Below are positions 1 to 64,000 of a stretch of 64,000 nucleotides of DNA, one piece after another (positions within the stretch are counted from its first letter, which is position 1; every line of letters starts with the position of its first letter). Below the pieces are notes generated by a model that had not been told where the DNA came from, did no database searches, and saw only the letters and a program-made list of their open reading frames with translations. Position numbers and translations under genes: made by a program. Origin of the DNA: Aminobacter sp. HY435 (GTDB lineage Bacteria; Pseudomonadota; Alphaproteobacteria; Rhizobiales; Rhizobiaceae); the NCBI RefSeq assembly GCF_027568395.1, contig NZ_JANKZL010000012.1:124001-188000 (forward strand), in the 5' to 3' direction.

Positions 1-933
1 GACGGCGTTGGCCCCGAGGGCTATTGCCGTGGCGATGTCGCTGCCGCGCCGAATGCCTGAATCGAAGATGATCGGAACATCGGCGCCGACGGCGTCGCGG
101 ACGGCGGGCAGTACGTCGAGCGCCGCCGGCACGCGGTCGATGGTGCGGGCGCCATAGTTGGAAACGTAAAGGGCGGCCGCGCCCGCGTCGAGCGCTGCCT
201 TGGCGTCGCGGACGCTGCCGATGCCCTTGACGATGCACGGCAACGGAGCCTTGGCGATCGCGCTCGCGGCCTGCTGCCAGTTCCATCGCGGTTGGGTGAA
301 GTCGAGCAACTCCGTAAGGCCGGCCGGGTCGGATTTACCGGGACCGAAATTGGAGGGGCCGGTCTCGCCGCGCACCGTGAAGCGGTCCTCCATCATGCGT
401 TCGCGCCATTGGCGGATCGGCGAATAGCTGACGCAGATGTATTTGTAGCCGGCGGCTTTGGCGCGCTCCATCATTTCGACAACCGCGCCCTCGTCACCGA
501 CGAAGGTCATCTGGAACGTGGAGGCAACGGACGAAACCGCGGCGATCTCCTCGAGGGAATGCGCAGCCGCGACCGGCACCATCTGCTGGATGCCGACGGC
601 TTCGGCGGCGCGTGCGATGGCGAGATGGCCCTCGGGATGGAACACTGCCTCACCCCCGCCAAAAGGCGCGACGAACGCCGGAAAGCTCAGGTCGAAACCC
701 AGCACGCTGGTGCGCGTGTCGGGATTGCTGATGCCCGAAAACAGCGAGGTGGCGAAGCGACGCCTGTCGAAGGCGGCCGTGTTGTCGCGAAGCGTGACCT
801 CGTCGCCGGTCCCGCACCACAAATAGTTCCAGTCGACCTCGGAGAGATGACGTTGGGCATCGTTGTGGATGCCGCGCAGCGTGGCGTATTTTTCTGAGGT
901 CGCGTAGCGGTCGTCGATGCGGTTGTTGCTCAT
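1..933 (-). CDS. FMN-dependent alpha-hydroxy-acid dehydrogenase, 3' end beyond window
   Basis: Reading the minus strand from the ATG at 933 gives 311 uninterrupted codons to the window edge, so the C-terminus is missing. The sequence matches the (S)-2-hydroxy-acid oxidase/L-lactate dehydrogenase (LldD) family: an N-terminal Tyr-rich stretch, a TIM-barrel body, and near the edge DSGIRRGSDIATAIALGA, the family's FMN-phosphate loop with its conserved Asp-Ser-Gly and Arg. Members oxidise 2-hydroxy acids to 2-oxo acids with FMN. It is the last visible gene of an operon with a DAO-family oxidase and RidA, 70 bases after ridA, so a role in processing an amino- or hydroxy-acid side chain is likely. 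The substrate cannot be read from sequence. Confidence 0.85.
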   Translation of the reverse strand, partial: MSNNRIDDRYATSEKYATLRGIHNDAQRHLSEVDWNYLWCGTGDEVTLRDNTAAFDRRRFATSLFSGISNPDTRTSVLGFDLSFPAFVAPFGGGEAVFHPEGHLAIARAAEAVGIQQMVPVAAAHSLEEIAAVSSVASTFQMTFVGDEGAVVEMMERAKAAGYKYICVSYSPIRQWRERMMEDRFTVRGETGPSNFGPGKSDPAGLTELLDFTQPRWNWQQAASAIAKAPLPCIVKGIGSVRDAKAALDAGAAALYVSNYGARTIDRVPAALDVLPAVRDAVGADVPIIFDSGIRRGSDIATAIALGANAV

Positions 934-1003
934 GAGGGCCGGCCTTCCAACTGTCCTGCGATGGGTTGCTGCCGCTGCCGTCGTCCGACAACGGCAGGAT
1001 CGA

Positions 1004-1354
1004 TCACGCCTTGGCCGCGATGACCACGACTTCGATCAGCCGCTTGGGGTCGCCGAGGTCGGCGCCGCCGATGGTGGCGCGCGAGGGCAGGTCGTCGCCG
1101 TCGATCCACTCGAGCCACGCCTCGTTCATCTCTTCCTTGCGCGTCATGTCGCTGAGATAGATGCGCGCCGAGAGGATCCTGGTCTTGTCCGAGCCGAGTT
1201 CGGCGAGGAGGTCGTCGAGCTTGGCGCAGACCTGCTGCGTCTGTTCCTTCATCCCCAGCGAGATATCAGATGCCGCGTGGCCGCCGAGATAGAGCACGCC
1301 ATTGTGCTCGACCGCGCCGTGCATGATGCGGTGCTTGCGGTGACGTTTGATCAT
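1004..1354 (-). CDS. RidA/YjgF family enamine-imine deaminase
   Basis: 116 residues, the usual RidA length. The C-terminal half contains SRATIG and IEVVVIA, which align with the conserved Arg and Glu that bind the substrate carboxylate in deaminase-active RidA proteins. Family members hydrolyse reactive enamines and imines to keto acids and ammonia; some close relatives act as 2-aminomuconate deaminases in aromatic catabolism. It lies between a DAO-family oxidase, whose direct product is an imine, and an FMN hydroxy-acid dehydrogenase, so the likely job is hydrolysing the oxidase's imino acid. The start is preceded by GAAAGGA at good spacing. Confidence 0.85.
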   Translation of the reverse strand: MIKRHRKHRIMHGAVEHNGVLYLGGHAASDISLGMKEQTQQVCAKLDDLLAELGSDKTRILSARIYLSDMTRKEEMNEAWLEWIDGDDLPSRATIGGADLGDPKRLIEVVVIAAKA

Positions 1355-1455
1355 GAAATCGTCCTTTCTGAATGAAGAAGCGCCGCGCCACCTTGGTCAC
1401 GGCGGCGCCAGACCGCTGACCAGAGCGGCTTGGCAGTTCGCCAGGAATGGCGTCC

Positions 1456-2559
1456 CTACGCGTTCGGCGCGTAGCTGGTGAGGGGTAGTTCGGTCGGCTT
1501 GCCGGTGACCAGATCGGCGAGGCACCTGCCGGCGAAGGGGCCGATCGTCAGGCCGGCGGCGCCCAGGCCGTTGCCGATGAGCAAGCCTTGCATATTCGGG
1601 GCGCGGCCAAGGATTGGCCTGTAATTGGGGCCAGCCGGACGGAAGCCGATACGGGTCTCGATATGGGTCGCGCTGGCGAGGCCCGGCGCGATGGCGAGAC
1701 CGGCGGCAAGCACTTCGAGCTCGCCCGCCGCCGTGACGCGGTAGTCGAAGCCGGAATTGTCCTCGCGCGTCGCGCCGATGACAACGCGGGAGTCGTCGAA
1801 GGCCAGCATGTAGTGGCTGCCCATCGGCAACAGCGACGGCCACTTGGCGGTGGCGACACCGGGCAAGCGCAGATGGACGATCTGGCCCTTCTGCGGAGCG
1901 ACCGGATGAACCATTCCCAGCGGGTTCAGGATCTGCGAGGCCCATGCGCCCGCGGTGACGACAATCTCGTCGGCTTCGATGCGCTTGCCGTTGCTGTCGT
2001 GGCAGATGGCGCGGCCGTCCTGCATCGACAAGGTGACGTGGTCGCTGCGCGAGGTGGCGCCCATCGCCACTGCCGCCCTGACCATCGCTGCGGCCAGCAG
2101 GCGGGCGTCGACGCGCGAGCCGCCGGGAATGAAGATCGCTTCCAGGTCGTCGCGCAACGGCGGAAACATCTCGCGTGCCTGGGCGGGCGTCAGGCGGCGG
2201 ATGTCGCCAGCCTCGGGCGCATCCTTGAGGCGGCGCAGGATGCGCTCCTCTGCGGCGGCAAACTCGGCCTTGTCGTCGGCGACCACCAATGCCCCGACCT
2301 TGGCATAGCCAAGCGCCGTCTCGCCGCGCGACATCAGTCCTTCGATCAGTTCGTCATAGTAGCGCGCGCCGGCGGCATACAGGCGATACCATTCCGGCTC
2401 CTCGACCTTGGTGGCCCACGGACAGACGATGCCGGCGCCCGCCATGGTCGCCTTGCCCTGGTGCTCTTCGTCGACGATCTCGACGTCGATCCCCTGCTGC
2501 GCGAGGTGGTAGGCTGTGCTGGCGCCAAGGATTCCGGCGCCGATGATCAAGACACGCAT
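1456..2559 (-). CDS. DAO-family FAD-dependent amino acid oxidase
   Basis: 367 residues with an N-terminal Rossmann motif (GAGILG, residues 7-12) followed by the Glu-containing second strand typical of FAD binding, and a DAO-family C-terminal block (IGFRPAGPN and a late GLTIGP). The family includes D-amino acid dehydrogenase, glycine/sarcosine oxidase and opine oxidase subunits, all oxidising a C-N bond to an imine. Start ATG at 2559 has AGGAAG six bases upstream. It sits 74 bases after a peptide/opine-type binding protein and upstream of ridA, so import, oxidation and imine hydrolysis are encoded in order. Substrate unknown: a D-amino acid, N-methyl amino acid or opine are all possible. Confidence 0.85.
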   Translation of the reverse strand: MRVLIIGAGILGASTAYHLAQQGIDVEIVDEEHQGKATMAGAGIVCPWATKVEEPEWYRLYAAGARYYDELIEGLMSRGETALGYAKVGALVVADDKAEFAAAEERILRRLKDAPEAGDIRRLTPAQAREMFPPLRDDLEAIFIPGGSRVDARLLAAAMVRAAVAMGATSRSDHVTLSMQDGRAICHDSNGKRIEADEIVVTAGAWASQILNPLGMVHPVAPQKGQIVHLRLPGVATAKWPSLLPMGSHYMLAFDDSRVVIGATREDNSGFDYRVTAAGELEVLAAGLAIAPGLASATHIETRIGFRPAGPNYRPILGRAPNMQGLLIGNGLGAAGLTIGPFAGRCLADLVTGKPTELPLTSYAPNA

Positions 2560-2633
2560 TCAGTTCTTCCTGGTTGGAGCTGGCGTACCGTCCGGCACGC
2601 CAGCTCGGATTTGATCGAGCCCGCTTAGGCCCG

Positions 2634-4241
2634 TTATTCTTCGACCGTGACGCCGGAAAGCCGGCTCGTTCCGAAAATCGCCTGGTTGAAGCCCTTCACC
2701 TTCTTGCTGACAGCGGTCAGGCTGTCGGCGCCGCCGAGGATGACGGCCGGTACCTCGTCGTGAAACACCTGCTGCGCCTGCTTGTAGAGCTTCTCGCGTT
2801 CGGCCTGGTCAGTGATGGTGCCGGCCTTGTTCATGATCGCGATGAACTCGGGGTTGCACCAGGCACCGATGTTGGACGGGCTTGGCTTGCCGTTTGAATC
2901 GCAAGTGAAGTAGTTGTTGGGAATCTGGCTCGGATCGGGGAAATCGTAGATGCCGCCGAACATGCCGACCTGTGCCTCGCCTGCGCGGGCCCGGGTGATG
3001 TATTCGCTCCATTCGTAGGAAACGATCTCGGCCTTGACGCCGATCGCAGCCCAGTCGGACTGGATCAGTTCAGCGGCGCGGCGGCCGTGCGGCATATATG
3101 GCCGCGAGACGGGGACCGCCCAGATCTGGGTTTCGAAACCCTCGGGATAGCCGGCTTCCTTCAGCAGCGCTTTCGCCTTCTCGGGATCGTAGTCGTAGGC
3201 GCCGATCTGGTCGTCATGTCCCCACAGGGCCGGCGGAATGAGCGAGCCGGTGACCTTGCCAGTGCCGTCGTAGACGATGTCGACCAGCGGCTTCATGTTG
3301 ATGGCGTGGGCAAGTGCTTCGCGCACCTTCTTGTTCTGGAACTTGTCTTCCTTGAAGTTGAAGGTGATGAAACCGGTCGAAGCGACCGGCGTGTAGACGA
3401 GATCGAGCACGTCGCTCTTTTCGATCGCCTCGCGGTCGGCGAGGTTGGGGAATAGCGAGATCATGCATTCGCCGGCAAAGGCGCGCTGCAGCCGCACCGA
3501 AGCGTCGGCGCTGATTGCCATGATGACGGAATCCACCTTCGGCGTGCGGGAGGCGTCGCCGATGGCAGCACCCCAGGTGTCGGCAAAGGGCCGCATGCGA
3601 ACCACCGCGTCGGTCTGGTAGTCCTGCAGCGCGAAGGGGCCGGTGCCGATCGGCTGGCGGTCGAGCAGTTCGGGCGTTCCGGCCTTCAGGAGAGCATCGG
3701 CATATTCGGCCGACGTGATGGCCAGCGACTGGTGCGCCATGATGCCGAGGAAGGGCGCGAGCGGCGCCTTGAGCGTGAACGACACTGTGTGGTCGTCGAC
3801 CTTCTTCACGCTTTCCAGCGTGTCAGCCAGCTTGGTGTTGAAGGTGACGTAGGTGCCGCCGCTGACCTTTGCATAGGGATGCGCCGGGTCGATCATGCGC
3901 TGAAAGGTGAAGACGACGTCGTCGGCGTTGAATTCGCGCGTAGGCGTGAAACCGGCGTCGGACTGCCATTTGACGCCTTGGCGCAGCTTGAAGGTGTAGG
4001 TCCTGGCGTCGTCGGAGATGCTCCAGCTTTCGGCCAGGCTTGGCCTGATCTCCGAGGTGCCGGCGGTCACCGACACCAGGCCGTCATAGATCTGGCCGAG
4101 AACGAACGAGGTTGTGCCGTTGGAGGTCAGCTGGGGGTTGAAGGTCTCGGGAGAGCCCTCGATGCAGACCGAAAGGTTGGCCGCATAAGCGGGCGCCGCG
4201 GCAAGCAGCGCCGCAACGCCAAGTCCTAATACTGATTTCAT
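2634..4241 (-). CDS. Peptide/opine-type ABC transporter substrate-binding protein (DppA/SBP_bac_5 family)
   Basis: I chose the ATG at 4241 because it gives a clean signal peptide (Lys, hydrophobic Ala/Leu run, A-Y-A cleavage site) and has GGGGA upstream; a start 16 codons earlier would bury the signal. The mature protein of about 515 residues has the family hallmarks: an early LSVCIEGSPETFNPQL strand, LAESW, a GTGPF block and YDPEKAKALLKEAGYP. It binds a small peptide, opine or similar oligo-amine in the periplasm and delivers it to a Dpp-type permease. No matching permease or ATPase lies beside it inside the window; they may be beyond position 1, or this protein may serve another transporter. 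First gene of the operon with the DAO-family oxidase. Confidence 0.88.
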   Translation of the reverse strand: MKSVLGLGVAALLAAAPAYAANLSVCIEGSPETFNPQLTSNGTTSFVLGQIYDGLVSVTAGTSEIRPSLAESWSISDDARTYTFKLRQGVKWQSDAGFTPTREFNADDVVFTFQRMIDPAHPYAKVSGGTYVTFNTKLADTLESVKKVDDHTVSFTLKAPLAPFLGIMAHQSLAITSAEYADALLKAGTPELLDRQPIGTGPFALQDYQTDAVVRMRPFADTWGAAIGDASRTPKVDSVIMAISADASVRLQRAFAGECMISLFPNLADREAIEKSDVLDLVYTPVASTGFITFNFKEDKFQNKKVREALAHAINMKPLVDIVYDGTGKVTGSLIPPALWGHDDQIGAYDYDPEKAKALLKEAGYPEGFETQIWAVPVSRPYMPHGRRAAELIQSDWAAIGVKAEIVSYEWSEYITRARAGEAQVGMFGGIYDFPDPSQIPNNYFTCDSNGKPSPSNIGAWCNPEFIAIMNKAGTITDQAEREKLYKQAQQVFHDEVPAVILGGADSLTAVSKKVKGFNQAIFGTSRLSGVTVEE

Positions 4242-4319
4242 GTGAACACGTTCCCCATTTTTGACGGCAGCGCTCGTCCGGATGTCCATCCCGGCATCGC
4301 CTGATCGTCAGGGGAAGGC

Positions 4320-4338
4320 TTGACAACATGATTGTCAA
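4320..4338. promoter_or_regulatory. Inverted repeat between divergent SBP and LysR genes, likely LysR operator
   Basis: TTGACA and TGTCAA are separated by seven bases (ACATGAT). The site lies in the 161-base region between the divergent binding-protein gene and the lysR gene, at a position and with the T-Nx-A dyad form usual for LysR-type boxes. Operator assignment is inference. Confidence 0.5.
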
Positions 4339-4402
4339 ATACCTTATTCTCCATACGTTATAACCAAATCTCATGTGCAGCTGCCGACGGGATGGAACGC
4401 CG

Positions 4403-5314
4403 ATGAACATCAGGCAACTCGAGGCGTTTCACGCAACCATCGAGACCGGCTCGGTGACGCGTGCCGGCGAGAAATTGAAGATCTCCCAGCCGGCGGTCAG
4501 CAAGTTGCTCCGGGCCTTCGCCGAAACCTGCGGCTTCCAGCTTTTCGTTCGCAATGGCGCCAGAATCGTGCCGACGCTGGAAGCCAGGCTGCTCGCAGTC
4601 GAGGTGGAGCGGATGTTTTCCGGCACCGAACGGATAGCGCGGCTGGCCAATGCCGTGCGCAATCGGGAGTGGGGCGAGGTCAGTGTCGCAGCGCCTGCGG
4701 CGCTGGCGACGCGGTATCTTGCGCATGCTCTGTCGCCGTTTCTCGTCGATCAGCCCGATCTGCACTTCACCTTGCAAAGCCGGGCGTCGCCGCGCATCGC
4801 CGAACTGGTGGCGGCGCAGCAGATCGATATCGGCCTCAGCGTGCTGCCCATAGACCATCCGCATGTCGATGCCGAAATCATCATGCGTTTCGAGATGATC
4901 TGCATCCTGCCGGCCGAGCATCCGCTGGCCAAGCGCCAGGCCATCGAGATAGACGAGCTGCGCAACGAGCCGTTCATTTCGCTGCCGCGCGACGACTGTT
5001 CGCTGATGACGATCGACAGGGCGTTTCAGGTGAAGGGCGTGCAGAAACGCAACCGAATCGAGGTGCCGCTGTCGGAGACGGCCTGCGGGTTTGTCGCCAA
5101 TGGCGTCGGCGTGTCGATCGTGCCGCCGTTTGTCGGGCTCGATTATCCCGAGAACCGCCTGGTTCGCCGGCCCCTGCTGCCGCAAACCTCGATGGACGTC
5201 TGGTTGCTGACGCCCAACTCCCGTCCGCCGTCGCTGGCGGCGCAAAAGCTTGCCGACTTCATTCGCGCAGCCGTTGCGCCCTTCGATCAGCGGGCCGGAA
5301 ACCGGCCGACGTGA
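4403..5314 (+). CDS. LysR-family transcriptional regulator (NocR/OccR-like)
   Basis: 303 residues from the ATG at 4403, where the standard LysR N-terminus MNIRQLEAFHATIETGS begins; longer in-frame starts lie upstream but add no conserved sequence. Residues 1-60 are the winged helix-turn-helix (SQPAVSKLL in the recognition helix); about 90-300 is the two-lobed effector domain. By eye the N-terminal half resembles the opine regulators OccR and NocR. It is divergent from the operon of binding protein, DAO-family oxidase, RidA and FMN dehydrogenase, and probably controls that operon and itself from the shared 161-base region. Confidence 0.88.
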   Translation: MNIRQLEAFHATIETGSVTRAGEKLKISQPAVSKLLRAFAETCGFQLFVRNGARIVPTLEARLLAVEVERMFSGTERIARLANAVRNREWGEVSVAAPAALATRYLAHALSPFLVDQPDLHFTLQSRASPRIAELVAAQQIDIGLSVLPIDHPHVDAEIIMRFEMICILPAEHPLAKRQAIEIDELRNEPFISLPRDDCSLMTIDRAFQVKGVQKRNRIEVPLSETACGFVANGVGVSIVPPFVGLDYPENRLVRRPLLPQTSMDVWLLTPNSRPPSLAAQKLADFIRAAVAPFDQRAGNRPT

Positions 5315-5447
5315 TGCGCGCAGTCATCCACCAGGCGAGGAAGCCGGCCGCAAATGCGGTCGGTTTCTCGCTTGCGGGGTTGGATTCGTCTCAAACACGC
5401 AGCCGGATCGGGCGCTCGTGATGCCCAATCCGCTGCGCTTGCCCTAC

Positions 5448-5550
5448 TTAGAGCGCCGTGCGTCCGAATGGACGCACAAAGGACGCTCTAACTTCCTGAG
5501 TTGGCGCATCGTGCTTTCCGAAAATCGGGTCCGATTTTCGGGCCGATGCG
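5448..5550. repeat. Rhizobial-type double-hairpin intergenic repeat
   Basis: Two adjacent palindromes. The first (5448-5491) has outer arms TTAGAGCG/CGCTCTAA and an inner stem GTGCGTCC/GGACGCAC around GAAT. The second (5505-5550) has arms CGCATCG/CGATGCG and an inner stem CCGAAAATCG/CGATTTTCGG. The pair abuts the stop codon of the LivK gene, so its RNA could act as a terminator or stabiliser. A diverged copy of the first hairpin occurs at 23041-23076. I recognise this type as a common Mesorhizobium/Rhizobium intergenic element from general knowledge. The rest of 5315-5447 shows nothing I can name. Confidence 0.75.
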
Positions 5551-6723
5551 CTAGTCAGCCGGCATCTTGCATTCGACGGCGTAGCTGTCGCTGTGGGCCG
5601 TCAGCACCTTGCCTTCGGTCTTGAGCACCATCTTGCCGTCGGCGCCCTTCTCGGCCTTGAGCGAATACCAATCCTGCACCGGGTGCTGGTTGGGGCCGAA
5701 CTTGAACGAGCCGCGCACCGAAGGGATTTCCTGGGTCAGCAGTGCCTTGCGGAAGGCCGGCAGGTCGTCGACGCCTGACTTTTCGAGGCCGGTGCCGATC
5801 AGCAATGCCGCGTCATAACCCTGCGCGGCATAATAAGTGATCGGGCGATCGCCGAACTTGGCCTTCCACGCCGCAACGAAGCTCTTGTTGACCGGATTGT
5901 CGAGGTCGTCGTTCCAGTGGCTGGTGACCTTCACGCCAAGCGCGGCGTCGCCCACCGCGCCGACGATGACCTGGTCGAGAGACGCCGGATGGACGACCAT
6001 CGGGATGTCCTTGAGCAGGCCGGCCTGCTGGTACTGGCGCATGAAGGCGATGCCGAGCCCGCCCGGCTCGAACTCGTAGACGACATCGGGCTTGGCGGCG
6101 CGGATCTGCGCCATCTCGGCGGCGAAGTCGGTCTGGTCGAGGCCGGTATAGGTCTCGCCGACAACCTCGCCCTTGTAGAAGCGCTTGAAGGCGCCCATCG
6201 TTTCCTTGCCGGCCTGGTAGTTCGGCGCGATCAGGAAGGCCTTCTTGTAGCCGAGCGACTGGGCTAGCGCACCCGCGCTTTCGCCCTGGCTGTCGTCCTG
6301 CCAGGAGCTGACGAAGTAGTTGGGGTGGCAGTCCTTGCCGGCGAAGGTGGCGGATGCGGTGTTGGCGCTGACATAGATCGCGTCGCCATCCAGGATATCG
6401 GGCAGCGCGGCGAATGCGACGTTGGCGAAGACCATGCCGGTGAACAGCTTGATGTCCTGGTCGGACAGCATCTTTTCAGCAATCTGCTTGGCGTTGCCCG
6501 GCTTGAGGCCATCGTCCTCGACGACCAGTTCCACATCCTTGCCGCCAAGCTTGCCCTTGTTCTGCTCGATGGCGAGCTGGAAGCCGTCGCGGATGTCCTG
6601 GCCGAGATAGCCGGCCGGCCCCGAAAGCGTGGTGATCATGCCGATCTTGAGCGGGTCTTCGGCATAAGCCGCGCTGACGGACAGTGCCATGACGGCGGCC
6701 GACAAAATTCCCTTGAAATGCAT
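5551..6723 (-). CDS. LivK-type branched-chain/aromatic ABC substrate-binding protein (paralogue 1)
   Basis: 390 residues with a signal peptide ending at about residue 21 (S-A-A-Y-A then EDPLKIGMITTLSGPAGYLG). It is a Peripla_BP_6 protein, the LivK/amide/urea/aromatic-acid binding family. It is closely similar, block by block, to the products of 15290-16459 and 17471-18634: all share GMITTLxGPAGYLGQD, VEDDGLKPG, the CxPNYF motif and a C-terminal cysteine, which suggests a conserved disulfide. It has no permease beside it and probably uses the LivHMGF proteins encoded at 18.7-22.1 kb. It lies 302 bases downstream of a LysR gene on the same strand. Confidence 0.9.
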   Translation of the reverse strand: MHFKGILSAAVMALSVSAAYAEDPLKIGMITTLSGPAGYLGQDIRDGFQLAIEQNKGKLGGKDVELVVEDDGLKPGNAKQIAEKMLSDQDIKLFTGMVFANVAFAALPDILDGDAIYVSANTASATFAGKDCHPNYFVSSWQDDSQGESAGALAQSLGYKKAFLIAPNYQAGKETMGAFKRFYKGEVVGETYTGLDQTDFAAEMAQIRAAKPDVVYEFEPGGLGIAFMRQYQQAGLLKDIPMVVHPASLDQVIVGAVGDAALGVKVTSHWNDDLDNPVNKSFVAAWKAKFGDRPITYYAAQGYDAALLIGTGLEKSGVDDLPAFRKALLTQEIPSVRGSFKFGPNQHPVQDWYSLKAEKGADGKMVLKTEGKVLTAHSDSYAVECKMPAD

Positions 6724-7025
6724 CAGATTTGTTCCTCTTCCCCAAAATTCCCCAGCCGCTCACGCTCAGCTGCCGCAATTCTTGATCGCGGGATGTGCTG
6801 AGCCGTTGCAGATGCTTCAAAGGGAGGGGCAGCAGGACAGGCGGCCACGCACGTTCCCGAGGCCGGGGCGTCAGCTCACCAGGCTTCGTTTCGGATGGAG
6901 ACCGCAACAGCCGCTCCTCCGCAGCGTTGTTCAACCGGCCAAGCTTGGCCCAACCAGCATTCCGGTAAATGGAAAACTCGTCATCCAGGCATGACGGGCA
7001 GGAATATCAATCGTGTAGCGATTAC
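6724..7025. other. 302-base intergenic region without a recognised gene
   Basis: It separates lysR from the downstream LivK-type gene (both on the minus strand) and presumably carries the promoter of the latter. The only structure I see is a six-base inverted repeat, CGTCAT-CCAGGC-ATGACG, at 6979-6996, just after the lysR stop, possibly its terminator. No open frame here has coding character. Confidence 0.4.
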
Positions 7026-7961
7026 TTATACGTCATGACGCGCGAGGTCGGCGGCTGTACGGCGCAGCGTCTCCACAAGCACTTCGGCTGCTGGCGACAG
7101 GCGGGCATTCGTCCGTGTGGTGATGCCCATTGGCATGGCCGTGGCGCGCAAGGTCACCGGCAATATCACGATGGCGCCGGCGGCGGCCTCGCGGCGTGCG
7201 ACCTGGGCGGGGAATACGCCGAGATAGTCGGCGTCGATCAACAGCGCCCTGTTGGTCAGCAGCGATACGGAATCGACCGCATGCGAAGGCGGTTCCAGCC
7301 CTTCCTCGCGAAAGGCGATGTCAATCTGGCGGCGCAGGCTGGTTTCCTGCGGCGGCAGGATCCACTCCCAGCCGATCAGGTCGGCGAGGTTGAGTTCGCT
7401 GCGCTCCGCCAGCGGGTGACCGCGGCGCGCGACGACGCAGGCGATATCGTCCATCAGCACTTCTTGGACGACGTTCAGCCGGTCGCGCTGCTCGGACAGC
7501 CGCCCGACCACCATGTCGAGTTCGCCGGCACGCAAGGCCGGGATCAAGACGTCGTTGGTGCCCTCGACGATCTTGACCACCAGCTTGGGCCGCTCCTTGC
7601 GCAGGCGGGCGATGGCCGTCGGCAGCAATTCGGCCGAGGCTGACAGCAGCGTTCCGATGGCAACGCGGCCACCGGTGCCGTCGCGCAGGTCGGCGAGATG
7701 CTCCTCGGCGTGCGCCAGCTGGGTGATGACGAGGCGCGCGTGTTCGGCCAGCGTGTCACCGAACATCGTTGGCACGACGCCGCGATTGGTGCGGTCGAAC
7801 AGCCTTGCCTTGGTCAGCGCCTCGATCTCCTGCAGCGCCTTGGTGACGGCCGACTGGGTCATGTTCAGCCGCTTGGCCGCGCGAACAAGGTTACCTTCCT
7901 CCACGATGGCCACGACCATGCGCAGGTGCCGGATGGTCAAACGGCTCGTCAGCAGCTTCAT
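7026..7961 (-). CDS. LysR-family transcriptional regulator
   Basis: 311 residues. The N-terminal helix-turn-helix is clear (LRMVVAIVEEGNLVRAAKRL, then TQSAVTKALQEIE), followed by a LysR substrate-binding domain. The form with about eight residues before the first helix and TQSAVTK resembles the PcaQ/GbpR subgroup, which controls aromatic and sugar uptake genes. The ATG at 7961 has GGGAGG ten bases upstream. It is divergent from the FAD monooxygenase/2,4-dioxygenase/hydrolase genes beginning at 8189 and is the obvious candidate regulator for them, and perhaps for the LivK gene downstream of itself. Confidence 0.88.
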   Translation of the reverse strand: MKLLTSRLTIRHLRMVVAIVEEGNLVRAAKRLNMTQSAVTKALQEIEALTKARLFDRTNRGVVPTMFGDTLAEHARLVITQLAHAEEHLADLRDGTGGRVAIGTLLSASAELLPTAIARLRKERPKLVVKIVEGTNDVLIPALRAGELDMVVGRLSEQRDRLNVVQEVLMDDIACVVARRGHPLAERSELNLADLIGWEWILPPQETSLRRQIDIAFREEGLEPPSHAVDSVSLLTNRALLIDADYLGVFPAQVARREAAAGAIVILPVTLRATAMPMGITTRTNARLSPAAEVLVETLRRTAADLARHDV

Positions 7962-8004
7962 CGCGCATCATCCTCCCAAAGGATTGTCCGGGCATTGATA
8001 TTCC

Positions 8005-8022
8005 AAATCCTCATAGAGATTT
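8005..8022. promoter_or_regulatory. Weak inverted repeat in the lysR/monooxygenase divergent region
   Basis: AAATC-N8-GATTT lies in an AT-richer patch of the 227-base region between the divergent genes. Size and position fit a LysR-type site, but the arms are only five bases long, so this is a suggestion. Confidence 0.3.
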
Positions 8023-8188
8023 CCAGAGAATTCACTTGTCTGCATGTCTATTCGCTGGAACTTTTGCCCCAAAGGCGTTGGCTGCCCTGGGGCGGGCCGG
8101 CGTGTGGAGGTATTTTTGGCCGGCTTCCGCCATTCGGGGCCGGCTTCAGGCGTCGGCAGGGATGCCGCACGGGGAGGACAATCCTGAC

Positions 8189-9346
8189 ATGATCGAGAAG
8201 ACTGGAAACGGGCGCCGCGCGGAGATTGCCGGCGCGGGGATTGGCGGCCTTACGACCGCGGCGGCGTTGGCCCAGCGCGGCTGGTCGGTGACGGTGCATG
8301 AACGTGCGCCGAACCTCCGTACCTTCGGCGCCGGCATCTATATCTGGAGCAACGGCCTGCGCGTGCTCCAGGCTATCGGCGCTTACGACCAGGCCGTCGT
8401 CGGCGCCCATGTCGGGCCGCAGTTCCATACCCGCGACCACGACAACAGCACGATGGAGGAAATCCCCATCAACGGTGCCCGCGACGCCCGGCTGATCACC
8501 ATCCTGCGCGAGCAGTTGATCAATTCGCTTGTCGATACCTGCCGCCGGAGTGGCGTCGAGATCATGACCAATTCGGAGGCGGTGGGCGCGACGCCTGAAG
8601 GAGAGCTGCTGCTCGCCGACGGCAGCAGGCGCCAGGCCGACCTCGTGGTCGGTGCCGACGGCATCAATTCGAAGGTGCGCGACTCGCTCGACCTGATGAT
8701 GTACCGCAAGCATCTCGGCTACGGCGCGATCCGCATGCTGATTTCCCGCGATGACGCCGACGTGCCGGTGGAGGATCGCGACCGCTACATCGAATATTTC
8801 ACCGGCACCCGTCGCATCCTCTACACGCCGGCCAGCGCCACCGACCTCTATGTCGCGCTGTGCTGTGCCGCCGACGACACCGTCGCGCTGAAGGTTCCGG
8901 CCGACCGCGCGCTGTGGACCGAATCCTTCCCGCATCTCGCCCATCTCGTCTCGCGCTTCGGCGATGCCGGCCGCTGGGACGCCTTCGAGGTGGTCAAGCT
9001 CAAGAAATGGAGCAAGGGTCGCACGGCGATCCTGGGCGATGCCGCGCACGCCATGCCGCCCTATCTCGGGCAGGGCGGCGGTTGCGCGCTGATGAACGGC
9101 CTGGGCCTTGCCGCCGCCGTAGCCGACGCCGCCGACATCGAACAGGCACTGGCCGCCTGGGAAGAGCGCGAGCGGCCGATCACCGAGCACACCCAGGACA
9201 CGGCCGAGCGCCTCGGCGACATGAATCTCTGGCCCGACGACGTCCGTTCGCAGGTGATGAAGATCACCGGCAAGAGCCGCGAGATCGGGGCCGAGCGCAT
9301 GAAGACGGCACGCCATGCGCCGACCGCGACCGAGCCGCTCGCCTGA
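8189..9346 (+). CDS. FAD-dependent aromatic-ring monooxygenase (PHBH/salicylate hydroxylase group)
   Basis: 385 residues from the ATG at 8189, chosen because GGGGAGGA precedes it at ten bases; the frame is open further upstream without family similarity. Class A flavoprotein monooxygenase marks: GAGIGG (15-20) for the FAD ADP moiety, GADGINSKVR (155-164) for the dual FAD/NAD(P)H contact, and GDAAHAMPPYLGQGG (283-297) for the ribityl contact. Such enzymes hydroxylate electron-rich aromatic or heteroaromatic rings with NAD(P)H and O2. It is directly followed by a 2,4-dioxygenase of the HOD family, whose substrates are 3-hydroxy-4-quinolones, so C3 hydroxylation of a 4-quinolone (as AqdB does) is the favoured inference. 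Salicylate- or hydroxynicotinate-type activity remains possible. Confidence 0.85.
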   Translation: MIEKTGNGRRAEIAGAGIGGLTTAAALAQRGWSVTVHERAPNLRTFGAGIYIWSNGLRVLQAIGAYDQAVVGAHVGPQFHTRDHDNSTMEEIPINGARDARLITILREQLINSLVDTCRRSGVEIMTNSEAVGATPEGELLLADGSRRQADLVVGADGINSKVRDSLDLMMYRKHLGYGAIRMLISRDDADVPVEDRDRYIEYFTGTRRILYTPASATDLYVALCCAADDTVALKVPADRALWTESFPHLAHLVSRFGDAGRWDAFEVVKLKKWSKGRTAILGDAAHAMPPYLGQGGGCALMNGLGLAAAVADAADIEQALAAWEERERPITEHTQDTAERLGDMNLWPDDVRSQVMKITGKSREIGAERMKTARHAPTATEPLA

Positions 9347-9393
9347 ACATGGACCATCAGGGTGCGGCGCGCCCCAGAATTCGGAGACATCAA

Positions 9394-10182
9394 ATGAAAT
9401 CCATCCAGATCGGCGCCAACACGCTTTCTTATGACGAGACCGGCGAGGGCGAGGTGCTGCTGCTTCTGTCGGGCTGGTGCCAGGACCACCGCCTGTTCAA
9501 GACGCTTGCGCCCGAGCTTGCGAAAACCCACCGGGTTATCCGCCTGGACTGGCGCGGCCATGGCGACCATCGCGAGCATGACGGCGACTTCACCGTCGAC
9601 GACCATGCCTCCGACGTCGTCGCCTTCCTCGATAGACTGAACATCGACAAGGTCGTGCCGGTCTCGACCTCGCATGGCGGCTGGGCCAACATCGAGGTCA
9701 CCGACAGGCTGGGCACGGCGCGCATCCCGCGCTCGGTCGTGATCGACTGGATCCAGACCACGCCGAACGAAGACTTCTTCCGCATGATCGACCACATCCA
9801 GGATCGCACCAACTGGGAGAATGGCCGCGGCGATTTCTTCAACTACTGGATCGGCGACACCGAAAACCAGGACATCGTCAATCACGTCAACAACGAGATG
9901 GCCAAGTACAGCTTCGAGATGTGGGCGCGTTCGGGCCGCGAGATCGGCAAGGCCTATCGCAAGTGGGGCAACCCGATGCAGCGCATGGCGGCGCTGAAAG
10001 AGAAGCGTCCGATCACCCATATCTATTCGCAACCCTTCGAGCCTGAGTATGCTCAGGCGCAGCTCGACTTCGCTGCCGGCAACGACTGGTACAAGCCAAA
10101 CAAGCTGCCGGGCCGGACGCACTTCCCGACGCTCGAGCAGCCCAAGGTGGTGGCCGACACCATCCGTGCCTTCGTCGCCTGA
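9394..10182 (+). CDS. Cofactor-free 2,4-dioxygenase of the HOD/QDO/AqdC family
   Basis: 262 residues with an alpha/beta-hydrolase fold. From memory of the family it matches 3-hydroxy-2-methyl-4-quinolone 2,4-dioxygenase (HOD) along almost its whole length: GWCQDHR (27-33), DWRGHG (52-57), STSHGGW (91-97), VIDWI (116-120), YWIGDTENQ, SQPFEPEY and RTHFP (241-245). The catalytic set of HOD maps to Ser93, Asp118 and His243, with His32 near the substrate pocket. HOD-type enzymes use no metal or cofactor; they add O2 to a 3-hydroxy-4-quinolone and release CO plus an N-acylanthranilate. Context agrees: a monooxygenase upstream and an amide-hydrolase candidate 12 bases downstream. The exact ring substrate is unknown. 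An ordinary esterase is unlikely given the SHGGW/DW/THFP pattern. Confidence 0.85.
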   Translation: MKSIQIGANTLSYDETGEGEVLLLLSGWCQDHRLFKTLAPELAKTHRVIRLDWRGHGDHREHDGDFTVDDHASDVVAFLDRLNIDKVVPVSTSHGGWANIEVTDRLGTARIPRSVVIDWIQTTPNEDFFRMIDHIQDRTNWENGRGDFFNYWIGDTENQDIVNHVNNEMAKYSFEMWARSGREIGKAYRKWGNPMQRMAALKEKRPITHIYSQPFEPEYAQAQLDFAAGNDWYKPNKLPGRTHFPTLEQPKVVADTIRAFVA

Positions 10183-10194
10183 CAGGAGTAACGC

Positions 10195-11064
10195 ATGAGC
10201 GTGCTTGCCGAAGAAGCCAACTGGCCGCGTGAAATCCTCGACCGCGACTACGGTGCACGGGCTTCCGTTACGCCTGAGGTCTTCGACACCGCGATGCGCG
10301 ACTATCGCAGCCGCTCGGAGGAGATGCGGGGTCACGCCACGCATCTCGATGTTGTCTATGACGAAGAGAGCGGCCAGACGATCGACATTTATGGCACCTC
10401 AGGCGAGTTGAGGCCGGTGTTCGTGTTCATCCATGGCGGATACTGGCGCATGCTATCCAAGCATGACTCTGCCTTCATGGCGGCCATGCTGGCCAAGCAA
10501 GGCATCGCCACCGCCGTCGTCGACTACCGTCTGGCGCCCGAGGTCTCGCTCGACGAGATCGTCCGCGAGGTCAGGGCGGCGATCGGCTTCCTGTGGAACA
10601 ACGGTCGCGAGTTCGGCATCGATCCCGAACGCATCCATGTCGGCGGCAGTTCGGCTGGCGGGCACCTGACGGGGGCGGTGCTCTCAGGCGGCTGGCACGA
10701 TGATGCTGGCGTGCCGGAAGATGTCATCAAGGGCGCGCTGCCGATCAGCGGCCTGTTCCATCTCGCGCCGATTGCAAGATCGTTCGTGCAGAACTGGATC
10801 AAGCTGGATGATGCGGCCGTCGAACGGCTGAGCCCGGCCGCGAACCTGCCAAGGGTTGGCTGCCCGATCGTTGTCGCCTATGCCGATGGCGAGCCCGATG
10901 GCTTCCGGCGGCAATCGACTGAGTATGACCTGATGTGGCGCGAGGCGGGCTTTGCCTCGGAGCTTATGGAAATCCCTGGCCGCAACCACTTCGACGTGCT
11001 GCTCGACCTCGCTTCCGAGGATACGGCCCTGTCCAAGGCTCTGGTCAGGCTGATCAAGGGCTGA
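10195..11064 (+). CDS. Alpha/beta hydrolase, arylformamidase / N-acylanthranilate amidase-like
   Basis: 289 residues with the oxyanion-hole motif HGGYW (80-84) and nucleophile elbow GSSAGG (Ser153), typical of the hormone-sensitive-lipase-like branch that includes eukaryotic-type kynurenine formamidase. The acid and base are probably the Asp in YADGE and the His in GRNHF. The gene starts 12 bases after the 2,4-dioxygenase, whose product is an N-acylanthranilate. In the described aqd and quinaldine pathways an amide hydrolase follows the dioxygenase and gives anthranilate plus the acid. I infer the same role; a kynurenine formamidase or generic esterase cannot be excluded from sequence. Confidence 0.75.
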   Translation: MSVLAEEANWPREILDRDYGARASVTPEVFDTAMRDYRSRSEEMRGHATHLDVVYDEESGQTIDIYGTSGELRPVFVFIHGGYWRMLSKHDSAFMAAMLAKQGIATAVVDYRLAPEVSLDEIVREVRAAIGFLWNNGREFGIDPERIHVGGSSAGGHLTGAVLSGGWHDDAGVPEDVIKGALPISGLFHLAPIARSFVQNWIKLDDAAVERLSPAANLPRVGCPIVVAYADGEPDGFRRQSTEYDLMWREAGFASELMEIPGRNHFDVLLDLASEDTALSKALVRLIKG

Positions 11065-11067
11065 GCG

Positions 11068-11979
11068 TCAATTGCCGTCGCGCGGCGTCAGCTGCTGCGC
11101 GTAGCGGCGCACGACGGCGGCAAAGGCCGAGACGGCGGGCGAGACCGAACGACCGGTGGCGTGGATCAGCGACACCTCGCGCGAGATGGTCGGCTCGGCC
11201 AGCGGCTTGCCGGCGACTTTCCTGAAGCGCGCCGCCGCCAGCGCGTAGGTGGGCAGCACGGCGATGCCGAGGCCTGCCTCGACCAGCGCGATGGCCGTCG
11301 TCACCTGCGTTACCTCGAAGGCCGGCTTGAACGGCATCTGCGCCATCTCGAAGCCGACTTCGACCAGCAGGCGGATGCCGCTGTCGCGCGTCAGCGTGAT
11401 GAGCGGCTGTTCCGCCAAGGCGGCCCATTTGACAGTGTCCGCGCCATAAAACGGACTGCGGTGGTCGCAGAACAGCATCAGGCTGTCACGCACCAGCGAC
11501 AGCCGCTCGATGCCGTCTTCCGCCGGCGAGAAGGTGCCGAGGCCGCAATCGGCCTGGCCGCTGCGCACGCTTTCCACGATCTGCTCCGTACCGACGTCGG
11601 CGAGCTGCACGGAGATCCCGGGATAGCTCTTCTGGAACTCGGCGATCGCCTGTGGCAGCACGACGGAAGCGAGCAGCGGCGGTGCGGCGATGCGCAGGCG
11701 ACCGCGCCGCCGCTCGGCCAGCATGTGCACGCCTTCCACCGCGTGCTCCAGCTCCTCGACAACCTTTGTCGCCGAGTTCTGGAATTCGCGCCCCGCATCG
11801 GTCAGTTCGACCCGGCGGGTGGTGCGGTCGAACAAACGCACTGACAATTCCGCCTCGAGGTCGCGGATTGCCTGCGACAGGGCAGGCTGTGCGGTTCCGA
11901 GGCGCTTGGAAGCGCGCGAAAAACTGCCGAGCTCGGCGACTGCCAGGAACTGCTGGATTTGCTTGATGGTGATCTTCAC
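11068..11979 (-). CDS. LysR-family transcriptional regulator
   Basis: 303 residues starting at GTG (11979), with GGAGA upstream. The N-terminus carries the LysR helix-turn-helix (FLAVAELGSFSRASKRL, TAQPALSQAIRDLE) and the rest is the effector-binding domain. Its stop codon lies three bases past the stop of the converging hydrolase gene. It is divergent from the aldehyde dehydrogenase gene; a textbook T-N11-A palindrome lies in between (12050-12064), so it most likely controls the aldehyde dehydrogenase to Liv transporter operon. Confidence 0.88.
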   Translation of the reverse strand: MKITIKQIQQFLAVAELGSFSRASKRLGTAQPALSQAIRDLEAELSVRLFDRTTRRVELTDAGREFQNSATKVVEELEHAVEGVHMLAERRRGRLRIAAPPLLASVVLPQAIAEFQKSYPGISVQLADVGTEQIVESVRSGQADCGLGTFSPAEDGIERLSLVRDSLMLFCDHRSPFYGADTVKWAALAEQPLITLTRDSGIRLLVEVGFEMAQMPFKPAFEVTQVTTAIALVEAGLGIAVLPTYALAAARFRKVAGKPLAEPTISREVSLIHATGRSVSPAVSAFAAVVRRYAQQLTPRDGN

Positions 11980-12049
11980 GGCGGTCTCCGTGGCGCAGGG
12001 CCGAGCGGCAAGGCTTCGATGAGCGTGATTTATACAGAAAACAGTCTTA

Positions 12050-12064
12050 ATTTATCAGATAAAT
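12050..12064. promoter_or_regulatory. LysR box (T-N11-A palindrome) upstream of aldehyde dehydrogenase
   Basis: ATTTATC-A-GATAAAT, a perfect seven-base inverted repeat around one base. It contains the T-N11-A pattern expected for LysR proteins and lies in a conspicuously AT-rich patch between lysR (11979) and the aldehyde dehydrogenase (12170). Binding by the adjacent regulator is inference. Confidence 0.6.
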
Positions 12065-12169
12065 CCATCTTGTCGATATATCGGTTTCCGTCGATGTTGT
12101 GCCCACGACGGCACGGGCTGCTGCCCGGCACTGTCGAAATTGATGTCAATTGCGAAGCCGAGGCGCCCG

Positions 12170-13603
12170 ATGTCCAACTACCCCGATCTCCAGCTTTACA
12201 TCGGCGGCGCCTGGCGGCGGACGGCGGAAACGCTGCCTGTCATCAACCCGGCCGACGAGAGCGTGATCGGCGCGGTTCCGGTGGCATCCACCGGAGATCT
12301 CGATGCGGCTCTCGAAGCGGCCGAGCGCGGCTTTGCCGTCTGGCGCAAGACCTCGCCCGCCCGCCGCGCCGAGGTTCTGCGCAAGGCGGCAGCGCTTCTG
12401 CGCGAGCGCATCGACGAGATCGCCAAGGACATCACCCGCGAACACGGCAAGCCGTTCCAGCAGGCGCGCCTCGAAGTCATTCGCGGTGCCGAGTTCTTTG
12501 AGTGGGACGCCGGCGAGGCGCAGCGTACCTATGGCCGTGTCATCCCGAGCGAACCCGGCATCCGCTACATCGTTCATCACCAGCCGATCGGCACGGTGGC
12601 GGCGTTTTCGCCGTGGAATTTCCCGATGAGCCAGCCGGCGCGCAAGATCGCCGGTGCGCTCGCCGCTGGTTGCTCGATCATCATCAAGGCGGCGGAAGAG
12701 ACACCAGCTGGTTGTCTGCATATTGCTCGTGCCTTCCACGACGCAGGCCTTCCGGCCGGTGTTCTAAACCTCGTCTTCGGCATTCCGGCGCAGATTTCCG
12801 AGTACCTCATCCCGCAGGAGCAGGTTCGCCTGATCGCCTTCACCGGCTCGACTGCGGTCGGCAGGACGCTGACCGGCCTCGCTTCCCGCTATGTGAAGCC
12901 GACGCTGATGGAACTCGGCGGCCACGCCCCTGTGATCGTCTGCGACGACGCCGACCCGGTGAAGGCCGGCATCGCCTCGGCCATCCGCAAGGTGCGCAAT
13001 TCCGGCCAGGTCTGCACCTCGCCGACGCGCTTCTTCGTCCACGAGAAGGTCTACAAGTCGTTCACCGAGGCCTTCGTCGAGCGTGCCCGCGCCGTGAGGG
13101 TCGGCAACGGCCTGGAAGAAGGCATCGAGATGGGCCCGGTGGCCAACCATCGCCGCGTCGAGGCAATGGAAATGCTGGTCGCGGACGCTGTCTCGAAGGG
13201 TGCCAAGCTTCTGCTCGGCGGCGAACGCCCGCGCAACAGCGGCTATTTCTATCCCCCGACGATCCTCGCCGATCTGCCTGACGATGCACGCGTCATGCGC
13301 GAGGAGCCGTTCGGCCCGCTGGCGGTGATCAATCCCGTCTCCTCGCTAGAGGAGGCAATCGAAAAGGCCAATGGCGTGCCTTTCGGGCTCGCCGCCTACG
13401 CCTTCACCAATTCTGCTGCCAATGTCGACCAGATCACCGACGATCTCGAAGCCGGCAACGTTTCCATCAACACGCTTGAGGCCTCGGTTGCCGAGACGCC
13501 GTTTGGCGGCGTCAAGGAGAGTGGTTTTGGCCGTGAGGGCGGGGCGGAAGGCATCCTGCACTACATGGTGGCCAAGAACGTCTCGCACCGCATGGCAATC
13601 TAG
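12170..13603 (+). CDS. NAD(P)+ aldehyde dehydrogenase (succinate-semialdehyde dehydrogenase-like)
   Basis: 477 residues from the ATG at 12170; an ATG nine codons upstream is also possible. All family landmarks are present: the SPWNFP block with Asn150, general base Glu248 in MELGG, the catalytic Cys282 in SGQVCTSPTRF, and EEPFGP near residue 380. Similarity by eye is to the GabD/semialdehyde branch. In this operon, with 3-hydroxyanthranilate dioxygenase downstream, the natural guess is oxidation of a semialdehyde from ring cleavage (for example 2-aminomuconate semialdehyde), but a simple succinate or malonate semialdehyde role fits equally. First gene of a ten-gene plus-strand run. Confidence 0.85.
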   Translation: MSNYPDLQLYIGGAWRRTAETLPVINPADESVIGAVPVASTGDLDAALEAAERGFAVWRKTSPARRAEVLRKAAALLRERIDEIAKDITREHGKPFQQARLEVIRGAEFFEWDAGEAQRTYGRVIPSEPGIRYIVHHQPIGTVAAFSPWNFPMSQPARKIAGALAAGCSIIIKAAEETPAGCLHIARAFHDAGLPAGVLNLVFGIPAQISEYLIPQEQVRLIAFTGSTAVGRTLTGLASRYVKPTLMELGGHAPVIVCDDADPVKAGIASAIRKVRNSGQVCTSPTRFFVHEKVYKSFTEAFVERARAVRVGNGLEEGIEMGPVANHRRVEAMEMLVADAVSKGAKLLLGGERPRNSGYFYPPTILADLPDDARVMREEPFGPLAVINPVSSLEEAIEKANGVPFGLAAYAFTNSAANVDQITDDLEAGNVSINTLEASVAETPFGGVKESGFGREGGAEGILHYMVAKNVSHRMAI

Positions 13604-13635
13604 CCGAAGTTCGCCTCGTAAAGGTTCGCAATTCG

Positions 13636-14578
13636 ATGAAATACGACAAGAAGACCGCCAAGGCCCATTCGAGGGCGACGATGAAGGGCATCTGGGCCGC
13701 CGGCCTGATGCCGTTCAAGGATGACCTTTCGATCGACGAAGACGGTTTCCGCAGCAATATCGACCACTGGATCGGCGACCTCGGCATTGACGGCTTCTTC
13801 ATCGCCGGCAAGCAGGGCGAGTTCTTCTCGATGTCGCTCGACGAGCGCAAGCGCAGCTTCGACCTCGCCGTTGATGCCTGCGCCGGTCGCGCCCAGACCA
13901 TCATGTCCTGCTCCGACCAGAACATGGACGTGGTGATCGATCTGGCAAAACATGCCCAGAAGTGCGGCGCCGACTACATCGTCGTGCACGCCCCGATCCT
14001 GCATTTCTTCAAGGAGCAGGACGAGACGCTGCTCAACTACTACCGCACCATCGCCGACAAGGTGGATATCGGAATCGCCCTGTGGAGCCATCCCGACAGC
14101 GGCTACCTGATGAGCCCCGGGCTGTGCAACAAGCTCGCCGACATCGAGAACGTCGTCGCCATCAAGTATTCGGTGCCGCGCCCGATGTACAAGGAACTGA
14201 CGGAACTTGCCGGCGACCGCATCCTCGTCAGCACGGCCTCCGAGGAGGAATGGCTGGACAACATCCTCGAGCTCAACTGGCAGCTCTACCTCTGCTCGTC
14301 GCCGCCCTATCTGATCCAGACCAAGCACGACAAGCGCATGCGCGAATACACCGACCTTGCCTTTTCAGGCAAAGCCGAGGAAGCACGCCGCATCCGCGCC
14401 AGCCTCGACCCGGTGCGCGCAGCGCTCAAGAATACGCGCCCGGCCGAGAAGCCGCACTCACACCAGAAGTACTGGCAGGAGCTTTTGGGGCAGGCGGGTG
14501 GACGCGTGCGCCCGCCACTGCTGGAACTGACCGAGGAAGAGAAGCGCGCCACCCGCGCCGCCTTCGAGGCCTGCGGGC

Positions 14579-14595
<17 letters not shown>
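13636..14595 (+). CDS. Atypical DapA/dihydrodipicolinate synthase-family lyase
   Basis: 319 residues forming a class I aldolase-like TIM barrel. The Schiff-base lysine is present (Lys177 in VVAIKYS). Two other usual active-site elements are changed: the GTTGE loop reads GKQGE (58-62), and the catalytic Tyr of the YNxP motif is replaced by Trp150 in ALWSHP. It is therefore not a housekeeping DapA; it is a family member with altered chemistry, such as a 2-oxo-acid aldolase, hydratase or decarboxylase for a catabolic intermediate. It lies 32 bases after the aldehyde dehydrogenase and before 3-hydroxyanthranilate dioxygenase. Its last codons form the first unit of a 14-base tandem repeat. Confidence 0.8.
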
Positions 14596-15224
<629 letters not shown>

Positions 15225-15289
15225 GCCAAACTCACCGCAGATACGGTCCGTTGCCACGCGACGAACCGCCCACCCAGGACGTCCAACGC

Positions 15290-16459
15290 ATGAAATTGAA
15301 ATCTTCCATTCTGGCCCTTTCGGCTGCTTCGCTGTTCGCTTCGAGCGCGCTGGCCCAGGATCCGGTCAAGATCGGCATGATCACGACCCTTACGGGACCT
15401 GCAGGCTATCTCGGTCAGGACGTGCGCGACGGCTTCCAGCTCGCCGTCGACTTGGAAGGCGGCAAGCTCGGCGGCGTTCCCGTCAAGATGCTGGTGGAAG
15501 ATGACGGCCTGAAGCCCGGCAACGGCCGCCAGATCGCCGATCGTTTTCTCAACGACGACGGCGTCAGGCTGTTCACCGGCATCGTCTTCTCCAACGTGGC
15601 CGGCGCCGCGGTTCCGGAGATCGTCGATGCGGACGCGATCTTCGTAAGCCCTAATGCCGGGCCCTCTGAATTCGCCGGCAAGGGCTGCAATCCCAACTAC
15701 TTCGTCCTGTCGTGGCTGACCGACACGATGCAGGGGAGTGCCGGCCAGAACGCGAGTGACCTCGGCTACAAGAAGGCCTTCGTGCTGGCGCCAAACTACC
15801 AGGCCGGCAAGGACGCCATCGCCGGCTTCAAGCGCTATTTCAAAGGTGAGATCGCAGGCGAGATCTACACGCGTCTCGACCAGACCGATTTCGCCGCCGA
15901 GATGGCGCAGATCAAGGCAGCAAATCCCGACGTCGTGTTCCAGTTCCAGCCCGGCGGCCTCGGCATCGCCTTCCTGCGCCAGTACCAGCAGTCAGGCCTG
16001 CTCGGCGCTGTGCCGATGGTCATCGCCGAACCGTCGATGGATCACGCGATCCTCAAGGCTGTGGGCGACGCCGCCGAGGGTCTGAACGTCTCCGGCGCAT
16101 GGAACACGGACCTCGACAACGACACCAACCGCACGTTCGTGGCGAAGTTCGAGGAGACCTACAAGCGCACCCCGACCATGTATGCGGCGCAGGGCTACGA
16201 TACGGCACTCGCCATCGCCTCGGCGCTCAAGCTGACCGAAGGCGATGTCAAAGACATCGAAGCCTTCCGTCAGGCCATGTTGAAGACCGAGTTCAAGACC
16301 ACACGTGGCTCTTTCAGCTTTGGTGCGAACCAGCACCCTGTGCAGGACTGGTACGCCATGCAGGTGGTGCGCGACGACGCCGGCAAGCTTGTCCTGAAGA
16401 CCCGCAAGAAGCTTTTGAGCGACCACGGCGATCCGTTCGCCGGCGAATGCCGGATGTGA
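15290..16459 (+). CDS. LivK-type ABC substrate-binding protein (paralogue 2)
   Basis: 389 residues from the ATG at 15290, with a signal peptide cleaved near SSALA-QDPVKIG. It is a Peripla_BP_6 protein, very similar to the products of 5551-6723 and 17471-18634, including KKAFVLAPNYQAGKD and QTDFAAEMAQI, the CNPNYF motif and the terminal GECRM cysteine. It is expected to bind an amino acid, aromatic acid or amide in the periplasm for the LivHMGF transporter downstream. It lies 65 bases after the 3-HAO gene, so its ligand is plausibly the catabolic substrate of this operon. Confidence 0.9.
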   Translation: MKLKSSILALSAASLFASSALAQDPVKIGMITTLTGPAGYLGQDVRDGFQLAVDLEGGKLGGVPVKMLVEDDGLKPGNGRQIADRFLNDDGVRLFTGIVFSNVAGAAVPEIVDADAIFVSPNAGPSEFAGKGCNPNYFVLSWLTDTMQGSAGQNASDLGYKKAFVLAPNYQAGKDAIAGFKRYFKGEIAGEIYTRLDQTDFAAEMAQIKAANPDVVFQFQPGGLGIAFLRQYQQSGLLGAVPMVIAEPSMDHAILKAVGDAAEGLNVSGAWNTDLDNDTNRTFVAKFEETYKRTPTMYAAQGYDTALAIASALKLTEGDVKDIEAFRQAMLKTEFKTTRGSFSFGANQHPVQDWYAMQVVRDDAGKLVLKTRKKLLSDHGDPFAGECRM

Positions 16460-16469
16460 GGCGGATGCG

Positions 16470-17444
16470 GTGAGGGTCACGCGGGCACACATCGCCGAAC
16501 TCGGCATCGAACTGGAGCAGCTTCACGCTGGTCCGGTGGTGGTGACGTGCATTCCCGACATGGCCAATGTCGCCTGGCCGGCAAAGGCGATCTTTGCGGG
16601 GCTTTCCCGCGCGGACCTGGAAGTCGCTGCACGGCGCTCGCCTGAGGGCACCGTCGACCCTGACGGCGAGACGGTGGCGCTCAGCTTCAACTGCTACGTC
16701 ATCGAGACGCCAGATTATGTGGCGCTGATCGACGGCGGCATCGGCGATGGCAAGGAGAGGCCGCACCGGCCGGCCTGGCATCGACGCGAAACCCAGTTCC
16801 TCCAGACTTTGTCTGCGCTCGGCATTTCGCCCGAACGCGTCGACATCGTCATCAACACGCATCTGCACGCCGATCATGTCGGCTGGAACACAAGGCGGGA
16901 AGGCGAAACCTGGCGGCCGACCTTTCCCAATGCGCGCTACGTCGTCGCCGCGACCGAGCTTGCCCACTGGACCGGGGTTCACGAGGCCTCGGCCGACGGC
17001 AACACGCTGCATGGCGCCTTCGCAGATAGCGTGTTGCCCATCATCCGTACCGTCGGCTTCGAGGCTGTCGCTTCGGATGCCGAGGTCGCGACGGGGCTGC
17101 GGCTGAAGCCGGCGCCGGGACATTCGCCTGGCATGGTGGTCGTGTCGCTCGACACTGAAGAGGGCGAGGTGCTGTTCCTGGCCGACGCGGTCCACCATCC
17201 GCTGCAGCTCGGCGACGACAGCATCGTTTGCAACTTCTGCGAGGACCCGGTCCTGGCGCGCTCGACGCGGATAGGCCTGCTCGGCGCGGCGGCTGCCGCC
17301 GGCACCGTGCTCGCCCCTTATCATTTTCCCGCTCCTGTCTTCGGCCGGCTGACGGCAGAGGCGGTTTCGTTCCGGTTCGTGCCTCTCGACATCGAGGCAA
17401 CGGGCCGGCCTGCAACAAGCCCGGCAATCAACAACGAGCGCTGA
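16470..17444 (+). CDS. Metallo-beta-lactamase-fold hydrolase
   Basis: 324 residues starting at GTG (16470), with GAGG eight bases upstream. It has the dinuclear metal motif THLHADHVGW (His131, His133, Asp135, His136), a later His in PAPGHSPGM and an Asp in FLADAVHH. This is the lactonase/glyoxalase II-like part of the superfamily, which hydrolyses esters, thioesters and lactones. It is wedged between two near-identical LivK genes, 10 bases after one and 26 before the next, so it is co-transcribed with uptake. A lactone or ester form of the imported substrate is a reasonable guess; an acyl-homoserine lactonase is possible but unproven. Confidence 0.8.
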   Translation: MRVTRAHIAELGIELEQLHAGPVVVTCIPDMANVAWPAKAIFAGLSRADLEVAARRSPEGTVDPDGETVALSFNCYVIETPDYVALIDGGIGDGKERPHRPAWHRRETQFLQTLSALGISPERVDIVINTHLHADHVGWNTRREGETWRPTFPNARYVVAATELAHWTGVHEASADGNTLHGAFADSVLPIIRTVGFEAVASDAEVATGLRLKPAPGHSPGMVVVSLDTEEGEVLFLADAVHHPLQLGDDSIVCNFCEDPVLARSTRIGLLGAAAAAGTVLAPYHFPAPVFGRLTAEAVSFRFVPLDIEATGRPATSPAINNER

Positions 17445-17470
17445 AACGCGCCGACAGAGGAGAACTGACG

Positions 17471-18634
17471 ATGAATTTGAGAAAGAGCATTCTGGCTGCA
17501 TCGGTTGCGGCATTTGCGGTGGTTCCGGCTTTCGCCGCCGATCCGGTCAAGATCGGCATGATCACCACGCTGTCAGGCCCGGCCGGCTATCTCGGCCAGG
17601 ACATCCGCGATGGCTTCATGCTGGCGCTGGAGGAGGGCAAGCTGGGCGGCGTGCCGGTCGAGCTCGTGGTCGAGGATGACGGACTGAAGCCGGGGCAGGG
17701 CAAGCAGATCGCCGAGCGCTTCATGGGCGAGGAAGGCATCAAGCTGTTCACCGGCATCGTCTTCTCCAATGTCGCCGGCGCCACGGTTCCCGATATCGTC
17801 GACAACGACGCCTTCTATGTCAGTCCCAACGCCGCGCCGTCGAACATGGCCGGCAAGGAGTGCAACCCGAACTATTTCGTCGTCTCCTGGCAGAATGACA
17901 GCCTGCACGAGAGTGCCGGCCAGAACGCCACCAATCTCGGCTACAAGAAGGCCTTCGTTTTGGCCCCGAACTACCAGGCCGGCAAGGACGCCATCGCCGG
18001 CTTCAAGCGCTACTTCAAGGGCGAGATCGCCGGCGAGATCTACACCCGCCTTGACCAGACCGATTTCGCCGCCGAGCTCGCGCAGGTTCGCGCCGCCAAG
18101 CCCGACGTGGTGTTCCAGTTCCATCCCGGCGGCCTCGGCATCACCTTCCTGCGCCAGTACGAGCAGTCGGGGCTGATGAAGGAAATCCCGATGGTCGTGG
18201 CCGAGCCGTCGATGGATGGCGTCACCCTTGCCGCGGTTGGCGATGCCGCCATCGGGCTCAACGTGACCAGCCACTGGAATTCGGACTTCGACAACGCCGC
18301 CAACAAGAAGTTCATGGAAGCCTGGAACAAGGCCTACAACCGCCCGGTCACCTACTACGCCAGCCAGGGTTACGACGCAGCCCTTGCCTATGCCTCGGCG
18401 CTGAAGGCCACCGGCGGCAGCCTCGACGACGCCGACGCCTTCCGCGCAGCACTGCGCAAGGCCGACTTCGAATCCGTGCGCGGCAAGTTCGCCTTCGGCC
18501 CGAACCAGCATCCGGTGCAGAACTGGTACGCGCTGAAGGTCGAGAAGGGCGATGACGGCAAGCCGATGCTGAAGACCGTCGGCGAGGTCCTCAAGGACCA
18601 TGGCGACGCCTACGCTGCCGAGTGCAAGATGTAG
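17471..18634 (+). CDS. LivK-type ABC substrate-binding protein (paralogue 3)
   Basis: 387 residues with a signal peptide ending VVPAFA and the shared start ADPVKIGMITTLSGPAGYLG. It is the closest neighbour of paralogue 2, with long identical stretches (for example QAGKDAIAGFKRYFKGEIAG). Differences cluster in the region that should line the ligand cleft (SNMAGKECNPNYFVVSW, VTSHWNSDF), as expected if the copies bind related but different ligands. AGGAG precedes the ATG. It lies 78 bases upstream of the permease gene and is probably the primary binding protein of this transporter. Confidence 0.92.
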   Translation: MNLRKSILAASVAAFAVVPAFAADPVKIGMITTLSGPAGYLGQDIRDGFMLALEEGKLGGVPVELVVEDDGLKPGQGKQIAERFMGEEGIKLFTGIVFSNVAGATVPDIVDNDAFYVSPNAAPSNMAGKECNPNYFVVSWQNDSLHESAGQNATNLGYKKAFVLAPNYQAGKDAIAGFKRYFKGEIAGEIYTRLDQTDFAAELAQVRAAKPDVVFQFHPGGLGITFLRQYEQSGLMKEIPMVVAEPSMDGVTLAAVGDAAIGLNVTSHWNSDFDNAANKKFMEAWNKAYNRPVTYYASQGYDAALAYASALKATGGSLDDADAFRAALRKADFESVRGKFAFGPNQHPVQNWYALKVEKGDDGKPMLKTVGEVLKDHGDAYAAECKM

Positions 18635-18712
18635 CCTCTGTCGGCTCGCGACGGCGGGTGGCAGCGCTGCCGTCCGCCAGTTTCCCCGTTATTCCAATCG
18701 AAACGACAGGCA

Positions 18713-19627
18713 ATGACGCTCTTCCTCGAACAAATGCTGAATGGCGTGCAATTCGGCGTCATGCTCTTTTTGCTGGCGGCCGGCCTGACGCTGATCTTCG
18801 GCATCATGGGCGTCATCAACCTGGCGCATGGCTCGATCTACATGATCGGCGCCTATGCCGGCACATGGGCGGCTGCTGAGACCGGCTCGTTCTGGCTCGG
18901 CATTCCGGCAGCGCTTGCGGCCGCAGCCGTCACCGGTGCCGCGATCGAATTCCTCGTCGTGCGCAGGCTTTACCAGCGCGACCATCTCGACCAGGTGCTG
19001 GCGACCTTCGGCCTGATCCTGATCTTCAACCAGACCATCACCATCCTGTTCGGGCGCCAGCCGCTGTTCGTGTCGATGCCCGAAATGCTCGATGGCTCGG
19101 TCGAGCTTCTGCCCGGGCTGGTCTATCCGGTCTATCGCCTGGCCATCATTGCCGTCGGCCTGCTGGTGGCGCTCGGGCTCTATCTGCTGATCAACAAGAC
19201 CCGCATCGGCATGCTGGTCCGCGCCGGCTCGACCAACCGCGAGATGGTACGCGCGCTCGGCGTCGACATCCGTCTGCTCTACACGCTCGTCTTCGGCCTC
19301 GGCGCGCTGCTGGCCGGTCTCGCCGGCTTCATGGCCGGGCCGATCCTCGCCGTGCAGGTCGGCATGGGCGAGCAGATCCTGATCACCACCTTCGTCGTCG
19401 TCGTCATCGGCGGCGTCGGTTCGATCCGCGGCGCCTTCTTCGCCAGCCTCATCCTCGGTGTCGTCGACACCGGCCTGCGCGCCTACCTGCCGGGCCTGCT
19501 GCGCCGGGTCATGGTTGGCCCGGAGGCCGACGCGCTCGGCGCGGGCATCTCGTCGATGGGCATCTACCTGTTGATGGCGATCGTCCTCCTCATCAGGCCG
19601 AAGGGCCTGTTCATCCGAAATTCCTGA
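18713..19627 (+). CDS. LivH-type ABC transporter permease
   Basis: 304 residues, largely hydrophobic, with about eight predicted membrane spans. The N-terminus (MLNGVQFGVMLFLLAAGLTL, then IFGIMGVINLAHGS) and the FGLGALLAGLAGFMAGPI block with VVIGGVGSIRGAF are characteristic of LivH/BPD_transp_2 permeases for branched-chain amino acids, amides and aromatic acids. It forms the membrane channel together with the LivM protein encoded 19 bases downstream. Confidence 0.92.
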   Translation: MTLFLEQMLNGVQFGVMLFLLAAGLTLIFGIMGVINLAHGSIYMIGAYAGTWAAAETGSFWLGIPAALAAAAVTGAAIEFLVVRRLYQRDHLDQVLATFGLILIFNQTITILFGRQPLFVSMPEMLDGSVELLPGLVYPVYRLAIIAVGLLVALGLYLLINKTRIGMLVRAGSTNREMVRALGVDIRLLYTLVFGLGALLAGLAGFMAGPILAVQVGMGEQILITTFVVVVIGGVGSIRGAFFASLILGVVDTGLRAYLPGLLRRVMVGPEADALGAGISSMGIYLLMAIVLLIRPKGLFIRNS

Positions 19628-19646
19628 ACTAGGCGCTGACTGGCCC

Positions 19647-20630
19647 ATGGAAAAGACACTCAAGCGACCCGTCTTGCTTGCCAGCGTGCTGATTGCGCTG
19701 ATCGCATTGCCGACGGTCGCCGACGCCACCGGCTATGCCGCGCTGACGTCGCTCGCAACCCGCGTGCTGATCTACGGCATTGCCGCCGCCAGCCTCAACT
19801 TCGTGCTCGGCTATGGCGGCATGGTCAGCTTCGGCCACGCCGCCTTCTTCGGGATCGGCGGTTATGTCGTTGGCATCCTCTACCAGCACTATTCGCAGGG
19901 CGAGCCTTTGTTTGGCTTCATCCCTGGCACCAACCAGCTGTTGATCACCGTCCCAGTGGCGCTGGTGGTCTCCGGCCTGATGGCGGCGCTCATCGGCGCG
20001 CTGTCGCTGCGCACCGGCGGCGTGCAGTTCATCATGATCACGCTGGCCTTTGCCCAGATGCTGTTCTTCCTGTTCGTCTCGCTCAAGACCTATGGCGGCG
20101 ACGACGGCCTGATCATCCGCCGCGCCAACGAACTGCCGGGGCTCAACATGCGCGACAAGCAGACCGTTTATTATGTCTGCCTTGCCTTCGCGGTGCTGTT
20201 CTTCTTCGTGCTGTGGCGCATCGTCAACTCGCGCTTCGGCAATGTCGTCGTCGGCCTGCGCCAGAGCGAGCGGCGCATGGCGGCGATCGGCCTGCCGGCC
20301 TATCGCTACAAGCTGATGGCCTTCGTCATTTCAGGCATGGGCTGCGGCCTGGCCGGCGCGCTGATGGCCAATTTCCTTCGTTTCGCCAGCCCCGACATGC
20401 TGCACTGGACCAAGTCGGGCGAGCTGATGGTGATGGTCATCCTCGGCGGCGTCGGCACGCTGTTCGGGCCGCTCATTGGTGCTGCCGTGTTCATCGTGCT
20501 GGAAACGCTGCTTGCCTCGTGGACCGAGAACTGGCAGCTCGGCCTCGGCCTGATCCTGCTGTTCGTCGTGCTCTACACTCAGGGCGGCGTGCAGGCGCTG
20601 GGCGCGCGTCTTCTCGGGAGGCGCGCATGA
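19647..20630 (+). CDS. LivM-type ABC transporter permease
   Basis: 327 residues, about nine to ten hydrophobic spans. Diagnostic blocks are ASLNFVLGYGGMVSFGHAAF and the late VMVILGGVGTLFGPLIGA, the EAA-like loop that contacts the ATPases. It is the second membrane subunit of the Liv transporter. Its stop codon overlaps the ATG of the following ATPase gene (ATGA), indicating translational coupling. Confidence 0.92.
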   Translation: MEKTLKRPVLLASVLIALIALPTVADATGYAALTSLATRVLIYGIAAASLNFVLGYGGMVSFGHAAFFGIGGYVVGILYQHYSQGEPLFGFIPGTNQLLITVPVALVVSGLMAALIGALSLRTGGVQFIMITLAFAQMLFFLFVSLKTYGGDDGLIIRRANELPGLNMRDKQTVYYVCLAFAVLFFFVLWRIVNSRFGNVVVGLRQSERRMAAIGLPAYRYKLMAFVISGMGCGLAGALMANFLRFASPDMLHWTKSGELMVMVILGGVGTLFGPLIGAAVFIVLETLLASWTENWQLGLGLILLFVVLYTQGGVQALGARLLGRRA

Positions 20631-21385
20631 GCCGGCCGATCCTCAATGTCCGCGGGCTGGTCAAGCGCTTCGGCGGACTGCTTGCCACCGACCATGTCGA
20701 CATCACCGTCAATCCGGGCGAGATCCACGCGCTGATCGGCCCGAACGGCGCCGGCAAGACGACGCTGATCTCGCAACTGATGGGCGAGCTCAAGCCCAAT
20801 GAAGGAACCGTGGAGATCGACGGCAAGGCAGTCGACGGCCTGCCGACGGCAAAGCGCGTGTCGCTCGGTCTGGCGCGCACTTTCCAGATCACCTGCCTGC
20901 TGCCCGATTACACGGTGCGCGACAACGTTGCCATCGCCGTCCAGATCCGGCAGGGCCACAGCTTCCGCTTCTGGGGCGACGTGCGCCGAGAGACGGTGCT
21001 GGCCGAGGAGGCGACACACTTTCTCGCGACAGTCGGCCTTGAGGGCCGCGCCGACGAGCTGGTTGCCAACCTGTCCCATGGCGAGCAGAAGCAGCTGGAA
21101 CTTGCGGTCGCACTGGCGACCAAGCCACGTCTGCTGCTGCTCGACGAGCCGATGGCCGGGCTCGGCCATGTCGAGAGCCAGCAGATGATCGAGATCCTGC
21201 GCGGTCTCAGGAGCCATGTCTCGATGCTGCTGGTCGAGCACGACATGGAGGCGGTGTTCGCGTTGGCCGATCGCATCTCGGTGCTGGTCTACGGTCGTGT
21301 CATTGCCACCGGCAGCGTCGACGAGATCAGGGACAATCCGGAAGTCCGCACCGCCTATCTGGGCGAAGGAGACGAGCAATGCTGA
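20627..21385 (+). CDS. LivG-type ABC transporter ATPase
   Basis: 252 residues from the ATG at 20627, overlapping the permease stop by four bases. Walker A is GPNGAGKTT, the signature reads LSHGEQKQLELA and Walker B LLLLDEP; the trailing GLGHVESQQM and the C-terminal half are typical of LivG. It powers import through LivHM as a heterodimer with LivF. The LSHGEQ form in place of LSGGQ is normal for this subfamily. Confidence 0.92.
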   Translation: MSRPILNVRGLVKRFGGLLATDHVDITVNPGEIHALIGPNGAGKTTLISQLMGELKPNEGTVEIDGKAVDGLPTAKRVSLGLARTFQITCLLPDYTVRDNVAIAVQIRQGHSFRFWGDVRRETVLAEEATHFLATVGLEGRADELVANLSHGEQKQLELAVALATKPRLLLLDEPMAGLGHVESQQMIEILRGLRSHVSMLLVEHDMEAVFALADRISVLVYGRVIATGSVDEIRDNPEVRTAYLGEGDEQC

Positions 21386-22080
21386 GCGTCGCCAAACTGC
21401 AATCGGGCTATGGCCGCAGCCAGGTGCTCTTCGACGTCGAGCTGGAGATCGGCGACGGCGAGGTCGTCACGTTGCTCGGCCGCAACGGCATGGGCAAGAC
21501 CACCACCGTCAAGTCGATCATGGGGCTGGTGCGGCCGATGTCGGGCGAGGTGCGCTTCACCGGCCGCGACGTGCGCGGCGCGACCCCCGAGACGGTCGCC
21601 CGGCTTGGCGTCGGCCTGGTGCCCGAGGGCCGGCAAACCTTTGCCACGCTCACCGTGCGCGAAAACCTCGTCGCCACCGCTGCCAACCGCCTCGGCCGCA
21701 AGAACCCGTGGACGCTGGAGCGCGTCTATGCGCTGTTTCCTAGGCTGAAGGAGCGGGCCGGGCAGGCGGCGGGCACGCTGTCGGGTGGCGAGCAGCAGAT
21801 GCTCGTTGTCGGCCGGGCGCTGATGACCAATCCCAAGCTGCTCATCCTTGACGAGGCGACCGAGGGGCTGGCACCTGTCATCCGCGCCGAGATCTGGCGC
21901 TGCATCGAGGCTCTGAAGGCGGAAGGGCAGTCGATCCTTCTGATCGACAAGAACCTCAACGTGCTGAAGCGCCTGGCCGACCGCCATTACATCCTCGAAA
22001 AGGGCCGTACCGTCTGGTCGGGCACCGGCACGGACCTGACCAACAACGCCGAGCTGGTGCAGCGCTATGTCGGGCTCTAA
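21379..22080 (+). CDS. LivF-type ABC transporter ATPase
   Basis: 233 residues. Walker A is GRNGMGKTT, as usual for LivF; the signature LSGGEQQML and Walker B LLILDEATEGLAP follow. The start overlaps the livG-like gene by seven bases and the end overlaps the aspartate dehydrogenase frame by 14, so the last genes of this operon are tightly coupled. Confidence 0.92.
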   Translation: MLSVAKLQSGYGRSQVLFDVELEIGDGEVVTLLGRNGMGKTTTVKSIMGLVRPMSGEVRFTGRDVRGATPETVARLGVGLVPEGRQTFATLTVRENLVATAANRLGRKNPWTLERVYALFPRLKERAGQAAGTLSGGEQQMLVVGRALMTNPKLLILDEATEGLAPVIRAEIWRCIEALKAEGQSILLIDKNLNVLKRLADRHYILEKGRTVWSGTGTDLTNNAELVQRYVGL

Positions 22081-22951
22081 GGCAGGAAAAATGCGAAGCG
22101 GTTTTCCGTCTGGAGTTGCGTCACAGCAAGGGCCCGGCACGTCTCGACGCCGCCTCCGGCTCTGCCTCGTCGGCTGGGGAGCGATTGCCTCGCGGGTCGG
22201 CGAACTGCTGGCCGAGCGACAGCCTGATGCGGTCGAAATCGTCGCCGTGGCCGTGCGCGATGCCAGTCGCGAGCGCGCCGGCCTGCCGCAAGGCGCGTGC
22301 CTGATCTCCGGGCCAGACGAACTTGCCGGGCTTGATCTGGACATGGTGATCGAGGCGGCTGGACGCCCAGCGGTGGCCGTGTGGGGCGAGGCGGCGCTGC
22401 GCCACGCCGGCAGCTTCGTCGTCTCTTCGACCAGTGCGTTCACCGACGAGGCGTTGTTCGGCCTGCTGCTCGCAGCGGCCGACGAGACCGGAAGCCGCAT
22501 CCTTGTTCCCTCAGGCGCGCTCGGCGACCTCGGCGCGCTCGCCGCAGCCTCGGTGCTGCCGCTCGACGAAGTCCGCCATACTATCGTCAAACCACCCCTC
22601 GCCTGGCGGGGCACCAAGGCAGGCGAGTTGATCGACCTCGACAAACTCACCCAGCGCACCGAGTTCTTTGTCGGCTCGGCGCGCGAAGCGGCAGCAAGCT
22701 TCCCGCAGAACGCCAATGTCGCCGTCATCACCGCATTGTCTGGGATTGGCCTCGACCGCACACGGGTTGTGCTGGTGGCCGACCCGGATGTCAGCCGCAA
22801 CGTTCATGAGATCAGCGCCTCCGGCGCATTCGGCAAGCTGGACCTCAGGCTCGAAAACGAGCCCCTGAAGACCAACCCGAAATCGTCGGAAATGACCGCG
22901 CTCAGCCTCGTTCGCGTCATCGAAAACAGCGTGGCAACGCTGGTGCGCTGA
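22067..22951 (+). CDS. L-aspartate dehydrogenase (NadX-like)
   Basis: 294 residues, or about 286 from an alternative ATG at 22091. A dinucleotide-binding motif LVGWGAIA (34-41) is followed by an aspartate dehydrogenase-type domain with SSTSAFTDEALF, VPSGALGDLGAL, KPPLAWRGTKA and SFPQNANVAVITAL. Known members oxidise L-aspartate to iminoaspartate, which NadA can use to make quinolinate, or reductively aminate oxaloacetate. Being the last gene of an operon with 3-HAO is striking, because the 3-HAO product also cyclises to quinolinate. It could equally run in a catabolic direction on an amino acid formed from the imported substrate. Confidence 0.82.
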   Translation: MSGSKAGKMRSGFPSGVASQQGPGTSRRRLRLCLVGWGAIASRVGELLAERQPDAVEIVAVAVRDASRERAGLPQGACLISGPDELAGLDLDMVIEAAGRPAVAVWGEAALRHAGSFVVSSTSAFTDEALFGLLLAAADETGSRILVPSGALGDLGALAAASVLPLDEVRHTIVKPPLAWRGTKAGELIDLDKLTQRTEFFVGSAREAAASFPQNANVAVITALSGIGLDRTRVVLVADPDVSRNVHEISASGAFGKLDLRLENEPLKTNPKSSEMTALSLVRVIENSVATLVR

Positions 22952-23040
22952 CCGGCACGCGGTCAAATGGACGGCCCCCGAGCCTTCATGGAGCCTGCAC
23001 CGACCTGCCGCCGAGGTAGGACCGGGAAGGGTTCGGCTAT

Positions 23041-23076
23041 GGAGCGCCGTACGTCCAAGGGGACGCACGACGCTCC
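23041..23076. repeat. Diverged copy of the rhizobial hairpin repeat
   Basis: Outer arms GGAGCG/CGCTCC enclose an imperfect stem GTACGTCC/GGACGCAC, the same design as 5448-5491. It lies in the 193-base space between the converging aspartate dehydrogenase and CoA ligase genes and could act as a two-way terminator. I see nothing else in that space. Confidence 0.65.
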
Positions 23077-23144
23077 TGCCTATTGAAGCTTCGCCTCGTG
23101 CCTTGCAAGATCGTGGACCGTTAGCTCGGTCCGGCGCGCGGCAC

Positions 23145-24560
23145 TCAGCTCTTTCGTAGATCGAGCAGGCGCCGGACCTTGTCCCGGCCCAGCCTGGTAT
23201 GTTCGACCAGCGACCCCGCCTCGACGATTTCGATGTCGACCTTGACGCCGAGATCCTTGAACAACTCGCGCCGCATGTCCGCCTCGAGCGCCGCCGCATC
23301 GACCTGCGCCGACTTGCGTTCGATCCGCACCGTCATCTCCTCGCGGCGGCCGAGGCCCTCGCCGACATGATAGGCCACGCAGATGTAATCGCCAGTCGTG
23401 CGGTCGTCCTTGGTCACCGCGTTCTGGCAGGCCAGCGGATAGACGTTGGTGCCGCGCAGCTTCACCATTTCGTCGGCACGGCCGAGGAAGGTGGAGAGCT
23501 TGCGCGTGATCAGGCCGGACTCGGATTCCTCCCGGTCGGTCATGATCATCAGGTCGCGGAGGTCGTAGCGGATGAGCGGCGGCACCGACCTGTGCAGGCT
23601 GGTCGCCACGACATTGCCGCGCGTGCCATAGGGCACCGGCACGCCGGTGTCGGTGTCGAGGATCTGGACGTAGACGGTGTCCTCGCTGATGTGCTTGCCG
23701 TTGCGCTCGCGGCCCTCGAAGGCGATCAGGCCGATCTCGTGGCTGCCGTAGTTGTCATAGACCGGGCAGCCCCAGGCCTCCTCGAGCTTCTGGCGGAAAT
23801 GTCCCTCGACATCCGGCCCGAGATAGGAATGCAGGAAGCGGGTCTTCAGCTGGTGCAGGTCGAACTTCATCTCCTCGGCGACCTGGGCGAGGCGGCCGAG
23901 ATATTCGCCGCGCGCGAACCACCAGTCCACACCCCATTCCCTGGCGTATTCGAGCTTGCGCTCGCTGGGCGTGACGATGCCGGTGCCGGTGGTCACGGGC
24001 ACGCAGCCGAGCCAGTTGAACAGGCCGGTGAAGGCGTTCCAGGCCGAATTGGCGAGCGAGTTGGTGTAGGTGATCTGGACGACGTCGCCCGGCCGCGCGC
24101 CCTGTTCGTAGAAGGCGCGAGCTGCCTGCACCGCCTGTACTTCCCAGGCGATCGGGTCGAACAGTGTCGGGCGCGGCATGCCGGTGGTGCCGCCGCTGGT
24201 CTGGATCTTGAGCGGGAATTTGCCGAAATCGGCGCGGGTGAACTTGTAGTGGTCGCCGAAGGGCGGGGCCGACGCCAGCGCGCCCTTGAGATCGTCGCTG
24301 TTGAAGGTCGGAATCCGGTCGATGTGCTCGAGCCTGGTCACGTCGCCCGGTTCAAGCCCGGCGGCACCCCACAGCCGCTGGTAGAACGGCACCTGCCAGG
24401 CATCGGCGACGCGGTCGAGGAAGCGCTTTTCCTGCAGCGCGTGCATGGCGTCCGCCGCCAGGCGGCCGGTGGTGGCGCTGAAATGCGGCGGCGGCGGAAA
24501 ATCCGCCATGAACTGGTCCCAGTCGACGGATTTGCAATAGTACGGAATGCTCAGGGTCAT
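23145..24560 (-). CDS. Phenylacetate-CoA ligase family adenylate-forming enzyme
   Basis: 471 residues from the ATG at 24560; an ATG at 24596 overlapping the upstream gene is the alternative, and neither has a strong ribosome-binding site. Motifs of the PaaK branch: TSGGTTGMPRP (ATP phosphate loop), YDNYGSHEIG, RYDLRDL and FLGRADEMVKLRGTNVYP. These enzymes adenylate an aryl or arylacetic acid and make its CoA thioester in the cytoplasm. It is encoded just after a DUF1330 gene and divergent from an ABC importer whose ligand may be its substrate. The acid itself cannot be named from sequence. Confidence 0.85.
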   Translation of the reverse strand: MTLSIPYYCKSVDWDQFMADFPPPPHFSATTGRLAADAMHALQEKRFLDRVADAWQVPFYQRLWGAAGLEPGDVTRLEHIDRIPTFNSDDLKGALASAPPFGDHYKFTRADFGKFPLKIQTSGGTTGMPRPTLFDPIAWEVQAVQAARAFYEQGARPGDVVQITYTNSLANSAWNAFTGLFNWLGCVPVTTGTGIVTPSERKLEYAREWGVDWWFARGEYLGRLAQVAEEMKFDLHQLKTRFLHSYLGPDVEGHFRQKLEEAWGCPVYDNYGSHEIGLIAFEGRERNGKHISEDTVYVQILDTDTGVPVPYGTRGNVVATSLHRSVPPLIRYDLRDLMIMTDREESESGLITRKLSTFLGRADEMVKLRGTNVYPLACQNAVTKDDRTTGDYICVAYHVGEGLGRREEMTVRIERKSAQVDAAALEADMRRELFKDLGVKVDIEIVEAGSLVEHTRLGRDKVRRLLDLRKS

Positions 24561-24585
24561 TGGCAGGTGATCTTCTGTATTGCTC

Positions 24586-24912
24586 TCAGCGCGCATAGGT
24601 CCAAGGCTCGCCCTCGACGAGGATCGCCTTGCTGACCGAGGATGCGAAGCGGGCTCGCACGCTGTGTTGATACGCTTCGGAATAATAGAAACTGCGCGCC
24701 TGATCCCAGCTTGGGAACTCGATCACGAAGAACCGTTCGGGGGCCCAATCGCCCTCGAGGGTCTCGATCCGACCTTCCTTGCCAGTGACGCTGCGAATCA
24801 GGAAACGCCCGCCATGCTGGTCGAGAATAGGTCGCGCCGCGGAGCGGTAGCTGTCGTATTCCTCCTGATTCTGAATGGAAATCTCGAAGACGAGGAACGC
24901 TGCCAAGGGCAT
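24586..24912 (-). CDS. DUF1330 domain protein
   Basis: 108 residues from the ATG at 24912 (GGGAG just upstream), where the conserved DUF1330 opening AAFLVFEISIQNQEEYDSY starts. The remainder, with GGRFLIRSVTGKEGRIE and a ferredoxin-like alpha/beta pattern ending FYYSEAYQ, is the normal dimeric alpha-beta barrel fold of this family. The biochemical role of the family is not established; members often sit in aromatic or aldehyde catabolic operons. Probably co-transcribed with the CoA ligase gene 25 bases downstream. Confidence 0.85.
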   Translation of the reverse strand: MPLAAFLVFEISIQNQEEYDSYRSAARPILDQHGGRFLIRSVTGKEGRIETLEGDWAPERFFVIEFPSWDQARSFYYSEAYQHSVRARFASSVSKAILVEGEPWTYAR

Positions 24913-25009
24913 CTCTCCCACTGGTGTCGACCGCCGGACCGGCCAGGCAACTAGCGATGGGTCCGGGGCCATCGCGGCCATACAGTTGATTGCAGCCGGG
25001 CAAGTAACC

Positions 25010-25089
25010 GTCCGAACGGACTATGGTGCGGCCCCGGCTGCCGCAATCCCGACATAGCAGGGCAAAATCGACGTACCGTCCGTTCGGAC
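25010..25089. promoter_or_regulatory. Twin palindromic operators in the DUF1330/ABC divergent region
   Basis: GTCCGAACGGAC at 25010-25021 and GTCCGTTCGGAC at 25078-25089 share CC before and TATG after, with centres 68 bases apart. Each is a five-base inverted repeat around AA or TT, the form typical of TetR-family operators. They lie between the minus-strand DUF1330/CoA-ligase operon and the plus-strand ABC importer, so one regulator could control both. No regulator gene is adjacent. Confidence 0.65.
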
Positions 25090-25157
25090 TATGTCCGTGG
25101 CGCAGTTCCTGTGAATGATGCCGTCGGTTTTGGCTGGTCGCCGCGTGGAGGCGCGTA

Positions 25158-25183
25158 GACAAGTGCCACTATACGCACTTGTC
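25158..25183. promoter_or_regulatory. Nine-base inverted repeat upstream of the ABC binding-protein gene
   Basis: GACAAGTGC and GCACTTGTC are perfect complements separated by eight bases (CACTATAC). The repeat ends 49 bases before the ATG of the binding-protein gene. It could be a second operator or a 5' leader hairpin. It is unrelated in sequence to the twin palindromes at 25010-25089. Confidence 0.55.
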
Positions 25184-25232
25184 GGGACAGCATCCGGCAA
25201 GGCGGTGGTCAGTATTCTGGAGGAGACAGAAC

Positions 25233-26318
25233 ATGACATTTCTCAAGCGCGCCGCCGTTGGGGCTGCGGTGCTCGCCGGAATTTTGACGGCAGCTGGCCA
25301 GTCGGCGGCAGCTGACGGTTTCGATACGATCGTCGAGAAGGCGAAGGCCGAAGGCAACGTCATCGTCCGGATCACCAACCCGAGTTCGCCCGAAGCCCAT
25401 GCGGCGCTCGAGAAAGCCTTCAACGAGCGCTTCGGCCTGTCGGTCAAGCTGGAATGGACGCCGCAGGGCGCGCCGCAGACCAACGCCCGCGTGATTGCCG
25501 AAGCCGGCGCCAACCAGGGTTCCGTCGACATTATCGGCCTCGGCAGCGCCGAGGACGTCGAAGCGCTGCGCAGCCGCGGTCTGGTCAAGGAATTCCCCTG
25601 GGTCGAAGTGTTTGGCAAGGAATTGCCTGGCATCGAGCGCGTGGTGAACGACGTCATTCCGGATCTGCGCGGTGCCACCTTCAACCTGCTGGATGCGATC
25701 TACGGCGTCGGCTGGAACACCAACATGATCAAGGCCGAGGAGGTTCCCTCCACGACCGCTGAACTGTCCGATCCCAAGTGGAACGGCAAGCTTGCGCTCA
25801 ACGCGTTCTTCCTCAACCCGCTGCCGACGATCGCCTATGTCATCGGCCAGGACCAGATGCTCGACTATGCCCGCAAGCTGGTCGAGAACAAACCGATCCT
25901 GCAACGCGGCAGCCCGGTGGTCATGCAGGCGCTTTCGGTCGGGCAGGCGCCTCTCGGCATCATCACCTACCACGCCGCCCAGGCCGCCAAGAAGAAGGGG
26001 CAGCCGGTCGATTTCAAGCTCTTCTCCGACTACATCATGATCTACCAGGGGCTGATCTACATCCCCGAGAACGCGCCGCACCCGAACGCCGCCCGCTTGT
26101 TCATGGCGTGGCTTGCAACCGAAGGCACGAAGGTGGCGTCGGAATTCGAAGCGATGCCGCGCATCAGCGACGAGGGTTCGGCCGCCGCGAACTTCGTCAA
26201 GGAAGCGCAGGCCAAGTCCGGAGCGAAGATCGCTACCCCGACCTCGCTGAAGGAAATCGCGGCACAGGAAGCGCTGCGCGCTTCGCTGACAAAGCTGCTG
26301 ACCTCCGCCGGCAACTGA
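25233..26318 (+). CDS. Fe3+/polyamine-type ABC transporter substrate-binding protein
   Basis: 361 residues with a signal peptide ending near GQSAAA. It belongs to the AfuA/FbpA-PotD-like cluster of extracellular binding proteins: mixed alpha/beta lobes, GAPQTNARVIAEAGANQGSVD, YGVGWNTNMI and YIPENAPHPNAARLF. Related proteins bind ferric iron, polyamines, thiamine, phosphonates or organic acids. I see no set of tyrosines that would mark a ferric-binding site, so an organic ligand is more likely. GGAGGAG precedes the start. It is followed by its ATPase and a fused permease, and is divergent from a CoA ligase for a carboxylic acid, which hints at an aromatic or similar acid. Confidence 0.88.
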   Translation: MTFLKRAAVGAAVLAGILTAAGQSAAADGFDTIVEKAKAEGNVIVRITNPSSPEAHAALEKAFNERFGLSVKLEWTPQGAPQTNARVIAEAGANQGSVDIIGLGSAEDVEALRSRGLVKEFPWVEVFGKELPGIERVVNDVIPDLRGATFNLLDAIYGVGWNTNMIKAEEVPSTTAELSDPKWNGKLALNAFFLNPLPTIAYVIGQDQMLDYARKLVENKPILQRGSPVVMQALSVGQAPLGIITYHAAQAAKKKGQPVDFKLFSDYIMIYQGLIYIPENAPHPNAARLFMAWLATEGTKVASEFEAMPRISDEGSAAANFVKEAQAKSGAKIATPTSLKEIAAQEALRASLTKLLTSAGN

Positions 26319-26337
26319 CGCCGCCATTTTGGCTTGT

Positions 26338-26376
26338 GCATGTCCCGCCCCGCTGGGCGGGACATGCTGCATTTTT
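26338..26376 (+). terminator. Strong hairpin plus T-run between binding protein and ATPase genes
   Basis: GCATGTCCCGCCC and GGGCGGGACATGC pair perfectly over 13 bases around CGCT, followed by GCATTTTTG. It looks like a Rho-independent terminator placed inside the operon, a common way to make much more binding protein than membrane components. Confidence 0.75.
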
Positions 26377-26393
26377 GAGTTTTGGACGCTCCC

Positions 26394-27515
26394 ATGCTTG
26401 TCATCGAAAACCTTGAAAAGACCTATGCCGCGCGCGGCGGCGGCCAGCCGGTTCACGCCCTGCGCGGGGTCAACTGCACGGTCAAGCAAGGCGACTTCTT
26501 TGCACTTCTGGGGCCGAGCGGGTGCGGCAAGACGACGATGCTGCAGTCGATCGCCGGGCTGGAGACGCCGACCGGCGGCAAAATCCGGATCGGCGACAAG
26601 ACGGTCTTCAACTCGGACAAGTCGATCTACGTGCCGACCAGCCAGCGTATGCTGGGCATGGTGTTCCAATCCTACGCCATCTGGCCGCACATGACGGTGT
26701 TCGACAATGTCGCCTTCCCGCTCGTGCATGGCCGCCACAAGGCGCCGCGTGAAGAGGTTCGCAAGCGCGTCATGCTTGCGCTGGAACGTGTGAAACTGGC
26801 CGACTTTGCCCAGCGCCTGGCGCCCCACCTCAGTGGCGGACAGCAACAGCGCGTGGCACTCGCGCGCGCCATCGTCCATGAACCGCGCCTGCTTCTTCTT
26901 GACGAGCCGTTGAGCAATCTCGATGCGCGGCTGCGCGACACGATGCGCGAGGACCTGCGCAATCTCGTCAAGTCGCTCGGCATCACCACCGTTTTCGTCA
27001 CCCACGACCAGGTCGAAGCCATGGGCATGGCCGACCAGGTCGCGGTACTCCATGGTGGCTCGATCGTGCAGATCGGCGCCCCGGAAGAAATCTACTTCCG
27101 CCCGAGAACCGCCTTTGCTGCCAATTTCGTCGGCCGCAGCAACACGTTGCCCGGCCGGGTCACATCGGTCGAGCGCGTCGGCGGCCAGAACTTGCTGCGC
27201 TTCCAGACCGCGATCGGCGAGATCTGCAGCTCGGTCGCTTCCGACGTCGAGGCCGGCAGCGAAGGTCTGTGCATCATTCGTCCACAGGCATTCAGCCCGG
27301 TGCCGGACAGGACCGCGACCGAAGAATGCGCCAACGCCATTGGCGGTGTCCTGAGCGCCAGGAGCTTCCTTGGCGATACCGTCGAGGCACAGCTTACCGT
27401 TCGCGATACGCCCTTGCGCATCGTTCTCAATTCCTACGACACGGTCATGACGGGTTCCGAGATGCGTTTTTCGGTGCCCTTCGACAGGTGCGTCATCGTG
27501 CCCGCCGAGCGTTGA
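26394..27515 (+). CDS. ABC transporter ATPase (PotA/FbpC type)
   Basis: 373 residues from the ATG at 26394; a TTG four codons earlier is possible. Walker A GPSGCGKTT, Q-loop VFQSYAIWPHMTV, signature [10 protein letters not shown], Walker B LLLLDEPLSNLD and switch His in VTHDQ are complete. The C-terminal 120 residues form a TOBE-type regulatory domain as in PotA, FbpC and CysA. It energises the fused permease whose gene begins two bases downstream. Confidence 0.93.
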   Translation: MLVIENLEKTYAARGGGQPVHALRGVNCTVKQGDFFALLGPSGCGKTTMLQSIAGLETPTGGKIRIGDKTVFNSDKSIYVPTSQRMLGMVFQSYAIWPHMTVFDNVAFPLVHGRHKAPREEVRKRVMLALERVKLADFAQRLAPHLSGGQQQRVALARAIVHEPRLLLLDEPLSNLDARLRDTMREDLRNLVKSLGITTVFVTHDQVEAMGMADQVAVLHGGSIVQIGAPEEIYFRPRTAFAANFVGRSNTLPGRVTSVERVGGQNLLRFQTAIGEICSSVASDVEAGSEGLCIIRPQAFSPVPDRTATEECANAIGGVLSARSFLGDTVEAQLTVRDTPLRIVLNSYDTVMTGSEMRFSVPFDRCVIVPAER

Positions 27516-27517
27516 CC

Positions 27518-29245
27518 ATGGCAAGCGAGACAACAACGATGCCGCGTCGTCGCGCCAGCGATGCCGGCCAGCCCTGGATCGCGCAAACCGTGGTGCTGCT
27601 GATCGTGGCGGCGCTGGTCATCGGCCCTCTGCTGATGCTGTTCCGGACAGCCCTGCTGCCGGAGAACTCGCTGCCGTTCGAGACCTGGGAGTTCACGCTC
27701 TCCAATTTCGCGACCATTGTGACAGATCCGCAGGTGCTGGTCCTGCTGTTCAACACGGCGGTCTATGCACTGGGAAGCGTGGTGTTCGGCCTGGTGATCG
27801 CCACCGTGCTTGCCTGGCTGGTCGAACGCACGGACATGCCGGGCCGCACGGCAATCCGTGTCGCCCTGTTTACCTGGATGGCGGTGCCGCCTGTCATTTT
27901 GGGCTTCGGCTGGATTTTGCTGATCAATCCCGGCAGCGGTATTCTGAACGCGCTTTGGCGCACGCTTGCCGGCACCGACGGCCCGCTGACCATCTATTCG
28001 ATGTGGGCGCTGATCTTCATCACCGGCATCAGCGTGACCCCGACTGCCTTCGTCATGATCGGCGGTCTGTTCCGCAACATGGATCCGCAGCTCGAAAATG
28101 CCGGCTACGTCCACGGCGGCAACTGGTTGTCGGTTGCCCGCCGCATCACGCTGCCACTGCTCACGCCCGGACTCCTGTCGGTCGGCATCTATGTTTTCAT
28201 CGCGGTGGTGCAGACCTTCGAGCTGCCGCTGATCGTCGGGCTGACCGCCCGCATCCCGGTGCTGAGCACGCGCATCTACTTGCTGTCATCTCCTGATGTC
28301 GGCGTGCCCAATTACGGCCTGTCGGCAGCATTCGGCCTGCTGCTTCTGGTGGTCGCGGTGCTGTTGATGCTGCTTTACTTCCGCGTGGTGGGGGCAGGCG
28401 AAAAGTACCGTGTCGTCTCCGGCAAGAGCTTTAGGCCGCGCCAGACGGAGCTCGGGCGCTGGTCCATACCGGCGATGATCGGCACGGCATTGCTCGTACT
28501 GCTGATGATCCTGCCGCTTCTCGTGCTTTTGTGGACGAGCTTCCTGCGTTTCTATGAGCTGCCGAGCCTGGACGCCCTGTCGCGCGTGTCGCTGGACACC
28601 TATCGCGAGGTGCTTGCGCGCGGCGCGGTGCAAGGCGCGATCCTGAACACGGTGATCCTGGTGTTCGTCAGCAGCACCGCGACCATGTGCCTGGCAGCGG
28701 TGGTGGCGTGGTTTTCACAACGCGGTCGCGGCTGGATCGCACGGTCGCTCGACGTGCTTTCGTTCTCGCCGATCGCCATACCGCCCATCGTCATGGCTAT
28801 GGCAATCCTGTTGCTGTACCTGCGCACCCCGCTCTACGGTTCCGTGGCGATCCTCATCCTCGGCCACATGACGATCTATCTGGCTTTTGCCACGCGCACG
28901 CTGTCCAGCGCCCTGGTCCAGTTGCACAAGGAACTGGCCGACGCCGCCATGGTCAGCGGTGCCAGCTGGTGGACGACGCTCACCCGCGTCATCATTCCGC
29001 TGATATGGCCGCAAGCGCTGAATGGCTGGATCTGGGTGCTGGCGCACAGTGCGCGTGACCTGACGATCCCGCTGCTGTTGATGACCAACTCCAACATGGT
29101 CATGTCGACAGTGATGTGGACGTTGTGGGATGTGCCGGATCTCCCGGGCGCCGCCGCACTTTCCACCCTGCTCGTCGCTGCGCTTTTGTGCATCGTGGTT
29201 CCGCTGCAGATACTGATCACCCGCAAGTCAGAACGCGCGATGTGA
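27518..29245 (+). CDS. Fused two-domain ABC transporter permease (FbpB/AfuB type)
   Basis: 575 residues from the ATG at 27518. It has two homologous permease halves, each with about six membrane spans. The coupling loops are at NAGYVHGGNWLSVARRITLP in the first half and DAAMVSGASWWTTLTRVIIP in the second, the EAA motifs that contact the ATPase. One polypeptide thus forms the whole channel, as in FbpB/SfuB-type importers. Last gene of the three-gene transporter operon and convergent with lacI. Confidence 0.92.
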   Translation: MASETTTMPRRRASDAGQPWIAQTVVLLIVAALVIGPLLMLFRTALLPENSLPFETWEFTLSNFATIVTDPQVLVLLFNTAVYALGSVVFGLVIATVLAWLVERTDMPGRTAIRVALFTWMAVPPVILGFGWILLINPGSGILNALWRTLAGTDGPLTIYSMWALIFITGISVTPTAFVMIGGLFRNMDPQLENAGYVHGGNWLSVARRITLPLLTPGLLSVGIYVFIAVVQTFELPLIVGLTARIPVLSTRIYLLSSPDVGVPNYGLSAAFGLLLLVVAVLLMLLYFRVVGAGEKYRVVSGKSFRPRQTELGRWSIPAMIGTALLVLLMILPLLVLLWTSFLRFYELPSLDALSRVSLDTYREVLARGAVQGAILNTVILVFVSSTATMCLAAVVAWFSQRGRGWIARSLDVLSFSPIAIPPIVMAMAILLLYLRTPLYGSVAILILGHMTIYLAFATRTLSSALVQLHKELADAAMVSGASWWTTLTRVIIPLIWPQALNGWIWVLAHSARDLTIPLLLMTNSNMVMSTVMWTLWDVPDLPGAAALSTLLVAALLCIVVPLQILITRKSERAM

Positions 29246-29290
29246 GGACCGGCAACAACACTTTCGCGGCGAGTGAAGTCGCAGTCCCCG

Positions 29291-30325
29291 CTATCCAAGC
29301 TTCTCGACGATCGGCGGAATCTGGACGGTCTTCAGCTCGGATCCACCGGAATCGATGATCTCGAACACGGCGTCGAGCATGGCCGGCACGTCTTGCCGCA
29401 CCATTTCGATGTGGTCGCCGAGCATCGCCACGAAGGGATCCCAGTCGAAACAGCCGAGCAGGGGCATGTTGTCGGGATACTGGCCCGAGCCGCGCAGCCA
29501 GCGCATCACCCCTTCGAGCGAAATCGTCGAGTTGACGAACATGCCGCGCGGCAGCGTGCCGACAGTTTCGGCCAGATGCTTCATGGCCTGTTCCGATTTC
29601 TCCGGCGCGTAGCCGCACGTCAGGATCAGCCGCTCGTCGACTTCGATGCCGGCCTCGGCGTGCGCCGTTCGGAAACCGCGCACGCGCTCGGACGTGTTGT
29701 GGTCGTTTCCGCGCCCGCCGACAAAAAGCAGCGGGGTCATTTCGCCGAATTTCTTCTCGCTGTTTGCGAGCACCCGGCGCGTCAGTTCGAGCGCTCCGCC
29801 ATAATTGTCCGAGATCACCGACGGCGCCTTCGATCCCGGCAGGTCGAGGTTGACGGTGCGAACGCCCGCCGCCGCGCACAGATCGACGATCCTGTCCGGG
29901 TCGGTGGCACCGGTCGCGATCAGGCAGTCGACCTGATAGGACAGCATGGCCCGCGCCGCCTCTATTTCCAGGGCCGGATCGCGGCGGGTGCAGGTGACGA
30001 TGGGAAACAGTTCGCGGTCGCGCGCCATGGCCTCGAAACGCTCGACGATCGAGCCGAAGTAGCGGTTGTCATATTTGGGCACGATCATGCCGATGATCTT
30101 CGAGCGCTCCCGGCGCAGCACGCTGGCCTGCATGTTCAGGGCGTAACCCTGTTCCTGGGCGAGCAGCGTGATCCTCTCCGCCAACTGGCTGCTGATGCGC
30201 CGCTTCTTCCAGTTTCCGTTCAGCACAGCGCTTACCGCGCTCGCCGACGTGCCGGCCAGTTCGGCGAGATCGTAGATCGTCGTTCGTTTTGTCTGCGTGC
30301 TTCGCTTCACGAATAAGGCCTCCAC
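29291..30325 (-). CDS. LacI-family transcriptional regulator
   Basis: 344 residues from a GTG at 30325, or about 339 from a second GTG at 30310. The LacI headpiece is clear (TTIYDLAELAGTSASAVSAV then LNG) with the following hinge, and residues from about 75 form a periplasmic-binding-protein-like sugar sensor (GMIVPKYDNRYFGSIVERF). It is divergent from the pentose-type ABC operon and is the expected repressor, with the 36-base palindrome at 30369-30404 as the likely operator. An inducer such as ribitol or a related polyol is inferred from the catabolic genes. Confidence 0.9.
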   Translation of the reverse strand: MEALFVKRSTQTKRTTIYDLAELAGTSASAVSAVLNGNWKKRRISSQLAERITLLAQEQGYALNMQASVLRRERSKIIGMIVPKYDNRYFGSIVERFEAMARDRELFPIVTCTRRDPALEIEAARAMLSYQVDCLIATGATDPDRIVDLCAAAGVRTVNLDLPGSKAPSVISDNYGGALELTRRVLANSEKKFGEMTPLLFVGGRGNDHNTSERVRGFRTAHAEAGIEVDERLILTCGYAPEKSEQAMKHLAETVGTLPRGMFVNSTISLEGVMRWLRGSGQYPDNMPLLGCFDWDPFVAMLGDHIEMVRQDVPAMLDAVFEIIDSGGSELKTVQIPPIVEKLG

Positions 30326-30368
30326 TTCGGAGCCACCTTGACATCAACCGCGAGAAGGGGCAATTCTG

Positions 30369-30404
30369 CTTCATCGATTGAGCAAGCTTGCGCAATCGAT
30401 GAAG
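30369..30404. promoter_or_regulatory. 36-bp near-perfect palindrome, likely LacI operator
   Basis: Arms CTTCATCGATTG and CAATCGATGAAG (12 of 12 complementary) flank a central GCAAGCTTGC, itself a palindrome; only one base pair is mismatched. The GC-centred core suits LacI-family proteins. It lies 44 bases from the lacI start and 185 before the binding-protein start, and downstream of a TTGACA at 30338-30343 on the plus strand. The rest of the 263-base intergenic region shows only small repeats. Confidence 0.65.
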
Positions 30405-30588
30405 TCGCCAGCAAAGCGAAGCTGACTCAGGGAGGAGTCGGATCAGGAACCGAGACGATCGACGCGGTGGCCCAGGCCGCAACGCTCGATCCCGCGCGTC
30501 ATCAAATGGCGTCGCGTCGCCTGATTTCCGCACTCCCCTTTTGGAAGCCTGAGCCGCCGGCCCAGAAAATCCTTGGTGGAGGAAACAT

Positions 30589-31635
30589 ATGAAGACGATT
30601 GCTTATTTGCTTGCCTCGGCCGGCTTGGCCGTGACGCTTGGCAGCGCTGCGATGGCGCAGGATGCTGCCACCGTTGCGTTCCTGATGCCGGACCAGGCTT
30701 CGACCCGCTACGAACAGCATGACTATCCCGGCTTCAAGGCCGAGATGGAAAAGCTCTGCCCCAACTGCACGGTCATCTACCAGAACGCCAATGCCGACGT
30801 GGCGTTGCAGCAGCAGCAGTTCAACTCCGTGATCGCCCAGGGCGCCAAGGTCATCGTCCTTGACCCTGTCGATTCCGCGGCAGCCGCAGCACTGGTCGAG
30901 ATCGCGCACTCGCAGGACGTCAAGGTCATCGCCTATGACCGTCCGATCCCCAGCAAGCCGGCTGACTACTACGTCTCCTTCGACAACGAAGGCATCGGCC
31001 GTGCCATCGCCCAGTCGCTGGTCGACCACCTGAAGGCTTCGGGCGTTCCGGATGGCGCCGGCGTGCTCCAGATCAACGGCTCGCCGACCGACGCTGCCGC
31101 CGGCCTGATCCGCGACGGCATCGATTCCGCCCTCGACGCATCACCCTACAAGACGCTCGCTGAATTCGACACGCCGGACTGGGCGCCGCCGAAGGCTCAG
31201 GAATGGGCCGCTGGCCAGATCACCCGCTTCGGTGACCAGATCAAGGGCATCGTCGCCGCCAATGACGGCACCGGCGGTGGTGCGATCGCCGCGCTGAAAG
31301 CGGCCGGCGTCAAGCCGGTTCCCCCGGTGACCGGCAATGACGCGACGATCGCCGCGCTGCAGCTGATCATCTCGGGCGACCAGTACAACACCATCTCCAA
31401 GCCTTCCGAGATCGTGGCTGCCGCTGCCGCCAATGTCGCGGTGAAGCTGCTCAAGGGCGAGACCCCCGAAGCGCCGAACAAGCTCTACGACACGCCGTCG
31501 CAGCTGTTCGTGCCGGCGGTCGTCACCTCCGAGAACATCAAGGCCGAGATCTTCGACAAGGGCATCAACAAGCCGGAAGAAGTCTGCACCGGCGAGTATG
31601 TTGAAGGTTGCCGCAAACTCGGCATCATCAACTGA
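30589..31635 (+). CDS. Pentose/polyol ABC transporter substrate-binding protein (XylF/RbsB type)
   Basis: 348 residues with a signal peptide ending SAAMA. It has the Peripla_BP_4 pattern: VAFLMPDQASTRYEQHD, NSVIAQGAKVIVLDPVDS, VIAYDRPI, VSFDNEGIG and VTGNDATIAALQ. This order is closest to xylose-binding XylF. It binds a five-carbon sugar or polyol in the periplasm for the CUT2-type importer encoded next. GGAGG lies eight bases upstream. Cysteines in EKLCPNC and at the C-terminus (EVCTGEYVEGC) may form disulfides. Confidence 0.9.
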   Translation: MKTIAYLLASAGLAVTLGSAAMAQDAATVAFLMPDQASTRYEQHDYPGFKAEMEKLCPNCTVIYQNANADVALQQQQFNSVIAQGAKVIVLDPVDSAAAAALVEIAHSQDVKVIAYDRPIPSKPADYYVSFDNEGIGRAIAQSLVDHLKASGVPDGAGVLQINGSPTDAAAGLIRDGIDSALDASPYKTLAEFDTPDWAPPKAQEWAAGQITRFGDQIKGIVAANDGTGGGAIAALKAAGVKPVPPVTGNDATIAALQLIISGDQYNTISKPSEIVAAAAANVAVKLLKGETPEAPNKLYDTPSQLFVPAVVTSENIKAEIFDKGINKPEEVCTGEYVEGCRKLGIIN

Positions 31636-31699
31636 GCATGCAAACAAGGTCCGGCCGCGCTCGTCGCGGCCGGACGCCTACCGTCGAGAGGTCAGGGCA

Positions 31700-32521
31700 A
31701 TGACTGCTGATACCCAGAACATTCCCGCCAAGGGAGAGACGGTGCTGCGGCTGCGCGGCATCTCCAAGAATTTCGGCGCCGTGTCCGCGCTCACCGACAT
31801 CGAGCTCGACGTCAAGGCCGGCGAGGTCGTGGCTCTGGTCGGCGACAACGGCGCCGGCAAGTCGACGCTGGTCAAGGTCCTTGCCGGAGTGCACCAGCCG
31901 AGCTCGGGCAGCATTGAATTCTGCGGGCAGGGGGTGACGCTCGACAGCCCCGGCACGGCGCTGGGCCTCGGCATCGCCACGGTGTTCCAGGATCTCGCCC
32001 TGTGCGAAAACCTCGACGTCGTCGCCAATCTTTTCCTCGGCCATGAGATGTCGCCGTGGCAGCTGGACGAGGTGGCGATGGAAGTGCGCGCGTGGAGGCT
32101 GCTGCGCGAGCTCGCCGCGCGCATTCCCTCGGTGCGCGAGCCGATCGCATCCCTGTCGGGCGGCCAGCGCCAGACGGTGGCCATCGCGCGCTCGCTTCTG
32201 CTCAATCCCAAGGTGATCATGCTCGACGAGCCGACGGCGGCGCTCGGCGTGGCGCAGACCGCCGAAGTGCTCAACCTGATCGAGCGTGTCCGCGAGCGCG
32301 GGCTCGGCGTCATCATCATCAGCCACAACATGGAGGACGTGCGCGCCGTGGCCGACCGCATCGTCGTGTTGCGGCTCGGACGCAACAACGGCGTGTTCTT
32401 GCCGGATGCCTCCAACCAGGAACTCGTCGCCGCAATCACCGGCGCCACCGAAAATTCCGTTTCCAGGCGTCTCGACCGCAAGGCCGGCCTGGTCAGCGAA
32501 GCAAGCGAGGGGGCAGCATGA
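31700..32521 (+). CDS. Sugar ABC transporter ATPase, single domain (CUT2-type)
   Basis: 273 residues from the ATG at 31700. Walker A GDNGAGKST, signature LSGGQRQTVA and Walker B VIMLDEPTAALG are present, with ISHNMEDV as the switch region. RbsA and XylG normally carry two ATPase domains (about 500 residues); this is the single-domain type found in some rhizobial polyol and sugar importers, and it would act as a homodimer. Its stop overlaps the permease ATG. Confidence 0.92.
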   Translation: MTADTQNIPAKGETVLRLRGISKNFGAVSALTDIELDVKAGEVVALVGDNGAGKSTLVKVLAGVHQPSSGSIEFCGQGVTLDSPGTALGLGIATVFQDLALCENLDVVANLFLGHEMSPWQLDEVAMEVRAWRLLRELAARIPSVREPIASLSGGQRQTVAIARSLLLNPKVIMLDEPTAALGVAQTAEVLNLIERVRERGLGVIIISHNMEDVRAVADRIVVLRLGRNNGVFLPDASNQELVAAITGATENSVSRRLDRKAGLVSEASEGAA

Positions 32522-33780
32522 GCCAGAACCTTTCCAACAATCTCGCTCAGGGCGAACCGAAGCTCGATCGCAGCGACGAACGCGTGCGGCGCGACGAGGG
32601 CGTCTTCGGCATGCTGCGCGGGTTTGCCGACCGCGTGCGCTCCGGCGACCTCGGCATGTTGCCGGTGGCGGTGGGCCTGATCGTCATCTCGGTCGTCTTC
32701 TCGGCGCTCAATCCGGTCTTCCTCGCGCCCAACAACCTGGTGAACCTGCTCTTCGATTGCGCCACCGTCGGCGTCATTTCGCTCGGGATCATCTGCGTCC
32801 TGGTGCTCGGCGAGATCGACCTTTCGGTCGGCTCGATGAGCGGCCTGGCCTCGGCGATGGTCGGCGTGCTGTGGGTCAACCAGGGCTGGCCGGTTGCCGG
32901 CGCGATCATCGCAGCGCTTGTCGTCGGCGCCTGCGTCGGCTTGCTCTACGCCAACCTCTACAATCGCCTCGGCATGCCGAGCTTCATCGCGACCCTCGCC
33001 GGCCTGCTCGCATTGCTCGGCCTGCAGCTCTACATCCTCGGGCCGACGGGCTCGATCAACCTGCCTTATGCCTCGCCGCTCGTCCGCTTCGGTCAGATCC
33101 TGATCATGCCGGACTGGCTTTCCTACGGTCTCGCGCTGCTGCCGGGTGCCGTGATGATCGCCAAGGGCATGCGCACCATGGGGCAGCGCCAGGCCGCCAA
33201 TCTTTCGGCCCAGCCGCTCGGGGCACTGATCCTGAAAGCCATCGTGCTGACGGTGGCGCTTGAACTCGCGGTCTTTTATCTCAACCTCGGTCGTGGCGTG
33301 CCGTGGATGTTTGGCCTGTTCGTCGCGCTTGCGGTGATGCTCAACTATGGGCTGACGCGCACCAAGTGGGGCCGCTCGATGTTCGCCGTCGGCGGCAACA
33401 AGGAAGCGGCGCGTCGCTCGGGCATCAACGTGCGGCGGATCTACATGAGCGCCTTCGTGCTGTGCTCGACGCTTGCCGCGCTGGGTGGCGTTCTGTCCGC
33501 CGCGCGGCTGGCCTCCTCAAGCCAGCAGGCCGGTACCGGCGACGTCAACCTGAACGCGATCGCGGCAGCCGTCATCGGCGGCACCAGCCTGTTCGGCGGA
33601 CGCGGCAGCGCCTATTCGGCCTTGCTCGGCATCATCGTCATCCAGGCGATTTCGAACGGCCTGACGCTTCTGAACCTGAGTTCGTCGCTTCGCTACATGA
33701 TCACCGGCGGCGTCCTGGCAATCGCAGTCATCGTCGACTCGCTCGCACGGCGCTCGCGCGTCAGCCACGGCCGTGCCTGA
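32518..33780 (+). CDS. Sugar ABC transporter permease (XylH type)
   Basis: 420 residues, longer than RbsC and in the range of XylH, with a hydrophilic N-terminal tail of about 45 residues and then ten or more hydrophobic segments. LGEIDLSVGSMSGLASAMVG and AVIGGTSLFGGRGS are signature blocks of BPD_transp_2 sugar permeases. It completes the pentose-type importer with the preceding binding protein and ATPase. Confidence 0.92.
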   Translation: MSQNLSNNLAQGEPKLDRSDERVRRDEGVFGMLRGFADRVRSGDLGMLPVAVGLIVISVVFSALNPVFLAPNNLVNLLFDCATVGVISLGIICVLVLGEIDLSVGSMSGLASAMVGVLWVNQGWPVAGAIIAALVVGACVGLLYANLYNRLGMPSFIATLAGLLALLGLQLYILGPTGSINLPYASPLVRFGQILIMPDWLSYGLALLPGAVMIAKGMRTMGQRQAANLSAQPLGALILKAIVLTVALELAVFYLNLGRGVPWMFGLFVALAVMLNYGLTRTKWGRSMFAVGGNKEAARRSGINVRRIYMSAFVLCSTLAALGGVLSAARLASSSQQAGTGDVNLNAIAAAVIGGTSLFGGRGSAYSALLGIIVIQAISNGLTLLNLSSSLRYMITGGVLAIAVIVDSLARRSRVSHGRA

Positions 33781-33807
33781 CGCAATATTTCGAAATGGAG
33801 TTCTACA

Positions 33808-34536
33808 ATGGCTGATCTCATGAAGGGCAAGGTCGTCGCCATCACCGGCGCCGCCTCCGGCATCGGGCTCGAATGCGCGCGCACGCTTCTGGCCGAAGGG
33901 GCCAAGGTCGTCCTCATCGACCGGGCGCAGGACAGGCTCGAGCAGCTCTGCAAGGACTTGGGCCCGAACGCCCTGCCGCTTGTCGTCGACCTGCTCAAGC
34001 CGGCCGAGGTGTCCGGCATGCTGCCGCGCATCATCGAGATTGCCGGCGGGCTCGACGTCTTCCACGCCAATGCCGGCGCGTACATTGGCGGTCCGGTAGC
34101 GGATGGCGATCCGGACGCCTGGGACCGGATGCTCAACCTCAACATCAACGCAGCCTTCCGCTCGGTCCATGCGGTGCTGCCCCACATGATCGCGCAGAAG
34201 TCCGGCGACATCCTCTTCACCAGCTCGATCGCCGGTGTCGTGCCGGTCATCTGGGAGCCGATCTATACGGCGTCCAAGTTTGCCGTTCAGGCCTTCGTCC
34301 ACAGCACGCGCCGCCAGGTGGCGCAGCATGGCGTGCGCGTCGGTGCGGTGCTGCCCGGTCCCGTCGTCACAGCGCTCCTCGACGACTGGCCGAAGGAGAA
34401 GATGGAGGAGGCGTTGGCCAATGGCAGCCTGATGCAGCCGAAGGAGGTGGCCGATGCGGTGCTGTTCATGCTGACGCGTCCGCGCAACGTGACCATCCGC
34501 GACCTGGTGATCCTGCCTAACAGCGTCGATCTCTAG
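33808..34536 (+). CDS. Short-chain dehydrogenase, probable polyol (ribitol-type) dehydrogenase
   Basis: 242 residues of the classical SDR fold: TGAASGIG (13-20) for NAD binding, an Asp after the second strand (LIDRA, position 38) that favours NAD over NADP, NAG (88-90), and the catalytic Tyr153/Lys157 in YTASK with a Ser near 140. It follows a pentose-type transporter and precedes an FGGY kinase, so oxidation of ribitol (or a similar pentitol) to a ketopentose is the natural role. That substrate is inferred from neighbours, not from residues. Confidence 0.85.
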
Positions 34537-34593
34537 TGCGCTCGACGCAGGACTTCCCTTCGCCGATCCAGTTCTGATTGCAGGCGGTAGACA

Positions 34594-36225
34594 ATGACCA
34601 ACACTTCCTCCGCGCGCCCCACGGGCGGCGAACGCTATCTCATCGGCGTCGATGTCGGGACGGGCAGCGCCAGGGCCGGCCTGTTCGACCTGACCGGCAC
34701 CATGCTGGCATCGGCCAAGCGCGACATCACGCTCTATCGCGAGGCTGGCTCGATCGTCGAACAGTCGAGCACCGAGATCTGGGCGGCCGTTTGCGCCTCG
34801 GTTCGCGAAGCGGTCGCCAGGGCCGGCGTCGATCCGAACGCTGTCGCCAGCGTCGGTTTCGATGCGACCTGCTCGCTGGTCGTGCTTGGCAAGGACGGCA
34901 GCCCGCTGCCGGTCGGGCCGTCGGAAGATCCGCAGCGCGACATCATCGTCTGGATGGATCACCGCGCGGTCGCGCAGGCCGAACGGATCAATGCCCAGGG
35001 CCACGACGTCCTGCGCTATGTCGGCGGCCGCATCTCGCCGGAGATGGAAACGCCCAAGCTGCTGTGGCTGCGCGAGAACCGTCGCGCGGTCTTCGACGCC
35101 GCATGGCAGTTCTTCGACCTTGCCGACTTCCTCACCTGGCGCGCGACGGGCGATCTGGCCCGCTCGACCTGCACGGTGACGTGCAAGTGGACCTATCTGG
35201 CGCATGAGAAGCGCTGGGACCCGAGCTATTTCCGCCAGATCGGCCTTGGCGTGCTCGCCGACGAAGCGTTTGCCCGCATCGGCCAGGACGTGGTCGACCC
35301 CGGCTCGGCGGTCGGCAACGGCTTGAGCGCGCGCGCGGCCGAAGAACTTGGCCTGGTTCCGGGAACCCCTGTCGGCGCAGGGATGATCGACGCCCATGCC
35401 GGCGGCATCGGCACCGTCGGTGTAGACGGCCCGCCCGAAAGCAACCTCGGATACGTCTTTGGAACGTCGTCCTGCACGATGACGTCGACCGCCGAGCCGG
35501 TGTTCGTCCCCGGTGTCTGGGGACCGTACTATTCGGCGATGGTCTCGGGCATGTGGCTCAACGAAGGTGGTCAATCGGCCGCCGGTGCTGCCATCGAACA
35601 GCTGCTGTCTTTCCATCCGGCGGCCGGCAGGGCGCAGGAACTGGCCAACACTCGAGGCGTATCGCTTCCGGTCCTGCTCGCCGAACTCGCCGCGAAGAAG
35701 GTCCGCAAGCTGTCGCAGACGGTGGACCTGGCCGGCGGGCTTCACGTCGTTCCGGAATTTCTCGGCAATCGAGCGCCGTTCGCCGACCCGCATGCCCGCG
35801 CCGTCATCGCCGGCCTCGGCATGGAAAACGACGTCGACAACCTCGTCGCGCTCTACATCGCGGGACTGTGCGGCATCGGCTATGGGCTGCGCCAGATCAT
35901 CGACGTACAGGCGTCGTCGGGCGCGCCGATCGACAAGATCGTCATCAGCGGCGGCGCCGGACAGCTCGATCTCGTTCGCCAGCTGCTGGCCGATGCGACC
36001 GGGAAGCCGGTGCTGGCAACGCAGGCCGAGGAGCCGGTTCTCCTGGGGGCGGCGATTCTGGGAAGCGTGGCTGCAGGGGTCTTTGCCGACATCGGCGCCG
36101 CGATGGCCAGCCTTTCGCGCACGGCCAGCACCTATGCGCCGGCCGATGGCAAGACGGCGGAGCAGCATGCCCGCCGCTACGCCGCTTTCCAGAAGCTCCA
36201 GGCGGTGGCGCGGGAAATCCGCTAA
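34594..36225 (+). CDS. FGGY-family carbohydrate kinase, probable ribulokinase
   Basis: 543 residues, typical of the ribulokinase branch. The N-terminal ATPase-fold phosphate loop is GVDVGTGSARAGLFD (18-32); substrate-facing WMDHRA and the C-terminal block VISGGAGQLDLVRQLLADAT with LLGAAILG follow. FGGY ribulokinases phosphorylate D- or L-ribulose at C5. With the preceding dehydrogenase this gives ribitol to D-ribulose to D-ribulose-5-phosphate, feeding the pentose phosphate pathway. Last gene of the operon. Confidence 0.87.
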   Translation: MTNTSSARPTGGERYLIGVDVGTGSARAGLFDLTGTMLASAKRDITLYREAGSIVEQSSTEIWAAVCASVREAVARAGVDPNAVASVGFDATCSLVVLGKDGSPLPVGPSEDPQRDIIVWMDHRAVAQAERINAQGHDVLRYVGGRISPEMETPKLLWLRENRRAVFDAAWQFFDLADFLTWRATGDLARSTCTVTCKWTYLAHEKRWDPSYFRQIGLGVLADEAFARIGQDVVDPGSAVGNGLSARAAEELGLVPGTPVGAGMIDAHAGGIGTVGVDGPPESNLGYVFGTSSCTMTSTAEPVFVPGVWGPYYSAMVSGMWLNEGGQSAAGAAIEQLLSFHPAAGRAQELANTRGVSLPVLLAELAAKKVRKLSQTVDLAGGLHVVPEFLGNRAPFADPHARAVIAGLGMENDVDNLVALYIAGLCGIGYGLRQIIDVQASSGAPIDKIVISGGAGQLDLVRQLLADATGKPVLATQAEEPVLLGAAILGSVAAGVFADIGAAMASLSRTASTYAPADGKTAEQHARRYAAFQKLQAVAREIR

Positions 36226-36262
36226 GAGAACCGCGTAAGCTCAGTAGTGGACAAGATCGACG

Positions 36263-36303
36263 GCAACCCGCTCCACGAGCCGATCGGCCTCAGGGCGGGT
36301 TGC
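36263..36303. terminator. Stem-loop between converging kinase and peptide-ABC genes
   Basis: GCAACCCGC and GCGGGTTGC form a perfect nine-base stem around 23 bases that contain CCGATCGG, a second small palindrome. It lies in the 110-base space between two converging operons, so a shared terminator is plausible. No T-run is present on the plus strand. Confidence 0.5.
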
Positions 36304-36335
36304 GTCCATAAAACGGTTCGTCACGCGTGCTTGTG

Positions 36336-38018
36336 TCAAGCCAGCCTTGGAATGGCCTCGAGGAGCATCTTTGTATAGGCATCCTTCGGCGTTCTGAAGA
36401 TTTCCTCGGCCGTTCCTTCTTCCACGATCCTGCCGCGATACATCACCGCAACGCGATCACACAGGTGGCGTACGACCGACAGGTCGTGGCTGATAAAAAG
36501 CAGTGTAAGGCCAAGTTCTTTGCGCAGGGTCAGAAGCAGGTTCAATATCTGTGCCTGGATTGATACGTCCAACGAGGCGACAGGCTCGTCACAGACGATC
36601 ACATCGGGGCGCATTGCAAGCGCGCGGGCGATTGCAACGCGCTGACGTTGTCCTCCGGAGAATTGGTGCGGATAGCGATCGGCAACCGCGGGATCCAAAC
36701 TCACGGCCTCAAGCCATTTTGCGACATAGCTGCGTGCGCCAGCCCGGGTTGTCAGTCCATGGGCGATTGGGCCTTCGGCAATGGATTGACCGATGGTGCG
36801 ACGGGGGTCGAGCGATGCGAAAGGGTCCTGAAATATCATCTGCACCTTGGTCGTCAGCTTCCGTCCCAGCTGATTTTCCAACATGACCGGCGCACCAGCG
36901 AGCCTGATTTCACCCTCGGATGGACGATAGATGCCGCATACCATGCGTCCCAGCGTGGATTTTCCCGACCCCGATTCTCCGACCAGCCCGAGGGCTTCAC
37001 CCCTGGCAATGGAAAGACTGACGTCGTTGACTGCGAGAACCGCCTTTTTCTGCTTGACGACGCCCAGCCTCTCGCCGATGCGCCCCCAAAAGCCGGTCTT
37101 CCATTCGAAGCGCTTGATCGCACCTTTCACGGTTACGAAGTCGGGATCAGGCTCGACCGCGACGGTGACGTCGCTTTCATCCGAAGCGTCAGTTTCGCGT
37201 GCCCGTGCGCCCAGAAGTTGGCCCGGCTTGGCGCGCGACGGCAATGCGTCCAGCAGCAGTTGCGTATAGGGATGGGCGGGAGCACGCAGCACATCGCCCG
37301 CCGGACCGGTTTCCACGATCTTTCCGGATTTCATCACCGCTATGCGTTTCGAGATAGACGCCACGGTAGCGAGATCGTGGCTGATCCAGATCATCGAGAT
37401 GCCAAGCTCGGCGACCAGCGCCTTGACTTCGACAAGGATCTCGGCCTGGACCGAAACATCGAGCGCGGTCGTCGGCTCGTCGGCAATGACCACCTTGGGC
37501 TTGTGCAGCAAGGCAATGGCAATTGCCACGCGCTGGCGCATGCCGCCCGAAAACTGGTGCGGATAAAAGTCCACTTTCTGTTCCGGGTCGACGATACGTA
37601 CCTGCCGCAGCGCTTCGACACAGCGCACACGTGCATCCGCATTGGACAAGTTCTCATGCGCCCTCAGAGCCATTGTCATTTGGTCGAGAACTGACAGAAC
37701 CGGGTTGAGTGTCATCATCGGGTCCTGAAAGACCATCGAGATTTCCCGGCCGCGGATCTTGCGCAGTTCAGTCTCGTTGAGACCGACGAGTTCGCGTCCT
37801 TCCAGCTTGATGGAGCCCTGAACGATGCGCCCCGGCTTGTCTATCAGGCCAATCAGCGAGAAGCCGGTGATTGATTTTCCCGAGCCGGATTCACCGACGA
37901 GGCCGAGGATTTCACCGCGCTCCAGATGGAGCGAAATGCCATCGACGGACTTTACCGTGCCGCTGCGCGCTTCGAAATGGGTGTGAAGATCGGTGACTTC
38001 GAGCAGGGGGGTCGTCAT
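36336..38018 (-). CDS. Fused peptide ABC transporter ATPase (DppD-DppF type)
   Basis: 560 residues with two complete ATPase domains. Domain 1 (about 1-270) has [20 protein letters not shown] and [11 protein letters not shown]. Domain 2 (about 300-560) has [25 protein letters not shown] and [12 protein letters not shown]. Each ends with the peptide-transport-specific tail ([24 protein letters not shown]). It provides both nucleotide-binding sites for the DppBC permeases encoded just upstream; its start overlaps the dppC-like stop (ATGA). The matching binding protein is probably the one at 41425-43002 on the opposite strand. Confidence 0.93.
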
Positions 38019-38905
38019 TTCTTCAGCCTTGGATTGAGCTGGTCACGCACTTGGTCGCCAACGATGTTGATTGCCATGATCAACACGATCAGGGCCACGC
38101 CGGGGTAGATCGAGATCCAGTACCGACCCGACAGAAGATATTGGAAGCCGGTCGAAATCAGCATGCCCAGCGAAGGTTCCGTGGGCGGCAGGCCGACACC
38201 GAGAAACGACAGGGTGGCTTCGAGCGAGATCGCGCTTGCCACCTGCACGGTTGCAACGACGATCAACGGAGGCAGCGCGTTGGGCAGGATGTGGCGAGTT
38301 ACGACGAACCAGCCGCTCATCGGAACCGAGAGCGCCGCTTCCACATAGTCCTTGTGCCGTTCGGCTGAAGCGGCACCGTGCGCCGTGCGGACGAAATAGG
38401 CGTATTGCGAGAACACCAGCGCAACGATCAGCTGGCTTTTGCCCTGCCCGAGAAGGGCGGCCACGACGAAGGCGAGAAGAATCGCCGGGAATGACAGCTG
38501 CAGGTCGACCAAGCGCATGACGAATGCTTCAAAGCGGCCGCCGACATAGGCTGCCGTCGATCCCACGAGGGCACCGATCGTGAAGGCGATGGCACCGGCC
38601 ACAAGTCCCATCTGGAGCGAAATCCGCAGCCCGTAAAGGATGGCGGAAAACAGGTCCCTGCCTTGGCTGTCCGTTCCAAGGATATGGATGTACCCGCCCT
38701 GCCCAACATAGCCCGGAGCCTTTCGGGCATCGCGCAACACCAGGTTCGAAAGGTCGTATGGATCCTGAGGCGCGATGAGCGGTGCAAAGACCGCGAGCAC
38801 GATGATGGCAACGACAGCAACCGCGGCTGCCACCGCCGCCGGATGCCGGCAAAATTCGGCCCAAAAGCCAAACGACGTCCGAGGCTTCGACAAGGTCGCG
38901 GTCAT
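38015..38905 (-). CDS. Peptide ABC transporter permease (DppC type)
   Basis: 296 residues with an N-terminal span and the OppC-like opening, then LGTDSQGRDLFSAILYGLRI, the standard DppC motif, and the coupling loop EAALSVPMSGWFVVTRHILP. Five or six membrane spans are visible. AAAGGAGG precedes the start, and both ends overlap neighbours by four bases, giving tight coupling with the dppB- and dppDF-like genes. Confidence 0.92.
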   Translation of the reverse strand: MTATLSKPRTSFGFWAEFCRHPAAVAAAVAVVAIIVLAVFAPLIAPQDPYDLSNLVLRDARKAPGYVGQGGYIHILGTDSQGRDLFSAILYGLRISLQMGLVAGAIAFTIGALVGSTAAYVGGRFEAFVMRLVDLQLSFPAILLAFVVAALLGQGKSQLIVALVFSQYAYFVRTAHGAASAERHKDYVEAALSVPMSGWFVVTRHILPNALPPLIVVATVQVASAISLEATLSFLGVGLPPTEPSLGMLISTGFQYLLSGRYWISIYPGVALIVLIMAINIVGDQVRDQLNPRLKK

Positions 38906-39876
38906 TTTCCACCTCCTTTGCGCATGCGCGGATCAAGCACTGCGTAGGCAAGATCGACGGCGAGATTGATCGTGATGAACAAAAGCGACACCAGCATGAG
39001 ATAAGCGACCATGACCGGGCGATCGAGCGAGGTGATGCTGTCGATGATCAGCTTGCCGAGGCCGGGCCACGAATAGATCGTCTCGGTTACCACTGCGAAG
39101 GCGATGGTCGAACCCAGCTCCAGCCCGAAGACGGTCACCAGCGGGATGGAGATCAGGCGCAGGACATGCTTGCGCAGGATGGTGTGTTCATCGATCCCGG
39201 CGGCACGGGCGAACTTGATGGTATCGGTCAGCATGACCTCCCGCGTGCCGGAGGCCGCGAGCCGGATCATCATCGACATTTTGAACAAGGAAAGGTTGAT
39301 GGCCGGTAGCGCCAGATGATGCAAGCCGGTGGGCGTGAGAAAGCTCCAGGGGACACCGAACAGCGTAACTGTTTCGCCGCGTCCTCCGGCCGGCATGATG
39401 CCGAGCTGCACGGCAAAGACCATGATCAGCATCAGCCCGATCCAGAATGTCGGTACGGAAAAGCCAAGTATGGACAAGGCCATGATCGCCTTGGAAAGCC
39501 AGCTGTCGGGCTTGTATCCGGCGTACACGCCGAGAGGTATGCCAACGACGCTGGCCAGCAGGATCGCTATCACGGCCAGTTCCATCGTCGCCGGAAGGCG
39601 GGATGCGATGAGCTCGGAAACCGGCATGTTGTAGACGAAGGAGCGGCCCAGGTCGCCATGAAGCAGGCTGTTCATGAAATGCAGATATTGCTGCCAAACC
39701 GGAAGATCGAGCCCGTATTGCGCAATGACCCGCTGGCGGATCTCCTGCGTCGCATCGGGAGAAATCAGCACGTCCACCGGGTTGCCGATGACGAAGACGC
39801 CTAAGAATACCAGCATCGACATGACCAGCATGACCAGCATTGCCTGCCATATCCGCCGAACAATAAATGCAATCAT
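38902..39876 (-). CDS. Peptide ABC transporter permease (DppB type)
   Basis: 324 residues from the ATG at 39876 (CAGGG upstream); a start seven codons earlier adds nothing recognisable. DppB marks: GNPVDVLISPDATQE then QYGLDLPVWQQYLHF, followed by GDLGRSF and the coupling loop KFARAAGIDEHTILRKHVLR. It pairs with the DppC-type protein to form the peptide channel. Confidence 0.92.
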   Translation of the reverse strand: MIAFIVRRIWQAMLVMLVMSMLVFLGVFVIGNPVDVLISPDATQEIRQRVIAQYGLDLPVWQQYLHFMNSLLHGDLGRSFVYNMPVSELIASRLPATMELAVIAILLASVVGIPLGVYAGYKPDSWLSKAIMALSILGFSVPTFWIGLMLIMVFAVQLGIMPAGGRGETVTLFGVPWSFLTPTGLHHLALPAINLSLFKMSMMIRLAASGTREVMLTDTIKFARAAGIDEHTILRKHVLRLISIPLVTVFGLELGSTIAFAVVTETIYSWPGLGKLIIDSITSLDRPVMVAYLMLVSLLFITINLAVDLAYAVLDPRMRKGGGK

Positions 39877-39945
39877 CAGCCCTGTTCCCGCTCGCATCCC
39901 GCCAGCATGCTGTCGGGGTTATTTGTGCATCCCGTCGTTGCCCGA

Positions 39946-40647
39946 TCAGTGCCAGTCATTCTCTAGCAGCGCGCGGGTTTCCTTGACCGCCACGTCCCAG
40001 ATCGCCAGCATGTCGGCGTCGGGCCGTTCGTACAGGCCGTGGTAATTACCCTCGCCGAGACGCTCGCGCTTGCGCCCTGCATCGACGCGTGACAGGCCGT
40101 CGAAATCGACGCGCTCCTGGACGTGCGCCGGCTGTGCGACGCCTTGCAGGCGGGTCCACGGAAAATTCTCCATCCAGGACGCGTGCGAGGCGCGGTTGTC
40201 GATTTCAAGCACCTTGGCCATCGTCTTGGGAGCGCGCCACCAGTCGTGCATCTTCACGCTGGCCTGCCGATTGCGGTTCAGCCATTCGGAGATGACAGTT
40301 GCCGCCGGCGTGTTGCCGCCATGTCCGTTGACAACAAGGATGCGCCGGAAGCCGGAGTGGTGGAGGCTGTCGAGGATGTCTTCAATGACGCCGACATAGG
40401 TGCGGAGGCTAAAGGACACGGTGCCGGGGAAGTCGGCGAAACTGGAGGCCAGGCCGTAAGGCACGACCGGAAAGACCGGCACGCCTGACGGTGCGGCTGC
40501 ATCCAGCGAAATCTTTTCCGCGAGGATCATATCCGTGCCGAGGCTCAGGCGCGCATGCTGCTCGACGCTGCCGATCGGCAGAATGCAGCGATCGTCCGTC
40601 TTGATGCGCTCTTCGACCTGAATCCAGTTCATCGCATTGATATGCAT
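39946..40647 (-). CDS. Creatininase-family amidohydrolase
   Basis: 233 residues from the ATG at 40647 (GGAAGGA upstream); the frame extends upstream through the operator region without similarity. Creatininase-family metal motifs are GSVEQHARLSLGTDM (Glu29, His31, Asp39) and VVNGHGGNT. Members include creatininase, mycofactocin-maturation MftE and enzymes that open cyclic amides or cleave formamides, all with two metal ions. First gene of a minus-strand operon with Dpp permeases and ATPase, so it probably acts on an imported cyclic or blocked peptide-like compound. Creatinine itself is only one option. Confidence 0.85.
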   Translation of the reverse strand: MHINAMNWIQVEERIKTDDRCILPIGSVEQHARLSLGTDMILAEKISLDAAAPSGVPVFPVVPYGLASSFADFPGTVSFSLRTYVGVIEDILDSLHHSGFRRILVVNGHGGNTPAATVISEWLNRNRQASVKMHDWWRAPKTMAKVLEIDNRASHASWMENFPWTRLQGVAQPAHVQERVDFDGLSRVDAGRKRERLGEGNYHGLYERPDADMLAIWDVAVKETRALLENDWH

Positions 40648-40733
40648 CCGAAATTCCTTCCCGACCTGTTCGCTTTCGTCTCTTGCGGAGATGATTTCCA
40701 AAACCTGTAACCTCGAAAGCCCACCGCACACAA

Positions 40734-40800
40734 GTTCCAAGTGGAACAAAAAACGTGTTTGACATCGCCTATTGTGCCGGTATTTTGTTCTAAATGGAAC
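40734..40800. promoter_or_regulatory. Two MarR-type operators flanking a promoter
   Basis: GTTCC-AAGT-GGAAC at 40734-40747 is a perfect palindrome, and GTTCT-AAAT-GGAAC at 40787-40800 is a near copy with its centre 53 bases away, about five helical turns. Between them TTGACA (40759-40764) and TATTTT (40781-40786), 16 bases apart, form a good plus-strand promoter; the second palindrome begins one base after the -10. The arrangement suits autorepression by the MarR protein encoded at 40820 and control of the divergent creatininase/Dpp operon. Confidence 0.75.
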
Positions 40801-40819
40801 TTAATCGCTGGAGGGGCGA

Positions 40820-41389
40820 ATGGACGATCTGGTCAGGATCGCGCTTTTCGAAGGCCGCGCCGGGCGTGCGGAAGCGGTGAATGAAAGGATCGACGAGAGC
40901 GACATCCTGCACGCCAAGCTGTGGTCCAACCCGTGCTGGCTGTCGTTCCGCATCAACTATCTCGCCCTGCACTACAACAATCCGGTCTACGGCATGATCG
41001 GCGCCGACCATGACCTGTTGCGGCCGGAATTCGTGGTGCTCTACTCGCTGTTTCTGAGAGATCGCACGACGCTATCCGAAGTCGTCGCCGGTTCCGGGTT
41101 CCCCAAGAACACGCTGAGCCGCGCCACCAAGAAGCTGACCCGGCTCAAGCTGATCCGGCGCGAAGAAGACCTCGGCGATCTTCGTCGCGTGGTGCTGTGC
41201 CTCACCGACACGGGGCGAGCCGTCGTCGAGGCCAAGATGGCGCCGATGATCAAGCGTGAACGCATGATGCTCGAGACGCTGAGCCCGGCCGAACGCATGA
41301 TGCTGTCCGATATTCTCGCCAAAATGGTCATCGCGTCCCGCGATTGGCCGGAAACGATCTTCTCCGACGCGCCTGCGATCGAAGAGTAG
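40820..41389 (+). CDS. MarR-family transcriptional regulator
   Basis: 189 residues. A helical N-terminal part is followed by a winged helix-turn-helix: LFLRDRTTLSEVVAGSGF, then KNTLSRATKKLTRLKLIRRE, and the wing Asp-Leu-Gly-Asp-Leu-Arg-Arg with VVLCLTDTGRAV, as in MarR proteins. GGAGGGG precedes the start. It is divergent from the creatininase/DppBC/DppDF operon and upstream of the DppA-like and asparaginase-like genes; paired palindromes at 40734-40800 are the likely binding sites. The inducing ligand is unknown. Confidence 0.9.
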   Translation: MDDLVRIALFEGRAGRAEAVNERIDESDILHAKLWSNPCWLSFRINYLALHYNNPVYGMIGADHDLLRPEFVVLYSLFLRDRTTLSEVVAGSGFPKNTLSRATKKLTRLKLIRREEDLGDLRRVVLCLTDTGRAVVEAKMAPMIKRERMMLETLSPAERMMLSDILAKMVIASRDWPETIFSDAPAIEE

Positions 41390-41424
41390 AAAACCGCGGA
41401 ATCAAAAAAGGGAACTACATAGCT

Positions 41425-43002
41425 ATGCAGAAACAAATACGCGCGCTGATGCTTGGTACAGCGCTGCTGCTCACGGCCGGTCAGGCGCTTGCCGCCGACC
41501 TGGTGATGGCAATCAAGGCTGGGCCGGCTTCCATGGACCCGCATTTCACGGCAACGTCTGCCAATGCGGAAGCCACCAAGCATATCTTCGACACGCTGAT
41601 CCGCTCGGGCAACAATCTCGAACTTGAACCGTCGCTGGCGCTGAGCTGGGAAGCGCTGGACCAGACGACCTGGGAATTCAAGCTCCGACAGGGCGTGAAA
41701 TTCCATGATGGATCCGACTTCACCGCCGAGGACGTGAAATTCTCGATCGAGCGCATTCCCCACGTCACAGGTCCCAATCCGGCGACCATCTTCGTGCGCA
41801 GCGTCAAGTCGGTGGAAGTTGTCGATGCTCACACGGTCCGCGTGAAGACCGAAAAGCCGGCTCCCAATCTGCCGAATGACTTCATTCGCCTGTTCATCAC
41901 CTCGCACACGGCGGCCGCCAACTATTCGACGCAGGAAACCGCTGCCGAAGGGTTCAACAGCGGCAAGGCAACGATCGGAACCGGCCCCTACAAGTTTGTC
42001 TCATGGGCGCCGACCCAGGACCTCGTCCTTGAGCGCTTTGACGGATATTGGGGTGGTGCCGAGCCTTGGGATCGCGTCATCCGCAAGGAAATTCCGAATG
42101 ACGCGGCGCGCGTCGCCCAGTTGAAGGCCGGTCAGGTCGACATCATTTCCAAGGTTCCTGCAGCGGACGTTCCGGTTCTCGAACAGGATTCCTCGCTGGC
42201 GGTGGTGAAGAACGAGAGCATCTTCATCAGCTACCTGGAGTTCGATTTCCGCGAGGACAGCCCGCAGGTCTTTGCCAAGGACGGCGCCAAGCTCGACAAG
42301 AACCCGATGCTTGATCCGCGCGTTCGTGAAGCGTTCGATCTGGCGCTGGATCGTGAGACCATCGTCGAGTTCGCGCTGGAAGGCCTGGCTGTCGTTCCGA
42401 CGCAGCTCGTGACCGCCAATATCTTCGGCTTCGACAAGGCGCTTGAAGCGCCCAAGTTCGATGTCAAGCGCGCCAAGGAACTGCTGGCGGAAGCGGGCTA
42501 CCCGGATGGTTTCAAGATCACGCTGAACTATGCCAACGATCGGATGCCGTCGGAACTTGGGCCGACGGTTGCGCAGATGCTGGCAACCATCGGCATCACC
42601 GCCGATGTCAGTGGTGTGCCGGCTGCCGTCTTCAATCCGGCCAAGACCCGCGGCGAATATTCGCTCTACATGGCAAGCTGGGGCACGTTGACCGGCGAGG
42701 CAAACTACATGCTGTCGTCGCTGATGCACTCCAATGAGCCCGCCAAGTCGCTCGGCGCGTTCAACGTTCGCGGCTACGCAAACCCGGAAATGGACAAGCT
42801 GATTGAGGACGCCGCCGCCGAGATGGACGCGGATGCCCGTCGCGCCCTGCTGGAAAAGGCCAATGCACTGGCTGCAACGGACCGTCCCGACCTGCCGCTG
42901 GCGACGCTGCTCAGCGCCTGGGCGCTCAAGAAGGACAAGGTGACCCTGACGCCGCGCGCCGATGAAGACACCCTGGCGATGAACATCCGCCCGGCAAAGT
43001 AA
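41425..43002 (+). CDS. Peptide ABC transporter substrate-binding protein (DppA type)
   Basis: 525 residues from the ATG at 41425, with a signal peptide ending GQALA. SBP_bac_5 family: GPASMDPHFTATSANAE, LEPSLALSWEAL, WEFKLRQGVKFHDGS, GTGPYKFV and VKRAKELLAEAGYPDGF. It should deliver a peptide-like ligand to the DppB, DppC and fused DppDF proteins encoded on the opposite strand at 36.3-39.9 kb, the only nearby Dpp membrane set lacking its own binding protein. Confidence 0.92.
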   Translation: MQKQIRALMLGTALLLTAGQALAADLVMAIKAGPASMDPHFTATSANAEATKHIFDTLIRSGNNLELEPSLALSWEALDQTTWEFKLRQGVKFHDGSDFTAEDVKFSIERIPHVTGPNPATIFVRSVKSVEVVDAHTVRVKTEKPAPNLPNDFIRLFITSHTAAANYSTQETAAEGFNSGKATIGTGPYKFVSWAPTQDLVLERFDGYWGGAEPWDRVIRKEIPNDAARVAQLKAGQVDIISKVPAADVPVLEQDSSLAVVKNESIFISYLEFDFREDSPQVFAKDGAKLDKNPMLDPRVREAFDLALDRETIVEFALEGLAVVPTQLVTANIFGFDKALEAPKFDVKRAKELLAEAGYPDGFKITLNYANDRMPSELGPTVAQMLATIGITADVSGVPAAVFNPAKTRGEYSLYMASWGTLTGEANYMLSSLMHSNEPAKSLGAFNVRGYANPEMDKLIEDAAAEMDADARRALLEKANALAATDRPDLPLATLLSAWALKKDKVTLTPRADEDTLAMNIRPAK

Positions 43003-43019
43003 TCCGGCACGATACCTCA

Positions 43020-43046
43020 AAAGGCCGGGCTCAGCGCCCGGCCTTT
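43020..43046 (+). terminator. Stem-loop between DppA-type and asparaginase-type genes
   Basis: AAAGGCCGGGC and GCCCGGCCTTT pair over 11 bases around TCAGC, 17 bases after the binding-protein stop. Inside an operon this would limit transcription of the downstream gene or protect the upstream message. Confidence 0.65.
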
Positions 43047-43078
43047 CCAATTCTGAAACCGGTTGAAAGGACTGAAAC

Positions 43079-44038
43079 ATGGCCAAGGTTGCCCTTGCCA
43101 TTCATGGCGGCTGTGGAGTGATGGCCCAGCTTGACCTGAGCGAAGCCGAATGGACGGCCGCGCGTGTGGATCTGGCGCGCTCGCTCAAGGCTGGCTGGAC
43201 CGTGCTGAGTGCTGGAGGCTCCGCTCTGGATGCTGTCCAGGCGGCGGTTGTGGTCATGGAAGATAGCGCGCATTTCAATGCAGGGCATGGTGCCGCATTG
43301 AACGAAAACGGCGTTCACGAGCTTGATGCCTCGATCATGGACGGCGCGACATTGGCGGCAGGTGCCGTCAGTGCGGCCCAAGCGATCCGCAACCCCGTCA
43401 AGGCTGCGCGCGCGCTCATGGAGAAAGGCGATGCCGTGCTGCTCACTGGCGGCGCAGCCGACCAGTTCGCCGAAAAAAATGGACTTGCCGTCGAACCGCA
43501 GGCTTATTTCACGACCGAGCGTCGCGTTAAGGCACTCGCTGCGATGAAGGCCCATGAAGCCAGCGGCACTGCCGCTGCCGCAAAGGAATCCGAAAAACAC
43601 GGCACCGTCGGCGCAGTTGCCCTGGACGCATCCGGCCACCTGGCCGCCGCTACATCGACGGGTGGCTACAACAACAAACCCGATGGGCGCGTGGGCGATT
43701 CCCCTATTATCGGCGCGGGAACCTATGCGCGCGACGGTGTTTGCGCCGTATCCGGCACCGGCAAGGGTGAGTTCTTCATCCGCCATGTCGTCGGGCACGA
43801 AATCGCAAGCCGCATGGCCTACCTGAACGAGACCCTCGAGGCAGCATCGGGCAAGGTCATTCATCAAGACCTGAAGCCGCATCAGATCGGTGCCGGGCTT
43901 GTCGCCGTGGCAGCCGACGGCTCGATCGCGGCGCCGTACAATACCGACGGCATGTTCCGCGGCTGGGTAACCACCGACGGTGACATCTTTGTCGCCACCC
44001 ATGACGAGGTTTTCCAGCTGGACGCGTTTCCGGCTTGA
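43079..44038 (+). CDS. Isoaspartyl peptidase/L-asparaginase (plant-type Ntn hydrolase)
   Basis: 319 residues starting MAKVALAIHGGCG, the usual opening of this family. The self-cleavage site is HGTVGAVALD with nucleophile Thr176, exposed as the N-terminus of the beta subunit after autoprocessing; NAGHGAALNENGVHELDASI is the conserved alpha-subunit block. Enzymes of this type remove beta-linked aspartyl residues from dipeptides and hydrolyse asparagine; relatives act on glycosylasparagine. It follows a DppA-type gene, so the imported compound may be a beta-aspartyl or similar dipeptide. Confidence 0.92.
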   Translation: MAKVALAIHGGCGVMAQLDLSEAEWTAARVDLARSLKAGWTVLSAGGSALDAVQAAVVVMEDSAHFNAGHGAALNENGVHELDASIMDGATLAAGAVSAAQAIRNPVKAARALMEKGDAVLLTGGAADQFAEKNGLAVEPQAYFTTERRVKALAAMKAHEASGTAAAAKESEKHGTVGAVALDASGHLAAATSTGGYNNKPDGRVGDSPIIGAGTYARDGVCAVSGTGKGEFFIRHVVGHEIASRMAYLNETLEAASGKVIHQDLKPHQIGAGLVAVAADGSIAAPYNTDGMFRGWVTTDGDIFVATHDEVFQLDAFPA

Positions 44039-44044
44039 TGACGG

Positions 44045-44068
44045 CAGGCCGATCATGCGATCGGCCTG
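44045..44068 (+). terminator. Stem-loop just after the asparaginase-type gene
   Basis: CAGGCCGATC and GATCGGCCTG pair perfectly over ten bases around ATGC, seven bases after the stop codon. Likely terminator of the MarR/DppA/asparaginase operon. Confidence 0.65.
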
Positions 44069-44134
44069 ATAGCCTGACACAATCCCATGTTGCTCGCATT
44101 CGAGCGACCGTAGCAGGCCCCTGTTGAAACCAAC

Positions 44135-44158
44135 TGCCTCGCGGCAAGCCGCGAGGCA
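44135..44158. other. Perfect 11-bp hairpin in intergenic space
   Basis: TGCCTCGCGGC-AA-GCCGCGAGGCA. It lies in the 539 bases between the asparaginase-type gene and the GntR gene. Apart from this, the stem-loop at 44045 and the operator at 44551, I see no gene or named element in that stretch. Confidence 0.5.
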
Positions 44159-44550
44159 TGGTCATGTCGCACCTTGCCGTGCCGGTACATCTGCTGCACG
44201 AAGAGCCGCAGACCAATCACGACATAAGATTGCCGGGCGCTGCCAAGTGCGTTGCCCCAGACGTGGCATCCGCTCTTTAAGCGACGGCCGGATCCCGCTG
44301 CTGCGGCCGGGAAGGCTCGCGCGCCGTTCGGCCGAGTTGCCATCTCATTTCAACCGAAATCCAGCCAGAGCGTCCGCCGCGTGTCGATCCGGCCAAGGCG
44401 GAAGCGCTCGCCGGGCCGTCTGATATGCCCTGTCGAAGCCTCTTTTCCCAAGCCTGCGACCGGGTGCGCAGCCATGTGCTTCCTCCGACCATGGCCATGG
44501 TTGGAGCCGCAACTTTTCGGTTGCAAGTCATCGAGGAATCTTGCATTCAT

Positions 44551-44566
44551 ATCTTGCATACAAGAT
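44551..44566. promoter_or_regulatory. GntR/MatR-like operator just upstream of the GntR gene
   Basis: ATCTTG-CATA-CAAGAT, six-base arms around CATA, with an extra half-site ATCTTGCAT at 44539-44547. The shape (TTGnATACAA) is typical of FCD-type GntR regulators and is close to the MatR operator of the rhizobial malonate genes as I remember it. It ends 11 bases before the start codon, so binding would block this transcript. Confidence 0.6.
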
Positions 44567-44577
44567 TGGAGGACATC

Positions 44578-45285
44578 TTGAGCCTGGCGGCGAATATCAG
44601 CGATCGAATAATTGACGCGGCCCTCAGCCAGAAGTTTGAGCCGGGTGCGCGGTTGGGCGAGAAGGAAATCGCGTCCTTGTTCGAATGCAGCCGCACGATC
44701 GTTCGCGAGGCGATGGTCGATCTGGCGGCGCGAGGCATTGTTGTCGTCAGCCCGCGTAGGGGCTGGTTCTTTACCGAAGTCGACGTCAACAAGGCGCGCG
44801 AACTCTATGAGGCGCGCGAGATCATCGAGACCGGGCTGCTACGCAGTCTGGCCCGTCGCAATCGGACTCTCGAGGCGGCTCCGCTGGAGCGGCTGCGTGA
44901 GCATCTCCGGCTCCAGAAGGAGGCGGTCGAGGGCAGCGACGTAGGCCGCCGCAGCTACCTCCTGGGTGATTTCCACGTTTGCCTTGCCGAGTGCCTGGGC
45001 AACAGCATCCTCGCAGCCAAGCTTCGTGACCTGACTGTCCTGACCACGCTTTTCACGATGCGCCACCAGACGCCGAGCGACGCGCGCATGTCCTACAGCG
45101 AGCATGTTTCGGTGGTTGACGCCTTGGCGAGCAACGATGTCTCCGCCGCTGAGCAGCGCATGTGCGAGCATCTTGGGACGTGGGAGACGAAGGTGCACCT
45201 GGCGCGTGAAAGCGACCCTCTCGAAGGGTTGCGCAGGGCTTTGACCGCCCAAGGCAGCCTGCATTCGGACCGGGTCCGAGGCTGA
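44578..45285 (+). CDS. GntR-family (FCD-type) transcriptional regulator, possible MatR
   Basis: 235 residues from the TTG at 44578, chosen because GGAGG lies five bases upstream and the family-typical N-terminus begins here; ATGs further upstream would place the operator inside the gene. Residues 1-70 are the winged helix-turn-helix (GARLGEKEIASLFECSRT, IVREAMVDLAARGIVVVSP) and about 85-220 the all-helical FCD effector domain. First gene of the long operon that includes malonyl-CoA decarboxylase and malonyl-CoA synthetase; the malonate operon regulator MatR of rhizobia is of this class. Malonate or a conjugate as effector is inference. Confidence 0.88.
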   Translation: MSLAANISDRIIDAALSQKFEPGARLGEKEIASLFECSRTIVREAMVDLAARGIVVVSPRRGWFFTEVDVNKARELYEAREIIETGLLRSLARRNRTLEAAPLERLREHLRLQKEAVEGSDVGRRSYLLGDFHVCLAECLGNSILAAKLRDLTVLTTLFTMRHQTPSDARMSYSEHVSVVDALASNDVSAAEQRMCEHLGTWETKVHLARESDPLEGLRRALTAQGSLHSDRVRG

Positions 45286-45305
45286 CCGTGGGGGAGGGAG
45301 GACAA

Positions 45306-45725
45306 ATGGCGATACGAAACACCATGGCCTGGGTGGACAGCTTGCGGTCGCAGGTGCCCACGCTTTCACCGGCCGCGTTGGCAGAACGGAAGGCGCGTGG
45401 CGATGCGCTAACGCTGATCGATATCCGAGAACTTCAGGAATTGATCGACAGCGGAGCAATTCCCGGCTCCCACCATGTTCCGCGAGGGATGCTGGAGTTC
45501 TGGGCTGATCCGGCCATGGGCTACCATCGACGCTTCTTCACGGAGGACGCGGAATATGTCGTCTACTGCGCCGGAGGTGGGCGCTCGGTCCTGGCAGCGC
45601 TCGCGCTCATCGAGATGGGCTACGGCAAGGTCTGGCATCTGGATCGCGGATTCGGAGGCTGGCAGGAAGCGGGCCTTCCCGTCGATGATGTGGCAGCGAC
45701 GTCGCGCTGGCAGCGGAAGTCCTGA
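45306..45725 (+). CDS. Rhodanese-domain sulfurtransferase
   Basis: 139 residues from the ATG at 45306, with GGGAGG upstream. Single rhodanese domain: LIDIRELQELIDSGAIPGSHH, then VVYCAGGGRS with active-site Cys88, and GGWQEAGLP at the end. Such proteins carry a persulfide on the cysteine and pass sulfane sulfur to acceptors. It lies three bases before the first permease gene of a peptide importer, so sulfur handling is built into this uptake operon, in line with the C-S lyase and persulfide-dioxygenase-like genes at its end. Confidence 0.9.
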   Translation: MAIRNTMAWVDSLRSQVPTLSPAALAERKARGDALTLIDIRELQELIDSGAIPGSHHVPRGMLEFWADPAMGYHRRFFTEDAEYVVYCAGGGRSVLAALALIEMGYGKVWHLDRGFGGWQEAGLPVDDVAATSRWQRKS

Positions 45726-45728
45726 GCC

Positions 45729-46682
45729 ATGCTTACTTTCGCCTTGCGTCGTGCTGTTCTTGGCCTGCTGGTTCTTGCCACCGTGGCACTGCTTGTTTTC
45801 GTGGCAATTCGTTTCGTGCCTGGCGACATTGTAAACCAGCAATTGTCCGAAGCCGGCGCGGTGACGCCGGAGCTGCTGGAGCAGAAGCGGGCGCAGCTCG
45901 GGCTGGATCAGCCGATTGCCACGCAGTTCGGGCACTGGGCGAAGGGCGTGCTGGTTGGGGATCTGGGCAACTCGCTTTGGACCGGCCGACCGGTGGCCGC
46001 GCAGATCGGGGCCGCGCTCGTGCCGACCATGCAGCTGTCAATCCTGGCCATCGTGCTGGGGGCGGTCCTGGGTATCGGGGCAGGGGTTGGCGCCGCTTTG
46101 TGGCGAGGCACACCCGGAGACATGGTGCTGCGGGTCACCTCGACCGTGTTTCTCGCCATTCCGCAACTATGGCTGGGGCTTTTGACGCTGACTGGCCTCG
46201 CCGCCATCGGCTACTTCATCCCGCTGCCCTATCGCAGTTTCTCCAACGCACCGCTCGTCAACTTGCAGCAGGTCATCTTTCCGGCGGTCACCCTGTCGCT
46301 CGGGGTTGCGGCAGCGCTGTCGCGACTGACCCGCTCCGCCATGCTGGAGGTGATCGGGGCCGACTTCATTCGGGCAGCCAGAGCGCGCGGGGTTTCGTCC
46401 TACGGCATCTATGTCGGACATGGCCTCAAGAATGCGCTGATCCCGGTCATCACGCTGTTGGGGACGCAATTCGGGCATCTGCTTTCCGGCACTGTCATCA
46501 TCGAGCGTATCTTCAACATTCCAGGCCTTGGGAGCCTGCTGTTTGAAGCCGTCGCAACCCGGGACTACCCGGTCCTGCAGGCTGCAGTGCTGACCTATGG
46601 CCTCATCACCATCATCGTCAATCTGCTGGTTGATCTGTCCTATGGCATGGTCGATCCGCGTGTCCGGGAGGCGCGCTCATGA
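45729..46682 (+). CDS. Peptide ABC transporter permease (DppB type)
   Basis: 317 residues: FVPGDIVNQQLSEAG near the N-terminus, QLGLDQPIATQFGHW, GDLGNSLWTG, and the coupling loop DFIRAARARGVSSYGIYVGH. About six membrane spans. Starts three bases after the rhodanese stop and overlaps the following permease by four bases. Confidence 0.92.
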   Translation: MLTFALRRAVLGLLVLATVALLVFVAIRFVPGDIVNQQLSEAGAVTPELLEQKRAQLGLDQPIATQFGHWAKGVLVGDLGNSLWTGRPVAAQIGAALVPTMQLSILAIVLGAVLGIGAGVGAALWRGTPGDMVLRVTSTVFLAIPQLWLGLLTLTGLAAIGYFIPLPYRSFSNAPLVNLQQVIFPAVTLSLGVAAALSRLTRSAMLEVIGADFIRAARARGVSSYGIYVGHGLKNALIPVITLLGTQFGHLLSGTVIIERIFNIPGLGSLLFEAVATRDYPVLQAAVLTYGLITIIVNLLVDLSYGMVDPRVREARS

Positions 46683-47557
46683 CTCTTGCTGTCGAAGCCG
46701 CCGAGATGCCTCGGCGCAGCAGCCGTGCGCTCGCTATACTGCGCGCCCTGTTGCGTGACCCCGTGGGCTGCAGCGCTCTAATCATCCTGACCTTCGTGCT
46801 GTTGCTCGCGGTTCTTGCGCCATGGATCGCGCAATTCGACCCGCTGCACCAGGACAGGCGCGCCGTACTGAAAGCGCCGTCCCTGTTGCACTGGTTTGGC
46901 ACTGACGACATCGGTCGCGACGTCTTTTCACGTGTGTTGCATGGTACGCGCATCTCGCTGTTCGTCGGGTTGATGGTGGTGACCTTCACCATGATCGTCG
47001 GCGGCCTGATTGGGATGATCTCGGGCTATTTCGGTGGCTGGGTCGATACGATCATCCAGCGTGTGGTCGAGGCGCTTGACACCTTGCCGTCGCTGGTCCT
47101 GTCGCTGTTCATCGCGGCGATGCTGGGTCCAAGCGTCCGCAACGTCGTCATTGCCGTGACACTTGCCCAGATACCGCGCTTCGTTCGTGTCGTTCGCTCC
47201 GAAATGCTCAAGGTTCGCGGTCAGGATTTCATTGCCGCGGCGCAGGTCATCGGCGCGTCGCCGCTCAGGATCATGCTAACGCACGGCGCACCCAATCTCA
47301 TGCCGACGATGCTGGTGCTGGGGTCACTGGCCTTCGGCGTGGCGATCATGACCGAGGCAGCTCTCAGTTTCCTTGGTGTCGGGACGCCGCCCCCGCATCC
47401 GTCCTTGGGAACGATGTTGTCCCATGGAACCCGGTTCATTGGCACCGCACCCTGGTTGATTGTCTTTCCCGGGCTGATGCTGACCATCAGCGTGCTGGCA
47501 TTGAACCTCATTGGTGACGCGTTGCGGGACGTGCTCGACCCCCGTCACCAGCAATGA
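46679..47557 (+). CDS. Peptide ABC transporter permease (DppC type)
   Basis: 292 residues with the DppC hallmark FGTDDIGRDVFSRVLHGTRI and coupling loop DFIAAAQVIGASPLRIMLTH. Translationally coupled to the preceding dppB-type gene through ATGA. Partner of the peptide importer encoded at 45.7-51.3 kb. Confidence 0.92.
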   Translation: MTLAVEAAEMPRRSSRALAILRALLRDPVGCSALIILTFVLLLAVLAPWIAQFDPLHQDRRAVLKAPSLLHWFGTDDIGRDVFSRVLHGTRISLFVGLMVVTFTMIVGGLIGMISGYFGGWVDTIIQRVVEALDTLPSLVLSLFIAAMLGPSVRNVVIAVTLAQIPRFVRVVRSEMLKVRGQDFIAAAQVIGASPLRIMLTHGAPNLMPTMLVLGSLAFGVAIMTEAALSFLGVGTPPPHPSLGTMLSHGTRFIGTAPWLIVFPGLMLTISVLALNLIGDALRDVLDPRHQQ

Positions 47558-47625
47558 ATGTTCCGGGATAGGCGCGGACTTCCAAACCCGGAAACCAGTC
47601 AACAATCAAAACAAGAGGGAACACC

Positions 47626-49239
47626 ATGCTCGAACGAATGCTGCACTACGGAAATGTACTGGGACGCATCACCCCTGCGCTCGCGCTGTCTGCTTCGTTA
47701 GCCTTGCCGGGGATGGCAGTTGCCCAGGAGGCGCCGCGCCATGGCGGCAAGGTGACGATCAATGTCCACGGCGAAGCACCGAATTTCGACCCGCTGGCGA
47801 GTACGGAATTCGGCGTGCATTCACGGCTGGGCCTGGCATTGAACCGGCTCATCGAGTGGAAGACCGGGCCGGACATCGCCTACGGCCAATTCGTTCCCAA
47901 GCCCGCCCTGGCCGAGAGCTGGGAAGTTTCGGAGGACGGTCTCAAATACACGTTCCACCTGCGCCCGGACGTGGTTTGGCAGGACATTGCGCCCGTCGCG
48001 GGCCGGCCTTTCGTTGCGGCGGATGTGGTGGCTACCTACGAAGCGATCCGCAAGGGCGGCGTTCAGAAGGGGCAGCTGGCCGCTGTGGACACCATCACCG
48101 CACCTGATGACCACACGGTCGTGATGACCATGAAGCGGCCCAATGTCGTCTTGCTGCAGGCCCTTGCCCACCAGAACATGTGGATCCTTCCGCGAGAAGC
48201 CTTTGACGGTGGTTATGATCGCAACACCGTGGTCATCGGCACCGGACCGTGGATCCTGACCCAGAACGAGGCCGGCGTGGCGACGCGCTATGTTCGTAAC
48301 CCGAAGTATTTCGGCAAGAGCGATGCGGGCGAGCAGCTTCCCTATCTCGATGAAGTCGAGATCCTGCCGATCAAGGACCTGAACGCCCGCATCATGGCCT
48401 TCCGCTCCGGCCAGATCGATATCTGGTTCGGTCCGCTCAACCTGACCCAGATGGAAGGGCTGAAGCAGGCGGTTCCGGATATGAAGGATATCCAGACGGT
48501 AGCGAACACCCAGAGCGAGCTGTATCTCAACCCGACCTTCAAGCCGTTCTCGGATCTGCGCGTGCGCCAGGCAATCAACCTTGCCATCGACCGCCAGGGC
48601 CTTGGCGAGGTCGTCCGCGGTGGTGGTGGCATTGGCGGCGTCGTTGGCGCGGCCCTGGTCGCCCAAACACTGCCGCAAGAAGAACGCATCGCGCTCTACG
48701 GCACGCCAGACCACGAAAAGGCCAAGGCGTTGCTCGCCGAAGCCGGCTTCGCCGACGGCCTGACCTTCGAGCTTACGGTGCTGAACTACGGCGAGGAGTT
48801 TGTTCGAGAAGCCGAATGGATTCAGCAGGACCTCGCCGAAATCGGCGTCAAGGCCGAGATCAAGATGGTCGACATGGTGGCCGGACAGGCGCTGGGCAAG
48901 GAAGGCAACTTCCAGGGCATGTTCCTGATGATGAGCCCGTTTGCAGAGGCAAATGAGTATTTCACCACCCACTTCCTGAAAGAAGGCAACCGCAACTACA
49001 CCGGGATCGACGATCCGAAGCTGGTGGAAATGATCCGGGAACAGCAGGGCATCGCTGACCCCGCTGCGCGCCAGCAGAAGGTCTGGGAAATCCAGCGGTA
49101 CATCTATCAGAACATCCAGAATCCGCTGCCGATCTGGGCAGCCGTGCTGCTGCACCCTGCGCAGGCTCGCGTCGAGGGTTGGCATCCAATGCTGACCCAG
49201 GGCTTCCCGAGCCTGCCCGAGGTCTGGGTCACAAAATGA
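47626..49239 (+). CDS. Peptide ABC transporter substrate-binding protein (DppA type)
   Basis: 537 residues with a signal peptide ending GMAVA-QEAPRHGGKVTI. SBP_bac_5 family marks: NVHGEAPNFDPLASTEFG, PKPALAESWEV, YTFHLRPDVVWQD and HEKAKALLAEAGFADGL. It lies between the permease and ATPase genes of a complete importer and sets its specificity. The HGG-containing start resembles peptide and nickel/opine binders; the ligand is not readable. GAGGGA precedes the start. Confidence 0.92.
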   Translation: MLERMLHYGNVLGRITPALALSASLALPGMAVAQEAPRHGGKVTINVHGEAPNFDPLASTEFGVHSRLGLALNRLIEWKTGPDIAYGQFVPKPALAESWEVSEDGLKYTFHLRPDVVWQDIAPVAGRPFVAADVVATYEAIRKGGVQKGQLAAVDTITAPDDHTVVMTMKRPNVVLLQALAHQNMWILPREAFDGGYDRNTVVIGTGPWILTQNEAGVATRYVRNPKYFGKSDAGEQLPYLDEVEILPIKDLNARIMAFRSGQIDIWFGPLNLTQMEGLKQAVPDMKDIQTVANTQSELYLNPTFKPFSDLRVRQAINLAIDRQGLGEVVRGGGGIGGVVGAALVAQTLPQEERIALYGTPDHEKAKALLAEAGFADGLTFELTVLNYGEEFVREAEWIQQDLAEIGVKAEIKMVDMVAGQALGKEGNFQGMFLMMSPFAEANEYFTTHFLKEGNRNYTGIDDPKLVEMIREQQGIADPAARQQKVWEIQRYIYQNIQNPLPIWAAVLLHPAQARVEGWHPMLTQGFPSLPEVWVTK

Positions 49240-50270
49240 CTGCTGCCCCCGCTACTGCCGAGACCCGGATGCCCGTAAGCCACACTGCGGCAATGGATGA
49301 ACATCCCGTGCTTGAAGTCGACAGCCTTGCCATTTGCTACGGCAAGCTCGAAGTCTGCTCGGACGTGTCGTTGAACGTAAGACGGGGCGAGGCTCTGGCC
49401 CTGATCGGCGAATCGGGGTCCGGAAAATCGGTGACGGTGCTTGCCGTCACCGGATTGCTCGGACGTGGCGGGGCGGTTACCCGCGGTCGCATCATGCTGG
49501 ATGGCGAGGAAATCTCGCGCCTGAGCGACCGCGAACGGCGCCGCCGGGGGCTTCTCGGCAAGCGCATCGGGATGATCTTTCAGAATCCATCCCGGGCGCT
49601 CGACCCTGTCTTCACCATCGGTCAGCAATTGAACGAAGCCATCAGCCTCACCGGATTGTCCGGGAAGGAAGCGTTGCGACGCAAGGGGGCCGAGTGGCTG
49701 CGGCATGTCGGTCTGCCGGACCCGGAAGAAGCGCTGGATCGCTATCCGCACCAGTTGTCGGGCGGTCAGCGGCAGCGGGCGATGATCGCCATCGCGCTCG
49801 CCTCGGAGCCGGAACTTCTTATCGCGGACGAGCCCACCACCGCGCTGGACGTCACTATCCAGGCGCAGGTGCTCAATCTGATCCGCCGCCTGCAGCGCGA
49901 ACTCAACCTTGCGCTGGTCATCGTCACCCACGACTTCGGCGTGGTTGCAGCCATGGCCGATCGCGTTGCCGTCATGTATGCGGGCCAGGTGGTGGAGACG
50001 GGGACGGTGGCAAACATCATCAACGCACCGCGCCACCCCTACACCCGCGCCCTGCTGGCAAGCCTGCCGACCGGCGTGCCGGGCGCCAGGATTGCCGCAT
50101 TGCCCGGCTCGGTGCCCTCGGCAGTTGCCATGCCCACGGGGTGCCGTTTTCACCCGCGCTGCCCGATAGCAATAGACCGATGCTCACAGGAAACTCCCCA
50201 GTTGGAGTCTGCGGCCGGCGGTCATCAGTTGCGCTGTCTCAGGGCTGAGGAGATCGCCCGTCATGTCTGA
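49236..50270 (+). CDS. Peptide ABC transporter ATPase (DppD type)
   Basis: 344 residues from the ATG at 49236, overlapping the binding-protein stop (ATGA); the frame is open upstream. Walker [10 protein letters not shown], signature LSGGQRQRAMIA and Walker [13 protein letters not shown] are present. The C-terminus has the oligopeptide-type cysteine cluster (CRFHPRCPIAIDRCS), which in some members binds an iron-sulfur cluster. Confidence 0.92.
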   Translation: MTAAPATAETRMPVSHTAAMDEHPVLEVDSLAICYGKLEVCSDVSLNVRRGEALALIGESGSGKSVTVLAVTGLLGRGGAVTRGRIMLDGEEISRLSDRERRRRGLLGKRIGMIFQNPSRALDPVFTIGQQLNEAISLTGLSGKEALRRKGAEWLRHVGLPDPEEALDRYPHQLSGGQRQRAMIAIALASEPELLIADEPTTALDVTIQAQVLNLIRRLQRELNLALVIVTHDFGVVAAMADRVAVMYAGQVVETGTVANIINAPRHPYTRALLASLPTGVPGARIAALPGSVPSAVAMPTGCRFHPRCPIAIDRCSQETPQLESAAGGHQLRCLRAEEIARHV

Positions 50271-51267
50271 TGCCGCAGCCAGCCTGTTGTCCCTCAAGGA
50301 TGTGAGCGTCCGCTACCCCATTCGGCGTGGGTTCTTCCAACGCGTCGTCGGCCACGTCGGAGCGGTGGAAAAGGTCAGCTTCGACGTCATGCGTGGCGAG
50401 ACGCTGGCACTGGTGGGCGAATCCGGTTGCGGAAAGAGCACACTCGGCCGCGCCATCCTGCAGTTGGAGGAGGTTGCCGACGGCAAGATTTCCACGTCCT
50501 ATGGCCAGGGTGGCAGTCGTCGTGACAACGCCCGGCGCGCGCAGGTCGTGTTTCAAGATCCTCTGGGCTCGCTCGATCCGCGCTGGACAATCGGCAACCT
50601 TATCGGCGAAGGGCTGGACGTTCACCGGATCGCCCGTGGAGCCGAGCGTGACGCGCGGGTGCGAGAACTTCTGGCTCAGGTCGAGCTTCCAGCGTCTTCG
50701 TTCTACAAGTTCCCGCATCAGCTCTCTGGCGGCCAGCAACAGCGCGTCGCAATCGCGCGTGCGCTGGCTTTGCGGCCGCAACTGATCGTTCTGGACGAGG
50801 CAACGTCGGCGCTCGACGTTTCCGTCCAGGCGCAAATACTCAACCTGATGAAGGACCTGCAGGTCGAGTACGGCCTGACCTATCTGTTCATTTCGCACGA
50901 CCTGACCGTGGTCGGCCAGTTCGCGGACCGCGTAGCGGTGATGTATCTCGGCCGGATCATGGAGATCGGGCGGGTCGGGGACGTCCTGTCCAATCCGCGT
51001 CATCCCTATACGAAGGCGCTGCTCGCTTCGTCGCTGAAGGTCGATCCCGACGCGCGTATCGAGACCGTTGCCTTGCTCAAGGGTGACGTGCCGAGCCCTC
51101 GCAATCCGCCAAGCGGTTGCCGTTTTCGCAGCCGCTGCCCGTTGGCGCAGCCTGCTTGCGCCGACCTCGTGCACCACATGGTGGCGGCGCCGAATGGTCG
51201 CCAGACGGCCACGTGCATTGCTCAAGATGACAACCAGCAACTCTTTCAAGGCAAGACCAATGACTGA
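50263..51267 (+). CDS. Peptide ABC transporter ATPase (DppF type)
   Basis: 334 residues: [25 protein letters not shown] and [12 protein letters not shown], followed by the family C-terminal motif [19 protein letters not shown]. It overlaps both neighbours by eight bases and completes the importer as partner of the DppD-type ATPase. Confidence 0.92.
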
Positions 51268-52120
51268 TGATCCCCTGCACATCGATCCGAACTGGAAATC
51301 GGCCACTGTCGACCTTGATGGCGTGAAAATCCGTTATCTCGACAATGGCGGCACCGGCCCGGTGTTGATCTGCCTGCACGGCACTTCGATGACGGCGCAT
51401 GCCTGGGGGCACCTTGGAAGCACCTTGAAGGACCAATTCCGAGTGATCGCCGTGGACATGCGCGGTCACGGCGCTTCCGACAGGCCAAACACGACCTATA
51501 CCATCGCCGAGCTGGCGGGGGACATCGCCAGGCTGGCGGAAAGCCTTGACCTCAAGGGCATCACCCTGATGGGCAGCTCGGTCGGCAATCAGGTCGCGGT
51601 TTCGTTTGCGGCATCCAACCCTGATCGCGTCGCCGGCATGATCCTTTCGGACCCGAGCTTCTTCGTTTCCGATGCCGAAATCGTCAAATACCTTCGTTCG
51701 CACCACACGCGCCGCCGCAACTACCCGACGCGAGCCGAGGCCGAAGCTTTTGCTCGCGCCCTGCCGCAGAGGGCAGGCCTGAGCGACCAGATGCACGGCC
51801 TGGCCATGCAAGGCGACTTCCGCCAGGAGGACGATGGCAGCTGGAGCTGGGCCTATGACCTGCTGGCGATCACCAAGCTCTTCTTCAACCTCTCGACCGA
51901 TCAGTCGGGCGATATCTCTGCAATCCATGTGCCGGTGCTGGTGCTGAACGCCGATCGTTCCAACGTGCTGAGCGGCAACCAGGCCGAAGAGCTGACCCGC
52001 GCGTTTTCCAATGCGCGCCTGGAAGTCGTGTCGAACAGCAACCACACGATCTGGGGAGATCAACCCGTGCTTCTGGCCAATACGGCCCGGGCCTTTCTGA
52101 GGGACCTGCATAGCGCCTGA
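51260..52120 (+). CDS. Alpha/beta hydrolase
   Basis: 286 residues with the LHGTSMTAHAW oxyanion block, DMRGHGASD, nucleophile elbow GSSVGNQ and C-terminal catalytic His in NSNHTIWGD. It is a general esterase/lactonase/C-C hydrolase fold, closest in pattern to epoxide- and ester-hydrolase-like proteins of catabolic operons. It overlaps the DppF-type gene by eight bases, so it probably acts on the imported compound first, for example removing an ester group. Confidence 0.82.
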   Translation: MTDDPLHIDPNWKSATVDLDGVKIRYLDNGGTGPVLICLHGTSMTAHAWGHLGSTLKDQFRVIAVDMRGHGASDRPNTTYTIAELAGDIARLAESLDLKGITLMGSSVGNQVAVSFAASNPDRVAGMILSDPSFFVSDAEIVKYLRSHHTRRRNYPTRAEAEAFARALPQRAGLSDQMHGLAMQGDFRQEDDGSWSWAYDLLAITKLFFNLSTDQSGDISAIHVPVLVLNADRSNVLSGNQAEELTRAFSNARLEVVSNSNHTIWGDQPVLLANTARAFLRDLHSA

Positions 52121-52142
52121 CGGGCGGTTGCAGGAAAACACC

Positions 52143-53801
52143 ATGGACAGATACCAAAGCTTGCGAGCCGACCACCGGCTCGCAACTCCCGAGACATTTA
52201 ACTTTGGCACCGATGTCGTCGATGCCTGGGCAGCGGATACGGTGCGCAACGCCGCCGCTCCTGCATTGATCTGGTGCGATGCCACCGGCCGAGAGCGCAG
52301 CTACAGTTTTGCGGAAATCGCGGCCTTGACCGACCAGCTGGCTGCGGCGCTGAGCCGCCGCGGCGTCGCCCCTGGCGACCGGGTCATGGTCATGCTGCCG
52401 CGCATTCCCGCATGGCAACTGGCGATGGTGGCGGTGCTCAAGCTCGGTGCGATTGCCATTCCCTGCGTCACCATGCTGACAGCCAAGGATATCGACTATC
52501 GGCTGACGAATTCCGGCGCAAAGGCAATCATCACCACCGTGGCCGAAGTTGGCAAGTTCGCCTCTGCGCCTTCGGGTTCGTTGCGGATTGCCGTTGACCC
52601 AGTTGACGCGGAATCGGCTTCGTCCCCGCCGCAGGGCTGGCTTGCGTTCGACCAATTGATGGGAGAGGGGGCCGAAGGGTTCCGTGCTGCCACGGTCCGC
52701 GCCGAGGACCCCGCCTTGATCTTCTACACATCCGGCTCCACCGGCCTGCCCAAGGGGGTCACCCATGCCTCGCGGGCGCTCCACGCCTGGCGCGGGTCGG
52801 CCGAGCACTGGCTGGATCTGGATCAGGACGACGTGATGTTCTGCACCGCCGACACCGGCTGGTCGAAGGCGGGAACCTCGATCCTCTTCGGACCCTGGAG
52901 CCGAGGCTCGACGGTGCTCTTCTATGATGGGCCATTCGACCCGGAATACCGGCTTGAGCTGATCGCCCGCTACGGGGTCACGGTTTACTGTGCCGCCGCG
53001 ACAGAACTCCGTCGCCTGGTTTCTCTTGATCTTACCAACACGACGTTGCCCAAGCTGCGGCTTACGGTCTCTGCCGGTGAATCGCTGAACCCGCCTGTCC
53101 TGGAGGCATGGAAGGCAATGACCGGCAAGCCTGTGCTCGAGGCTTATGGTCTGACCGAAACGCTGATGCTCGTCGCCAACTATCGCGACACCGAGGTGCG
53201 TCCCGGCGCCATGGGCCGCCCGCTGCCGGGTGTCACCCTCGACCTCATCACCAGCGACGGCAAGCTTGCGGCGCCAGGCGAGACCGGGCAGATCGCGCTC
53301 CGACTCCCCAGCCCCCATCTGATGCTGGGTTACTGGCAGGATCCGGAACGCACCGAATCCACCCGGATGATGCTCGACGGTCAGAACTATTTCCTGACCG
53401 GCGACAATGCCCGAGCGGACGCCGACGGCTATCTCTACTACGAGGGCCGCGCCGACGATGTCATCAACTCCGCCGGCTATCGCATCGGCCCGCAGGAAGT
53501 CGAGAACGCCCTGATCGAACATCCCATGGTGCGCGAGGCAGCCGCTGTCCCAAGCCCCGATGAAGAACGGGGCGAGGTGGTCAAGGCTTTTGTCGTGCTC
53601 CATGACGGCTTTGAAGGCAGCGATGCGCTGGCGCGTGAGTTGCAGGATTTCGTCAAGCGTCTGACGGCACCCTACAAATATCCCAGACGGATCGAGTTCA
53701 TCGACGAACTACCCAAAAACCCGGTCGGCAAGATCCAGCGCCGCGACCTGCGTTTGCGCGAATTCGCCGCCCGCAAGGGCAAGCTAGAGACGCAAGCGTG
53801 A
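52143..53801 (+). CDS. Acyl-CoA synthetase (medium-chain/benzoate-type AMP-dependent ligase)
   Basis: 552 residues from the ATG at 52143. AMP-binding motif FYTSGSTGLPKG, then EAYGLTE, YEGRADDVINSAGYRIGP and the C-terminal NPVGKIQRRDLR with the catalytic Lys. The pattern resembles the ACSM/benzoate-CoA ligase branch, which activates medium-chain or aromatic acids. In this operon it would activate the acid liberated by the hydrolases. It is distinct from the malonyl-CoA synthetase at 58525. Confidence 0.87.
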   Translation: MDRYQSLRADHRLATPETFNFGTDVVDAWAADTVRNAAAPALIWCDATGRERSYSFAEIAALTDQLAAALSRRGVAPGDRVMVMLPRIPAWQLAMVAVLKLGAIAIPCVTMLTAKDIDYRLTNSGAKAIITTVAEVGKFASAPSGSLRIAVDPVDAESASSPPQGWLAFDQLMGEGAEGFRAATVRAEDPALIFYTSGSTGLPKGVTHASRALHAWRGSAEHWLDLDQDDVMFCTADTGWSKAGTSILFGPWSRGSTVLFYDGPFDPEYRLELIARYGVTVYCAAATELRRLVSLDLTNTTLPKLRLTVSAGESLNPPVLEAWKAMTGKPVLEAYGLTETLMLVANYRDTEVRPGAMGRPLPGVTLDLITSDGKLAAPGETGQIALRLPSPHLMLGYWQDPERTESTRMMLDGQNYFLTGDNARADADGYLYYEGRADDVINSAGYRIGPQEVENALIEHPMVREAAAVPSPDEERGEVVKAFVVLHDGFEGSDALARELQDFVKRLTAPYKYPRRIEFIDELPKNPVGKIQRRDLRLREFAARKGKLETQA

Positions 53802-53811
53802 GGAGAACGCA

Positions 53812-55725
53812 ATGAACGCGATGAACAGGGAAGCAGCGCCTTACGACGTGATGATCGCGCGCTCGGTGAAATGCGTGGCCCGCGACGGGGTCAAGCTTTC
53901 GGTCGACATCTACCGCCCGGCCCGCAACGGAGAGCCGCTGCCGGGGCCGTTTCCGGCCGTCGTCACCCGTTCGCCCTATGACACCCGCTCGGGCAAGGGC
54001 CCGTCGGGGCAGGCCAAGAACGGCGAGTATTTCGCCCGCCGCGGCTACATCTACGCCGTCCAGGATTCGCGGGGCCGCTTCGATTCCGAAGGCGATTTCG
54101 TCCTTCTCGACCAGAAGGAAGGCGAAGACGGCCACGACGTCATCGAATGGCTGGCCACGCTGCCCTATTGCAACGGCATGATCGGTACCCAGGGCAGCTC
54201 GCTGCGCGCCTGGAACCAGACCGCCACCGCGATCAACCGCCCGCCGCACCTGAAGGCGATGTGGGTCAACCAGGGCGGCTCCAATGCATTCATGCATGCG
54301 CTGCGCCACCACGGCACGCTGGAACTGCGCTGGCTGGCCTGGCTCGTGACCAACAGCATCCACTCGCAGGAGGCGCACGCCGATCCGGCGCTCCAGGCGC
54401 AACTCGTCCGCAATTCCGAGAACATGTATGAGTGGTTCCGCCGCTTGCCGTGGAGCGAAGGAAACAGCCCGCTGTCGCCGCTTCCGAAGTGGGAGAAGCT
54501 GGCGCTGGAATATTATCGCAACGCCGATTTCAGCGATTACTGGGTGAATCCGACCCTCAATCCCGAGGCTTATCGCGACCAGACAGCCGACGTGCCGACT
54601 GTCTATTCCGGCGCCTGGTACGACACCTATCCGCGCGCGACGATCAAGAACTTCACGGACCTGGAAGGCAGGCTCTCCCATCAGTACCTGTTGATGGCGC
54701 CTGGCGTTCATGGCGGTCCAAATCTCGACAATCCGCTGGTCGGCAATGTCGACATGGGGCCGACGGCGCCGATCAAGGGCAACCTCGCCAAGGACCGCAT
54801 GGAACTGATGCTTCGGTTCTTCGATCGCTTCCTGAAAGCCGACGAAAGCGCCTGGGTCGACCAGCCGAAAGTCAGCTATTTCCACATGGGCGGCAATGGC
54901 AGCAAGAATGCCGCCGGTCGCCTCGTCCATGGCGGCGAATGGCGCAGTTCCGAGCAGTGGCCACCGCTGGGGGGTGTGCCAGAGGACTGGTACCTGCATT
55001 CGGACGGCTCGCTGTCGTCGACGCTGCCCGACGCCTCGGAACCCAGCCGCTTCACCTTCGACCCGTCGAAGCCGATGCCGACGGTTGCCTCGAACGTATC
55101 GTCGATGACACAGAACCTGCCGCCGTTCCCCCGGATGATGCGCACCGGCGACCCGATCACGCTGCGCGAAAGCCTCGTGCTGCAGGGCGCGGGCGACCAG
55201 GTCACGCACAAGGGCGTTCACGGGGCAGAGGCGCCCTATGGCGATCTCTCTGACCGGCCTGACGTTCTGGCCTTCACCACGCGGCCTTTCGCCGAGGATA
55301 CCGACGTCGTCGGCGGCCCCGAGGTCGAGGTCTACCTGTCCTCGGACGCACCGGACACCGACATCTTCGTGCAACTGCAGGACGTCTATCCGGAAAGCGA
55401 GGCCTGGCCCGATGGCTATCGGATGAATCTCTGCGAGAGCATCTTCCGCGTCCGCTATCGCGACGGCTTCGAGAAGCCGACCTTGATGAAGGAGGGCGAG
55501 GTCGTGAAGGTACGCTTCGAACTTTACCCGACTTCGAATGTCTTCAAGGCGGGCCACCGGCTGCGGGTGCTGGTATCGTCGTCCTCGTTCCCGAGGTTCG
55601 ACGTAAACCCGAACACCGGCGAAGCGATCGGCTACCATACCCACATGCGCAAGGCTCTGAATGCGATCCATCACGACCCTCAGCACCCTTCCAGGGTGAT
55701 CCTGCCGATCATGCGTCGGGGCTAG
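53812..55725 (+). CDS. CocE/NonD-family hydrolase (X-Pro dipeptidyl-peptidase S15 type)
   Basis: 637 residues: an alpha/beta-hydrolase domain with SPYDTRSGKG and the nucleophile region IGTQGSSLRAWNQ (Ser130; the usual SYxG is altered to SLRA), then a C-terminal jelly-roll domain (GPEVEVYLSSDAPDTD). Family members cleave cocaine esters, acylate amino acids as alpha-amino acid ester hydrolases, or cleave X-Pro peptides. There is no signal peptide, so it acts in the cytoplasm. Its place in the operon suggests hydrolysis of an ester or amide of the imported conjugate. Confidence 0.87.
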   Translation: MNAMNREAAPYDVMIARSVKCVARDGVKLSVDIYRPARNGEPLPGPFPAVVTRSPYDTRSGKGPSGQAKNGEYFARRGYIYAVQDSRGRFDSEGDFVLLDQKEGEDGHDVIEWLATLPYCNGMIGTQGSSLRAWNQTATAINRPPHLKAMWVNQGGSNAFMHALRHHGTLELRWLAWLVTNSIHSQEAHADPALQAQLVRNSENMYEWFRRLPWSEGNSPLSPLPKWEKLALEYYRNADFSDYWVNPTLNPEAYRDQTADVPTVYSGAWYDTYPRATIKNFTDLEGRLSHQYLLMAPGVHGGPNLDNPLVGNVDMGPTAPIKGNLAKDRMELMLRFFDRFLKADESAWVDQPKVSYFHMGGNGSKNAAGRLVHGGEWRSSEQWPPLGGVPEDWYLHSDGSLSSTLPDASEPSRFTFDPSKPMPTVASNVSSMTQNLPPFPRMMRTGDPITLRESLVLQGAGDQVTHKGVHGAEAPYGDLSDRPDVLAFTTRPFAEDTDVVGGPEVEVYLSSDAPDTDIFVQLQDVYPESEAWPDGYRMNLCESIFRVRYRDGFEKPTLMKEGEVVKVRFELYPTSNVFKAGHRLRVLVSSSSFPRFDVNPNTGEAIGYHTHMRKALNAIHHDPQHPSRVILPIMRRG

Positions 55726-55729
55726 GCTG

Positions 55730-57175
55730 GTGGAAACGGACCCCCGCGCTTTGCTTGACGCCGAGATCGCCGGCCTTGCTCCGGCCTTCAAGGCGGTGGC
55801 TGACAAGATCTGGTCAACGCCGGAACTGTGCTTCGCCGAGCATCGCTCCGTTGCGCTGCAGATCGATGCGATGGCGGCGCAGGGGTTCCGCATCGCGCCG
55901 CGATTGGCCGGACTCGATACGGCCTTTTCAGCGGAGTGGGGCGAGGACGGTCCGGTCATCGCGTTGTTGGGTGAATTCGACGCCCTTCCCGGCCTCAGCC
56001 AGATCGCCGGCAGCGCACAGCAACAGCCGCTGGAGCCGGGCGGCAACGGTCATGGCTGCGGGCACAACCTCCTCGGTGGCGGATCGATGCTGGCCGCCGC
56101 GGCGCTGGTCCGCGTGCTGAAGCAGACCGGCATCCGAGCCCGGATTCGCTACTATGGCTGCCCTGCCGAAGAAGGCGGCTGGGGCAAGGGATACATGGTG
56201 CGTGCCGGGGCTTTCGATGATGCCGCGGTGGCGATCGGTTGGCATCCCGGCGTTTTCAACGGTGTTCGTGCCCGCTCGACCCTGGCAGTTGTCAACCGTG
56301 CCTATCGCTTCCGGGGCACGGCTGCCCACGCAGCCATGGCGCCGCATCTGGGCCGCAGTGCGCTCGACGCGGTTGAGCTGATGAACATCGGCGCCAACTT
56401 CCTGCGCGAGCACGTGCCTCCCGATGTCCGTCTCCACTATGCCATCACCGATGCCGGTGGCGTCGCCCCAGCTGTCGTGCAGGCTCGGGCGGAAGTGCTC
56501 TACATGATCCGCGCCCCGGAGCTCGATGAGGTCCATGATCTGGTCGCCCGCGTCGATGACATCGCCCGCGGCGCAGCGCTGATGACGGGCACCGAGGTGG
56601 AGTTCCTGCCCCAAGGGGGCGCTTCGAACGTGCTGCCGAATGCTGTGCTTTGCCATGTCATGCATGGCGTCATGCAAAGGCTGGGACGCCTTGATTTTAC
56701 CTATGGCGAGCGCATCTTCGCCGAGGAAATCCGCTCATCGCTTCCGGCTCAGGGCAGTGTCGACCGGCGCGCGCGCGCCGAGCAAGACGTGCTTCTGCCG
56801 TCGGGCGAAGGGCGGCTGCCGCTGCACGAAGGGCTGCGTCCCTTTGACGGGCGAATGACCCAGGGATCCGGCTCGACGGACGTAGGCGACGTCAGCTGGG
56901 TCGTTCCTGTTGTCGAGTGTTCGACGGCGACCTGGGCCGTGGGTACGCCAAGCCATAGCTGGCAAGCCGTGGCACAGGGTTGCAGTCCCGCTGCGCACAG
57001 GGGAATGGTGCGGGCAGCCGCTACCATGGCAGGCACGGCACTGGAATTGATCGCCAATCCGTCATTGATCCAGCAGGCTCGCGAGGAACACCAGGAACGC
57101 CGCGATGGGCGGATGTATGTATCGCTGGTACCAGCGGACACCCTAGGTCCATTCCGATCTGGTGGCGACCTCTAA
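55730..57175 (+). CDS. M20-family amidohydrolase (AbgB-like)
   Basis: 481 residues starting at GTG, four bases after the CocE-type gene. M20/M40 metal site: LLGEFDALPGLSQ, GNGHGCGHNLLGGGSM, CPAEEGGWGKG and AIGWHPG. Closest in pattern to AbgB (p-aminobenzoyl-glutamate hydrolase subunit) and N-acyl-amino-acid amidohydrolases, which cleave an N-acyl or aroyl amide to a free amino acid plus acid. It is followed directly by malonyl-CoA decarboxylase and malonyl-CoA synthetase, so an N-malonyl amide is an attractive substrate. Confidence 0.87.
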   Translation: METDPRALLDAEIAGLAPAFKAVADKIWSTPELCFAEHRSVALQIDAMAAQGFRIAPRLAGLDTAFSAEWGEDGPVIALLGEFDALPGLSQIAGSAQQQPLEPGGNGHGCGHNLLGGGSMLAAAALVRVLKQTGIRARIRYYGCPAEEGGWGKGYMVRAGAFDDAAVAIGWHPGVFNGVRARSTLAVVNRAYRFRGTAAHAAMAPHLGRSALDAVELMNIGANFLREHVPPDVRLHYAITDAGGVAPAVVQARAEVLYMIRAPELDEVHDLVARVDDIARGAALMTGTEVEFLPQGGASNVLPNAVLCHVMHGVMQRLGRLDFTYGERIFAEEIRSSLPAQGSVDRRARAEQDVLLPSGEGRLPLHEGLRPFDGRMTQGSGSTDVGDVSWVVPVVECSTATWAVGTPSHSWQAVAQGCSPAAHRGMVRAAATMAGTALELIANPSLIQQAREEHQERRDGRMYVSLVPADTLGPFRSGGDL

Positions 57176-57233
57176 CGGAAAGAATTTCGCGACACACTGG
57201 TGTCAATGGCGCTGAGTTCGGGAGTTTCGACAT

Positions 57234-58532
57234 TTGGCCATGTTCTTTGCCGACCTGATGGCAACGCTGTTCGAAAGGCGCTCGGAGTTGCACCGTGCGT
57301 CCGGTACCGGGTCGATAGCCGAGCGGATCGAGGCACTCCTGTCAGGGGAGGGCGAGGTTTCGGGCATCCGGCTCGCGGGCGAAATCCTGTCGCGATATCA
57401 GGCAATGGACGATGCGGCGAAGCGCAACTTCTTCGCCCATCTGGCCGACCACCTGGACCTTGATCCAGATAGGTTGCATGCCGCTGTCCAGGCCTACCGC
57501 AACGACCGGAGCGCCGAGACGCTGAACCGGTTGTCGCGTGAAGCGGAACCGCGCCGGCAGGAGTTGCTGCGTCGTCTTAACCAGGCACCGGGCGCCACCG
57601 CCTGGCTGGTGCGGATGCGTCGCGATCTCTTGGCGCTGATCCCGCAGGCGCCCGAGCTTGGCGTGATCGATGCTGATTTTCGGCACTTGTTTTCCAGCTG
57701 GTTCAACCGCGGCTTTCTCGTGCTGCGGCAGATCGACTGGAATACGCCGGCCAATATCCTCGAAAAGATCATCGAATACGAAGCCGTCCACGCGATCAAT
57801 GACTGGCAGGAGCTTCGGCGCAGGATGTTGCCGCGCGACCGTCGTTGCTTTGCCTTCTTCCATCCGGCAATGCCGGAGGAACCGCTCATCTTCGTCGAAG
57901 TGGCCCTGTGCCGCGGCATACCCAATTCAGTGCAGGATCTTCTCGGTGAAGACCGCAATCCGCTGCATGAAAATGAAATCGACACGGCAGTCTTCTACTC
58001 GATCTCGAACTGCCAGGAAGGCCTGAGGGGCATCTCCTTTGGCAATCTTCTCATCAAGCAGGTCGTCGAGGAACTGGCACGAGACGTTCCGCACTTGAAG
58101 ACGTTTGTGACGCTTTCGCCCGTTCCGGGACTGAATCGCTGGTTGCGGAAAGGTTCGGCAGACAGGCCTGAACTGGCCGCGTTGCTCGCGCGTAGCCAAG
58201 GCTGTGATCCCCATGCGATGGCCGGTGACGCGGATTTGCTTCGGCGGCATTGCGCTGAGTATCTGCTGCAAGCAAAGCGGCCGGAAGGCCTTCCTTACGA
58301 CTCCGTCGCACGGTTCCATCTCGCCAATGGCGCGTCGCTGCACGACGTGCATCCATTGGCAGACACGTCTGCCAATGGATGGGCGCAGTCGTCGACGGTG
58401 ATGGTGAACTACCTCTACGATCTGCCGTCGGTAAGCCGTAACAGCGAGCGCTATGCAACTGCTGGAACCGTTTCCGCATCGCGGCAGGTCGAACAGCTCT
58501 TACGCAAGGACAGGAAAAGACGCCGTGCCTAA
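57234..58532 (+). CDS. matA: Malonyl-CoA decarboxylase
   Basis: 432 residues from a TTG at 57234 (GGGAG nine bases upstream), or two fewer from the ATG at 57240. The protein converts malonyl-CoA to acetyl-CoA and CO2. Landmarks: an N-terminal four-helix domain and a GNAT-like catalytic domain with FYSISNCQEGLRGISFGNLL and ARFHLANGASLHDVHPLAD then VNYLYDLP, carrying the catalytic Ser and His. In rhizobia this enzyme (MatA) is normally paired with MatB and a malonate carrier MatC; here MatB overlaps its end by eight bases but no MatC is present. Confidence 0.95.
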   Translation: MAMFFADLMATLFERRSELHRASGTGSIAERIEALLSGEGEVSGIRLAGEILSRYQAMDDAAKRNFFAHLADHLDLDPDRLHAAVQAYRNDRSAETLNRLSREAEPRRQELLRRLNQAPGATAWLVRMRRDLLALIPQAPELGVIDADFRHLFSSWFNRGFLVLRQIDWNTPANILEKIIEYEAVHAINDWQELRRRMLPRDRRCFAFFHPAMPEEPLIFVEVALCRGIPNSVQDLLGEDRNPLHENEIDTAVFYSISNCQEGLRGISFGNLLIKQVVEELARDVPHLKTFVTLSPVPGLNRWLRKGSADRPELAALLARSQGCDPHAMAGDADLLRRHCAEYLLQAKRPEGLPYDSVARFHLANGASLHDVHPLADTSANGWAQSSTVMVNYLYDLPSVSRNSERYATAGTVSASRQVEQLLRKDRKRRRA

Positions 58533-60036
58533 TCCGCTTTACGATCATCTGGTGGCCCCGCTTGCGACGCGCAGCAGCACATTTCTTGTTGACGCGCAGG
58601 GTCACGAAATCATGGGCGCAAGCCTGTACCAAACTGCCATGTCGCTGGCTTCCGCGTTGACCGGCCTCGGCCTGAAATCCGGTGACCGGATGGCGGTGCA
58701 GGTGGAGAAGACGCCCGAGGCGCTGGCGCTTTACTGTGCAGCCATAACGACGGGCATCGTCTTCCTGCCGCTCAACACTGCCTATACGGCGGCGGAGGTG
58801 GAATACTTCGTATCCGATGCGGGTGCGTCGCTTCTGGTGGGAGATCCTGCCAAGGCCGAACTGCTGTCGCCGGTGGCGCAGCGCCACGGTGCCCGGTTCG
58901 AGACGCTCGGCGCCGATGGCGAAGGCAGCCTTCGGGATCGCGCGAGGGCGGCCGGGACCGAGTTCGCGCCGGTGACACGATCGGGCGATGACCTCGCCGC
59001 CATTCTCTACACCTCAGGCACAACGGGACGTTCGAAGGGCGCAATGCTGAGCCACGAGAACCTGTTGTCCAATGCCCGGGTGCTTGTCCGCGAGTGGCGC
59101 TTCGTGGCAGACGACATCTTGCTGCACGCGCTGCCTATCTTCCACACGCATGGGCTATTCGTTGCGTCCAATGTCGTGATGCTGTCGGGCGGGTCCATGA
59201 TCTTCCTGCCGGGCTTCAAGGCCGATGAAGCGCTCAAGTGGCTGCCTCGCGCCACCACGATGATGGGGGTGCCGACCTTCTACACCCGACTTCTCGATAC
59301 GCCCGCCTTCACCGGCGACCTGACGCGGCATATGCGCCTGTTCACCTCCGGATCGGCACCGCTCCTGGCCGAAACGCATACGCGTTTCGAAGAGCGTACC
59401 GGTCACCGTATCCTGGAGCGATACGGCATGACCGAAACCAACATGAACACGTCGAACCCGTATGACGGCGAGCGACGCGCAGGAACGGTGGGACGCGCCT
59501 TGCCCGGCGTCGAGGTCAAGATCACCGATCCCGAAACCGGTGGTGTCGTGCAGCAAGGGGAAGCGGGCGTGATCGAAGTGCGCGGCCCCAATGTATTCAA
59601 GGGCTATTGGGGCATGCCCGAGAAGACTCGCGAGGAACTGCGCGAGAACGGCTTCTTCATCACGGGCGATATCGGCACGATGGATGCTGATGGTTATGTC
59701 ACGATCGTCGGACGCCAGAAGGATCTCATCATCACCGGCGGCTACAATGTCTATCCCAAGGAGATCGAACTCATCCTGGATGAACAGCCGGGCGTTCTGG
59801 AAAGTGCCGTCGTTGGCGTGCCACATCCCGATTTCGGCGAGGCCGTGATTGCGGTCCTGGTCGCGCGGCCGGGCGAGACGATCGACGCCGCCAGGGTGGC
59901 GACGGCGATGGGCGAGCGCCTGGCCAAGTTCAAGCAGCCGAAGCATATCGCCGTCATTGCGGACCTGCCGCGAAACACGATGGGCAAGGTGCAGAAGAAC
60001 CTGCTTCGACAGCAGTTCGTGTCCCTTTTCGCCTGA
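58525..60036 (+). CDS. matB: Malonyl-CoA synthetase
   Basis: 503 residues from the GTG at 58525, which overlaps the decarboxylase stop (GTGCCTAA) and gives the normal MatB length; an upstream ATG at 58453 would extend it by 24 unconserved residues. It activates malonate with ATP and CoA. MatB-specific stretches include VQVEKTPEALALYCA, LPLNTAYT, AILYTSGTTGRSKGAMLSH, LPIFHTHGLFV, RYGMTETNMNTSNPY and PRNTMGKVQKN. Together with the decarboxylase it turns malonate into acetyl-CoA. Confidence 0.95.
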   Translation: MPNPLYDHLVAPLATRSSTFLVDAQGHEIMGASLYQTAMSLASALTGLGLKSGDRMAVQVEKTPEALALYCAAITTGIVFLPLNTAYTAAEVEYFVSDAGASLLVGDPAKAELLSPVAQRHGARFETLGADGEGSLRDRARAAGTEFAPVTRSGDDLAAILYTSGTTGRSKGAMLSHENLLSNARVLVREWRFVADDILLHALPIFHTHGLFVASNVVMLSGGSMIFLPGFKADEALKWLPRATTMMGVPTFYTRLLDTPAFTGDLTRHMRLFTSGSAPLLAETHTRFEERTGHRILERYGMTETNMNTSNPYDGERRAGTVGRALPGVEVKITDPETGGVVQQGEAGVIEVRGPNVFKGYWGMPEKTREELRENGFFITGDIGTMDADGYVTIVGRQKDLIITGGYNVYPKEIELILDEQPGVLESAVVGVPHPDFGEAVIAVLVARPGETIDAARVATAMGERLAKFKQPKHIAVIADLPRNTMGKVQKNLLRQQFVSLFA

Positions 60037-60190
60037 ACGTTTCCGCGGATAGCAGTGGCTGGCCTGTGAGCCCAGGCAAACTGGATATTTTGGGTTTGCA
60101 TCTTGCCAATGTACGAAGCAGAAGCGTGCTTCAATCGCACCCTCGACGACGATCAGTATTCCAGAACTTGCACGGCATCCGGAGATTTCA

Positions 60191-61363
60191 ATGAATTTTG
60201 ACGACAACATAGACCGTCGCGGAACCCATTGCTCGAAGTGGGACATGATGGAGCCGCTTTACGGTCTGTCCTCAGACGACGCGTTGCCGATGTGGGTAGC
60301 CGACATGGATTTCCGTCCTCCCGCAGCCGTGCAGGAAGCCTTGGAAAGGATGCTGCGACACGGCATCTACGGCTATTTCGGCGATGAACGCGCGTATCGG
60401 GAGGCAATCTGCTGGTGGATGGCGAACCGTCATGGCTGGCAGTTGGATCCGGCCACAATCTTCACCACCCACGGGCTTGTGAACGGCACTGCCCTTTGCG
60501 TCGACACCTGGACTGAACCGGGTGACGCGGTGGCTGTGATGACGCCGGTCTATCATGCGTTTGCTCGCGTCGTGCGCGCGGCCGGACGCGAGGTGCGCGA
60601 GTTGCCCCTGGTCCTGGAGGATGGCCGCTACCGGATGGACTTCGACGGCTGGAACGATCGCATGACCGGTCGGGAGAAGATGCTCATCCTGTGCTCGCCG
60701 CATAATCCCGGCGGCCGCGTATGGACGCTGGAGGAATTGCGCGGGGTGGCCGATTTTGCCGCACGTCACAACCTCATCCTGGTGTCGGACGAAATCCATC
60801 AGGATCTGGTGTTTCCCGGTCAGCGGCACATTCCCATGACCATTGCCGCACCCGAAGCGGTAGAGCGTCTGGTCATGATGACCGCCTCGACCAAGACCTT
60901 CAACATCGCGGGCGCTCATATCGGCAATGTCATCATCGCCGATGAAAAACTGAAGAATGCCTTCGCCAGGCGCCACCTTGCGCTCGGAATCTCGCCCAAT
61001 TCCTTCGGGATGCATATGGTCACGGCTGCATATTCGCCCGAAGGGGCGGCGTGGCTCGATGGTCTGGTACGGTATCTGGACAACAACCGCAAAGCCTTCG
61101 ACGCGGGCATCGCCACAATTCCGGGCCTGCGTTCCATGCCGCTGGAGGCAACCTACCTGGCCTGGGTGGACGGATCAGGGGCGGGGCTCAGCAGCCAAGA
61201 GTTCATCATGCGGGTGGAAAAGGACGCCCGCATCGCGACAAACCATGGTCATACGTTCGGCCTGGGCGGCGACGGTTTCCTGCGCTTCAATTTTGCCTGC
61301 TCACGAGCGATGATAGATGAAGCCGTGACGCGCCTTAAGTCTGTGTTTTCTGACCTGCAATAG
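60191..61363 (+). CDS. MalY/PatB-family PLP C-S lyase (cystathionine beta-lyase-like)
   Basis: 390 residues of fold-type I. The family opening PMWVADMDFRPP is present, with SPHNPGG (Asn172), SDEIH (Asp200) and the PLP lysine Lys235 in TASTKTFNIAG. MalY/PatB enzymes eliminate the sulfur group from cystathionine and from cysteine S-conjugates, yielding pyruvate, ammonia and a thiol. It follows matB after 154 bases; GAAGCA-N6-TGCTTC at 60115-60132 in that gap may be a hairpin or operator. A plain aminotransferase, or the related C-N lyase type that cleaves mimosine, is the main alternative. Confidence 0.85.
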   Translation: MNFDDNIDRRGTHCSKWDMMEPLYGLSSDDALPMWVADMDFRPPAAVQEALERMLRHGIYGYFGDERAYREAICWWMANRHGWQLDPATIFTTHGLVNGTALCVDTWTEPGDAVAVMTPVYHAFARVVRAAGREVRELPLVLEDGRYRMDFDGWNDRMTGREKMLILCSPHNPGGRVWTLEELRGVADFAARHNLILVSDEIHQDLVFPGQRHIPMTIAAPEAVERLVMMTASTKTFNIAGAHIGNVIIADEKLKNAFARRHLALGISPNSFGMHMVTAAYSPEGAAWLDGLVRYLDNNRKAFDAGIATIPGLRSMPLEATYLAWVDGSGAGLSSQEFIMRVEKDARIATNHGHTFGLGGDGFLRFNFACSRAMIDEAVTRLKSVFSDLQ

Positions 61364-61392
61364 CAGGTGGATCCAAACAGGAATACACTCCC

Positions 61393-62289
61393 ATGCCCCC
61401 GCTCTTCGCATTCACGCCCACCATGCTGGTCAAACCGGAAGTCATTCCGTTCTTCGACGAGGCCACCAACACGATCACTTACGTCGTCAAGGATCCGGAC
61501 TCGGATGCCTGTGCCGTCATTGATTCCGTCATGGACATCGACTATGCGGCCGGCCGCATCACACATGATGGCGCCGACAAGATAGTCGCCCATATCCATG
61601 ACAACGGCTGGTCCCTGGAATGGCTGATAGAGACCCACATCCATGCGGACCACCTGTCGGCGGCGCCCTATATTCAAGAGAAGCTCGGCGGACGACTTGG
61701 TGTCGGGGAGCACATCACCGTCATCCAGAACACGTTCGGCAAGATTTTCAACGAAGGCACCGACTTTCAGCGGGATGGCAGCCAATTCGATCAGCTGTTT
61801 GCCGAGGGCGACAGCTACACGATTGGAACCATGACCGTGCACGTCATGCACACGCCCGGCCATACACCTGCCTGCATGACCCATGTGATCGGTGATGCCG
61901 CCTTCGTCGGCGACACCCTGTTCATGCCGGATGGCGGAACGGCGCGCGCCGATTTTCCTGGAGGCGATGCCCGTACGCTGTATCGCTCCATCCAGCGCGT
62001 ATTGGCGCTTCCCGACGCGATGCGACTGTTCATGTGCCACGACTACGGACCGAACGGACGCGACATCAGATGGGAGACAACTGTCGCCGACGAGAAGGCA
62101 CACAACATCCACGTCGGCAACGGCATGGATGAGGACGCATTCGTGAAGATGCGCGAGGCGCGCGATGTAACGCTAAGCATGCCGAAGCTCATCATCCCGT
62201 CGCTACAGGTCAACATGCGCGCGGGACAACTTCCGTCCGCGGACAAGGATGGCAAGACCTTTCTCAAGGTTCCCATCAATACACTCTGA
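61393..62289 (+). CDS. Metallo-beta-lactamase-fold persulfide dioxygenase/Blh-like protein
   Basis: 298 residues. Metal motif THIHADHLSAAPYI (His82, His84, Asp86, His87), then HTPGHTPACMTH and FVGDTLFMPDGGTARADFPG, whose GDxLF and ARxDF blocks are typical of ETHE1-type persulfide dioxygenases and the rhizobial Blh protein. These oxidise glutathione persulfide to sulfite with a single iron. Placement 29 bases after a C-S lyase gene makes sulfide or persulfide detoxification likely. A glyoxalase II-like thioesterase is the alternative. Confidence 0.82.
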   Translation: MPPLFAFTPTMLVKPEVIPFFDEATNTITYVVKDPDSDACAVIDSVMDIDYAAGRITHDGADKIVAHIHDNGWSLEWLIETHIHADHLSAAPYIQEKLGGRLGVGEHITVIQNTFGKIFNEGTDFQRDGSQFDQLFAEGDSYTIGTMTVHVMHTPGHTPACMTHVIGDAAFVGDTLFMPDGGTARADFPGGDARTLYRSIQRVLALPDAMRLFMCHDYGPNGRDIRWETTVADEKAHNIHVGNGMDEDAFVKMREARDVTLSMPKLIIPSLQVNMRAGQLPSADKDGKTFLKVPINTL

Positions 62290-62310
62290 TATTGACAATG
62301 GCGGTCGACG

Positions 62311-62334
62311 GGGGCGCATCCGCTCATGCGCCCC
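62311..62334. terminator. Stem-loop between converging operons
   Basis: GGGGCGCAT and ATGCGCCCC pair perfectly over nine bases around CCGCTC. It lies in the 59 bases between the metallo-hydrolase stop and the TetR stop, so it can serve both strands. Confidence 0.65.
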
Positions 62335-62348
62335 GACGGGAAGCCAGA

Positions 62349-63008
62349 TCAATCCCGGCCTGAAATGCCGGTCTCAAAGAAGCTGATGATGTCTTCTATG
62401 AGGGCACTGTTGCTGACGTGCTCCTGGATATCCTCGAGGCCGGGCATGCGACGGGCATTCGGATCGAGGTCCGCGACGATGTGCAAGATGGCTCCGCGGA
62501 TATATTCGTAACGTAGCGCGATCTGCGCCTCACTGAGATGCGGCGCCACCCGCTGAAGCATTTGCCGGGAACGGCGGTGGAGTTCGTCGAACTGTTCAGC
62601 GAAGATTTCATTGGTCAGGCTTCGAGGCAACGCCTTGGTTTGCAGCATCAGTCGGATTGCCGCCCGCCCGCCGCGCTCATCGAGGCTGAGTTCGACAAGC
62701 GGTCGCACGATCGCGCGCAGCACCGAGCGAAGGTCTGGCCGCGCGTCGTCCTCACATGCCTTTATTGCCTCCAGGCGTGCAGCGTTCAGCGGGCCAAGGC
62801 ATTGCTCGAGCGTCAGCCGCAACAATTCGTCCTTGGAACGGAAGTGGTAGTTGACCGCTGCGATGTTCGCACCGGCCGCCCGGGTCACTTCGCGCAGCGT
62901 GGCCGCGTCGAACCCCCGATCGGCGAACACGAAGGTGGCAGCGCGGAGCAATGCGCCACGCGTGTCGCGATCGTCCTGCTGGCCGGATCTTTCTTCTGTT
63001 GCCTCCAT
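62349..63008 (-). CDS. TetR-family transcriptional regulator
   Basis: 219 residues from the ATG at 63008, with GAGGG just upstream; the frame stays open further upstream without similarity. TetR DNA-binding domain: RGALLRAATFVFADRGFDAA, LREVTRAAGANIAAVNYHFR and SKDELLRLTLEQC. The rest is an all-helical ligand-binding domain. It is downstream of the DapA-type gene on the same strand (125 bases apart) and converges on the C-S lyase/metallo-hydrolase genes. Its targets are not obvious; the TetR-like palindromes at 25010-25089 are far away. Confidence 0.9.
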   Translation of the reverse strand: MEATEERSGQQDDRDTRGALLRAATFVFADRGFDAATLREVTRAAGANIAAVNYHFRSKDELLRLTLEQCLGPLNAARLEAIKACEDDARPDLRSVLRAIVRPLVELSLDERGGRAAIRLMLQTKALPRSLTNEIFAEQFDELHRRSRQMLQRVAPHLSEAQIALRYEYIRGAILHIVADLDPNARRMPGLEDIQEHVSNSALIEDIISFFETGISGRD

Positions 63009-63133
63009 CCATCCCTCATAGCCGAAAGCCTGCCCGGGCGCTTGCCCGAGCGGCATCAAATCTGAGGATATGTGCCGCTCAAGCAGAGCCGGGCGCCAAA
63101 CCCACTCCCGGCATGCGAAGCCGCAGCCGCCCG

Positions 63134-64000
63134 TCAGCGCGCCAGGCGATAGCCGTAGATCCTGTCGAGTTCGAGTTCGCGGACGATACGGATGCCGTCT
63201 TCCAGCAGCTTGGGGTCTGCCGCACGGAGCGGCTTGCGTAGGGGCCCGGCCGGCAGGCCGACTGCCGCCATCAGCGACTTCATCGAAACCGGATTGACTG
63301 CCGCATAGGCGAAATGCAGCATCGGCAGATTGCGCAGCCAGGCTGCGCGGCAGGCGAATGCGTCTTCGCCACTCTCCCATGGCTTGGAGATGATCGCCAT
63401 CTCGCGCGGAATGATGTTGCCTGTCATGTTGGCGGTGCCATGGCCGCCCAGTGCCATGGTGGGGATGACAAGGCCGAGGTTGGGCGAGCAGCAGCACATG
63501 ACCGAGAGGTCGAGGTCGGCGCGGCAGACCTGCGCCACCTGTCCGACTCGTGTGGTCGATTCCTTGAGCACGACCATGTTGGGGTGGGCCGCGATGCGCT
63601 GGATGTCGGTCCAGTGCAGGTCCGTCTTCACGCGCGGGGGATTGTTGTAGAAGCCGATGGGGAAGTCGACCGCATCGCAAACTTCGAGCACATACTCGAC
63701 GATGGATTCGTTGTCGGCGCAGATGTAGGAAGGCGCGGCAATGATGGCGCCGTCTCCGCCTTCGTTCTTGGCATAGCGCACCAAGTCGATCGTGGCCTGG
63801 GTGTTGGAGCCCGTGCACCCGAAATAGAGGAGCATGTCGCCGCGCGGCATCTTTGCCGTTTCGGTGATGATCATGCGCCGCTCTTCCGGGTTCAGCATCG
63901 AGACTTCGCCGGTCGAGCCCATGATCAGGATCGCCTTTGTATGGTTCTGCCGGTGAAAATCGAGCAGGGTGCGAAACCCTTCGAGATCGACGGAGCCGTC
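63134..64000 (-). CDS. DapA/dihydrodipicolinate synthase-family lyase, 5' end beyond window
   Basis: 289 codons are visible and the frame stays open to position 64000, so the N-terminus is missing; an internal ATG at 63922 is not the start because conserved sequence (DGSVDLEGFRTLLDFH, KAILIMGSTGEVS) precedes it. Unlike the product of 13636-14595 it keeps the standard active-site elements: GSTGE, the Tyr in FYNNPPR and Schiff-base Lys in VVLKEST. Could be 4-hydroxy-tetrahydrodipicolinate synthase, N-acetylneuraminate lyase-like or another 2-oxo-acid aldolase; a catabolic paralogue is likely given the context. Confidence 0.87.
   Translation of the reverse strand, partial: DGSVDLEGFRTLLDFHRQNHTKAILIMGSTGEVSMLNPEERRMIITETAKMPRGDMLLYFGCTGSNTQATIDLVRYAKNEGGDGAIIAAPSYICADNESIVEYVLEVCDAVDFPIGFYNNPPRVKTDLHWTDIQRIAAHPNMVVLKESTTRVGQVAQVCRADLDLSVMCCCSPNLGLVIPTMALGGHGTANMTGNIIPREMAIISKPWESGEDAFACRAAWLRNLPMLHFAYAAVNPVSMKSLMAAVGLPAGPLRKPLRAADPKLLEDGIRIVRELELDRIYGYRLAR

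Follow-up and report, generated by a model that had tools for sequence, protein, structure and literature searches.

Gene content of the locus

The window (the whole stretch of 64,000 nucleotides of Aminobacter sp. HY435, a soil-type alphaproteobacterium, that was analysed) contains at 44578–62289 a set of 15 tightly packed genes, all on the plus strand. Their positions, order and families, as listed in the original prediction, were confirmed by open reading frames and profile searches. The first gene specifies a GntR/FCD regulator (44578–45285; PF07729, PF00392) whose TTG start is preceded by GGAGG, and is followed by a single-domain rhodanese with a CAGGGR active loop (45288–45725; PF00581). 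Next is a peptide-type ABC importer of five genes: a DppB-like permease (45729–46682; PF00528), a DppC-like permease (46679–47557; PF00528, PF12911), an SBP_bac_5 solute-binding protein (47626–49239; PF00496) with AgaA as its best solved relative (6hlx; 107 bits), and DppD-like (49236–50270; ATG start taken) and DppF-like (50263–51267) ATPases, both with PF00005 and PF08352 (oligo_HPY) domains.

Four enzymes complete the part that is conserved in relatives. The alpha/beta hydrolase (51260–52120; PF00561), itself conserved in the core operons described below, has an approximate start, taken as the first methionine of the homologous part. The acyl-CoA synthetase (52143–53801; PF00501, AMP-binding) is MbcS/acetyl-CoA-ligase-like; its best NCBIfam match is MbcS (NF047394) at 460 bits, far under the cut-off of 850. 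The CocE/NonD hydrolase (53812–55725) exceeds the cut-off of TIGR00976, matches cocaine esterase with 198 bits and has S130, D271 and H300, which we take to be its catalytic triad. The M20 amidohydrolase (55730–57175) scores 217.7 bits against a TIGR01891 cut-off of 153.75, and its residues C110, H112, E147/E148, H172 and H409, presumably the metal ligands, are invariant in all nine aligned orthologs. Its nearest solved relatives, HmrA and Xaa-Arg dipeptidase, are uninformative on a malonyl group.

Behind M20 lies a malonyl-CoA decarboxylase (MCD; 57240–58532) with both its MCD_N and MCD domains (PF17408, PF05292) over the cut-off. The open reading frame of the malonyl-CoA synthetase MatB (58453–60036) exceeds the cut-off of the malonyl-CoA synthase subfamily NF005702 (797 versus 558 bits), and its homologous part, starting at about 58525–58528, overlaps MCD. 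The following PLP enzyme (60191–61363) had been called a MalY-type C-S lyase; the C-S lyase family stands, and the subtype is PatB instead, as judged by TIGR04350 (404 bits, cut-off 340) and by the closest solved relative, a PatB (6qp3; 314 bits). Its K235, in the motif STKTF, is the putative PLP lysine. The last protein (61393–62289), an MBL protein hereafter referred to as SDO, is persulfide-dioxygenase-like as predicted, and can be placed more closely in a Blh-type subgroup. It matches NF040641 (Blh) with 393 bits over positions 140–423 of 423, against a full-length cut-off of 625, and thus represents the dioxygenase half of the bifunctional Blh protein (fused DUF442 and dioxygenase). HIHADH at 82, HTPGH at 153 and GD at 173 correspond to HxHxDH, HTPGH and GD, which we take to be the metal motifs of the ETHE1/Blh persulfide dioxygenase fold. 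Solved relatives are 9g8t, 4ysk and 4efz.

Upstream, at 36336–44038, are a second peptide importer, a creatininase-like protein, a solute-binding protein and a beta-aspartyl-peptidase-like protein. These were left out of the operon: the binding protein and the peptidase had no match upstream of the core in Pseudaminobacter salicylatoxidans (12 kb) or genome G156 (7 kb), most other carriers showing about 1 kb or less 5′ of the core. Ponticoccus has pieces of a binding protein (30–43% identity) 6 kb upstream of its core.

Regulatory signals

A probable GntR operator, CTTGCAT-N6-CTTGCATACAAG (44537–44566, plus strand), ends directly 5′ of the ribosome-binding site of the GntR gene. The site is kept in all 11 aligned operons and also at locus L082; the Ponticoccus version reads CTTGTATACAAG. 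A site scan returned it as the single site over threshold in the window, and a second GntR site giving PatB or SDO a promoter of their own was rejected, there being no further copy of the operator in the window. The gap of 154 bp before PatB could hold a promoter. A scan with a consensus that was not built for these promoters detected none in this gap, its sole promoter-like site lying within the synthetase gene, on the opposite strand. We infer co-transcription of the cluster.

Distribution of the core operon

The order GntR-(rhodanese)-five-gene peptide importer-alpha/beta hydrolase-acyl-CoA synthetase-CocE-M20 constitutes a core that recurs in 13 distinct genomes or plasmids of about seven lineages in the Hyphomicrobiales and Rhodobacterales, with identities per gene of about 59–93% (broken pieces in L083 aside). 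Rhodanese is present in 11 of the 13, Oryzicola and Corticibacterium being without it. Comparison of the window with its relatives suggests that most of the gene combination is real and under selection: a chance run of neighbours was ruled out for 14 of the genes by conserved order and dN/dS, and the place of SDO as the fifteenth rests on its recurrence near the core in Devosia.

The core is followed by MCD-MatB-PatB in three of the 13 carriers. As far as visible, M20 is the last gene in the other 10, so that the core cannot be said to have malonate use or C-S cleavage as its function. This count also favours a rival in which the core acts on an acylated compound of another kind, containing neither malonate nor cysteine, and in which MatAB (the MCD-MatB pair) and PatB, with SDO, are general-purpose genes that came to lie behind the core in one lineage and use its promoter. 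We regard this rival as unlikely and return to it below.

MCD was found in nine of 10 core genomes searched compared with 55 of 147 in a family sample from which four core carriers had been taken out (Fisher p = 0.0014, uncorrected for kinship). An ACAD module was likewise commoner in core carriers (7/11 versus 21/147; p = 0.0005, kinship again uncorrected). It was set aside as a part of the cluster since it is common and, in the genome of the window, on another contig. An ACAD11-like kinase/dehydrogenase module adjoins the core in Devosia and P. salicylatoxidans. In Oryzicola MatAB lies 21 kb from the core, which is weak evidence of linkage because Corticibacterium, whose core is 92% identical to that of Oryzicola, has a similar MatAB locus on a different contig.

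The malonate and C-S lyase extension

The three carriers in which MCD-MatB-PatB follows M20 are the window, P. salicylatoxidans and one congener, which form one lineage. The loci are non-syntenic, their flanks having pairwise in common only ABC-ATPase paralogs of 25–34% identity. Against the window, the three genes show dS of 0.79–1.18 (about 0.9) and dN/dS of 0.055–0.130, as does the core, that is, they are under purifying selection. Because low dN/dS at such a distance is combined with non-syntenic places, sequence comparison indicates that MCD-MatB-PatB is kept with the core as part of one unit. Neither P. salicylatoxidans nor G156 has SDO next to its operon.

This retention speaks against general-purpose settlers, whereas two observations speak for them. 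No MCD other than the cluster copy was found in the genome of the window, which may therefore just rely on this copy for malonate use of every kind. Furthermore, a second PatB (91%) is encoded in G156 away from every copy of the operon, near an AraC regulator; in the 34 kb covered there, the importer and CocE have only distant homologs (46–51% and 38%).

Independent clustering in Devosia

In three Devosia genomes a distant PatB-family enzyme (30–32% identical; TIGR04350 274–282 bits, below the cut-off of 340) lies 6–10 kb from the core. It adjoins MCD-MatB in two of these; the third, G579, is without MatAB beside it. Among 136 Devosiaceae genomes searched, enzymes of this clade (84%) occurred in three, all of which carry the core at that distance. 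The subtype of SDO in the window was found in three of 11 core genomes (the window and two of these Devosia), always at most 8 kb from the core, in a search that covered core-carrying genomes only. At 75% identity or more SDO thus occurs in two of the 10 other core genomes, the remaining eight having copies of 49–61%; a second SDO (49%) is encoded elsewhere in the genome of the window.

Since the extension is retained and similar partners have clustered independently in Devosia, the importer probably belongs together with malonate use, the C-S lyase and persulfide oxidation. The idea that MatAB-PatB is a mere passenger is weakened by Devosia and was kept as a rival. In Devosia, MatAB-PatB is preceded by a divergent GntR gene of its own and lacks the core operator. 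The predicted single catabolic set, from importer to malonate and C-S enzymes, is supported in part: retention, the clustering in Devosia and the SDO subtype favour it, and the 10 operons that stop at M20, the separate GntR in Devosia and the lone PatB-like gene of G579 disfavour it.

Proposed function

We consider it slightly better than an even chance that the locus is an operon under GntR control that serves to break down an imported, acylated sulfur compound of peptide size; each reaction and the class of substrate we infer. The binding-protein importer would bring the compound into the cell, where CocE, the alpha/beta hydrolase and M20 would open its ester and amide linkages, the acid set free being activated by the acyl-CoA synthetase. 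In the three extended operons malonate would also be freed, by M20 or an esterase, and converted by MatB and MCD to acetyl-CoA. The amino part would be a cysteine S-conjugate, split by PatB to pyruvate, ammonia and a thiol or sulfide, after which rhodanese and SDO would pass the sulfur onward to sulfite.

Plants store many xenobiotics and reactive metabolites as cysteine conjugates, and detoxification through glutathione in plants has N-malonylated cysteine S-conjugates among its end products. Of single compounds that would engage every part of the cluster, an N-malonyl-cysteine S-conjugate is the simplest; it is put forward tentatively, as a doubtful candidate for the exact substrate. We hold to be rather improbable a dedicated route for such conjugates, comprising import, demalonylation by M20, MatAB, PatB, persulfide oxidation, conversion of the acid to its CoA ester and burning of a 4-hydroxyacyl-CoA. 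The last step would take place where the ACAD11-like module adjoins; lactones or 4-hydroxyalkenals that had formed thiol adducts would be expected to yield such a CoA ester. The original statement that the pathway was undescribed went uncontradicted in searches of an open-licence PMC library, where no description of soil-bacterial recycling of N-malonylated cysteine conjugates was found.

Two other substrates were weighed. For an N-malonyl amino acid in place of a cysteine conjugate, such as N-malonyl-ACC or an N-malonyl-D-amino acid (D-methionine included), M20 and MatAB would be enough, and plants produce malonyl-ACC and malonylated D-methionine (PMC10452086). This substrate is nevertheless very improbable, as it gives no role to PatB, rhodanese, SDO, CocE or the acyl-CoA synthetase, and the families recognised at 44578–62289 include neither an ACC deaminase nor an enzyme of D-amino acids. 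Alternatively, the S-conjugate or thio-compound might bear a different acyl group (N-acetyl, succinyl, peptide or ester), with malonate coming from elsewhere in the molecule or the medium; this is unlikely. Rhodanese in 11 of 13 operons and SDO point to sulfur, the solved relatives of M20 are silent on malonyl, and the yxe pathway discussed below employs N-acetyl groups; alone, however, such a substrate leaves unexplained why three genomes have MCD-MatB placed between M20 and PatB, and why two Devosia have MatB next to a PatB-like gene.

P. salicylatoxidans DSM 6986 provides a testable genetic handle on the operon. Even with another substrate, the operon would be a concrete target, being a conserved catabolic unit that has similar partners added in two lineages and is found on at least one plasmid.

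Comparison with known systems

The rhizobial-type mat operon (MatR-MatA-MatB with transporter) has the adjacent, overlapping MCD and MatB genes seen here. Six MatAB loci from core-less genomes have a GntR gene near all six and DctP of a TRAP transporter at five. In the window, by contrast, the pair is embedded in a peptide-importer operon, with no DctPQM or separate GntR beside it, which counts in favour of the original interpretation. The skin-odour pathway of corynebacteria and staphylococci resembles the cluster in combining dipeptide import, an M20 acylase and a PatB-type C-S lyase; we know of no instance in which its parts share one operon with MatAB, CocE and SDO. The deacetylase YxeP of Bacillus subtilis is presumably akin to M20.

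The bigR operon, with its Blh sulfur transferase/dioxygenase (PMC5823870), likewise has the Blh dioxygenase half and a sulfur transferase, although the transferase here is a separate rhodanese at the opposite end of the operon and not a fused DUF442; no BigR was recognised in the cluster. Comparable in plan is S-(2-succino)cysteine breakdown in B. subtilis (yxe operon and its 2SL variant), in which, in the portion of the source available (PMC9706529), an ABC importer and the deacetylase YxeP likewise serve N-acyl-cysteine S-conjugates. There, however, the conjugates carry acetyl, which YxeL attaches within the cell, and the bond is cleaved by a monooxygenase or lyase; the parts named in that portion include no MatAB, CocE, acyl-CoA synthetase, PatB or SDO. 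Neither a monooxygenase (YxeK) or such a lyase (2SL) nor an acetyltransferase (YxeL) is among the families of the cluster, which is a variant, and a new one, of the known catabolic operons for N-acyl-cysteine conjugates.

Organization of the cluster

The 15 genes constitute a real, selected catabolic unit on the + strand. Its first gene, GntR, has a TTG start codon at 44578, and its last, for a persulfide-dioxygenase-like MBL protein (SDO), ends at 62289. The gene families named in the original prediction, which had proposed catabolism of imported N-malonyl-cysteine S-conjugates, agree with the profile assignments across the cluster. Most adjacent genes overlap or lie no more than about 30 bp apart; wider gaps of 68 bp, about 64 bp and 154 bp separate the binding-protein, MCD and PatB genes, respectively, from their 5' neighbours. 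Motif residues were found in the M20 protein (C110/H112/E147/E148/H172/H409), CocE (S130/D271/H300), PatB (K235), SDO (HIHADH, HTPGH) and the rhodanese (CAGGGR), and presumably have catalytic roles.

Genes for a second importer of the peptide type (fused ATPases, DppC, DppB) and a creatininase-family protein are found at 36336-44038, facing genes for a MarR-like regulator, an SBP (41344-43002) and a beta-aspartyl-peptidase-like protein (43079-44038); this region may be another amide or isoaspartyl-peptide uptake unit. An FGGY kinase and a sugar-type ABC importer (Peripla_BP_4, ATPase, BPD_transp_2) are specified by 30589-36225.

Distribution of the core

The relatives of the M20 protein were compared across 151 same-family genomes. 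Besides the window, a close group (68-73% identity) included G127, G028 and G070; the common group lies at 55% or less. These three genomes retain GntR-(rhodanese)-DppBCADF-ABH-ACS-CocE-M20 with M20 as the last gene, just 0.8 kb being visible 3' of it in G127. Scanning named genomes with CocE as the anchor revealed 12 loci, nine of them with the core: Devosia (2), a Rhodobacteraceae MAG, Oryzicola mucosus, Aquamicrobium LC103, Pararhodobacter zhoushanensis, Corticibacterium, a record titled Novosphingobium MW5, and Pseudaminobacter salicylatoxidans. The remaining three (SAR324, two Beijerinckiaceae) carry CocE at 58-61% identity in different surroundings. Among the core enzymes, just ACS and CocE (57-61%) could be detected in the SAR324 MAG (L079), adjoining a distant peptide importer; this pair may be an older nucleus of the system.

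With the window, its congener G156, Devosia G579 and plasmid p-SCP3 of Ponticoccus alexandrii, there are 13 distinct carriers, after duplicate records were merged (G412 with G547, G610 with G546, G028 with G549, G070 with G550, G127 with G554); they are not independent and were counted as about seven lineages, which safely span Hyphomicrobiales and Rhodobacterales. Since the Novosphingobium MW5 and Pararhodobacter loci (L083, L078) are 94% identical across 15.8 kb, flanks included, the Novosphingobium (Sphingomonadales) label is perhaps wrong or the piece recently moved. Several core genes of this record match in broken pieces, and mislabelling, recent movement or sequencing errors may be involved. 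Oryzicola and Corticibacterium are 92% identical across 12.8 kb; they are the two carriers that lack the rhodanese, present in the other 11 of 13. In the order the core is rare: of 397 genomes, two, the window's among them, have a CocE match at E 1e-150. On p-SCP3 (L142 4466-21307) the core adjoins repABC, followed by a homogentisate cluster.

Operator and transcription

Upstream of GntR, CTTGYAT-N7-TTGCATACAAG is common, with small changes, to all 11 aligned operons. Locus L082 also has a CTTGYAT-type site in this position, and Ponticoccus has CTTGTATACAAG at the equivalent place. In the window this operator-like site is the sole one above threshold, the motif scan finding none 5' of MCD, PatB or SDO, which would most simply mean that the genes from GntR to SDO are read as one transcript. 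A separate regulon for the C-S lyase and metallo-hydrolase, which would have spoken against the proposed pathway, finds no support in the window's sequence, but does in part in Devosia, where the MatAB-PatB genes have their own divergent GntR and the scan found no core operator.

Malonate genes and the extension after M20

MCD-MatB-PatB follows M20 in 3 of the 13 carriers: the window, P. salicylatoxidans and G156, where core and extension sit on a 310-kb contig. In the visible sequence 3' of M20 in the other 10 (3.3 kb in L078, 0.8 kb in L082), no match to MCD, MatB, PatB or SDO was found. The flanks of the three extended units, compared in all pairs over 7 to 20 kb on each side, have in common only ABC-ATPase paralogs at 25-34%. 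Relative to the window, MCD, MatB and PatB show dS of 0.79-1.18 and dN/dS of 0.055-0.130, in the range of the core genes. The MCD ranking next in similarity within the family sample (64%) has no MatB match within 18 kb. A second PatB of G156 (L085 5206-6375; 91% to the window's) lies on the main contig beside an AraC regulator and does not belong to a copy of the operon.

With duplicates and non-core loci removed, MCD was found in 9 of 10 core genomes searched (Pararhodobacter, G579 and Ponticoccus outside the 10; the exception is MAG G548) versus 55 of 147 non-carriers of the family sample (Fisher p 0.0014, uncorrected for kinship and against a one-family background). MatAB loci of core-less genomes have GntR nearby in 6/6 cases and DctP in 5/6, a single neighbour having been tested in the sixth, whereas neither a separate GntR nor DctP adjoins MatAB in the window. 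This fits malonate arising inside the cell, as originally suggested, the transporter having been sought beside MatAB only.

Devosia and sulfur oxidation

D. elaeis and Devosia sp. TGS_PRO12 possess an MCD-MatB-PatB-like operon upstream of the core GntR, with the PatB-like gene 6-10 kb and MCD 9-13 kb from the core. This points to an independent assembly. The PLP enzyme shows 30-32% identity only to the window's PatB, its best family being TIGR04350 (274-282 bits, below the cut-off of 340). Its 84% clade occurs in 3 of 136 Devosiaceae searched, with the core nearby in all three. In G579 the PatB-like gene has no adjoining MatAB, and an MBL protein, SulP and SDO (74-75%) lie between lyase and core. 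An MBL protein not of the SDO type is specified directly 3' of the PatB-like gene in two Devosia (L120 10878-11864, L111 5361-6278). At E 1e-8, no PatB-like gene was found at six MatAB loci of core-less genomes, at MatAB of Aquamicrobium and Oryzicola, both of which have the core (the Oryzicola contig ends 0.9 kb past MatB), or in Corticibacterium.

A Blh-type SDO is present in all 11 core genomes searched. The 75-100% subtype was restricted among them to the window, D. elaeis and G579, in each case less than 8 kb from the core; in the other eight the best SDO shows 49-61% identity and none is at the core. A second copy in the window's genome, of the 49-61% type, lies on contig 7. Malonate metabolism, C-S lyase and sulfur oxidation probably do belong with the importer, as predicted: the extension in three carriers, the Devosia linkage and the SDO subtype argue for this, while the 10 carriers without the extension 3' of M20 argue against it.

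Comparison with known systems

A literature search limited to open-licence PMC papers found no bacterial N-malonyl-cysteine pathway. Plant cysteine conjugates can undergo N-malonylation, their fate being described in one source as not well established (PMC5127126), and plants are stated to form malonyl-ACC and malonylated D-methionine (PMC10452086). A TetR-SDR-ACAD-APH module adjoins the core in three Devosia (L102, L111, L120) and lies directly 3' of PatB in P. salicylatoxidans (L084 18365-21385); the window's genome carries it on a different contig, contig 3 (L137). The ACAD and APH proteins match the two halves of ACAD11, which, like bacterial LvaA/LvaC, is stated to act on 4-hydroxyacyl-CoAs (PMC12440821). 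By analogy, and speculatively, the released acid would be a 4-hydroxy acid or lactone if the module is functional.
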